Of a stretch of 36,332 nt of DNA, positions 1 through 36,332 are shown in pieces; within the stretch, counting starts at the first letter, position 1, and every line of letters begins with the position of its first letter. The stretch is from Flavobacteriaceae bacterium (GTDB taxonomy: Bacteria; Bacteroidota; Bacteroidia; Flavobacteriales; Flavobacteriaceae), in contig JAHEHE010000021.1 in the NCBI GenBank assembly GCA_024644725.1, positions 1-36,332 of the forward strand, read 5' to 3'. The notes beneath the pieces are model-generated. The model saw nothing but the letters and a program-made list of their open reading frames with translations. It was not told the origin of the DNA and ran no database searches. Made by a program: the position numbers and the translations under genes.

Positions 1-1
1 A

Positions 2-1057
2 ATCCCTTCGATCAAGGAGAATTTTGACTTCAATGAAGCGGAATTGGGGAATCTGCTACTGGCCATGCCGATCAGTTCATTGATTGGGCTACCCATTTCA
101 GGGTGGCTGGTGTCCAAGTTCAACAGCCGGGTTCCTTTGTTTGTTTCTTTTGTGGTTTTCGCACTTAGTCTCTATGCCATCGGCTCGGTTTCCCGATTGG
201 ATCACCTGGTCATAGCTGTGTCTGTCTTTTCATTTTGCATGAGGATTTCAAATATAACGGTGAATACCCAGTCTCTGGCTCTTCAGGAAAAAAGAGAGAA
301 AAGAATCATCGGTTCCTTTCATGGCCTTTGGAGCCTGGGTGGACTTTTTGGAGCCTTGTTTTCAACGATTTTGGTCAAATTCGAAGTGCCCATGATCGAT
401 CACTTTTTATATGTGGCCATCATCAGTCTTTTAGCTGGGACTCTGGCCTATCCCTTTTTATTGAAAAAGGACAAGTCCGAAGTGGGTAACAGGTTGGTCC
501 TTGGGAAACCCGACGCCTATATACTTTACCTGGGCCTCATGGTGTTTTTCGCAGCCTTGTGCGAAGGGGGCATGTTTGACTGGAGTGGAGTCTATTTCAA
601 AGAGGTTGTCGGGGAAGAAGTTTTCACCCTGGGATATCTATTGTTTATGTCCTTTATGGCTTTTTCCCGATTCTACTCTGATCGCCTGAGTGAAAAGCTG
701 GGCCTTCAGAAGACCTATCTCCTGGGCTCTTTAATTGTGACGGCTGGCATGCTCATTGCCATTATTTTCCCATTTTACTGGCCCGTTCTGATTGGTTTTT
801 CCCTGGTGGGAATCGGAGTGGCCGCAGTCTTTCCAATGACCTTTGGCCTGGCCGGAAAATCGAAAAAGTACTCGCCGGGCATGGCGATTTCCATCATTTC
901 CACCTACGGAATCATCGGGATGCTGATCGGACCGCCACTTGTGGGTTACCTGGCTCATGCCATCGGTCTTCGATACGCCTTTATCCTGTTTATTCTCTCC
1001 GGGTTGATGCTCATACCGCTTTCGCGAAGACTTTTTGCATTGGATGAATCCAAATAG
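2..1057 (+). CDS. MFS transporter, YbjJ-like (5' truncated)
   Basis: Partial gene. The reading frame is open to the first base of the window, so the first helix and true start lie upstream; the in-frame TTG at 44 is internal. The visible 351 residues are almost entirely hydrophobic helices separated by short basic loops. The pattern ISGWLVSKFNSR after the second helix matches the MFS signature loop between helices 2 and 3. The motifs FHGLWSLGGLFGA and EGGMFDWSGVYFKE resemble the YbjJ-like branch of the major facilitator superfamily, whose members are predicted inner-membrane exporters or sugar-type transporters; the substrate cannot be read from sequence. The gene stops 136 bases before the hybrid kinase, with no clear hairpin between them. 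MFS assignment is firm, subfamily is moderate. Confidence 0.85.
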   Translation: MPSIKENFDFNEAELGNLLLAMPISSLIGLPISGWLVSKFNSRVPLFVSFVVFALSLYAIGSVSRLDHLVIAVSVFSFCMRISNITVNTQSLALQEKREKRIIGSFHGLWSLGGLFGALFSTILVKFEVPMIDHFLYVAIISLLAGTLAYPFLLKKDKSEVGNRLVLGKPDAYILYLGLMVFFAALCEGGMFDWSGVYFKEVVGEEVFTLGYLLFMSFMAFSRFYSDRLSEKLGLQKTYLLGSLIVTAGMLIAIIFPFYWPVLIGFSLVGIGVAAVFPMTFGLAGKSKKYSPGMAISIISTYGIIGMLIGPPLVGYLAHAIGLRYAFILFILSGLMLIPLSRRLFALDESK

Positions 1058-1098
1058 TCCGATTCTGACATCGATGTATCTGTTCCGTTTTTGACCGA

Positions 1099-1149
1099 GG
1101 TCATATTGTCCATTGATCCTGGTCATTGTAAAAGGTCATTTCTATCATT
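1099..1149. promoter_or_regulatory. Cluster of GGTCAT repeats upstream of the hybrid kinase
   Basis: GGTCAT occurs three times in direct orientation at 1099, 1121 and 1134. The first and third copies share the longer form GGTCAT-N6-CATT. A TTGACC at 1091 forms a short inverted repeat with the first copy (TGACC-GA-GGTCA). The 22-bp distance between copies one and two is close to two helical turns, which would suit an AraC-type DNA-binding domain such as the one at the end of the downstream protein. Operator function is inference. Confidence 0.35.
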
Positions 1150-1193
1150 ATTTTTTACCACGAGTTCGAAGATGTAAATTCTACAATTGGGTT

Positions 1194-3425
1194 ATGGGTG
1201 CGGATCAAAAGAATGGAGCAATAAAACTGTTTAACAGATGGGATCAATCTCTCGAGAAATATGTGGAGACTCCGGGAGACAGCCAGGAAACCCTGAGTCA
1301 GAAGAAATTGTGGTTGATTTTAACCGCAGTAGGTCTACCCTGGTTAATTGTTATGAGCATCCTCATTGCTGATAAGCAGGGAATGGCCGTTCTTTACATC
1401 AACATCTTTTTCGGTTTGGCGATGTTTCTCTCGTTGCTCCTGTTTCATTTTCAAAAGACCCATATTGAAAGATTCGTCCTGTTCATCCAAATATTGATTC
1501 TTTCACTGACAACGATCAAGGTGTACCTGATGGGAGGATTGCTGGAAGCGGGAGGAGCCATTTTCATTGGATTGATCGCCCCGCTTTACGCTTTGACGAC
1601 CAATAACAGAAGGCGTGCCGTGATTTTCTTTGCAGCCTACCTGGTCGGAATGATTGTCGCGACCGAATTGCAACCCAACACAAACCATGATTACTTTCAT
1701 TACTATTACTACATGGGATTTATTTTAGGTATATCGATAGCCTTCTTAGGTCTCTATTACTATACAGGTCGTCTGCAATGGTTGAAGACCCAGGAGAGCA
1801 TGAGAATGAAGGAGGTCGATCGTTTGAAAAACAATTTTTTTACCCATATCACCCATGAGCTGCGCACGCCGCTTACCATTATCCTGGGTATGTCAGATCA
1901 AATTCGGGAGAACCCGGATCGAAACCTGGAAGAAGGGTTGAAAATGATACGAAGAAACGGCAAGAAACTGCTCGACATGACAAATAAGCTTCTGGATCTT
2001 TCAAGAATGGAAGCTAAAATGATGCCGGTAAACTGGATACAGCAAGACCTTGTCGCTTATGTTAAATACCTGGTTGAGTCCTTTCATTCGTATGCTGCGT
2101 CCAAACAGATTAAAATTTCGCATTCGATTGCAGAAAAGCAACTCATGATGGATTTTGATATGGACAAACTCGCAGACATTGTATCCAACTTGATTTCCAA
2201 CGCGATAAAATTTACGCCCCAGGGAGGTGAGATTCATGTTGAAATGTTTCGTCGAAACGATCAGGGCAATACGTACCTCCATCTTCGAGTCGAAGACAAT
2301 GGCCCAGGCATTGAAGAGGAATTTTTACCGAAGGTTTTCGAACGTTACTTCCAGGCTCAAAGACATGAGGATGAGTATACTGAGGGTAGCGGTTTGGGTC
2401 TTGCCGTGACTCGGGAGATGGTGCACTTGTTGAACGGAAAGATTTCGGTCTCAAGTGAGCTGGGTAAAGGATCTGTTTTTGAAGTAATCCTACCGGTCAC
2501 CAACAAGGCAAAAATAATCTCATCAGAAATGGATGTTCCATCTGTGCCGGATGTGAGTCCTGATTTGAGGAATGCAACCCCATTTGATGGGGATTTTGGA
2601 ATGTCCGATGGCGATGATGATAGAAAATTGTCCCTGTTGATCGTTGAAGACAGCAAGGACGTTGCGAGTTACCTCGGATCGTTACTTTCTGTAAATTACA
2701 AAATTGACAACGCCTGGAACGGAGCTGAAGGCCTTGAGCTGGCGACTAGACATGTTCCGGACCTCATTATTTCTGATGTGATGATGCCGGTCATGGATGG
2801 GTTTGCCTTGTGTCAGAGACTCAAAAACGACATCCGGACCAGTCATATTCCGATCATTTTGCTCACGGCACGCAATGAGTTGTCAGCCCGAATGCAAGGA
2901 CTGAAGGCGGGAGCAGACGCGTACCTGGGTAAACCGTTCAACAAGGAGGAACTTTTTATCCGTGTGGACCAGCTGATCGCATTGCGCCAACGTTTGCGAA
3001 ACTCCTACCAGCATATGGCTCAGGATCCTGCGATATTTTCCTCTGAAATGGAAATCCAGGGAAAAGACGAGCCCGAAACAAATAGTCTTGAATACGCCTT
3101 CATGCAAAAGGTCACTGAAATACTTGAAGAGAACCTGAGCGATGAAGAATTTGGCATAGGCAATCTATGTGACTCACTCGGAATGAGTCGCTCCCAGCTC
3201 TACAGGAAATTCTCTGCGTTAACCGACACAAGTGTTAGTGTATTCATCCAAAATTTGCGTTTGACCAAGGCCCGAAAACTGCTTCGATCTTCGGATCTCA
3301 ACGTCTCCGAAGTTGCCTATGATACCGGCTTCAAGAGTCCTTCGCATTTTAGCCGGGTATACTCGAATAAGTTCGGTGTTTCTCCGAGCCAGGAGAGGCG
3401 AGGCATTGTGGCTGCATCAAATTGA
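1194..3425 (+). CDS. Hybrid two-component system protein (membrane sensor, HisKA-HATPase, receiver, AraC output)
   Basis: Complete one-chain phosphorelay regulator of 743 residues. I chose the ATG at 1194; the upstream TTG at 1113 would add 27 residues crossing the repeat cluster. Order: about six membrane helices (residues 30-205), a HisKA domain with phospho-acceptor His221 in FFTHITHELRTPL, a HATPase domain with N box (NLISNAIKFTP), DNGPGIEE and GSGLGLAV, a receiver domain with phospho-acceptor Asp528 (IISDVMMPVMDG) and conserved Lys in GKPF, and a C-terminal AraC/XylS helix-turn-helix pair ending SPSHFSRVYSNKFGVSPSQ. Classical Bacteroidota HTCS proteins sense through a large periplasmic propeller plus Y_Y_Y domain; this one has only a compact membrane module, so the signal is probably membrane-embedded or cytoplasmic. 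The esterase starting 108 bases downstream is the most obvious target. Confidence 0.92.
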   Translation: MGADQKNGAIKLFNRWDQSLEKYVETPGDSQETLSQKKLWLILTAVGLPWLIVMSILIADKQGMAVLYINIFFGLAMFLSLLLFHFQKTHIERFVLFIQILILSLTTIKVYLMGGLLEAGGAIFIGLIAPLYALTTNNRRRAVIFFAAYLVGMIVATELQPNTNHDYFHYYYYMGFILGISIAFLGLYYYTGRLQWLKTQESMRMKEVDRLKNNFFTHITHELRTPLTIILGMSDQIRENPDRNLEEGLKMIRRNGKKLLDMTNKLLDLSRMEAKMMPVNWIQQDLVAYVKYLVESFHSYAASKQIKISHSIAEKQLMMDFDMDKLADIVSNLISNAIKFTPQGGEIHVEMFRRNDQGNTYLHLRVEDNGPGIEEEFLPKVFERYFQAQRHEDEYTEGSGLGLAVTREMVHLLNGKISVSSELGKGSVFEVILPVTNKAKIISSEMDVPSVPDVSPDLRNATPFDGDFGMSDGDDDRKLSLLIVEDSKDVASYLGSLLSVNYKIDNAWNGAEGLELATRHVPDLIISDVMMPVMDGFALCQRLKNDIRTSHIPIILLTARNELSARMQGLKAGADAYLGKPFNKEELFIRVDQLIALRQRLRNSYQHMAQDPAIFSSEMEIQGKDEPETNSLEYAFMQKVTEILEENLSDEEFGIGNLCDSLGMSRSQLYRKFSALTDTSVSVFIQNLRLTKARKLLRSSDLNVSEVAYDTGFKSPSHFSRVYSNKFGVSPSQERRGIVAASN

Positions 3426-3491
3426 TTTCATTCTGAGACAGAGAGTCAAGCTTCTGACACGCAGGGAAATGTTCAATCTTAAAGTTCATGG

Positions 3492-3499
3492 TAATTTTG
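3492..3499 (+). promoter_or_regulatory. Candidate -7 promoter element for the esterase
   Basis: TAATTTTG fits the Bacteroidota -7 consensus TAnnTTTG exactly and lies 35 bases before the esterase ATG, giving a plausible leader of roughly 28 bases. The -33 position shows only TTC rather than TTG or TTTG, which would be compatible with a promoter needing an activator such as the kinase-regulator just upstream. Confidence 0.4.
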
Positions 3500-3533
3500 A
3501 TTTCATAGGGTTTAACTATTAATAGACAGAACT

Positions 3534-4643
3534 ATGAAACGAAATTTTATTTTACTAGGATTAATCGCCTCACTGACGCTTCTCGGCTCGTGCGACGATG
3601 GTGATGACCCGCCAGTTCAAATAAGCGAAAGCAGGTTGGAGTTCAAAGACATGGTGAGTGAGTCGATCACACCGAACTTTATGGAAAACCCCGAACTTCG
3701 CAAGGTTCAGATATACATTCCAGAAGGATATGACAATAATGAATCGGAGAATTATTCGGTTATCTATCTCTTGCATGGATTGCCTTTTTCTGAGCAATCA
3801 TTTACAGACCCCGCACTTTGGGAACCTTGGATCGGGGCACCAATGCCATTTGTGTCAGCTCCTGATTTTCCTGCGGAAGGGTTCAAATCATGGGTTGACA
3901 GCATGATTGAAATGGGTGAGATGGATCCTGCAATTATTGTAATGCCCAATGCAGAAGCGAATCAATTTGGGTTCAGTATGTATACGAATTCTACTCTGAA
4001 TGGAGGATTTGAGGATTATATCGTAAATGATCTTGTCAACTACATGGATAGCAACTACAGAACAAAGGACACAAAAAACGGTAGGGCACTGATCGGAACT
4101 TCCCAGGGAGGATACGCAGCCATTAAATTGGGTATGCTTCACCCGGACAAATTCTGTGTGGTAGCAAGTCACACCGGATTGCTCTACATTGAGGGCTTTT
4201 TATCCGATCCCGCCGCAATTTTCGCGGAGAATCCAGATGGAAATATTGCTCCCGGACCCGGTAAATTCTTTACCAATGCTGTGTTTGCGTTTGGTGCGGC
4301 CTGGTCACCCAATCTCAATAACCCTCCCTATATGGTCGATTTACCCATTGATGAAGCTGGGGCAATCAGGCCTGATATTGTGGGAAAATGGCTAAGTCAA
4401 GATCCTTTCACCATGCTTGACGATCCTGAGAACTTGAATAACATCAGATCCTTGAAAGGTATCTATCTCGATGCCGGATTGCAGGATGAGTTGGGAATGA
4501 ATGGCATGGCGGACGCCTTCTCAACTAAACTTACAGCTTTCGGGGTTGCCCATACTTACGAGAACTTCCAGGGAACTCATTTCGGAAATATATTCTCAAG
4601 GCTTGAAGAATCTATTCCGTTTTGCTCAGAAATCATGGATTGA
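3534..4643 (+). CDS. Secreted lipoprotein esterase, alpha/beta-hydrolase (putative esterase family)
   Basis: A 369-residue protein with a lipoprotein signal: basic start, hydrophobic core and the lipobox LLGSC, followed by acidic residues. The body fits the esterase D / antigen-85-type family (PF00756): VIYLLHGLP forms the oxyanion region, GTSQGGYAA carries nucleophile Ser190, GLQDE likely supplies the acid (Asp318; Asp313 is nearby) and GTHFG supplies His349. It should hydrolyse ester bonds outside the cytoplasm, at the membrane surface or periplasm; carbohydrate esters and small acyl esters are both possible. The long insertion between Ser190 and the acid (residues 215-290) may shape substrate choice. 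It stands alone between the hybrid regulator and a terminator, which suggests regulation by that protein. Family confidence is high, substrate unknown. Confidence 0.85.
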   Translation: MKRNFILLGLIASLTLLGSCDDGDDPPVQISESRLEFKDMVSESITPNFMENPELRKVQIYIPEGYDNNESENYSVIYLLHGLPFSEQSFTDPALWEPWIGAPMPFVSAPDFPAEGFKSWVDSMIEMGEMDPAIIVMPNAEANQFGFSMYTNSTLNGGFEDYIVNDLVNYMDSNYRTKDTKNGRALIGTSQGGYAAIKLGMLHPDKFCVVASHTGLLYIEGFLSDPAAIFAENPDGNIAPGPGKFFTNAVFAFGAAWSPNLNNPPYMVDLPIDEAGAIRPDIVGKWLSQDPFTMLDDPENLNNIRSLKGIYLDAGLQDELGMNGMADAFSTKLTAFGVAHTYENFQGTHFGNIFSRLEESIPFCSEIMD

Positions 4644-4671
4644 TCATCTCTTTCTATGCGTATAAGCAAAT

Positions 4672-4698
4672 AAAAAAGCAGCTAGAAGCTGCTTTTTT
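4672..4698. terminator. Bidirectional hairpin terminator
   Basis: A perfect 12-bp inverted repeat, AAAAAAGCAGCT and AGCTGCTTTTTT, with a 3-base loop (AGA). Each strand has a GC-containing stem followed by a T-run, so it can end transcription of both convergent genes, the esterase (plus) and the ExbB-like gene (minus). Confidence 0.9.
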
Positions 4699-4712
4699 AT
4701 TGGGGATGGCGA

Positions 4713-5027
4713 TTATTGAACTCTAGGCTTTACAACAATCCTCAGGATCAGCGAAATGACATAGATGATCAGTCCATAAGCAGTGGTGATTGAACTGACT
4801 TTCAATCCGCCGGCCATGATTTCCTGACTCACCCCTCCAGAAGCCTCCATGAACTGAAAGGCACTGTAGAGTCCTATGATCTGTCCCAGGACTCCTATGG
4901 CGAGGGCAAGGAGGCCGACTTCTTTGAGCCATTCCGGATACTTCCAGGCGCTGATCAATACGCCAATGAGCAAAAGGGTGAGAATACTCATGAATAATGG
5001 TCCGCCCATGTAAAAGATTTCTATCAT
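4713..5027 (-). CDS. Small MotA/TolQ/ExbB-like membrane protein
   Basis: A 104-residue protein with three predicted membrane helices. The segment GVLGQIIGLYSAFQF followed by MAGGLKVSSITTAYGLIIY matches the conserved helix-loop-helix of MotA/TolQ/ExbB proton-channel subunits, with the usual alternation of small residues. It lacks the N-terminal cytoplasmic domain of true ExbB or TolQ, which are about twice as long, and no ExbD/TolR partner lies nearby. It is therefore either a minimal channel-like subunit or a protein with another role. It is divergent from a LytTR regulator, and the shared 150-base gap contains a putative LytTR operator, so the regulator probably controls it. Homology is clear, function unknown. 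Confidence 0.75.
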   Translation of the reverse strand: MIEIFYMGGPLFMSILTLLLIGVLISAWKYPEWLKEVGLLALAIGVLGQIIGLYSAFQFMEASGGVSQEIMAGGLKVSSITTAYGLIIYVISLILRIVVKPRVQ

Positions 5028-5083
5028 AATAATTGGTTTTAGAATTATAGTACTAAGCTAAGGCAAACCCGTAGAAATCTTCC

Positions 5084-5117
5084 TTGTAGAATCCCGGTCT
5101 AGAGTTGTAGAATCCCG
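5084..5117. promoter_or_regulatory. Putative LytTR operator (13-bp direct repeat, 21-bp period)
   Basis: TTGTAGAATCCCG occurs identically at 5084-5096 and 5105-5117, with an 8-base spacer, so the copies sit on the same DNA face two turns apart. Known LytTR regulators (AgrA, ComE and AlgR types) bind pairs of direct repeats with about this spacing. The site lies between the ExbB-like gene and the lytTR gene, 57 bases from the former's start and 61 from the latter's. Control of both divergent genes is inference. Confidence 0.65.
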
Positions 5118-5167
5118 AATTTAGGGGTATTCATAATCAATACTGTCTCATATCCCCGCGGAATCTT

Positions 5168-5175
5168 TATTTTTG
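5168..5175 (+). promoter_or_regulatory. Candidate -7 promoter element for the LytTR gene
   Basis: TATTTTTG fits TAnnTTTG. It ends three bases before the ATG at 5179, so if used it would give a leaderless or nearly leaderless mRNA. No convincing -33 element is visible; activation from the direct-repeat operator about 50 bases upstream could compensate. Confidence 0.35.
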
Positions 5176-5178
5176 AGC

Positions 5179-5871
5179 ATGCAAAAGACCCATCTTTACA
5201 AGAGTCTCTACTGGCTTTGCTTTTCACTCCTGATCGCCTTCATGTTCAGGTCCTCTTTTCACAGATTCTGGCAAGCCTGGATCACGGCTTCCCTGCTTTT
5301 ACCATCGGTTGTGATCATGAAGTATGGACTCGAACTAAGCAAAAAAGAGAAGCATCGTGTCAAAAGGGGAATTTTGCTCTTCTTTTATGGAATGCTTTGT
5401 CTGTATATCAGTTATATGTCGATCCTTGGAGCCTACTGGTATTTTCTTGAGCTGGATGCCGAAGCCTTCAATTTCATGATTGTCAACCCAATTTTCATAT
5501 GGGTTTCAATCGGTTTTTTCATCTTCCTGGAAAAATGGATTTTCAGTGGCAAACAAGAGGAGGAGCCAGCTACCGTGACTATCTTCAGCGAGAGAAGAAA
5601 AACCATGTTGCATGTGGATCAAATCACATTTATAGAGAGTCGTGGCGATTTCACTGTCGCTCATCTGACAACCGGTGAATCCTTTAAGAACAGCGTAAAA
5701 ATCTCTCAATGGGAAAGGCGTCTTCCCGCTTTTTTGAGAATACATCGCTCCTTCCTGGTTAATCCGCAAAGAGCCACCCTTCACGGATCAAAGGTTCGGA
5801 TCGGAAGCGATGAGGAACTGCCAGTTTCCCGCGGATACAAAACCAGGGTCGAAGCGTTTTTTCTCGGTTGA
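5179..5871 (+). CDS. Membrane-anchored LytTR-family transcriptional regulator
   Basis: A 230-residue protein with four predicted membrane helices (residues 8-130) and a C-terminal LytTR DNA-binding domain (about 135-230). LytTR hallmarks are FIESRGDFTVAHLTTGE, the mid-domain FLRIHRSFLVNP and the closing LPVSRGYK. There is no receiver domain, so it is not a standard response regulator; this 4-helix plus LytTR architecture is common in Bacteroidota and senses at the membrane by an unknown route. The ATG at 5179 is preferred over the TTG two codons earlier. It is divergent from the ExbB-like gene across a direct repeat of LytTR-operator shape, implying autoregulation and co-control. The amidohydrolase starts 38 bases after its stop. 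Confidence 0.9.
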   Translation: MQKTHLYKSLYWLCFSLLIAFMFRSSFHRFWQAWITASLLLPSVVIMKYGLELSKKEKHRVKRGILLFFYGMLCLYISYMSILGAYWYFLELDAEAFNFMIVNPIFIWVSIGFFIFLEKWIFSGKQEEEPATVTIFSERRKTMLHVDQITFIESRGDFTVAHLTTGESFKNSVKISQWERRLPAFLRIHRSFLVNPQRATLHGSKVRIGSDEELPVSRGYKTRVEAFFLG

Positions 5872-5908
5872 AGAAGTTTTGTATCTTCCTGCTTCAAACA
5901 ACTACCTA

Positions 5909-7252
5909 ATGAAGCACATTCTCACACTCTTTTTTTTACTTTCCACGTTTTTGACTCACGGACAGAACAAGGCCCTGGTAGGAGGGACCCTGATTGACGG
6001 ATTTGGCAATGATCCCATCCGCAACAGCGTAATTCTGATTGAGGGAGATGAGATAACCAAGGTTGGAACTACCACCACCCTGAAGGTGCCTGAAGGTTTC
6101 GATGTGATCAGTACAGAAGGGATGAGTGTTCTTCCCGGCCTTTGGGACATGCATGTGCACCTCATGATCAACGGTCATTCCGACTACGGGTACTGGGACA
6201 AGACCTATCCACCCCTTTTCGAAAAAGTCATCATGCCGTCTTCAGCACATCAATTGCTGATGGCCGGGGTGACCAGCGCTCGTGATTTGGGCGCTCCCCT
6301 GGAACCAAGCATCAACGTTAGAGATGCGATCAACCAGGGAAAAATTCCGGGTCCGACCATGTACATGAGTGGTCCGTTTATTCAGAAAAAGCCCTATCCG
6401 GGTACCGAAGATTTCCGTTGGGGGGTCAACGGTGCCAAGGATGCACGCGAAAAGGTCAGGAAGCTGGCCAAAGCCGGCGTGGACTGTATTAAACTCATCG
6501 ACCAGGATGAAATGACCTTAGAAGAGATAAAAGCGGTAGTCGATGAAGCGCACAAAAATGACCTGAAGGTTGTGGCCCACTCGCACAGACCCGAAGAGAT
6601 CCGTCTGGGGCTCAAGGCTGGCGTAGACAATTTTGAACATACCGGACTCTCATCTGCACCGAGATATCCGGATGACATCGTAGAAATGATTGCTGAACGA
6701 ACCGGGCAGATGAACCTCGGACCGCTCTTCTGGACCCCGACCATAGAGGGGCTCTACAACTACGACTATGTGGTGAGCAACCCGGAGATGCTCGACAATG
6801 ACTCCTGGCATCTCGACCTTCCCGATTCGGTGATAACGGATATCAAGCAATCCATCCAACATCCGGGGCAGCTTCCTTATTTTCAGCTAACCCCGAGTCG
6901 GAAACCGACGCTAAAAACCAAATTCAATCAGCTGAGAGAGGCGGGGGTGGTCATGCTGATCGGAACAGACAGCGGCATCCCGATGAAGTTTCACTCGCAG
7001 AGCACCTGGAACGAGCTCGACATTTGGGTGCGAGTCATGGGTGTAAAACCCCTTGAAGCCATTAAATCGGCGACCTACTGGCCCTCGGTATTCATGGGGG
7101 TTGACGACCAGGTCGGAACCATCACGCCGGGCAAGAAAGCAGACATTATTGCTGTAAAAGGTGATGTTTTAAGATATATTTCCCTTCTGCAGGACGTGCA
7201 TATGGTGATGAAAAATGGCAAAATTGTTAAAAATCCTGGAGCAAAACAGTAA
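5909..7252 (+). CDS. Secreted metal-dependent amidohydrolase
   Basis: A 447-residue amidohydrolase-superfamily enzyme. I start it at ATG 5909, which begins a clean signal peptide (MKHILTLFFLLSTFLTHGQ); the frame is open further upstream but overlaps the LytTR gene. Metal ligands appear in order: His82-x-His84 in DMHVH, a probable carboxylated lysine Lys195 in VDCIKLID, His224 in VVAHSH, His244 in NFEHTG and Asp354 in LIGTDSG. The composite beta-sandwich is made from both ends (ALVGGTLIDG and KKADIIAVKGD). Related secreted enzymes act as dipeptidases, imidazolonepropionase-like hydrolases or prolidases; I cannot choose a substrate. It lies in line with the LytTR regulator and is followed after 15 bases by the MscS gene, so it is likely in an operon. 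Confidence 0.88.
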   Translation: MKHILTLFFLLSTFLTHGQNKALVGGTLIDGFGNDPIRNSVILIEGDEITKVGTTTTLKVPEGFDVISTEGMSVLPGLWDMHVHLMINGHSDYGYWDKTYPPLFEKVIMPSSAHQLLMAGVTSARDLGAPLEPSINVRDAINQGKIPGPTMYMSGPFIQKKPYPGTEDFRWGVNGAKDAREKVRKLAKAGVDCIKLIDQDEMTLEEIKAVVDEAHKNDLKVVAHSHRPEEIRLGLKAGVDNFEHTGLSSAPRYPDDIVEMIAERTGQMNLGPLFWTPTIEGLYNYDYVVSNPEMLDNDSWHLDLPDSVITDIKQSIQHPGQLPYFQLTPSRKPTLKTKFNQLREAGVVMLIGTDSGIPMKFHSQSTWNELDIWVRVMGVKPLEAIKSATYWPSVFMGVDDQVGTITPGKKADIIAVKGDVLRYISLLQDVHMVMKNGKIVKNPGAKQ

Positions 7253-7267
7253 CGATAAAACAAGACT

Positions 7268-9754
7268 ATGAGAAAGCAATTGTTCCCTGCAGTCAGATGG
7301 ATGTTTTTCATTGTAATTTTATGGACATGTCCGGTTCTGGCTCAAACGGAAGCCTCCGAGCAGGCAGTGGATACAGCAGGAGCTGAAGCCCCCAAAGCAA
7401 TTCCGACCCAGGATTTGATCCAGAAGATTGAAGAGGCCGTTCAGGAGACCAAAGTCATAGGGCGAAAGATCGAGGTCAACGATAACGTGATCAGATTGGA
7501 TACGCTCTTCCCGGAATACGTTAAATTTCTTCAGCAGCAACTGAAACTGACTAACAACTTTATCAAGTCAAATCCGAACAGGCAGAAAATAAACAACCAG
7601 ATTAAGAAATGGAATGGATTCAATGAACACCTGACTCAATGGGAATCCCAGTTGAACGAGTATGAAGATCGCAACATAAAGCTCCTGGAAAGGGTCAAAA
7701 TCAGTGAGCAAATATGGAAACTGACCTACGAAAAGATCCGGGATCAGAATATTCCTAGAGAAGTTGCCAGAAGGGTCAAGGAAACCTACGATGACATTAG
7801 TAGTTTGAATAAGCTGATCGTTAGTAAAAACAATGACTACCTCATTCTGGAATCGAGAATAAACAAACAGAAGGTCGACATTTCCGTTGCCATCGAAGAG
7901 CTTGAAAAACTCAAAGAATCTGAGATTTACGGCTTGTTCTACCTTCGACATGAGCCCATTTGGAAAGCTGATTTCACTGAGCTTTCCAAGGAATCTGATC
8001 AGGCAGAAAGAGGCACCGAGTTCAATCAGAACATTACTGAATCGATTAAATATACGAAATACAATTTCTCCAGCATATTCCGGTATTTGTTTTATGTAGC
8101 GCTTTTTGTCTTTCTCATTCGTTGGCTCAGAGGGGTCTTTAAGAAATATCCTTACAATGCCCTCGATAAAAATCTAATCAAGGCCAGGGACTCTATAGTT
8201 AAGCACTCCCTGCAAGTCATCATTTTTACCTCCCTTCTGGGACTGACTTATTTCTTGGAAAACAGACCCACTCTTCTGAACGACATTCTTCACCTGTCGA
8301 TCCTGATAGCCTCGATACCGCTTGTCCGACCCTTTATGAGGGATTCTTTCAAGAACATGCTTTATTTCGTGATCCTGATTTTTATATTGGACACAGTGAA
8401 GACCTATATTTGGTTTAGTTCCCTTCAATACAGGCTCTTTTTGATGTTAGAGGCGGTTCTGGTCATCCTGCTTCTGTATTGGTATGGCTTTCGAAATATG
8501 AGAGCTCTCAAGTTCAAGGAACATTTTTTTGGGGCCCTGCTGCTCGGTCTTGCACCTCTTTTTCAATTGATTGCATTGATTTCTATTGTGTCCAATCTCT
8601 TGGGATACACCAATTTAACGGATTTGACGCTCAAAATTTCGACAAAGACAGGGGTTTACGCTGTCATCTCCTATGCGCTCTTTTTGGTATTGAGCGGAAT
8701 TAGCATTGGGATCATACACAACCATTTTGAGTCGAGGGAGATGGGTGATTCTCCTCAAAAGAAGGTTATCGAGCGAAAGTCCTTGAATTTAAATCGTTTT
8801 GTCGTAGTTGTATTCTGGTTTATGATATTCTTGTCAATTATCGACATGTTGACTCCTTTGAACCTATATCTGTTGGATATCCTGACGGAACCCTATGTAT
8901 TTGGCAGCATAACGATAACTGTGGGTGACATACTTACCTTTTTGACGATTTTGACGATTTCGTTTATGGTCACCTCCACGGTTTCCTTCTTCATTGACAG
9001 CGGGCAATTCAAGTCGAAGTACGTCAAGCTTCCAAAAGGAATTCCTGCGGCCATCTCACTGGTCATTCGCTATTTCATTATTGCGACGGGAATCATCCTG
9101 GCCCTGTCCTCACTTGGGGTGGATCTGAGCAAGTTCAACCTCATGGCAGGTGCTCTGGGTCTGGGTATTGGTTTTGGTCTGCAAAATGTGATCTCCAATT
9201 TCGTCTCTGGGCTGATACTCGTATTCGAGAGACCGATTCTTGTCGGTGACACGGTTGAGGTGAACAATCTTTTGGGTACAGTGAATCGGATCGGAGTGCG
9301 GTCTTCGAACATTAGCACGTTTGACGGGGCCGAGGTGGTGGTGCCCAACTCCAACCTAATTTCGAATGACTTGATCAACTGGACGTTATCGAGCAATCTC
9401 AAACGAATTGAGATCCTTATAGGGGTAGCCTATGGAACGAATCCGAATGAGGTTTTGAAAATATTAAAAGAAGTCGTCCACGAGGAAGAGGATATTTTAA
9501 AACAACCGGACCCCCAGATTCTGTTTAGTGATTTTGGGGACAGCTCCCTTAACTTCCGGGTGCGATTCTGGGTGCCCTTTGAGCATGGCTTACAAGCCAA
9601 AAGTGACGTTTCCATAGCTATCTACAATGCCTTTGAAGAGAAGGGAATCGAGATTCCGTTTCCGCAACGGGACATTCATATAAAGTCGGTGCCACCGGAT
9701 TCCGTGGAAGACAGAAATGTAAATCCTGATGACAAGCTTAATCCTCCAGAGTAA
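7268..9754 (+). CDS. Mechanosensitive channel of the MscS family, MscK-like
   Basis: An 828-residue inner-membrane protein. It has a signal peptide (to about residue 25), a charged coiled-coil-rich periplasmic region (about 45-235), then roughly eleven membrane helices. The last helices form the MscS pore: AGALGLGIGFGLQNVISNF is the glycine/alanine-rich pore helix TM3, followed by the beta domain (PILVGDTVEV, VPNSNLISN) and the closing IPFPQRDIHI. The extra helices and periplasmic domain place it with large MscK/KefA-type members rather than the 286-residue minimal MscS, though it is shorter than MscK. It should release solutes on membrane tension. It follows the amidohydrolase by 15 bases, and its 3' end overlaps the convergent gene by 17 bases. 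Confidence 0.93.
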   Translation: MRKQLFPAVRWMFFIVILWTCPVLAQTEASEQAVDTAGAEAPKAIPTQDLIQKIEEAVQETKVIGRKIEVNDNVIRLDTLFPEYVKFLQQQLKLTNNFIKSNPNRQKINNQIKKWNGFNEHLTQWESQLNEYEDRNIKLLERVKISEQIWKLTYEKIRDQNIPREVARRVKETYDDISSLNKLIVSKNNDYLILESRINKQKVDISVAIEELEKLKESEIYGLFYLRHEPIWKADFTELSKESDQAERGTEFNQNITESIKYTKYNFSSIFRYLFYVALFVFLIRWLRGVFKKYPYNALDKNLIKARDSIVKHSLQVIIFTSLLGLTYFLENRPTLLNDILHLSILIASIPLVRPFMRDSFKNMLYFVILIFILDTVKTYIWFSSLQYRLFLMLEAVLVILLLYWYGFRNMRALKFKEHFFGALLLGLAPLFQLIALISIVSNLLGYTNLTDLTLKISTKTGVYAVISYALFLVLSGISIGIIHNHFESREMGDSPQKKVIERKSLNLNRFVVVVFWFMIFLSIIDMLTPLNLYLLDILTEPYVFGSITITVGDILTFLTILTISFMVTSTVSFFIDSGQFKSKYVKLPKGIPAAISLVIRYFIIATGIILALSSLGVDLSKFNLMAGALGLGIGFGLQNVISNFVSGLILVFERPILVGDTVEVNNLLGTVNRIGVRSSNISTFDGAEVVVPNSNLISNDLINWTLSSNLKRIEILIGVAYGTNPNEVLKILKEVVHEEEDILKQPDPQILFSDFGDSSLNFRVRFWVPFEHGLQAKSDVSIAIYNAFEEKGIEIPFPQRDIHIKSVPPDSVEDRNVNPDDKLNPPE

Positions 9755-10469
9755 CGGTTTCGAAATAACCAGCCGTTTCCAGAATCGAAGCGAATACGGC
9801 GGATGTTATGAGTTGCAGATGGGGCTCAATTGAATTGTTGATCCAAATGTATTTTTTGTAGGAAAAGTTGCCCCCGGAATAATATTGCATGGAACCCAGG
9901 ATCAGCCCCTCTTGCATCAAAGTGATGCCTTTCGGAGCAGTGAATTCCGACTTGCCCAGGGGATCGCCAACAACCGAATAGATCTCTATGTCTTCGTCTC
10001 CATTGGTGAGCACCATGTCACTGAGCGACATGATCCCGGTTCCGGTGGGTTCTTTCAGGATCAGCACCCAGAGCTCTTCAGGTTTGAGATTGGTAGCCAT
10101 GTAAACGGAGACATCTCTCAAACTGTCTTTTCTCATATCCACGGATGCCTCAACATAGGCAGTGTCGGTTTTTCTGGGGATGACATCCAGGGCAAATTTC
10201 AGTTGTGTGGACTCGTCAGTTGAAGGCCCGATCAAACGGGTCTGATCCGTAGTGACCCCAGCGCCTCTACGGTTTTCAGTGGTGTAGGGCCCAAATTTCA
10301 CCTTTGGAGGTTTCTTGCCGTTGATCATACCGATTTTGATCAACCATTTTTCGCTGTTTTGTCGAAGCGACTCCGAAATTGGGATGTCCTTGTCTTCCTG
10401 ACCGAAAGCCAATGCGCCGCTGAATAAAAGGGCAGTGCAAATTAATGCCAGGCGTCCGCTGATTTTCAT
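9738..10469 (-). CDS. Secreted protein of unknown function
   Basis: A 243-residue protein that I do not recognise. The start at 10469 gives a clear signal peptide (KISGRLALICTALLFSGALAFGQ) and places ATG in a 4-base ATGA overlap with the stop of the saccharopine-dehydrogenase-like gene, arguing for translational coupling; the longer 5' extension would sit inside that gene. The mature part is mainly polar with beta-rich character and no cysteines or repeats; the stretch from residue 70 to 170 (LKFALDVIPRK, VYMATNLKPEELWVLILKE) looks like a beta-sandwich, but that is a guess. Its last 17 bases overlap the end of the convergent mscS gene. It was probably made together with the upstream oxidoreductase and VCBS lipoprotein. 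Confidence 0.7.
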   Translation of the reverse strand: MKISGRLALICTALLFSGALAFGQEDKDIPISESLRQNSEKWLIKIGMINGKKPPKVKFGPYTTENRRGAGVTTDQTRLIGPSTDESTQLKFALDVIPRKTDTAYVEASVDMRKDSLRDVSVYMATNLKPEELWVLILKEPTGTGIMSLSDMVLTNGDEDIEIYSVVGDPLGKSEFTAPKGITLMQEGLILGSMQYYSGGNFSYKKYIWINNSIEPHLQLITSAVFASILETAGYFETVTLED

Positions 10470-11605
10470 AGAATTCTGCTTTCCTTTTTGTATTCGATGT
10501 TCCTTTCCTTCAAGTAGTCGAGAATATATTGGCAACAGGCCTCATGCTTTCCGACGAGCTCAGGCGGGAAAACACCTTTTTCCTTGAAATGTCCGTCGAG
10601 AAACATATTGGCTGCAGCAGTGGCCGTATATCCCGTGGTTCTCGACATCGATGAGGTTTCTGTCTTGGGGCAGTACTCGTCATAGAGGTTGTAGACGATC
10701 TCTTCATGCTCTTGCTGCTGGTTCTCTCCAGCGATTGTGATGCGCATGACGGTCAATTCTTCCTCCTTTTCCCCGAGTTTCCACTCATCGATAAGCACCT
10801 TACTCGTAAAATCCAGGGGCCGAATCTTCTTCCCGTCTATATCGATTTCCTTTTCGCTGAAGAATCCACTCTCTTTCAGCGCCATGATGTATTCGATATG
10901 ACCCGGATATCTCAAGGTCTTCTCCTTCATGTTCGGAATATGCGGCATGGTTTGAATAATGGATCTCAGGCCGTCGGTGTTGAAGGATTCGAGCGTGCCC
11001 ACCTTTTCGAATTCGATGTACTCGCTGTCAGTGAGCGGCTCTCTGACGACCTCAACCCCGTTTTCGACATATCGTGCTGGCCGGGTGTACTCTTCAATGA
11101 CGTCAATCGGAGAGAAGGGCGCCTTGTAACAGAAAGGCCATTTTTTAACCTTGGGAAGTCCTCCGACCAGGCATTCGAAGCTCTCGATTTTCATTTTTTC
11201 ATTGTGATAGCCCAGGAGGATATTATCCATTCCTGGTGCCACGCCACAGTCAACGATTGCCGTTACGTCATTTTCTTTGGCCAGGGCGTCCAGCTCCAGT
11301 GAATTTTCCGAAAAAAACGAAATGTCAACCACATTTTTTTGAGATGTAATGATGGTTTTCAGGGTCTCGAATCCCAGAAAGCCCGGAACTGCACAGATGA
11401 CCAGGTCGAAGGGACCGATCGTCTTCGCGAGGGCCTTCTTATCGCATACATCCAATTTTTGTACGGAAAGCTCCGGACATTTTGCCTGTACTGCTTTCAG
11501 GGAATTCTCATTGAGATCTGTCAGGGTCACCTGGTGATTTTTCGCCATGTCAATGGCCATGGCGCTGCCGACCATTCCGGCTCCGATTACAATTACGTTG
11601 CTCAT
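10466..11605 (-). CDS. Saccharopine dehydrogenase-family oxidoreductase
   Basis: A 379-residue NAD(P)-dependent enzyme. The N-terminus VIVIGAGMVGSAMA is a Rossmann GxGxxG loop, followed by Asp31 in TLTDLNE, which usually favours NAD. The mid region DCGVAPGMDNILLGY and the C-terminal domain match Lys9/saccharopine dehydrogenase and the related carboxynorspermidine or L-lysine dehydrogenases. The family reduces or oxidises secondary amines joining an amino acid to a keto acid or aldehyde. No lysine-pathway or spermidine genes lie nearby, so the role is open. It starts 53 bases after the VCBS lipoprotein stop and overlaps the next gene by four bases. No signal peptide; cytoplasmic. Confidence 0.85.
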   Translation of the reverse strand: MSNVIVIGAGMVGSAMAIDMAKNHQVTLTDLNENSLKAVQAKCPELSVQKLDVCDKKALAKTIGPFDLVICAVPGFLGFETLKTIITSQKNVVDISFFSENSLELDALAKENDVTAIVDCGVAPGMDNILLGYHNEKMKIESFECLVGGLPKVKKWPFCYKAPFSPIDVIEEYTRPARYVENGVEVVREPLTDSEYIEFEKVGTLESFNTDGLRSIIQTMPHIPNMKEKTLRYPGHIEYIMALKESGFFSEKEIDIDGKKIRPLDFTSKVLIDEWKLGEKEEELTVMRITIAGENQQQEHEEIVYNLYDEYCPKTETSSMSRTTGYTATAAANMFLDGHFKEKGVFPPELVGKHEACCQYILDYLKERNIEYKKESRIL

Positions 11606-11658
11606 TTTCTTAATGTGGGATGAATTGACTGTGAGTCACTAGAACAAAGATGGGGAAA

Positions 11659-14600
11659 CTATTCGGTTTTTTCAAACACCTTCAGACCGCCATTGTTCTG
11701 GGAAGCCAGTATAAAACGTTTTCCGTTTTGGTCCTGGAGCGTGGTCAATTGATTCGATTGCTCAGGAACATAGAAGCCTGAATTCCTGCTCGGAACCCAT
11801 GTCAAACCCTCCGGTCCGCCTTTGAGAAATCCACCTGTAAAAGCGTCAAAACGACCATAGTTGGACTCCGAGGAAAAATCGTTCCCGACCAGCAAAGCGT
11901 CCAGAAAGCCATCCTTGTCATAATCATCGACCAGGATGTCATTCACCGGAGCGACCTGGCAGGCCCTGGGCAAAGGACTAAGCTTGTAAGTGCCATTGCC
12001 GAGGTTCTCAGCGTAGCTGTTTGCAAAGGTTGTCACTTTCAGGGTCTGTTTTTCCAGATCTTGAATTTCGAGCAGGGCCTCGTACTCCATGTCGGCAAAT
12101 TGCTCGTAGGTCACCAGTAGTATCTTACTGTTGGGAAATTGCTTCTCGATGTCATCCCGGGTGTGAACCGGAAGAATCTTCATCTCGCCCCTGTCATAAA
12201 AGTATTGACCCAGCACAGGATCCGGGCTCCCGTTGTTGTTGTAGTCACCTTTGTAAACATAGAGGGGCCGCTCGTTCGAGGCTTTCAAATAGCTGTTCAG
12301 GCCCCGGTTGCCGAGTATAAAATCCGTGTCACCGTCCTGGTCGAAATCTCCTGCAGCTATATCGTTCCACCAGCCCTCTGTGCCGATTTCCTCCATTTCC
12401 TGGTTTACCCAACGCATCGGCATTTCTTCAAGTTGTCCTTCTGTGTTCTTGAAGGTCCGTATCGACATGAATTCTCCAACGGCGATCAGGTCCTCCCATC
12501 CGTCTCCATCGAGGTCCTCCCACAAGGCGTCTGATACCATGCCCAGGGAGTCGATTGCCTTAATCTCTCCCAGGCGGAAGTTGCCTCCTTCATTGATCAG
12601 GAGGCTGCTTTTGGGGGTCATAGGGTATTTCCTGGGAACGATTCGTGCACCGATAAAGAGATCGATGTCCCCATCGTGATCGATGTCTAGCGGAGCTATG
12701 CAACCCGCGCTTTCACGCAGCTCGGGTAAAGCTGAAGGATCGTGACTGAAATTTCCATTCCCGTCATTCCGATACAGGCGATCGGCATAAAAAGGGGAAT
12801 TCGTATCGAAAAGATTGCCTCCGCTCGCGACGTACAGGTCCATGTCCTGGTCATTGTCGGCATCAAAGAAAAGAGCTCCTGTCTCAACGTTGATGGAATC
12901 CAGGGTTTGAACTGGATGATACGTTCCCGAATCGTCCTGGGCCCAAATCTTGCCCGGCGTGTTGAGGTCCCCGCCGATGTATATTTCTTCTCCAGGTGTT
13001 TCGTTCACATTGGCCGTGGCAAGAGCAGGTCCTGTTGGTGAGTATTGCTTGACCAGGAGGGGTTGGTTGATATATTCGTTCACCGGCGCCTGGAAATGAG
13101 TAAAATCGATGATTTCCCGGTTTTCACGGAAAGCGGTTTTCAACGGATGGCCTGCGACCGATTCAACAGCATTGGATTTTTCAATCTCGATCACCTGATC
13201 CGCATCCAGGTCAGTCAGTTTTGAAACTTTTCCGTCCGGCCACACGACGCCTAGCGAATCCACTTTTTTCCCGGTAAGCCCGAAGTGCAGAACCGGTTCG
13301 ACCGAGGATAGATAGCCCCGAATCACTGACTGAAACTGGAACTGGGCCATGCCCTCCGACCAGAGAGTCACTTTCGCCCCGATCGCATCTCGGTTCAAGG
13401 GTTGCCCTCTCAGCTTGATTCTGAGATAGTGGTTTTCGAGCTTTTTCGAGGAGTGGTTCTCCAGTAAAAAGGCCTCTTGGTTGATGTTGTTCACCGCGAG
13501 GTCCAGATCTCCGTCCAGGTCGAAATCGGCATAAGCAACACCATTGGACAGTGAGATCCTGTCTTCGATCCAGGTTTCGGATACTTCGTCAAACACTTCC
13601 TTGTCGGTTTGTTCAAAGAAAATGTTGGGCAGTTTGATAGGTGGGAGATCCTTCTGAAGCTTTTCTACCGTGTTGAGTTTGGGTTGGAATACATTTCTCG
13701 GCATGGAGAACTGGATGTAGTCGAGGTCAATGACATCCTTGATATACCCGTTGGTAACATAAATGTCTTTGTCTCCATCATTGTCGAAATCAACCATAAG
13801 CGGTGCCCAGCTCCAGTCTGTGGCCGAAACTCCAAAGAGCAGCCCCACCTCGCTACTCCGAATCGGCTCGCCGTTCAGGTGGCCGTTGCCCATTTGCATC
13901 GTGTTGCGCATGTATTGAGGCGTGTATCCAATGTTGGCCAGGATGAGGTATCCCGAATAGTTCATCTCCATCATTACCCGTTTGTGCCTTTTGATTTCTC
14001 GCGGAAGCATGTCGACTACCATGATGTCCATAAGCCCATCATCATTAATGTCTGAGATGTCCATGCCCATGGCGTTCGTCGTGACATGACCGATGTACTT
14101 TTGAGTCACCTCCTGAAAAAAAGCAGAGGTGCTGTCTGTACCTTCCCGATTGAGATACATGAAATCATCCGTAATGAAATCGTTTGAAACATAGAGGTCA
14201 ATGCGCTGATCGTTGTTGAAATCAGCGAGTCCAAGGCCAAGTCCGAACCCTCTGCGATTCAGCCCGAGTTCTTCGGACACATTTGTGAACACGGGGTGAT
14301 CAACTCCTTCCGTCCTGTCGTTGCGGAGCATATAGTCGGTCAGGTAATCGGGCCAACGCTCCTTGGGGCGCGGGGTGTTCCTATTGAAATTCGTTTGGTT
14401 CTTGTTGTGTACGATGTATACATCGAGATCTCCGTCGTTGTCATAATCGAAGAAAACAGATTGCTGCGCGTATCGAAGGTCGTCAAGCTGGTATTCTCGG
14501 GCCATCTCCGTGAAGGTGGGGATACCTTGTTCATTGGTTCCGTTGTTCACAAATAGCAGGTTAGGACAGTTGTCATCACAGTTGACTCCGCCCACATTGA

Positions 14601-15009
14601 GATAGATGTCATCCCATCCGTCGGCATTTATGTCTACGATATTGACCCCGGTAACCCAGCGGTTCGTCATAAAACCGGCCTTTTCAGAAACATCCTTGAA
14701 TTTCAGGTCACCTTCATTCAGATACAACCTGGAAGAGACCTGACTCCCTGAAAAGACAAGGTCTGGCAGCCCATCCCGATTGAAGTCCCCGACACCTACG
14801 CCGCCCCCATTGAAGCAATTGAGGCACTCTGTGGCGTTCACGCTGTCATTTTCAACGATTGTGTTGGAAAAGTCGATTCCTGATTTGGACGATTCCACAT
14901 ACTCGAAAAGGTGATATTTCTCGGCCCGATTGCATCCTGTGAGCAGCAATGCCGTGAATACCACCATAAGCAATGATCTGGCCATAAAGTTGTGTAATAT
15001 GTGTTGCAT
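11659..15009 (-). CDS. Large VCBS/FG-GAP repeat lipoprotein with internal ASPIC/UnbV domain
   Basis: About 1116 residues from the ATG at 15009 (1108 from the alternative ATG at 14985). A TTG start further out at 15048 is unlikely because it lies within a perfect -7 element. The signal ends in the lipobox LLTGC. Two sets of FG-GAP/VCBS calcium-binding blades follow, marked by DxDxDG-type loops (DFNRDGLPD, DYDNDGDLD, DINDDGLMD, DFDNDGDKD, then DADNDQDMD, DIDHDGDID, DFDQDGDTD, DYDKDGFLD). Between them sits an ASPIC/UnbV domain (NRDAIGAKVTLWSEG to GVVWPDGKVSKL). Such proteins are surface-exposed beta-propellers in Bacteroidota, often beside SusC/SusD genes, and are sometimes misnamed RNA-binding proteins. 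Here no SusC/D is present. It heads a minus-strand unit with the oxidoreductase and is divergent from another CRTAC1 gene. Confidence 0.9.
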   Translation of the reverse strand: MQHILHNFMARSLLMVVFTALLLTGCNRAEKYHLFEYVESSKSGIDFSNTIVENDSVNATECLNCFNGGGVGVGDFNRDGLPDLVFSGSQVSSRLYLNEGDLKFKDVSEKAGFMTNRWVTGVNIVDINADGWDDIYLNVGGVNCDDNCPNLLFVNNGTNEQGIPTFTEMAREYQLDDLRYAQQSVFFDYDNDGDLDVYIVHNKNQTNFNRNTPRPKERWPDYLTDYMLRNDRTEGVDHPVFTNVSEELGLNRRGFGLGLGLADFNNDQRIDLYVSNDFITDDFMYLNREGTDSTSAFFQEVTQKYIGHVTTNAMGMDISDINDDGLMDIMVVDMLPREIKRHKRVMMEMNYSGYLILANIGYTPQYMRNTMQMGNGHLNGEPIRSSEVGLLFGVSATDWSWAPLMVDFDNDGDKDIYVTNGYIKDVIDLDYIQFSMPRNVFQPKLNTVEKLQKDLPPIKLPNIFFEQTDKEVFDEVSETWIEDRISLSNGVAYADFDLDGDLDLAVNNINQEAFLLENHSSKKLENHYLRIKLRGQPLNRDAIGAKVTLWSEGMAQFQFQSVIRGYLSSVEPVLHFGLTGKKVDSLGVVWPDGKVSKLTDLDADQVIEIEKSNAVESVAGHPLKTAFRENREIIDFTHFQAPVNEYINQPLLVKQYSPTGPALATANVNETPGEEIYIGGDLNTPGKIWAQDDSGTYHPVQTLDSINVETGALFFDADNDQDMDLYVASGGNLFDTNSPFYADRLYRNDGNGNFSHDPSALPELRESAGCIAPLDIDHDGDIDLFIGARIVPRKYPMTPKSSLLINEGGNFRLGEIKAIDSLGMVSDALWEDLDGDGWEDLIAVGEFMSIRTFKNTEGQLEEMPMRWVNQEMEEIGTEGWWNDIAAGDFDQDGDTDFILGNRGLNSYLKASNERPLYVYKGDYNNNGSPDPVLGQYFYDRGEMKILPVHTRDDIEKQFPNSKILLVTYEQFADMEYEALLEIQDLEKQTLKVTTFANSYAENLGNGTYKLSPLPRACQVAPVNDILVDDYDKDGFLDALLVGNDFSSESNYGRFDAFTGGFLKGGPEGLTWVPSRNSGFYVPEQSNQLTTLQDQNGKRFILASQNNGGLKVFEKTE

Positions 15010-15045
15010 AGGTTCTTGAAAAGGTGCGTAAAGTAAGAAGAAAAA

Positions 15046-15053
15046 CAAATTTA
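15046..15053 (-). promoter_or_regulatory. Candidate -7 promoter element for the large VCBS lipoprotein
   Basis: Read on the minus strand this is TAAATTTG, an exact TAnnTTTG match, giving a leader of about 30 bases to the ATG at 15009. No TTG is seen at -33; the 16-bp palindrome occupies the spacer region just upstream. Confidence 0.45.
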
Positions 15054-15057
15054 ATTA

Positions 15058-15073
15058 AATGATTTAAATCATT
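15058..15073. promoter_or_regulatory. 16-bp perfect palindrome in the divergent promoter region
   Basis: AATGATTTAAATCATT is fully self-complementary and lies between two divergent VCBS/CRTAC1 genes, directly upstream of the minus-strand -7 element. Its position in the -7/-33 spacer is typical of a repressor site, or it may be bound by an activator. The binding protein is unknown. Confidence 0.5.
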
Positions 15074-15161
15074 ATTTATTCCACAGATGAATGTCAACTT
15101 TGAAAAGGCTTTCTAAACAGGTCCGGGAGAAGTACGGACGACCTTTAAAGATGAAGAAAAA

Positions 15162-16838
15162 ATGAGGCATTTTCGCTTTTTTAGCTTGATGTTTGTCACT
15201 GTGTTGTTTTCGGCCTTTGTCGGATGCAAGAACGAAACGACCGTGAATAATGACATTCAACGGCAATCTTATGTTTCTCCTTCTGCTGATTCTACATACT
15301 TCCAGGAAATTGGCGCTCAAATCGGGTTGAATTTCAACCATTCGATCGGTGGCAATGAATTGAAAAACATCATTGAATCTGTTGGTGGCGGCGCCGCCTT
15401 TTTGGATTATGACAATGACGGCTACCTGGACATATACGCCTGTAGCGGGATCTGGATTGAAGGATTCAGCAAATCCGACAAGCCCGAAAAGAGAGCCGGC
15501 AACAAGCTCTATCGAAACAGGCAGGACGGCACTTTTGAGGACGTTACGGATAAGGCCAATGTGGCCGGACCATGGTATAGCATGGGGATTTCCGTAGCGG
15601 ATTACAACAATGACGGTTTTTCCGACCTGTTTCTCAGCAACTACGGAAGAAATACGCTCCTGGAAAACAATGGGGATGGAACTTTCGTCGACCGAAGCAA
15701 GGACTCCGGGCTCGAAGGTGGGATGGAATGTAGCGTGGGAGCCACCTGGCTCGATTATGACAACGATGGACTCCTGGACCTCTATGTGGGTAATTACCTC
15801 AATTTTGATCCGGATTACAAATACTACTATGCACCGGACGGATTCCCAGGGCCTTTGGCCTATGATGCCCAGCCCGACCACCTCTATCACAACTTGGGAG
15901 ACGGGTCATTTGAAGAGGTCACCGAGGAGATGGGAATCAGTGATCTCGACGGTAGAGCCATGGGGGTGGGTTCGGCAGATTATGACCATGACGGATACAT
16001 GGATATTTGCGTAGCCAATGATCATACTGTGAATTACATGTGGCACAATAACCAGGGACAAGGCTTTACCGATTTGGCTACTCTCTCGGGTACCGGATTC
16101 AGCCAGGCTGGAGAGGCTACTGTGAGCATGTCGGTGGATTATGCCGATTACAACAAAGACGAGCTCCTGGATATATTCATCTCTGATGACAACTATTGTT
16201 CCCTGTATGAGAACATGGGAAACGGTGTTTTCAGGGACAATTCCTATGCCTCTGGAATATCAGTGGCCTCTGGTCAATTCGTGGGCTGGTCTTCGTCATT
16301 TCTCGATTTTGACAATGACGCGGATCCTGACCTTTTCAAAACCAACGGCGAGCTCAAGCATCTTTACGGGCAGGAGGACCAGATCTTCGAAAATCTCGGT
16401 AATGGTCTGTTCAAGGATGTTTCGGTGAACCTGGGGGGCTATTTCGAAGAGGAGCATGTGGGTCGGGGGGCCTGCATCGGGGATTATGACAACGACGGGG
16501 ACCTTGACATCTTCATTGTCAATCTCAATTCGGAGTCCAGGTTTTTGAGAAACAACTTAGGAAACACCAACAACTGGTTGATCGTCGACCTCATCGGGAC
16601 CCGGAGCAACCGGGACGGAGTGGGAGCAAGCCTCCGACTCATTGCCGACGATGATGTGCAGATTACCCAAAAGAAAAGCACCTCGGGTTACCTCTCTCAA
16701 AGTGATCCGCGGATACATTTTGGACTGGCCGATCACGAAAAAGTTGACAAATTGGAGATCGTATGGCCGTCGGGTGCGAAGCAGGTACTTGAAGGAGTGG
16801 CCGTGAATCAGGTTCTCCAGGTGAGGGAACCGGAATGA
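15162..16838 (+). CDS. CRTAC1-type lipoprotein (FG-GAP/VCBS repeats plus ASPIC/UnbV)
   Basis: A 558-residue exported protein with a lipoprotein signal ending FVGC (Cys22). About seven calcium-binding propeller loops follow (DYDNDGYLD, DYNNDGFSD, DYDNDGLLD, DYDHDGYMD, DYNKDELLD, DFDNDADPD, DYDNDGDLD), then a C-terminal ASPIC/UnbV domain from about residue 475 (NRDGVGASLRLI, GYLSQSDPRIHFGLA). This is the standard CRTAC1 length and layout. The propeller is expected to face the periplasm or cell surface and bind a partner rather than catalyse. It is the first gene of the plus-strand locus and its stop overlaps the next start as ATGA, so it is translated with the heme-binding lipoprotein that follows. 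A 16-bp palindrome lies 89 bases upstream of its start. Confidence 0.92.
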   Translation: MRHFRFFSLMFVTVLFSAFVGCKNETTVNNDIQRQSYVSPSADSTYFQEIGAQIGLNFNHSIGGNELKNIIESVGGGAAFLDYDNDGYLDIYACSGIWIEGFSKSDKPEKRAGNKLYRNRQDGTFEDVTDKANVAGPWYSMGISVADYNNDGFSDLFLSNYGRNTLLENNGDGTFVDRSKDSGLEGGMECSVGATWLDYDNDGLLDLYVGNYLNFDPDYKYYYAPDGFPGPLAYDAQPDHLYHNLGDGSFEEVTEEMGISDLDGRAMGVGSADYDHDGYMDICVANDHTVNYMWHNNQGQGFTDLATLSGTGFSQAGEATVSMSVDYADYNKDELLDIFISDDNYCSLYENMGNGVFRDNSYASGISVASGQFVGWSSSFLDFDNDADPDLFKTNGELKHLYGQEDQIFENLGNGLFKDVSVNLGGYFEEEHVGRGACIGDYDNDGDLDIFIVNLNSESRFLRNNLGNTNNWLIVDLIGTRSNRDGVGASLRLIADDDVQITQKKSTSGYLSQSDPRIHFGLADHEKVDKLEIVWPSGAKQVLEGVAVNQVLQVREPE

Positions 16839-18130
16839 AAACTGGAAAGATGACTGTAGGAATGATGTGTTCATATAACTCGGGCAGGAAGAAACACCTC
16901 AAGATGGTGTTACCACTCTTGATGATCTTAGTTTGGCTGACGTCAATATCCTGTTATCAGAAACCAGCTGAGGGATCGATTCTGGTCGTTCAGCAAGCGA
17001 CAGGGGAGGATGTGAAATCTGAATTGGCGCTGATGGACCCGAGCAGACCTGATCAGGATCCTGTTGTCTTGGTCAAAGAATTTTACGAGGTGGCATCACC
17101 CGAAATTTCTTACCAGGGAGGTGCAGTGGTTTTCCAGGCCAAAAAAGAATCCGGAGATTCCTGGCAAATCTGGGAATACGATCTTGAGGGTGGGGAATTG
17201 AATCAAGTGACGGATGCTGATTCTGATTGCGGGGAACCGGCTTACCTCCCGGACGGCAAAATTCTCTATTGCCGATTTGTCCCGGATTATTCAGGGTATC
17301 ACGTTTTGGAAACTTCAAAGTCGGATGGCACGGAAACTCAGCAAATCACATTCGGGCCTGTAGATTTCGCCTCTCCAATAGTACTTATGGATGGAAGGAT
17401 TCTTGCCTTCGCCAAAGAGAGACATCCCAAGCCTGGAAAAACGCAGTTGATGGTCATGCGACCGGACGGGACGAAAATTGAATTGTTTTATGAGTCCGAC
17501 CAGGAAAATGCAATTGTGGCAGATGCGGGGCTCTATCAAACCGCAGATGACCGAATCGTCTTTTCAGAGAAAGCCCTGGGGGAGGAAGTCGAAGTCCGAT
17601 GGATTTCAGTGGACTACAACCACCCCATGGACAGCCGGGTGCAGTATGAGGCAGAAAGTATGAATAATTTGAAGCAAGTCGTTTATGCGCCTCGACCCCG
17701 ACCCAAAAAGCTGCCGAGCGCTGTGAACCCCGAGGTTGAAACGGCTCTTTTGGTCTGTATGGATGTCAATTTATCGGAAAATGACGCACACGAAACTCAA
17801 GACAGTTCAGTCAAAGTCGAACTTTTGGGTCTTGAAGGTTCGCTGGGAACGGTCGACCTGGAGGAAGACGGTTCAGTCTATATGAAAATACAGGCAGACA
17901 TGCCTTTCAGGATGCAAACCCTGGATAGGCAAGGCAAGGTGGTAGAGGGTCCAAGCAGCTGGCTGCAAATGCGACCCAATGAACGGCGCGGTTGTGTCGG
18001 TTGCCATGCGGGTCATACAAGGGTACCTGAAAACAGGCAGCCCCTGGCGGTTCAGAAGGAGCCCGTTGAAATACCCCTGTACCGTGAAACCATCATGGCG
18101 AGCAGGCTGACTCAAAAAGAAAAGAAATGA
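16835..18130 (+). CDS. Hydrazine-synthase-alpha-like propeller lipoprotein with one CxxCH heme site
   Basis: A 431-residue exported protein. ATG 16835 overlaps the previous stop (ATGA); alternative in-frame ATGs follow up to 16904, just before the hydrophobic signal that ends in the lipobox SISC. The middle is a TolB/PD40-like propeller (EPAYLPDGKILYCRFVPD). Near the C-terminus RRGCVGCHAGH gives a c-type heme site, Cys387-x-x-Cys390-His391; this context matches the heme segment of HzsA-related proteins. True HzsA from anammox bacteria is much longer and carries a second heme and zinc site; nothing here supports hydrazine chemistry. An electron-transfer or redox-sensing role with the next gene is likely. 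It overlaps that gene by four bases as well. Confidence 0.8.
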   Translation: MKTGKMTVGMMCSYNSGRKKHLKMVLPLLMILVWLTSISCYQKPAEGSILVVQQATGEDVKSELALMDPSRPDQDPVVLVKEFYEVASPEISYQGGAVVFQAKKESGDSWQIWEYDLEGGELNQVTDADSDCGEPAYLPDGKILYCRFVPDYSGYHVLETSKSDGTETQQITFGPVDFASPIVLMDGRILAFAKERHPKPGKTQLMVMRPDGTKIELFYESDQENAIVADAGLYQTADDRIVFSEKALGEEVEVRWISVDYNHPMDSRVQYEAESMNNLKQVVYAPRPRPKKLPSAVNPEVETALLVCMDVNLSENDAHETQDSSVKVELLGLEGSLGTVDLEEDGSVYMKIQADMPFRMQTLDRQGKVVEGPSSWLQMRPNERRGCVGCHAGHTRVPENRQPLAVQKEPVEIPLYRETIMASRLTQKEKK

Positions 18131-20151
18131 ACAATATAAAGGTCTTTTGGTGGATTTCTTTCGCTCTCGGATTGGGCCTGTTGATCTATTTCCCGGGAGG
18201 TGAGCTGGCGCGCTCGCATGTCAATGAAAAAACAGCGGTAACCGACCATCCCCTTACATGTACGAATTGCCACCTGTACATCACGAAGAACGAATACATT
18301 TCGAAGCTCGTCAACGAAGACTATCTGTCTCCCTTGAATCTCACTATGTCGAAAGACGGTCAATATCTTTATGTTGTCGCACAGGACGGCGATGCGGTTC
18401 TTAAAGTGGATACCCGAACCCGGGAAGTTGTAGGAAAGGCTGCTGTTGGCGATCACCCGCATAGTGCTATTCTGGATCATGAAAAGCAGTTGCTTTATGT
18501 CAGCAATCAATGGTCAGACAATATTTCTGTGCTGGATGCCGTATCCCTGACTCAACTGGACACTCTCAGGGCAGGCAATGGGCCCTCGGGTCTGGCGCTG
18601 AGCTCAGACAAAAAGCGACTTTATGTTGTAAACACCTTTAATTCAAGTGTTTCTGTCATTGATATCTCGTCCGAAAAAGAGATGAAAAGGCTCAGGGTAG
18701 GTAATGACCCAACGGGAATAGCGGTTTCGACAGACGGTCAAATACTTGTGGGAAGCCGAAGGGCAAGGCTGTCGGAGTATGGAGTCCCGCTGGAGACGGA
18801 TCTGGTTGAATTCGACTCGGAATACGACCGCGTCACGAAGAGAATCCCTATGACAAATGCCTACTTGATCGAAAACATTGCCTTTACCCCAGCTTCGGAT
18901 GTCGCCCTTACTACGCTGATTCGGCCCAAGAACAACATACCTTCGGTTCAGGTGGAAGGCGGATGGATGATGACCCATGGCATTGGATTCCTTGAAAACA
19001 AACCCAATGGAAAGATCGCACAGCTTTTGATCGATGAGCCGAATTCCTATTACCCGGATCCTTTTGACATTGTGGTTTCACCTGACGGCAAGAAGGCATT
19101 TGTAAGTAGCTCAGGAGTCGACATGATCTCTGCTATTGCCATCGACTCTTTGCGCAACCTGATGAAGAATTCAACTCAAAACGACCTGGATCGTCTGGCC
19201 AATGATCTTGGTGCGAGCAGAAGCTTCGTCATCGGTAGAATAAAAACCGGGGCCGGACCCAAGGGAATGGTGATATCCCCGGATGGTACTCAATTATACG
19301 TTGCCGAACAGCTCGAAGACAAAATTGCTGTGATCGATGTGCAGTCTCTGGAGAAAATAGACGAGGTGGACCTGGGAGGTCCTGAAAAGGTAACGGTTCT
19401 GAGACAGGGCAGGAGGCTGTTCACCAGTGCAGGTCACACCTTCCAGAATCAATATTCCTGTTATACCTGTCACCCGGACAATCACGAAGACGGACTGGTC
19501 TACAACATGGCCGGGAAGCACATGGGAAGAAATCTTGCCAATACCCAATCTTTGAGGGAAATCGGAGATACGGCTCCGTTCAAGTGGAACGGAAAGAATC
19601 AGACAGTTTACAAGCAGGATGGCATGCGTTTTTCGACCATCCTGACCCGAACCGAGGCTTTCAGCTACAGCGATCTCGACGCGATTACCGCTTATATCAT
19701 GCGAGGAATCGACCATCCGCCGAATCTGCAATACAATCCGGATGGAAACCTGACAGCCTCCCAGGAAAGAGGAAAGGTAATTTTTGAGCGTACCATAGAC
19801 AACAACGGAGAAGTCATTCCTGAGAACAATCGTTGTGTGACCTGTCACCCTGCGCCGCTCTACACGAATCGTCAAATGGCAGATGTTAGTACCCTGGCAG
19901 ATACAGATGATCCGATGTTGTTTGATACGCCCCATCTGACCAACCTCTTTGCTTCACCTCCTTTCCTGCACGACGGGAGGGCAAAAACTCTTGAGGAAAT
20001 CTGGACGGTATACGCTGAAGACGATCGGCACGGAAGGGTCAATGATCTGACGAAACCCGAGCTGAATGACCTGATCAATTATCTGAAATCACTGAGGTCG
20101 CCCAAATACATGAACGATGAAGAGGTGGCCTATAATCTAAAAACAAAATGA
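18127..20151 (+). CDS. YVTN beta-propeller fused to MauG/cytochrome c peroxidase-like domain, three heme sites
   Basis: A 674-residue exported multiheme protein. An N-terminal helix (residues 5-27) is a signal or anchor. CxxCH sites are CTNCH (45-49), CYTCH (445-449) and CVTCH (570-574). Between the first two lies a YVTN/lactonase-type propeller (LYVVAQDGDAVLKVD, LYVSNQWSDNISVLD, LYVVNTFNSSVSVID). The C-terminal part has the paired-heme layout of the bacterial peroxidase/MauG/MbnH group, including DTPHLTNLFASPPFLHDGRA, where a histidine after the last heme is a typical axial-ligand region. The third, N-terminal heme is an addition that could pass electrons in or out. It probably oxidises a periplasmic partner or reduces peroxide. 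ATGA overlaps on both sides couple it to the HzsA-like gene and to the small propeller. Confidence 0.88.
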   Translation: MNNIKVFWWISFALGLGLLIYFPGGELARSHVNEKTAVTDHPLTCTNCHLYITKNEYISKLVNEDYLSPLNLTMSKDGQYLYVVAQDGDAVLKVDTRTREVVGKAAVGDHPHSAILDHEKQLLYVSNQWSDNISVLDAVSLTQLDTLRAGNGPSGLALSSDKKRLYVVNTFNSSVSVIDISSEKEMKRLRVGNDPTGIAVSTDGQILVGSRRARLSEYGVPLETDLVEFDSEYDRVTKRIPMTNAYLIENIAFTPASDVALTTLIRPKNNIPSVQVEGGWMMTHGIGFLENKPNGKIAQLLIDEPNSYYPDPFDIVVSPDGKKAFVSSSGVDMISAIAIDSLRNLMKNSTQNDLDRLANDLGASRSFVIGRIKTGAGPKGMVISPDGTQLYVAEQLEDKIAVIDVQSLEKIDEVDLGGPEKVTVLRQGRRLFTSAGHTFQNQYSCYTCHPDNHEDGLVYNMAGKHMGRNLANTQSLREIGDTAPFKWNGKNQTVYKQDGMRFSTILTRTEAFSYSDLDAITAYIMRGIDHPPNLQYNPDGNLTASQERGKVIFERTIDNNGEVIPENNRCVTCHPAPLYTNRQMADVSTLADTDDPMLFDTPHLTNLFASPPFLHDGRAKTLEEIWTVYAEDDRHGRVNDLTKPELNDLINYLKSLRSPKYMNDEEVAYNLKTK

Positions 20152-21176
20152 AAAAATTCGCTAAAATCAACGCTTTTGCTCTTATCGCCTTGTTTTTTGT
20201 GGCCTTTACCGGGGAGGAGCCTGAGGAGTCGCCTCTACTTCCGGTTTTCGGAAAGTGGAAATCGTTTACCAAAAAGGAAGGGCTTCCTTCAAACAAGACG
20301 TATTGTGTTCGCATTGTCGAGGATCGGGTCCTTGTCGGTACCCATGACGGATTGGCGGTTTTAGAGGATGGAGAATGGAAGACCTACACAACCGATGACG
20401 GTCTGGCTCACAACGGGGTGCTCTCCATTGACTTCAACGAGCAAACAGGAGACATATGGCTGGGAACCATGGGAGGCCTGACAAGATGGTCGGCCGGGCG
20501 ATTCACCAACTTTACACAGCTGAACAGCGGCATGCCGAATGATCTGATCTATTCGGTTACATGCGATCAAAACGAGGTATGGGTAGCTACGGCAGGTGGG
20601 GCAGGAAAGTACGATACTTTTGATGAAAGCTGGGAGATCTACACCGAGCAGAATGCACCCATGCATGAGCCCTGGACCTATGGCATATCTGCCGGTGACA
20701 ACAAGATTTTTATCGCGGCCTGGGGAGGTGGCGTCGTAGAGTATTCCCGCAAGACGGGGCAGTTCAGGGATTATGTCGATCCCGACGGGAACATGGAAAT
20801 CGATCTGTTTCCCGACGACGGCGTGGTTCACGACATTACGACCGGGACTTCCTGGTCGGATGGGTACCTGTGGGTTGCCACGTATTTCGGACTGAGCCGC
20901 TATGACGGTGTGCACTGGAAAGGTTATTTCGATCATGACAGCGGACTGGCCAGCAATTTCATCAACTTCATCAAAGCTCATAACGGAATAGCCTACATAT
21001 GCACCGACAAAGGCTTGAGCACCACAGACGGAGAGAACTGGTCGACCTATGTGAACCCGGATTTGGCACATAGCTATGTTCTGGGAGTCGACATCCGCGA
21101 TGATGTTGTTTGGGTGGCGACCTCAGACGGGCTATCCCGGGGCGAGAGGATCAGCGCCGGCAGCAGGGTCAATTAA
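20148..21176 (+). CDS. Stand-alone regulator-type (Reg_prop) beta-propeller, exported
   Basis: A 342-residue protein with a signal sequence (KKFAKINAFALIALFFVAFTG). The rest is repeated blades of the two-component-regulator propeller type, each with a W(K/E)xYTxxDGL strand and an xxVWVATxxGLSR strand, for example EWKTYTTDDGLAHN and DIWLGTMGGLTRW. In Bacteroidota such propellers normally form the sensor half of HTCS kinases; here there is no Y_Y_Y domain, membrane helix or kinase, so the propeller stands alone as a periplasmic binding module. Its ATG overlaps the multiheme gene stop (ATGA), indicating equal production and probably a shared complex. A 60-base A-rich gap separates it from the Rid gene. 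Confidence 0.82.
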   Translation: MKKFAKINAFALIALFFVAFTGEEPEESPLLPVFGKWKSFTKKEGLPSNKTYCVRIVEDRVLVGTHDGLAVLEDGEWKTYTTDDGLAHNGVLSIDFNEQTGDIWLGTMGGLTRWSAGRFTNFTQLNSGMPNDLIYSVTCDQNEVWVATAGGAGKYDTFDESWEIYTEQNAPMHEPWTYGISAGDNKIFIAAWGGGVVEYSRKTGQFRDYVDPDGNMEIDLFPDDGVVHDITTGTSWSDGYLWVATYFGLSRYDGVHWKGYFDHDSGLASNFINFIKAHNGIAYICTDKGLSTTDGENWSTYVNPDLAHSYVLGVDIRDDVVWVATSDGLSRGERISAGSRVN

Positions 21177-21236
21177 AACAAATAGAAAAGAAGAACAAAT
21201 AGATAACTAATAAGCAGAATAATAAAATTAAGATTT

Positions 21237-21848
21237 ATGGAAACAATGACTATAAAGGACAAAAAGAAAGTAGTTGAAAAAGAGCCGTTATTGATTGACC
21301 TGAACAAGTTGACAGACGGTGAAAAGCTGGAAATGAAGAAGCTGGGGATTCTCTCAGAGAAAAATGACATCATAGAATCGGTGTATCCCGAGGTTCACGC
21401 AGAACGACCTCCGATTGAAAAGCATGTCACTCACGCACCTCATACGATCAATGAGGCGTATAATTATGACAAACCCTCTTCATTTTCAAGGGCACTCCGT
21501 CTCGATTTGGGCGAGTATAAGGCTTTGCTGATTTCGGGTACAGCCAGCGTCAATGAAGAAGGAAAACCCGAGCATATCGGTGACTTCAAGGCGCAGCTCT
21601 GGAGAACTTATGTGAACATCACCAACCTTCTGGAGGCTGAAGGCATGTCATGGCACGACGTGGTCAGGACCACCAACTACCTTCGTGACATCGAAAGGGA
21701 CTATGAGGAATTCAACAAGATCCGTACGTCTTTCTACAGATGGCTGAAGCTCGATCCGCTTCCAGCAAGCACCGGAATTCAAGCGCGATTGTGCTGGGAG
21801 ACCTTGCTCGTAGAGGTTGAGGTATGGGCGCTCTGCAAGTCAAAGTGA
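21237..21848 (+). CDS. Rid-superfamily (YjgF-like) protein without the canonical arginine
   Basis: A 203-residue protein, longer than RidA (about 128) by an N-terminal charged extension of about 65 residues. The C-terminal two-thirds fit the Rid fold: ALLISGTASVNEEGK, then LEAEGMSWHDVVRTTNYLRDI, then LPASTGIQARL and LLVEVEVWAL. RidA enamine/imine deaminases need an arginine in a PAR(S/T) motif; here that place reads PAST, with Ser178 where the arginine should be. It is therefore probably not a canonical 2-aminoacrylate deaminase and may be a ligand-binding or differently reacting branch, as seen in chorismatase-like relatives. No signal peptide. It sits between the exported propeller genes and two substrate-binding proteins. 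Confidence 0.8.
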   Translation: METMTIKDKKKVVEKEPLLIDLNKLTDGEKLEMKKLGILSEKNDIIESVYPEVHAERPPIEKHVTHAPHTINEAYNYDKPSSFSRALRLDLGEYKALLISGTASVNEEGKPEHIGDFKAQLWRTYVNITNLLEAEGMSWHDVVRTTNYLRDIERDYEEFNKIRTSFYRWLKLDPLPASTGIQARLCWETLLVEVEVWALCKSK

Positions 21849-21894
21849 TGAATCTTAATCCTCAGGGAGGACTAAATTTTTAAATAATTGAATC

Positions 21895-23205
21895 ATGAGG
21901 CAGCATTTGTTTTTGATCGGGTTGTTTCTGTCCGGACTTCTTTTTACCGGGTGGGATTTGGAAGCCCAGGATAAGGAAATCAAATACGGAAACACCCCGG
22001 AACAGTTATTTCCATACAATAAATTCAGGCAGGCCTACAAATATCATTTTTTGGAGCCCATTGAGTTTTATGGGCCGGGTCGCGACAAGAAACCGCCCGC
22101 TGGGCTGTCTGAGGTGCGCATCGGATTTCTTGGGCCACTGACCGAAGACGAGATGTTTTTCGAGGGCAAGAATATGCTCAACGGAGCCTTGCTCGCCCTG
22201 GAGCAGGCCAATGCCAGGGGCGGATACAAAGGTTTGCCCTATCGACTCATGGCACACAGTGACGCAGGTCTTTGGGGGGCGGCGGCCAACGAGGTGATCA
22301 AAATGGATGAAGAAGGCGTTTGGGCCTGGCTCGGCTCCATCGATGACATCGTGTCTCATGTTGCCCTGAGAGCCACCTTGAAAGTGGAGATCATGATGGT
22401 CAACACGGGAGATCCAGATCCGACCTTCACCGAAACGAACATCCCCTGGGCAATTCGTGTGATCAGTGACGACCGGCAAAGTGGTTACGCATTGGCCATG
22501 CATATTTTTGAAGAGAAAGGACATGAGCGTGTTGCCGTGATCCGTTCCAACAACCGTTACGGCCGCGTTGGGGTGATGGAGTACTCTGGAGTGGCGACAC
22601 GACTGGGGCATCCGATGATGATCGAGGAACGATTTGACAACGGGGAAACCGATTTTACCATGCAGTTGGAGAATATCAAACGGGTGAAGCCCGATGCCGT
22701 ATTGATCTGGGCGAACGCCAAGGAATCGGCACTGGTCCTCAATCAAATGCGCGAAATGGGTATGGATCAGCCTGTCTATGCCTCTGACAGGGCCGTTTCC
22801 GAAGAATTTCTGAAACTGGCAGGTAAAAATGCAGAAGGCGTGGTGAGCACGAGTCCTTACAACCCGGAAGCTAACCTGCCGCAATTGAAAGCTTTTCAGG
22901 AATCTTACAAAGAACGTTTTGGTAAGGAAGCAGATGTCTATGCCGCACATGCCTATGATGGAATGAACCTCATCGTTAAGGCCATAGACCAGGTAGGATT
23001 GAACCGGGTTTTGATTCGGGACATTCTCACTGATCTGGAGACTTTTCAGGGCTATCCGGGAGTGACCGGGGAGATTGTTTTTGACGAATCCTGGAATGAC
23101 ATTGGGGAGATATGGATGGCTCGGGTCAAGGACGGAGTTTTTGAGTATAGCCCAAGTCCGTTGAACTACGAGAGAAGCGGTTCGAAGCGAATGCCTGGTT
23201 ACTGA
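21895..23205 (+). CDS. LivJ-type ABC substrate-binding protein (first of pair)
   Basis: A 436-residue exported protein with signal peptide ending LEAQ. It belongs to the type-I periplasmic binding proteins for branched-chain amino acids, amides and aromatic acids (Peripla_BP_6): VRIGFLGPLTEDEMFFEG opens the first lobe, NGALLALEQANARGGYKG is the classic early helix, and VAVIRSNNRYGRVGV and VLIWANAKESALVLNQMREMGM follow in lobe two. It lacks a lipoprotein cysteine. Permease (LivH/M) and ATPase (LivF/G) genes are missing from the window, and the neighbours are redox and propeller proteins, so it may deliver or sense a ligand for an extracytoplasmic enzyme rather than feed an importer. The second binding protein starts two bases after its stop. 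Confidence 0.88.
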   Translation: MRQHLFLIGLFLSGLLFTGWDLEAQDKEIKYGNTPEQLFPYNKFRQAYKYHFLEPIEFYGPGRDKKPPAGLSEVRIGFLGPLTEDEMFFEGKNMLNGALLALEQANARGGYKGLPYRLMAHSDAGLWGAAANEVIKMDEEGVWAWLGSIDDIVSHVALRATLKVEIMMVNTGDPDPTFTETNIPWAIRVISDDRQSGYALAMHIFEEKGHERVAVIRSNNRYGRVGVMEYSGVATRLGHPMMIEERFDNGETDFTMQLENIKRVKPDAVLIWANAKESALVLNQMREMGMDQPVYASDRAVSEEFLKLAGKNAEGVVSTSPYNPEANLPQLKAFQESYKERFGKEADVYAAHAYDGMNLIVKAIDQVGLNRVLIRDILTDLETFQGYPGVTGEIVFDESWNDIGEIWMARVKDGVFEYSPSPLNYERSGSKRMPGY

Positions 23206-23207
23206 TC

Positions 23208-24332
23208 ATGCCAGCCCGGTCGAAGATAGCTTTAGCCCATCTGGCCCTCCTGCTTTGCAGCGCATGGAGCGGGTTCGGTTTATGGGCCCAGCAATCAACA
23301 GACTCAGGAAGCGAACCCATAGCCCTTGGGTTGCTGGTGGAAGACAGTCTTTTGGTAGAGGGGCGCTATGGTGCTGAGTTTGCAGTAAAGGAAATTAACA
23401 GAAGGGGAGGATTGAACGGAAGACAGTTGGTGCTCTCGGTCAAATCCATGGAAGGTCCCTGGGGAGTCGGGTCCACAAAAACGGTCGATCTTGTCTTTGA
23501 GCAAAAGGTTTGGGCCCTTGTCGGACTTCTAAAGGGCCGAAACTCACATCTGGTGGAACAGGTTGCAGCCAAAACGAATGTTCCCTTCATCTCGGCCTGG
23601 GCAGCAGATCCAACCCTGTCCAAGGCTTACGTGCCTCAATTTTTCAGTTGCGTCCCCAACTCGGAGCAACAGGGCAGGGCCCTCCTGAATGATCTCTTTG
23701 AGAAGCAAGGATCTGACAACTGGATCCTGGTCTCGGATGACGACTACGATTCCCGGATAGCTGTAAAGAGTTTGATGGATACAGAAGAGTTTCAAAAGCA
23801 CCCGGCTTCAGAGAAATTCAAGTGTAGTTCTCCCGATGATTTTAAGAGATTGGTGCAAATGATGCGCGAGAAGAATCCGAAGGCCGCAGTTTTATACTGC
23901 GAACCGGAACGTAGTTTGGAGCTGATCCGATTTTTACGTGGCCAGGGTATAATGATTCCCGTTTATTCCGGTTTGAATCTTCTCCATGAACGCAACTTTT
24001 CCAGCTTGGTGTCAGATCGTGTCGAAGATTTGTATTTCCTGGGCAGCGGGACGTGGATGACGGATCGCGATTCGAATTTTGTGCAGGAGTTTCACAGGGA
24101 GTTTGGCCACTATCCGGGTCCCATGGCGGCCTATGCCTTCGATGCGATTCAAATACTGGTTGAGGCCATTGAAAAAAATGGCTCGAATCCTGAGAAGGTA
24201 AAGCAGAACCTATCAAAAACGTCCTACGTGGGAAAGACAGGTTCCATTGAATTTGACCGGTTGGGAAACCGAAAAAGCACAAGCACGCCTGGTGTGGTTT
24301 CCGCTCAAAGATTGTACGCATCAAAGCCTTGA
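23208..24332 (+). CDS. LivJ-type ABC substrate-binding protein (second of pair)
   Basis: A 374-residue exported binding protein with signal peptide ending LWAQ. Same type-I fold as its neighbour: YGAEFAVKEINRRGGLNGR is the first helix, followed by FEQKVWALVGLLKGRNS and, in lobe two, NWILVSDDDYDSRIAV and AAVLYCEPERSLELIRFLRGQG. Sequence identity to the first protein looks low, so the two probably bind different ligands or form a heteromeric pair; I cannot name the ligand. It begins two bases after the first gene and ends 41 bases before the TPR-VCBS gene. It also lacks adjacent transporter subunits. Confidence 0.86.
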   Translation: MPARSKIALAHLALLLCSAWSGFGLWAQQSTDSGSEPIALGLLVEDSLLVEGRYGAEFAVKEINRRGGLNGRQLVLSVKSMEGPWGVGSTKTVDLVFEQKVWALVGLLKGRNSHLVEQVAAKTNVPFISAWAADPTLSKAYVPQFFSCVPNSEQQGRALLNDLFEKQGSDNWILVSDDDYDSRIAVKSLMDTEEFQKHPASEKFKCSSPDDFKRLVQMMREKNPKAAVLYCEPERSLELIRFLRGQGIMIPVYSGLNLLHERNFSSLVSDRVEDLYFLGSGTWMTDRDSNFVQEFHREFGHYPGPMAAYAFDAIQILVEAIEKNGSNPEKVKQNLSKTSYVGKTGSIEFDRLGNRKSTSTPGVVSAQRLYASKP

Positions 24333-24360
24333 AAAAACTTTTTATCTCTTTTTAATTATT

Positions 24361-24368
24361 TAACTTTG
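24361..24368 (+). promoter_or_regulatory. Candidate internal -7 promoter element before the TPR-VCBS gene
   Basis: TAACTTTG is an exact TAnnTTTG match five bases before the ATG at 24374, within an AT-rich 41-base gap. If active it would start a leaderless or very short-leader transcript and split the eleven-gene locus into two units. No good -33 is visible. Confidence 0.35.
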
Positions 24369-24373
24369 AAGGG

Positions 24374-27300
24374 ATGAAAAATTGTGTTCACAGTATACTT
24401 TTCCTCCTGTTGTTGTCGCTTGTGGTCTCTTGCGAGTCAGAGGAGGAGAAGAACAGAAAAATGGAAGTGCAGCTCATGTCGACTCAGACGCTGGGCCTGG
24501 CCTATCTCGAGGAGATGAAACTGCAAGAGGCCGAAACGGAATTCCAGAAATTCATTGAGCTCGCACCTGATGAAAAATTGGGCTATGCGAATTTGGGCCT
24601 GGTCTATCTCAGGATGGGGCAGTATGAAGAGGCAGAAAAAAGACTCTCAGAGGCCAAAGCACTGGACAAGTCAGATCCTGACGTGAATCTTCTGTTGGCT
24701 ACGTCGTATCGTCTTCAGGGCCGAAATCAAGACGCTATTCGAGTTTTGGAAGAGACTTTGGAGTCAAATCCTGAACATCCCAAAGTGCTTTTTGAACTTT
24801 GCGAGCTGTACGGTGCCGATCAGGATGATGCGGCCCTTAAGAAGAGACAAACCTATCTGGAACAGCTTGCCGCCAAGACCCCAGGGAATTTGGTCCCCAT
24901 GATTCTTTTGATTGAATCGTATATCAAATTGGAAAATGCAGACGGGGCTCTGGCAGAATTGGAAAAGCTGCCGGCGCAGTTTCCTGAATTCCCGGCGGAA
25001 TCCATGCCCTTCTACAGACAGACCCTTGAAACCCTTCAGGCGGGAGATACCGGGCCAGCCCTCATACCTTTCACCGTTTTTCACAATTATCAGAAAGTAA
25101 CGTATCCCTACCAAAAGGGAATGACCGATCTCAAAGGTCCTGGAGAGTCAGCCCTTGGAATTCCCCTGATAAACTATAGCGAAACGACTGCCATGTCCGG
25201 GGAAATGGAAGGTGACATTCTCGAATCCATCCAATTTACCGAAGTAGCAGCGAGTGCGGGTCTTCGGTTCGAATCTCTTGGTCATGAGGAGGGAAATGTT
25301 GAATTTCCGGTTCACCATGCGGTGGGTGACTACGACGGAGACGGGGACATGGATCTTTATATCGGCAGAAAGGACGATGTAAATGGCGAATTCAAAAGCT
25401 ACCTGTTTCAAAATGAGCTGGGGCGTTATCAGGATTTCGCCTCTGGTTACGGAGTGAAGAATAACCCGAAGGAGAACAGGGCTGCTTTTGCTGATTTCGA
25501 CAATGACGGCTTTCTCGATCTGCTGATTCTCATCAAGGACGGAACTGTGCTCTATCACAATGCGGGCAAGGGAAATTTTGTAAATATGACCGAAGAGGCA
25601 GGTCTTTCAACTCTTAAAGAGGGTTCGAGTCCTTTGTTTGTCGATCTGGACCACGATGGAGACCTCGATTTGTTTCAGGCCCGCGACGGGCTGAACCAGG
25701 TATTTTTGAATACCGGCGACCGCAGTTTTAAGCAGGTTGAGGATCAGATGGGGCTGGGCGGTGCTCCGGATACGAAGACAACCGAAGCCATTTTTGGCGA
25801 CTTTGACGATGACGGAGATCTTGACCTTTACCTGGTCAATGCCAATGCACCGGATCTTTTTGCCTGGAATCAAAGACAGGGTGCCTTCAAAACTGTGGAG
25901 ATGAGTGGTGAAATGGATGTTCCTGTTGGATCAAAGGCCGCTGTGGCCGGGGATTTCAACAATGATGGACTTTTGGACCTTGCTCTTGTCAACAATTCGA
26001 ACAGTCCATTGCTGCTGTTGGAGAATCAGGGAGAAGGAGCATTCAAATCGAGATCCGACCTGGCAGCCGACTTTCAAGATTTGGGAGGTGCAGATATTAA
26101 TGATCTCGAGGTGATCGATTTTGACAACGACGGATATCTTGACCTTGTTTTGGCGGGTGCATCCAAGACCGAAGCTGACCGAGGCGTATATCTCTATCAC
26201 AATAAAGGAGACGGCTCTTTTGAAAACCTGAGTCAACTTTTGCCTGAGGGACCATTCAGCACAAGTCAGATTTCTACATTCGATTACAATGAAGATGGAG
26301 ATTCCGATCTCCTGCTTTCGGGCACGAAAGGTGAGGTCTTCCTGTTGCGCAATGACGGAGGAAACAGGAATCACTATTTGAACATGAAGCTCGTAGGACT
26401 CAGAACAGGTAGTGCCAAGAACAACTATTTCGGTATCGGGTCAAAAGTTGAGATGCGCGCTGGTGATCTCTACCAGAGCACTGTTGTCACCCAACCCGAG
26501 ATCACTTTCGGATTGGGCAATCGCTCCAAGGCGGATGTGATCCGAATCACCTGGACCAACGGCGTCCCCCAAAACATTGTCCTGCCGGATGCGAACCAAA
26601 ATCTTATCGAAGAGCAGACCTTGAAAGGCTCCTGCCCATTCCTTTACACCTGGAACGGTGAAGAGTATGTTTTTGTAAAGGACATCACCTGGCGCAGCGC
26701 GTTGGGAATGCCTTTGGGCATTATGGGTGAAAATATGAGCTATGCCTTTGCAGATGCCTCAGATGACTATTTGCTGATTGAAGGAGAGAATCTTAAACCC
26801 AAGGACGGAAGGTATTCCCTGAAAATCACCTCTGAGCTTTGGGAGACCATTTATATGGACAGGTTGCGACTCGTGGTGGTGGATCACCCGGATTCGGTTG
26901 AAGTATTTGTTCCGGAACAGTTTTCTCCTCCGCCATTTCCGGGCATGGAGCTGCACCAGGTGGCAGACAAAGTATACCCGGTAAGAGCCGTGGCGGGCAA
27001 GGGTCTGGATGTTCTGGACCTGGTGACCTCAAAGGATGACCGTTACGTGAGTCAGTTTTACAAGGGGAAATACCAGGGATTGGCTGAGATGCATGAGCTC
27101 GTCATCGATCCGGGGCCTGAGGTCGATTTGCTGAACCTCAAGCTCTTCTTGCGTGGATGGATTTTTCCGACTGACGCGAGCATCAACGTGGCTCTGTCTC
27201 AATCAGATGCACTTTCCCTGAGGCCTCCTTCGCTGGAGGTGCTCGATCAGAATGGCAACTGGAGGACCGTGATCGATCAGATCGGTTTTCCTATGGGCAA

Positions 27301-27949
27301 GGACAAAATGGTTATTGTCGACCTTTCAGGAAAGATCACAAGCAAAGACCGTCGCATCCGCATCCAAACGAATATGGAAATCTACTGGGACGAGATATTC
27401 TTCTCTTCGGGCACGGGCAAAGCTCCTTTGCACACGACGATTTTGGACCCTGATGATGCCGACCTTCATTACCGGGGCTTTTCGCGCTCGTATAGGAAAG
27501 GTGGTAGGCACGGACCTCACTGGTTTGACTATGCTTCGGTCAGCAAGGAACCCAAATGGAATGATCTCACCGGGAATTATACCCGTTTTGGAGACGTCCT
27601 GGAGCTTTTGAATCAAGCCGACAACCAGTATGTGATTTCGAATGCCGGTGATGAGATGAGCGTACATTTCGATGCCAAAAAGTTGCCGAAGCTTCAGAAA
27701 GGATGGAAGAGAGATTTCCTGATCCACAGCGTGGGCTGGGTCAAGGACGGTGATATGAACACTGCGGAAGGAAGAACGGTTGAACCCCTGCCTTTCCATG
27801 GAATGAGCTCCTATCCTCCATCAGCAAATGACCTCTATCCTGCAACTCCTGAGATTCTTGAGTACCACAAAAGTTACAATACACGCGTCATTGAAAAGGA
27901 ATCTGGCAAAGGAAGTTTAATCCAATTGAACATTAAACCCGGGGAATGA
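24374..27949 (+). CDS. TPR-VCBS-ASPIC/UnbV lipoprotein with uncharacterised C-terminal region
   Basis: A 1191-residue protein, lipobox VVSC near residue 20. Domains in order: tetratricopeptide repeats (about 35-200; KLGYANLGLVYLRMGQYEEA), FG-GAP/VCBS propeller (about 280-660; DYDGDGDMD, DFDNDGFLD, DLDHDGDLD, DFDDDGDLD, DFNNDGLLD, DFDNDGYLD, DYNEDGDSD), ASPIC/UnbV (about 670-745; FGIGSKVEMRAGDLYQS), then about 440 residues with no named family that I recognise. That tail begins CPFLYTWNGEEYVFVKDI and includes RGWIFPTDASINVALSQ and the tryptophan-rich FLIHSVGWVKDGDMNT near its end. It looks beta-rich with a late galactose-binding-like section, by inference. It is likely a surface scaffold. Its stop overlaps the next CRTAC1 start by four bases. 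Confidence 0.88.
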   Translation: MKNCVHSILFLLLLSLVVSCESEEEKNRKMEVQLMSTQTLGLAYLEEMKLQEAETEFQKFIELAPDEKLGYANLGLVYLRMGQYEEAEKRLSEAKALDKSDPDVNLLLATSYRLQGRNQDAIRVLEETLESNPEHPKVLFELCELYGADQDDAALKKRQTYLEQLAAKTPGNLVPMILLIESYIKLENADGALAELEKLPAQFPEFPAESMPFYRQTLETLQAGDTGPALIPFTVFHNYQKVTYPYQKGMTDLKGPGESALGIPLINYSETTAMSGEMEGDILESIQFTEVAASAGLRFESLGHEEGNVEFPVHHAVGDYDGDGDMDLYIGRKDDVNGEFKSYLFQNELGRYQDFASGYGVKNNPKENRAAFADFDNDGFLDLLILIKDGTVLYHNAGKGNFVNMTEEAGLSTLKEGSSPLFVDLDHDGDLDLFQARDGLNQVFLNTGDRSFKQVEDQMGLGGAPDTKTTEAIFGDFDDDGDLDLYLVNANAPDLFAWNQRQGAFKTVEMSGEMDVPVGSKAAVAGDFNNDGLLDLALVNNSNSPLLLLENQGEGAFKSRSDLAADFQDLGGADINDLEVIDFDNDGYLDLVLAGASKTEADRGVYLYHNKGDGSFENLSQLLPEGPFSTSQISTFDYNEDGDSDLLLSGTKGEVFLLRNDGGNRNHYLNMKLVGLRTGSAKNNYFGIGSKVEMRAGDLYQSTVVTQPEITFGLGNRSKADVIRITWTNGVPQNIVLPDANQNLIEEQTLKGSCPFLYTWNGEEYVFVKDITWRSALGMPLGIMGENMSYAFADASDDYLLIEGENLKPKDGRYSLKITSELWETIYMDRLRLVVVDHPDSVEVFVPEQFSPPPFPGMELHQVADKVYPVRAVAGKGLDVLDLVTSKDDRYVSQFYKGKYQGLAEMHELVIDPGPEVDLLNLKLFLRGWIFPTDASINVALSQSDALSLRPPSLEVLDQNGNWRTVIDQIGFPMGKDKMVIVDLSGKITSKDRRIRIQTNMEIYWDEIFFSSGTGKAPLHTTILDPDDADLHYRGFSRSYRKGGRHGPHWFDYASVSKEPKWNDLTGNYTRFGDVLELLNQADNQYVISNAGDEMSVHFDAKKLPKLQKGWKRDFLIHSVGWVKDGDMNTAEGRTVEPLPFHGMSSYPPSANDLYPATPEILEYHKSYNTRVIEKESGKGSLIQLNIKPGE

Positions 27950-29613
27950 TTAAAATGGCTGCAGTTCGATACTTTTCGATTCTTATGGGGTTTCTTTTGG
28001 GTGCCCATGTGATGGCTCAAAGTGTATCTCCGAGGTTCACCGAGGTGACCCGGGAAACGGGAATTGACTTTCTGTACAACTTTGGAGATGAGTCTTATGA
28101 GAACATTCTGGAGAGCAGTGGTTCGGGAGTGACCGTATTCGATTACAACAACGACGGCTTCATGGATATCTATATGCTCAACGGCACGTATCTGCAGGGG
28201 ATTTCCGATGAACAGGGCGAAAAGTTCGAAGGGAGCACGAACGCCTTTTACATGAACCAAGGGGACGGAACTTTTCAGAACGTTTCGAGAGCCTCCGGGC
28301 TTGATGATCCTTCCTGGGGGATGGCAGCGGTACCTGTTGATCTTGACCTCGACGGTTATCAGGATATCTACCTGCTCAACTATGGAGAAAACGTTTTTCT
28401 GAGAAACAACGGAGACGGAACCTTTTCGGATACAACGGAGAAGCACGGTTTGAAAGGCCCGGCGGAACTCAACGGGTTTGTCAAATGGAGCATAGGAGCC
28501 GCTTTTTGGGACCAGAATAAGGATGGGAGACTCGACGTAATGGTGGGTAATTTTCTGGCTTTTGATCCCGGATATGTTTCAGCAGAGGCACCCGACATGA
28601 TGCCTCACCCGGCTGAATACAGGGGGCAGGCAAGCATGCTCTACGAGCAGCAGACGGATGGCTCCTTTGAAGAGGTGACCCAATTGTACGACTTGTTTTA
28701 CCCGGACTCCAAATGCATGGGATTGTCTGTTTTTGACTATGATACGGATGGTGACCTCGATATTTTTCAAGCCAATGACCATCAGAAAAACTTTTTGTTT
28801 CTAAATGACTCGGGAAAATATAAAGAGGTTGGAGTCGCGAGCGGAATAGCTACGAACAGCAATGGTCAGGAAACCGGCTCGATGCACGCTACGCTGGGTG
28901 ATGTGGATGGAGACGGCCTGATTGATATCCTTGTGACCGATCTCAAGTACGGCGCCCTTTACAAAAACATGGGCAATGGCCTGTATCGTGACATCACCGA
29001 GTCAAGTGGAATCGCAGGGCCCATGCGTGGCAAGGGTTGTTGGGGTGCCGCCTTTCTGGATTATGACAATGATGGCGATCTCGACCTTGTAACAGCCAAC
29101 GGAACAGCAGAAGAATTGATTTTGCAGTATCCATTGCTTCTTCAAAATGACGGGACCGGGAAGTTCAAAGATGTAGGGAAGCAGGCAGGGTCTTATTTTA
29201 AGACCAAAAGATCGGGACGGGGACTGGCCATTCTGGATTATGACAACGATGGTGACATCGACATTCTCATCTCCCACGTGGATCTCAAAGCTACTCCTGC
29301 TTTACTCCGAAACGAAACCGGGACGGAAAACCACTGGTTGGGGCTGACACTGATGGGGCCGCTTGGCCTTAGCTCAGGTTTGGGCGCCCTGGTGACCGTG
29401 GAGGCCGGAGGAAAAACCCAGGTAGCGATCAACCAATGGTCGATGGGCTATCTTTCAAATAATGACCCAAGGCTTCATTTAGGTCTCGGAACCGCCGAGA
29501 AAATTGACAGGCTCGTAGTGAGTTGGCCCGATGGCGAACATCAGACTTTTGAAAACCTGGAAACAGGCAGATATCTAAAAATTGACAAGAACAAGGGCCT
29601 ATTGAGCCCGTGA
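27946..29613 (+). CDS. CRTAC1-type exported protein (FG-GAP/VCBS repeats plus ASPIC/UnbV)
   Basis: A 555-residue protein coupled by an ATGA overlap to the TPR-VCBS gene. It has a signal peptide (SILMGFLLGAHVMAQ) but no lipoprotein cysteine, unlike the other two CRTAC1 genes in this locus. Propeller loops include DYNNDGFMD, DLDLDGYQD, DQNKDGRLD, DYDTDGDLD, DVDGDGLID, DYDNDGDLD and DYDNDGDID. The C-terminal ASPIC/UnbV domain runs from about residue 465 (GLGALVTVEAGGKT, GYLSNNDPRLHLGLG, VVSWPDG). Its length and repeat order match the 15162-16838 gene closely enough to suggest ancient duplication. As a soluble exported propeller it may bind the TPR-bearing lipoprotein. The asparagine-synthetase-like gene follows after 15 bases. 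Confidence 0.9.
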   Translation: MIKMAAVRYFSILMGFLLGAHVMAQSVSPRFTEVTRETGIDFLYNFGDESYENILESSGSGVTVFDYNNDGFMDIYMLNGTYLQGISDEQGEKFEGSTNAFYMNQGDGTFQNVSRASGLDDPSWGMAAVPVDLDLDGYQDIYLLNYGENVFLRNNGDGTFSDTTEKHGLKGPAELNGFVKWSIGAAFWDQNKDGRLDVMVGNFLAFDPGYVSAEAPDMMPHPAEYRGQASMLYEQQTDGSFEEVTQLYDLFYPDSKCMGLSVFDYDTDGDLDIFQANDHQKNFLFLNDSGKYKEVGVASGIATNSNGQETGSMHATLGDVDGDGLIDILVTDLKYGALYKNMGNGLYRDITESSGIAGPMRGKGCWGAAFLDYDNDGDLDLVTANGTAEELILQYPLLLQNDGTGKFKDVGKQAGSYFKTKRSGRGLAILDYDNDGDIDILISHVDLKATPALLRNETGTENHWLGLTLMGPLGLSSGLGALVTVEAGGKTQVAINQWSMGYLSNNDPRLHLGLGTAEKIDRLVVSWPDGEHQTFENLETGRYLKIDKNKGLLSP

Positions 29614-29628
29614 AAAAATTAAAATGAT

Positions 29629-30957
29629 ATGAACAGTGAATACATCAGCAAGGTCATTGACCTTACGCATCCCGAAAAGAACATCATCTACAACATGACG
29701 CATGAAGAGGCGGTTAGCAGGGTGAATTCTGGAGACTTGGAAGCCGTCCGGGAGATAGACGGGCAATTTTGTCTGGTCGCCGTTGAGGGTAAGACCATAC
29801 GTATGGCTCGTTCTATAGGACGACCAATTCGATATTTTATCGCCAAGCTCGAGTCCGGGCCTCAACTGGTAATCGCGGAACGGATTGACGTGATTTACGA
29901 CTACCTAAAAAAAGAGGGTATGGATGACCAGTTTCATCCATCCTACACCCGAATGGCACCAGCACATTACATCACACGAATCGAGTTGTTGGGCTGCCCC
30001 GATCCAAACCCGGTTTACGACAGGTTCTTCACCCCGAAGCGAAATCGATATGCTCCTGAAAGCCTGGAGTTCATAGGAGTTGACTACATGTCAGCTCTTT
30101 ATGAAGAAATTAAAAAGTGGTTGAAATTCAAGGCGACTTCGGGTCCTGTTGGAGTGACTTTTTCGGCAGGAATAGACAGCGGCTCTGTTTTTCTCTTGAC
30201 CTATCACGCTCTGAGGGAGCTCGGGGAAAGCCCCTCGCGACTGAAAGCCTTTACGCTGTCTGTCGACGGCGATGGCGCCGATCTTCTGCAGGCCCGCAAA
30301 TTCCTTTCATCCGTTGGTTTGGAGATGTTCCTCGAGCCGATTGAATTGGATTACAGCGCACTGAACTGGAAGGAGGCCATTGAGGTCGTTGAGGATTACA
30401 AGCCCCTTGATGTTCAGTCTGCGACGATGAACCTGGCCCTGCTGAAAGGAATCCGTGAAAAGTATCCGAACTGGAAATATCTGATTGATGGTGACGGGGG
30501 TGATGAGAACCTCAAGGATTACCCGATCGAGGAGAATCCGGAATTGACCATCAAGAGTGTGCTGAACAATCTTATGCTCTACCACGAAGGATGGGGGGTT
30601 GATTCCATAAAGCATTCACTCACGTATTCTGGTGGTCTCAGTCGCGGATACACACGCACCTGTTCCCCGGCCGACATGCTGGGCTTTGAAGGCTTCAGTC
30701 CGTATACTTTGCCAAACGTTATCGAGATTTCGGAGGGGATTCCGTATATAGACATGACCGATTGGGATCACGAAAGACTTTACGAACTCAAAGGTAAAGT
30801 CGTAAGCATCGGTGTCAAGGAGATTACCGGCCTGGACATGCCTGTTTTTGAAAAACGACGCTTTCAGCACGGGGTGACTTCACAGGAGCTATTCGAACGT
30901 CACTTCCCTAAAAAGGACATTGATTACAGGAAAGAATTTCATTCCAGGTATGAATGA
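29629..30957 (+). CDS. Asparagine-synthetase-like ATP-dependent ligase lacking the glutaminase cysteine
   Basis: A 442-residue cytoplasmic protein. The N-terminal 130 residues resemble a worn class-II glutamine amidotransferase domain (IDGQFCLVAVEG, RSIGRPIRYFIA), but residue 2 is Asn and there is no N-terminal cysteine, so it should not hydrolyse glutamine. The synthetase half keeps the PP-loop in altered form, SAGIDSG (179-185, usual SGGLDSS), and the second ATP/pyrophosphate motif GDGGDE (288-293, usual GEGADE). Loss of the cysteine with retention of ATP sites is how beta-lactam synthetase and lasso-peptide cyclases differ from AsnB: they adenylate a carboxylate and let an internal or supplied amine attack. 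It overlaps the radical SAM gene by eight bases, implying a joint pathway. Product unknown. Confidence 0.82.
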   Translation: MNSEYISKVIDLTHPEKNIIYNMTHEEAVSRVNSGDLEAVREIDGQFCLVAVEGKTIRMARSIGRPIRYFIAKLESGPQLVIAERIDVIYDYLKKEGMDDQFHPSYTRMAPAHYITRIELLGCPDPNPVYDRFFTPKRNRYAPESLEFIGVDYMSALYEEIKKWLKFKATSGPVGVTFSAGIDSGSVFLLTYHALRELGESPSRLKAFTLSVDGDGADLLQARKFLSSVGLEMFLEPIELDYSALNWKEAIEVVEDYKPLDVQSATMNLALLKGIREKYPNWKYLIDGDGGDENLKDYPIEENPELTIKSVLNNLMLYHEGWGVDSIKHSLTYSGGLSRGYTRTCSPADMLGFEGFSPYTLPNVIEISEGIPYIDMTDWDHERLYELKGKVVSIGVKEITGLDMPVFEKRRFQHGVTSQELFERHFPKKDIDYRKEFHSRYE

Positions 30958-31933
30958 GAATCTCTCAAATCCGGAGATGAATTCGAGGGAGATAAATTCC
31001 AAATGGATCCTCTCCCAGAGAGGGGAAAAGAACAAAATTGAGCCCCATCGCCCCTATGATTTCATGATGGAGAAGGAGCGGCGGCCCAATGGAAAGGTGG
31101 AATATACCGCGACTATCTTTTTGTCGAACAAGGAGTGCTCCTTTAAATGCCTGATGTGCGACTTGTGGAAGAACACCTCGGATAATACTGTTCCTGTTGG
31201 AGCCATTCCCGAACAAATCGAATGGGCCCTTTCCCAGTTGCCATCTGCCCGGCATATCAAGCTGTACAACAGTGGGAGCTTTTTTGACGAACGAGCAATT
31301 CCGAAATCGGACTACCAGAGCATCGCCAAGCTTGTGGATCACTTTGAGACCGTGATTGTAGAGAGTCATCCCAGGCTAATTGGAGAAAAATGCCTGGAGT
31401 TCAGGGATTTGATCTCAGGAAAGCTCGAAGTGGCGATCGGACTGGAAACGGCCCATCCAGAAATTCTTGGACGATTGAACAAGCAGATGACCCTGGAAGA
31501 CTTTCAGATAGGGGTCGAATTTCTGAAGATGAACGAAATAAATTCCAGGGCTTTTATTCTGCTTCGCCCTCCCTTTATGTCAGAGCAGGAAGGCATCATT
31601 TGGGCAGAGAAATCCATCGATTTTGCCTTTGACTGCGGCGTGGATTCGTGCACGGTCATTCCGGTTCGGGCGGGAAATGGCGCCATGGACGAATTGATGA
31701 AAAAAGGAGATTTTGAAATGCCCACCCTGTCTTCCTTGGAGGAGGTTTTGGCATATGGGGTGTCACAGAGAAGAGGCCTTGTTGTTGCGGATACCTGGGA
31801 CCTCGAATTGTTCGCCGAATGTGATACCTGCTTTGAAGATCGATATCATCGAATTCTCCAAATGAATTTGACGCAGAAGTTTTCTGACGCGTTAGAATGT
31901 GAAGTTTGCTCAAGCCACTACCTGAATGACTAA
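30950..31933 (+). CDS. Radical SAM enzyme, Elp3/RaSEA-like, with extra C-terminal CxxC pairs
   Basis: A 327-residue protein from the ATG at 30950, which overlaps the upstream stop; the earlier TTG at 30920 lies deep in the other gene. The iron-sulfur motif ECSFKCLMCDLW gives Cys63-x3-Cys67-x2-Cys70. KLYNSGSFFDERAIP and EVAIGLETAHPEILGRLNKQ match the family that includes archaeosine synthase subunit RaSEA and Elp3-like enzymes. Two more cysteine pairs close the protein: Cys291/Cys294 (ECDTCF) and Cys317/Cys320 (CEVCSSH), a possible zinc site or auxiliary cluster. It would generate a 5'-deoxyadenosyl radical. No tRNA-modification genes are nearby; coupling to the AsnB-like ligase suggests the two act on one substrate. 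It ends six bases from the convergent DUF481 gene. Confidence 0.84.
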   Translation: MNENLSNPEMNSREINSKWILSQRGEKNKIEPHRPYDFMMEKERRPNGKVEYTATIFLSNKECSFKCLMCDLWKNTSDNTVPVGAIPEQIEWALSQLPSARHIKLYNSGSFFDERAIPKSDYQSIAKLVDHFETVIVESHPRLIGEKCLEFRDLISGKLEVAIGLETAHPEILGRLNKQMTLEDFQIGVEFLKMNEINSRAFILLRPPFMSEQEGIIWAEKSIDFAFDCGVDSCTVIPVRAGNGAMDELMKKGDFEMPTLSSLEEVLAYGVSQRRGLVVADTWDLELFAECDTCFEDRYHRILQMNLTQKFSDALECEVCSSHYLND

Positions 31934-31939
31934 GGCCAT

Positions 31940-32983
31940 CTAATTGTAGGAGTACGTAATCTGTAAATTTAACCCGTAGTCATCATTCGCAGCACCCTCT
32001 GCTATTGGCCGGCTGTCATAGGTATAATAGAAATTTGTGCCAATTTTGAAATTGTTACCGAAAAGTCCCACTTTTGGATTCAGGTTCAGAGTAAAGCGAC
32101 TCCTGTTGTCAGTCAAATAGGGGAGATAACTTAGATTGGCATCGACCCATATTTTTGGGTTCAAAAGCCTGTAAACTTTCCAATTGAGTATGAAAAGACC
32201 CGCCGCGTCGGTCGTGACATCAGAATCATCAAAGGGCGTTTCCTGGGCGAAATTTAATCCCAAACCAAAATACAGCCGATTCCATTCATTGTAAACAATG
32301 TCCTTGATTCCAGTCAAGTTCAAACTTGACCGCAATTTAGTTCCCAACTCCAAATTTTGACTTGCCATGACTGAAATATTGGTAGACCACCCTTTTGAAA
32401 GAGTTCTCTGCCATGTGAACATACCGTCGGACTTCCTAGAAGTTAGAGTGTCTGTTTGGAAGGTATTGTTGGAATCCCATTCCAGATTATAATAATTCCG
32501 CAGTTTTCGATAGTCCACGTTACCCGATAAGGCAAGGGTGGCAATTCCACTACCTTTGGTGTAATTCAGTCCAAGGCTAAAGTTGGCACTTGTTCGTAAG
32601 AAAAAGGATTTCCTGCTCGGATAAATCTCAACGATTTCATGCATGGGAATGTGAATTCTACGATTTCTCGTCACAATATATACCATCCTATCCTCCGTCG
32701 AAGAATCGAAGGATCCAAAGTAAATCGCTCCGGTCTCCATTTTTATATGGAACTGTTTGTCTGAAATGATTGTGTTCACTTTAGGTTCTTCCATGCTTAT
32801 CGTTCCCATGCCGTCCATCTTCCAGGTGACCACCCCTGAAACCATTCTCTTGAGTTCACCTGTGAGTATGTTTCCGTTGATATGAACAATGGTGTCCGTT
32901 TTCTGTGCTCGGATTTGGGTCACACAAAGGAGTGCGAAAATCAGTATAAGGCCGCTAATGAGTCGGTCCATGACTTTTGTCAT
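31940..32983 (-). CDS. DUF481-family outer-membrane-like protein
   Basis: About 347 residues from ATG 32983, which has AAGGA eight bases upstream; ATG 32971 is an alternative. A longer upstream frame is discarded because it would run through the divergent NIPSNAP gene. A signal peptide ends TQIRAQ. Residues 30-125 form a small beta domain (VHINGNILTGELKRM, YIVTRNRRIHIPMHEIVEIYPS), and the remainder is alternating aromatic strands typical of DUF481 (PF04338), closing with an aromatic-terminated strand (LNLQITYSYN). It is probably an outer-membrane barrel of unknown role. The gene looks more AT-rich than its neighbours. Its end nearly abuts the radical SAM gene. Confidence 0.8.
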   Translation of the reverse strand: MTKVMDRLISGLILIFALLCVTQIRAQKTDTIVHINGNILTGELKRMVSGVVTWKMDGMGTISMEEPKVNTIISDKQFHIKMETGAIYFGSFDSSTEDRMVYIVTRNRRIHIPMHEIVEIYPSRKSFFLRTSANFSLGLNYTKGSGIATLALSGNVDYRKLRNYYNLEWDSNNTFQTDTLTSRKSDGMFTWQRTLSKGWSTNISVMASQNLELGTKLRSSLNLTGIKDIVYNEWNRLYFGLGLNFAQETPFDDSDVTTDAAGLFILNWKVYRLLNPKIWVDANLSYLPYLTDNRSRFTLNLNPKVGLFGNNFKIGTNFYYTYDSRPIAEGAANDDYGLNLQITYSYN

Positions 32984-33095
32984 TTGATCCTTAAATGTAA
33001 GAATAACTTTGTGTTTTGAGAGCTTTGGAATATGACTATGCTTGTCTTGAGAAGAATCGATACCTTTAGGGAGCCTAAAAATCAATAAATCATAA

Positions 33096-33599
33096 ATGCC
33101 TGAAACAATGACACTATCCAGATCTTTAAGAACCCGTGCGATAAATAGTATATTAGGTCTTTTATTTATTTCCTTTGTGTCAGCGAGTGCCCAGGACAAA
33201 GTGCACCAGGATCCTAATCCATCCAAAGGTAAAACAGTCTATGAATTGAGAATCTATTATCCCCATGAAGGAAAGCTTGAAGGCATCCTTTCACGATTCA
33301 GAAATCACACCACAAGTCTTTTCGAAAAGCACGGATTTACCAATGTGGGATATTGGGTGACCCGACCAGGTGGCGAACCTTCATTCGCAAATTCGATGAT
33401 CGCTGGAAATGGGGGTAAAGAAGCTTTGCTGTATATTGTTTCCTTTCCGGATATGGAATCCCGAAATGCTTCCTGGGAAGCTTTTGTAAAGGATCCGGAA
33501 TGGATCAAAGTATACGAAGAAAGCCGGGTGAACGGCCCACTTGTTCGCGAGATAGAGCAGGTGTATCTGAATCCAACGGATTTTTCAACTCTGAAATAG
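33096..33599 (+). CDS. Secreted NIPSNAP-family protein
   Basis: A 167-residue protein with a signal peptide cleaved near VSASA-QDK. The body is a NIPSNAP dimeric alpha-beta-barrel-type domain: TVYELRIYYPHEGKLEGILSR opens it and the SFANSMIAGNGGKEALLYIVSF region holds the central strands. NIPSNAP proteins are small ligand-binding or oligomeric domains whose bacterial functions are mostly unknown; exported versions are common in Bacteroidota and Planctomycetes. It is divergent from the DUF481 gene over about 110 bases, where TACCTTTA at 33061 is a near match to a -7 element. It ends 16 bases from the convergent patatin gene with no terminator seen. ATG 33108 is a possible alternative start. Confidence 0.85.
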   Translation: MPETMTLSRSLRTRAINSILGLLFISFVSASAQDKVHQDPNPSKGKTVYELRIYYPHEGKLEGILSRFRNHTTSLFEKHGFTNVGYWVTRPGGEPSFANSMIAGNGGKEALLYIVSFPDMESRNASWEAFVKDPEWIKVYEESRVNGPLVREIEQVYLNPTDFSTLK

Positions 33600-33615
33600 T
33601 AGCTGTATATGGGTT

Positions 33616-35958
33616 TTAATTCGATCTGTTGAAGGTAAGGCCTACACTAAAGAAAACGCGAACCTTATCTACGTCATTTACCCAGGAGACATCGAAGTTA
33701 AGGGGCCCCAGGAAAGAATTGTACGCGATTTGAGCTCCCGCTGAAATAATCGAGCTCGTTTCGAATCCCTCCGACCATTTTCCTGATGGAGTAAAAGCAT
33801 CTTCCAGATATTCCCCAAAATCCCCAAAGCCCACTGAGGCCAGATTGAAGTGAGGTATGATGAACAATTTGGAACTCGCTTTCCATTGGAGCCCCAATTG
33901 AAGGTTCATCATTTGTGTAACAAAGAGTTCATCTTCATGCAGACCGGGCAATGTGTATGTGCCGCGTCGAGGTGCCATGATAATGCCTCCCAAACTGTAA
34001 TTCGCAGAATAGCCATAATCCGTAAAAGAGAAGTCATCTCCTTTGAGGCGATCCTGGGCAATAAAACCCAGGTTGGTCCCAATGATGCCTGTAGTTTTTG
34101 AGCTCAGTGGAGTACGATACTCGAAATCAATGCCGAATTTCGTGAATCCGTTGGTCGAGCCGATCACATTGTCTAACTCAGGCTGGGAGTAGATCAGTTC
34201 CACGTCATGAAGCAGTGAACGGCTGACAAATCCTCTGAGCAGCATTCCTTTCGTGGGATAGAACACCTTGTCAAAGCGGGAATAAAAGTAATGTGCACCC
34301 AATTCCAAATTTTTAAAGGTATACCTGTCTAGGCTCAGTATGTTGTCCTTGATCGATGGATCGACCTCCGGAACAAGTCGGTTGTATTCATAGCTGATAT
34401 TGGCCCCGACATAACTGCTGCGCGAGTTCAGGTTGTAGTTGAGCTGATTGTCGAATTGTACGTATCTGGATTTTAGATTGTCTGCGATTTCTCCTGCCAA
34501 AAAGAATTTCTGATCCAAAAATTCTCCGAAAACCTCCGAGCGCCACCACCAGTTTTTTTGTTTTCCAAAGGTCTTTTGATATTGCACGCGAAAACGGGGT
34601 TGAACCGCAATATCAGCTGAAATTACAATTCTCGACGCATTTCCAATGACATTTCTTCCCGTATAATTCACGAGTATACCCACAGAGCGGTAGGAATCAT
34701 AATGCAGGGATCCCTTGACCATATGGAGGGAGTGTTCATGACCTTTGAGCTCGGCTCCCAGCAGGGAATCCTTGAAAAAAGAGCTGTAAGTGATCTGTTT
34801 GAACAGGGTCGTCCCCATCGCTCTGTCAATTCCATCGATCATCTCCTGAGTCGAATAGGTTTTTCCGGGTTCGATATCTATCCGGGCCTTGACCAGTTCC
34901 AGGTTCGTTTCGCTGATATCTGTGTATATGATCGTATCCAGGATAAACGCATCCTCAACGTCCGGAAGTTTGTGGACCCGTTGCTCAAAACCTTGCAGCT
35001 GTTTGGATAAGGCCACCAGTTTTGACATGCTTGCATCAACCGCCAATTTGCCTTCAACATAGATCGCTTTTGATTTTTCAAAATCACCCGTCGAATGTGT
35101 TAAATGCGGCACATGATCTACGAGAATGTCACACATGTCACGGCTCTCCGGACTTTTCAGGTTACTGGTGAGCATCGCAGCTTGAAACACCAGGGATGGA
35201 ATACTGTTCAATTTGTCCTTGGGTTGCATCCCGCCACTCACATCACTTCCGATTATGATGTCTGCTCCTAGCTTCTTGGCGATATCCACAGGAAAGTTGT
35301 TTACCACTCCTCCATCAACCAGCAGCGTGCTGTCGTATTCAATGGGTTGAAATACGCCTGGAATGGACATGCTTGCCCTCATGGCGAGCGAGATGGACCC
35401 TTCACTGAAAAGGTACTCTTTACCCTCAACCATATCAGTTGTCATGGCCCTGTAAGGAATGGGTAAATCATCAAAATCGGTGATTCTATACACCGGGTAA
35501 GCCAGTGAAGTTATAAATTCTCTTAGCTTCTGATCCTTCAAAAGACCGGAGTTCACCTTGGGCTTCCCTTCAATGACGTCAAAATCGACAAGGTGCCTCT
35601 TGAATTCACTTTTCTCCTCCATGCTGACGTCCCATAGGGAAATATCCCCTCCGAGGAGTTCCCCCCAGTCTGCATTTTCGGCAATATGGGCAATGGAATC
35701 GCCCGAATATCCCATGGAGTAAAAGCCACCAACTACACTACCCATGCTGGTTCCCACGACCAGGTCAGGTACTATGCCGAGAGAATCCAGGGCCTGAAGT
35801 AGCGGTATATGGGCTATTCCCTTGGCTCCACCTCCACTTAAAACGAGGGCCACCATTGGCTTTTCTTTTTGTTCTTTTTCCTGGGACCTCAGGGAGGGGG
35901 CCGCAACACAAAGGAGAAGTAACAAGGAAACAGTCAGTGATTTATGCATGTTGCTCAT
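33616..35958 (-). CDS. Patatin-like phospholipase with POTRA and outer-membrane barrel (type Vd autotransporter-like)
   Basis: A 780-residue exported protein. After the signal peptide comes a patatin domain: oxyanion loop GGGAKG (42-47), nucleophile Ser71 in GTSMGS, and catalytic Asp215 in DGG. A POTRA-like segment follows (about 345-420; LVKARIDIEPGKTYSTQEMIDG), then a C-terminal beta-barrel of Omp85/surface-antigen type (about 430-780) with many aromatic-flanked strands. This is the layout of PlpD-type (type Vd) autotransporters, which present or release a phospholipase A. The catalytic dyad is intact, so lipase activity is expected at the cell surface. TACTTTTA about 20 bases upstream of the start resembles a -7 element. 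ATG 35949 is an alternative start. Confidence 0.9.
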   Translation of the reverse strand: MSNMHKSLTVSLLLLLCVAAPSLRSQEKEQKEKPMVALVLSGGGAKGIAHIPLLQALDSLGIVPDLVVGTSMGSVVGGFYSMGYSGDSIAHIAENADWGELLGGDISLWDVSMEEKSEFKRHLVDFDVIEGKPKVNSGLLKDQKLREFITSLAYPVYRITDFDDLPIPYRAMTTDMVEGKEYLFSEGSISLAMRASMSIPGVFQPIEYDSTLLVDGGVVNNFPVDIAKKLGADIIIGSDVSGGMQPKDKLNSIPSLVFQAAMLTSNLKSPESRDMCDILVDHVPHLTHSTGDFEKSKAIYVEGKLAVDASMSKLVALSKQLQGFEQRVHKLPDVEDAFILDTIIYTDISETNLELVKARIDIEPGKTYSTQEMIDGIDRAMGTTLFKQITYSSFFKDSLLGAELKGHEHSLHMVKGSLHYDSYRSVGILVNYTGRNVIGNASRIVISADIAVQPRFRVQYQKTFGKQKNWWWRSEVFGEFLDQKFFLAGEIADNLKSRYVQFDNQLNYNLNSRSSYVGANISYEYNRLVPEVDPSIKDNILSLDRYTFKNLELGAHYFYSRFDKVFYPTKGMLLRGFVSRSLLHDVELIYSQPELDNVIGSTNGFTKFGIDFEYRTPLSSKTTGIIGTNLGFIAQDRLKGDDFSFTDYGYSANYSLGGIIMAPRRGTYTLPGLHEDELFVTQMMNLQLGLQWKASSKLFIIPHFNLASVGFGDFGEYLEDAFTPSGKWSEGFETSSIISAGAQIAYNSFLGPLNFDVSWVNDVDKVRVFFSVGLTFNRSN

Positions 35959-36008
35959 TTAATTGGAATGTAAAAGTAATAAGTTAAATGCAACAACTCT
36001 GGCATTAC

Positions 36009-36332
36009 CTATTTTTTTCGCCCCTTCTCAGCGATACGCTTCCTAAATTTTTTGTCATCCCGAAGAATGTCATAAAATCCTTCAATGTAGGTTCTGGCCA
36101 AGTCGTACTCTTTGGTATCCTGAAAATAAGATTCCAGACTCTCAATTGCCGCAAAAACTTCTTTCTCCTTTTGAAGATAAAGCGAGCGCACTTGCTCCAA
36201 TATTTTTTGATCGGCTTCAAAACCGCGGTACAATCGTTTGGTGACATGATCAATCGGAAGGACCTCATTTCTTACTTGGGAGACCACGGCATAGCTTGCG
36301 TCGACCAAACCGGACATGTCAAAATCGTAGGG
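36009..36332 (-). CDS. Unrecognised protein, C-terminal fragment (5' end outside window)
   Basis: The frame is open through the right edge of the window, so only the last 107 residues are visible; the internal ATG at 36317 is probably not the start. The fragment begins PYDFDMSGLVDASYAV, then a helix-rich charged tail (RLYRGFEADQKILEQVRSLY, ending in several basic residues). I do not recognise the family; the PYDFD...GLV-like stretch looks like a conserved block and the rest like alpha-helical packing. It is 50 bases upstream of the patatin gene on the same strand, so the two may be co-transcribed. Confidence 0.6.
   Translation of the reverse strand, partial: PYDFDMSGLVDASYAVVSQVRNEVLPIDHVTKRLYRGFEADQKILEQVRSLYLQKEKEVFAAIESLESYFQDTKEYDLARTYIEGFYDILRDDKKFRKRIAEKGRKK

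Follow-up and report, generated by a model that had tools for sequence, protein, structure and literature searches.

Eleven open reading frames on the plus strand (A to K, 15162-31933) of a contig from a Flavobacteriaceae bacterium constitute one real, conserved gene set, and its ligase and radical SAM genes, J and K, are a locked pair. The window, by which we mean the whole analysed stretch of 36,332 nt (GCA_024644725.1, contig JAHEHE010000021.1, positions 1 to 36,332, forward strand), led us to a tentative proposal, namely that the operon makes one aromatic small molecule and puts it to use outside the cytoplasm. Gene linkage, the J-K lock, alternative partners of J-K, an extra DAHP synthase and conserved residues are the observations behind this proposal, from which we infer the reaction and the compound.

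An eleven-gene operon kept in order

The operon opens with A (15162-16838), an FG-GAP/UnbV (CRTAC1-like) propeller and, from a lipobox recognized by eye, a probable lipoprotein. It is followed by the hydrazine-synthase-alpha-like B (16835-18130), again a probable lipoprotein by eye, with a TolB-like propeller, an HZS_alpha middle domain and one c-heme motif, by C (18127-20151), a hydrazine-synthase beta-gamma-like fusion of a beta-propeller, a CcP/MauG-type di-heme domain and an N-terminal c-heme motif, and by D (20148-21176), a Reg_prop-type beta-propeller that by eye appears exported. E (21237-21848) is a Rid-family protein (imine/enamine deaminase-like) with an N-terminal extension, and F (21895-23205) and G (23208-24332) are orphan Peripla_BP_6 binding proteins according to Pfam. 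H (24374-27949), by eye a probable lipoprotein, combines TPR, FG-GAP and UnbV parts with a conserved beta-rich C-terminal domain of about 445 residues, and I (27946-29613) is an FG-GAP/UnbV propeller of exported appearance. The last two genes encode J (29629-30957), an AsnB/beta-lactam-synthetase-like ATP-dependent ligase, and K (30950-31933), a radical SAM enzyme of the RaSEA (TIGR01210) lineage with a CxxxCxxC motif and a second conserved CxxC. Recomputed intergenic gaps from A to K are -4, -4, -4, 60, 46, 2, 41, -4, 15 and -8, identical to the range of -8 to 60 given in a preliminary description of this DNA, with four neighbouring pairs overlapping in ATGA and one by 8 bases. Its family list (three FG-GAP/UnbV proteins, two c-type heme proteins, one Reg_prop protein, one Rid protein, two Peripla_BP_6 proteins, one Asn_synthase and one radical SAM protein) is likewise upheld, and its division into an extracytoplasmic redox/binding part and a cytoplasmic synthetic part is consistent with the family assignments and the by-eye reading of signal sequences and lipoboxes.

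The same order and strand, A-B-C-D-(E)-F-G-H-I-J-K, is found in 22 other genomes, with A as the first operon gene, and in 8 more loci (9 rows, as L058 and L118 are one locus) the genes are rearranged yet still linked, as J-K-A-B-C-D; these counts were drawn from 52 rows bearing a C label, duplicates included. The operon recurs across many marine and sediment bacteria. In syntenic loci D sits between C and E or F, and F is kept; E is missing from some loci.

The preliminary description had joined two halves (15162-21176 and 21237-31933) into one system, a view to be dropped if other genomes did not have them together. It withstands this check, the halves being contiguous in the 22 other genomes, and is further supported by the family of the window, where among 199 genomes the 4 with C are precisely the 4 with K. 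The halves are also separable, since J-K is present in 24 of 395 genomes of the phylum and C in only 4, and many J-K pairs adjoin a halogenase-like gene instead of the heme half. Among the 50 K-bearing genomes, 44 have a C homologue at 42% identity or more (three of these matches are cut by contig ends) and 6 have no close C. The idea that two unrelated operons merely stand side by side can draw on three genomes in which the halves lie apart (G226, G361 and G603) and on one family (f24) with C and K on different contigs, where K is found in 6 of the 7 C genomes and already in 21 of the 28 genomes of that genus, so that their co-occurrence is not above chance; G642, a 92% complete genome there, carries C and lacks K. 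Linkage, however, persists through two gene orders in many lineages, which makes this idea exceedingly improbable. The locus appears to be composed of J-K, H-I and A-B-C-D-F-G as its actual sub-units.

Heme proteins B and C and the binding proteins

C aligns with the beta and gamma subunits of the hydrazine synthase (HZS) structure 5c2v (5c2v_B, E 6e-50; 5c2v_C, E 5e-18) and B with its alpha subunit (5c2v_A, E 3e-12), all scores being far under the HZS NCBIfam cut-offs. One CxxCH is present in B, as in 41 of 42 homologues, and three in C, as in 42 of 43. Compared with the anammox enzyme, the window is without two catalytic residues named in the available part of PMC12758564 and without the second alpha heme: gamma His144 is replaced by Trp in C ('PFRHEG' of HZS aligns with 'PFKWNG'), alpha Tyr591 is not conserved in B ('CSGCHYGSYR' aligns with 'CVGCHAGHTR', where the match ends), and B, with its single CxxCH, lacks alpha II. 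Nitrogen chemistry of the HZS kind, in which B and C would make or cleave N-N or N-O bonds with the cytosolic genes in a supporting role, could account for the matches to all three subunits and for a hydroxyamidotransferase among the Foldseek matches of J, but these losses, with which the accessible text of PMC12758564 agrees, render it very unlikely.

As far as the available part of that study (Hagglund et al., PMC12758564) goes, in clade III HZS homologues the genes for the alpha-like protein and the beta-gamma-like fusion are preceded by an FG-GAP gene and followed by two that encode ABC substrate-binding proteins, and beta-gamma has one additional heme motif, with Trp in place of gamma His144; the same residue and heme losses are reported for its clades I-III or II-III, and hydrazine synthesis is argued against for the clade, to which no further function is given. 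The window resembles clade III in gene layout, extra beta-gamma heme and Trp, a likeness of features rather than of tree placement. The earlier statement that no described pathway has this set thus needs correction for the FG-GAP/alpha/beta-gamma/two-binding-protein part, and it stands for the link to J-K, which we did not find in print: the window locus adds these two genes to a layout whose published account, in the text available, mentions neither 'radical sam' nor 'asparagine' (0 occurrences each). A literature search yielded no function for hydrazine-synthase relatives outside anammox bacteria.

Both CxxCH motifs and the MauG/CcP-type Trp of the di-heme domain of C are present in all 43 aligned rows, window included, and the domain scores 36.7 bits with Pfam CCP_MauG (cut-off 25.6), yet it is far under the MauG/MbnH equivalog NCBIfam cut-offs (19.9 vs 443.85 and 29.6 vs 362.85 bits). 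Judged by these residues and scores, the B/C pair probably has a MauG/CcP-like di-heme domain and is probably not a hydrazine synthase. Unlike MauG and MbnH, with which C shares this domain and its conserved Trp, C is fused to a propeller, and in contrast to those enzymes and to the quinone-cofactor maturation systems of QhpG, LodB and GoxB, a quinoprotein subunit is not found among the operon's matches.

F and G look orphan because a Pfam scan of 20 window proteins, i.e. all but a few smaller frames, found neither an ABC permease nor an ATPase. F and G each match three other ABC binding-protein models at E 0.01 (NCBIfam), none of which is named for a PQQ system. The PQQ-dependent alcohol dehydrogenase system presumably includes an orphan binding protein and a TIGR03866 propeller, features shared by the operon, since the propeller of C matches the PQQ-catabolism-associated TIGR03866 (120.5 bits, cut-off 287.3); a PQQ dehydrogenase is not among the Pfam/NCBIfam matches of the eleven genes. 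An exporter gene was not recognized among the eleven.

The J-K pair and its alternative partners

Both J and K occur in the same 24 phylum genomes, adjoining or within about 2 kb of each other. The catalytic N-terminal glutaminase Cys is absent from J, whose N-terminus has no Cys in the window, and the sole invariant Cys across 58 rows is C123. In its SxGxDS synthetase loop S179, G181, D183 and S184 are invariant. J resembles the glutaminase-less AsnB family (beta-lactam/carbapenam synthetase) in fold, degenerate N-terminal domain and this loop, and Foldseek places it with asparagine, beta-lactam and carbapenam synthetases and TsnB9 (E 4.6e-12 to 1.1e-8), but at only 11-17% identity.

K aligns over nearly the full length of the RaSEA model TIGR01210 with 119.7 bits, under the cut-off of 212.15, and its chemistry may therefore differ from that of RaSEA. 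Its radical SAM residues C73, C77 and C80, numbered from a longer frame starting at 30920, are conserved in 95% or more of 81 rows. The substrate of RaSEA is the lysine adduct of tRNA preQ0. According to the available part of PMC11298593, RaSEA acts once its partner enzyme, ArcS, has added the amine, lysine, so that archaeosine synthesis likewise pairs a radical SAM protein of this lineage with a second enzyme; the partner of K, however, is the AsnB-like J and not ArcS, and no tRNA-modification family is among the operon's matches.

Twenty J-K regions were retrieved from the phylum sample (out of 23 besides the window), and in 18 of them a gene resembling PltM and tetracycline-7-halogenase lies 3' of K on the same strand, as it does in 2 of 3 Planctomycetota loci. 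The Lys of the GxKRGF motif, which aligns with PltM, is conserved in all 20 of these proteins. At one locus (L127), J-K has no halogenase match in the 1.7 kb after K. Phenols and anilines are substrates of PltM and other phenolic halogenases, as stated in the part of PMC8269204 available to us. Found with either this phenol-type halogenase-like enzyme or the heme machine, J-K is a clean new marker. The product of J-K may be a secondary metabolite released from the cell, as a signal, antibiotic or metal-binding compound, for which the heme and propeller genes would supply no more than a finishing or oxidative coupling step at the cell surface, with the halogenase playing the same role in the sister type. 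This would suit the J-K-halogenase trios, which have no other neighbour family common to more than 4 of 23 loci, and the patchy distribution of the pair (24/395), but the eight exported-looking proteins in conserved order would be a large apparatus for tailoring, and no NRPS, PKS or transporter family is among the operon's matches; we hence regard it as rather improbable.

A further possibility is that J and K modify a residue of an exported protein, e.g. I or H, which C would complete as MauG completes TTQ. Pointing in this direction are the weak similarity of C to MauG and MbnH, the distant similarity of the sister halogenase family to the QhpG, LodB and GoxB maturases, and the presence of H in 50 and of I in 57 of the 80 K loci. 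However, a conserved protein or peptide partner is not found at J-K-halogenase loci, except for an H homologue near one of them (L119), and the high conservation of J (73% mean column identity, 58 rows) suits a small substrate, so that such a modification appears improbable to us. Nor was a RiPP precursor peptide found among the 25 best-shared small frames of 19 J-K-halogenase or K-halogenase loci, as these frames are, by eye, antisense to or overlapping with J, K or the halogenase. In a separate search for anti-phage defence, PADLOC returned 0 families for 8 proteins (seven from the window and one from a relative).

Proposed precursor supply and aromatic molecule

In many relatives, F and G are separated by a gene for a DAHP synthase. 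It is the only TIGR01361 match over the cut-off in 16 of 16 tested genomes carrying it, 15 of which also keep a lower-scoring copy, and the nine tested genomes without the in-operon gene all have none over the cut-off. The in-operon DAHP synthase is thus an extra copy. The window has none in its operon, and no match over the TIGR01361 cut-off in its genome. The extra enzyme of the relatives favours a molecule that is made rather than imported. The halogenase neighbours and this DAHP synthase make it probable that J-K yields an aromatic compound, which in this lineage the MauG-like heme machine probably handles extracellularly.

We envisage that J, in the cytosol, would adenylate the carboxylate of an aromatic, shikimate-derived precursor, the supply of which the dedicated DAHP synthase would raise in many relatives, and would join it to an amine not supplied by a glutaminase of its own. 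Radical chemistry of K could then open or cleave the adduct, in the way that RaSEA follows ArcS. Reactive imine by-products may be cleared by E, in which no signal sequence was seen and which has, in 30 of 32 rows, an Arg that we take to be the RidA-type site. Outside the cytoplasm, the compound would be bound by F/G and by the propeller proteins A, H and I, and the heme pair B/C may oxidize it or use it as an electron carrier; in the sister version of the pathway, the halogenase-like enzyme would replace the heme machine beside J-K.

The operon could also be catabolic, with F/G capturing an external aromatic or amine, B/C oxidizing it outside and J, K and E processing the fragment in the cytosol. 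The orphan Peripla_BP_6 proteins, the propeller scoring against TIGR03866, the SusD and alpha-amylase genes 3' of H in one relative (L068) and the established ability of Rid proteins to handle imines would all fit. We nevertheless consider this doubtful, as the ATP-spending J and the extra DAHP synthase point to synthesis, J-K elsewhere adjoins a halogenase-like gene, and no permease, dehydrogenase or ring-cleavage family is among the operon's matches.

A bolder and rather unlikely version of the aromatic-molecule proposal is that J and K build an amidated or aminated aromatic that C/B mature outside the cytoplasm to a quinone or radical-active form, i.e. a new diffusible redox cofactor. The AsnB-like ligase and radical lyase would be analogous to ArcS and RaSEA and fed in many genomes by the dedicated DAHP synthase, and the FG-GAP/UnbV propellers and orphan binding proteins would carry or use the cofactor. 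If true, this would be a PQQ-like system and the first function for hydrazine-synthase homologues outside anammox bacteria.

One kind of non-anammox HZS relative is now tied to a fixed gene set with two putative small-molecule-making enzymes and, in many genomes, an extra shikimate-pathway entry enzyme, so that a group of homologues without an assigned role now carries a testable prediction, namely an aromatic compound dependent on J and K. The FG-GAP/UnbV (CRTAC1-like) proteins, of which the window's genome alone has nine, also gain a functional context.

Gene content and conserved order of the operon

On re-reading, the eleven plus-strand genes A-K at 15162-31933 matched the preliminary description exactly in layout, coordinates and spacing, including the four ATGA overlaps and the single 8-base overlap. 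Pfam and NCBIfam models place A, H and I among the FG-GAP/UnbV proteins, with additional TPR repeats in H. B contains an HZS_alpha middle domain, named after hydrazine synthase (HZS), preceded by a TolB-like propeller, and C combines a propeller with a CcP/MauG di-heme domain; D is a Reg_prop protein, E a Rid protein, F and G are Peripla_BP_6 binding proteins, J is an Asn_synthase protein and K a radical SAM enzyme. Signal peptides and lipoboxes were assigned by eye. A fold search with the C-terminal domain of H gave no match at E 0.001, its weak matches including discoidin, APC10 and CBM structures. Neither tRNAs nor Rfam families were detected in the window, promoter and terminator scans stayed at the level of shuffled sequence (20 vs 16.2, sd 3.8, and 16 vs 18.4, sd 4.8, respectively), and PADLOC anti-phage defence models matched none of eight proteins.

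Relatives were sought with K in named genomes, and the best 80 of the 295 found were kept as loci, in which genes were labelled by their best phmmer match to the window's proteins, one halogenase and one DAHP synthase, a procedure by which FG-GAP/UnbV paralogues can be mistaken for one another. The hosts of these 80 include Maribacter, Lutibacter, Lutimonas, Draconibacterium, Prolixibacteraceae and Bacteroidales MAGs, in addition to a few Planctomycetota and MAGs labelled Chlorobiota, Marinimicrobia, Calditrichota and Deferribacteres. J is present in 77 of these best 80, and in 72 it immediately precedes K in the same orientation; the three loci without it are L043, where K sits at the contig edge, and two from Planctomycetota.

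The two halves, A-D and E-K, which the preliminary description had joined into one system, were found contiguous elsewhere: the main order A-B-C-D-(E)-F-(DAHP synthase)-G-H-I-J-K on one strand occurs in 22 loci from 22 genomes, the window not counted, and a second order, J-K-A-B-C-D, in nine rows representing eight distinct loci, the denominator for both being 52 C-labelled rows that include duplicates, cut loci and three distant Planctomycetota homologues. Apart from an extra or split frame, L093, L101 and L106 also have the main order. The K-bearing genomes of 50 of the best 80 loci, picked mostly for long contigs, were also checked for C, and 44 of them contain a match of at least 42% identity, three of these being cut by contig ends; the other six (three Planctomycetota, one Calditrichota MAG and two Bacteroidota MAGs) have distant matches only. 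C regions came from 34 of these 50 genomes plus one from G025, many other loci being cut by contig ends. The gene system is real and widespread, without an assigned function, and A-K very probably constitute one functional unit.

Co-occurrence of the two halves with and without linkage

The expectation that the halves would be found together held for linked genes, which occur in two gene orders, and did not hold for unlinked ones, whose co-occurrence in one family of genomes (f24) is not above chance. Among 395 genomes of the phylum, J is present in 24 and K in the identical 24, and C (E 1e-40) was detected in four, all of them J-K carriers. Likewise, among the 199 genomes of the window's own family, the four with K are also the four with C. 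In f24, C and K reside on separate contigs, and K is present in 6 of 7 genomes with C, compared with 21 of 28 genomes of their genus and 30 of 92 of the family, rates at which the unlinked genomes fail as independent proof that C and K depend on each other; one member, G642, carries C without K. In two of the f24 C genomes (L139 and L140), C is accompanied by A, B, D, E, F, G and an H-like frame, and J-K is missing; on the complete chromosome G226, C-D-E-F-G-H and J-K lie about 140 kb apart. What argues for a single system is hence the linkage preserved through rearrangement, and not the co-occurrence of unlinked genes.

A halogenase-like partner and an extra DAHP synthase

J and K are also found in a sister version, beside a flavin halogenase-like gene instead of the heme machine. 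The phylum sample contained 23 further J-K genomes, of which 20 supplied regions for comparison; in 18 of these 20 a flavin halogenase-like gene follows K on the same strand (the K label of L120 being hidden by an overlapping frame), as it does in two of three Planctomycetota loci (L056, L084 and L080). No halogenase was seen in L137, where K is at the contig end, and L127 is an exception to the trio, as its J-K pair is followed by 1.7 kb with no halogenase match. Among solved structures, the halogenase-like protein is closest to the phenolic halogenase PltM (145 bits), followed by tetracycline 7-halogenase (138 bits); CmlS, QhpG and LodB are more distant models. All 20 halogenase-like sequences keep the GxKRGF lysine aligned with a PltM lysine, which we take to be the catalytic lysine of PltM. 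A homologue was found at E 1e-10 in 4 of 25 tested genomes (G361, G603, G442 and G244), and none at this threshold in the window's genome.

In a K tree of 104 rows, one group of 81 (support 100/98) comprises 46 rows with B, C, D, F or G and 35 unclassified ones, and the 20 halogenase rows all fall outside it; the tree was rooted at the midpoint for drawing only, and the halogenase rows carry a long-branch warning. L119, which also has H-like and A-like genes, groups with the halogenase rows, and its arrangement is that of a bridging case, in which J-K-halogenase adjoins an H homologue (932 bits) on the opposite strand, with the A-like gene nearby. A third version (L043, L063, L076 and L081) has frames of about 700, 610 and 300 residues between K and H; in L081, the one tested, a cytochrome c554 domain was identified in the first of them and TPR repeats in the third. 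No conserved small peptide near J-K emerged among the 25 best-shared frames.

Several individual settings of J-K are also worth recording. A DHQ synthase lies in the vicinity of K in L056, and in the L080 genome the halogenase homologue sits on another contig, the 648-residue frame right after K (L080:10896-12839) having no Pfam or NCBIfam match. Besides, the place of gene I immediately before an unlinked J-K is taken by an M61 peptidase-UnbV fusion at L052:6612-8537.

Of the 80 K loci (the best of 295 relatives), 26 include a DAHP synthase gene, which in those of the main order is located between F and G. The TIGR01361 cut-off was applied to 16 genomes with the in-operon gene and nine without. 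Each of the 16 carriers has exactly one match over the cut-off, the in-operon copy, and 15 of them additionally carry a presumed housekeeping copy that scores about 170-180 bits; none of the nine others, the window's genome included, has a match over the cut-off. The in-operon DAHP synthase differs from the usual copy. When a pathway has its own copy of the enzyme that opens the shikimate route, its product is usually aromatic, and this extra gene, together with the phenol-type halogenase relative in the sister loci, points to an aromatic product of J-K.

Putative chemistry of J-K and the heme pair

Across 58 sequences, J shows 73% mean column identity with an invariant synthetase loop and no invariant N-terminal Cys. 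A phmmer search of the PDB with J alone gave no match, a J profile gave weak matches to asparagine synthetases, and the predicted structure (pLDDT 83.5, poor at residues 292-336) resembles asparagine, beta-lactam and carbapenam synthetases. K alone retrieved two unrelated PDB matches (E 0.3-0.9); its closest NCBIfam model is the archaeosine radical SAM enzyme RaSEA, at 119.7 bits vs a cut-off of 212.15, and it conserves two more cysteines, C301 and C304, besides C73, C77 and C80. Archaeal RaSEA is found in a complex with ArcS, the enzyme that first attaches lysine to the substrate (PMC11298593, available portion). By analogy, J may play the adding role for K. The nitrile-forming AsnB-like PesC was considered as a model and illustrates a possible J chemistry, but it uses glutamine or ammonia on a peptide (PMC13060819, available portion). 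Ammosamide biosynthesis, with AsnB and a halogenase, was likewise set aside as a parallel, since the available portion of PMC12715798 mentions no radical SAM enzyme of this kind for the pathway.

C matches the solved beta and gamma subunits of HZS and B the alpha subunit. In contrast to HZS, C carries Trp at the position of gamma His144 and B lacks alpha Tyr591, changes also reported for clades I-III of HZS homologues, of which clade III has an FG-GAP gene and two substrate-binding protein genes in its neighbourhoods (PMC12758564, available portion). Judged by content and order, the extracytoplasmic half of the window's operon corresponds to this clade III. The terms "radical SAM" and "asparagine" are absent from that text. 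The earlier statement that no pathway with this set had been described stands for the full combination, which was not found in open-access text, and has to be corrected for part of the locus, which is already in print (PMC12758564); no description of the J-K link was found in open-access literature. As the best-supported mechanism, which we put forward tentatively, J-K would synthesise an aromatic compound that would be oxidised or used outside the cell by the B/C heme machine with the propeller and binding proteins.

Several other genes lie in and around the locus. A fourth FG-GAP/UnbV protein of 1129 aa is encoded on the minus strand at 11659-15048, its start about 110 bases from gene A, and frames best matching it flank the operon upstream in L086 and L141 and downstream in L085, L088-L090 and L094; the window's 2.8 Mb genome (G000) contains nine UnbV domains, four of them inside the window. 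Upstream of A in another locus, the frame L109:18971-19501 resembles, by eye, a sensor histidine kinase and has relatives in L093, L096, L097, L099, L100 and L107, a possible regulator. In addition, a single protein encoded on the minus strand at 33616-35958 has a patatin phospholipase domain and, after it, an Omp85-type barrel domain. The plus-strand gene at 1113-3425, which has MFS transporter and esterase genes nearby, encodes a hybrid two-component system contained in one protein, whose output domain is of the AraC type.
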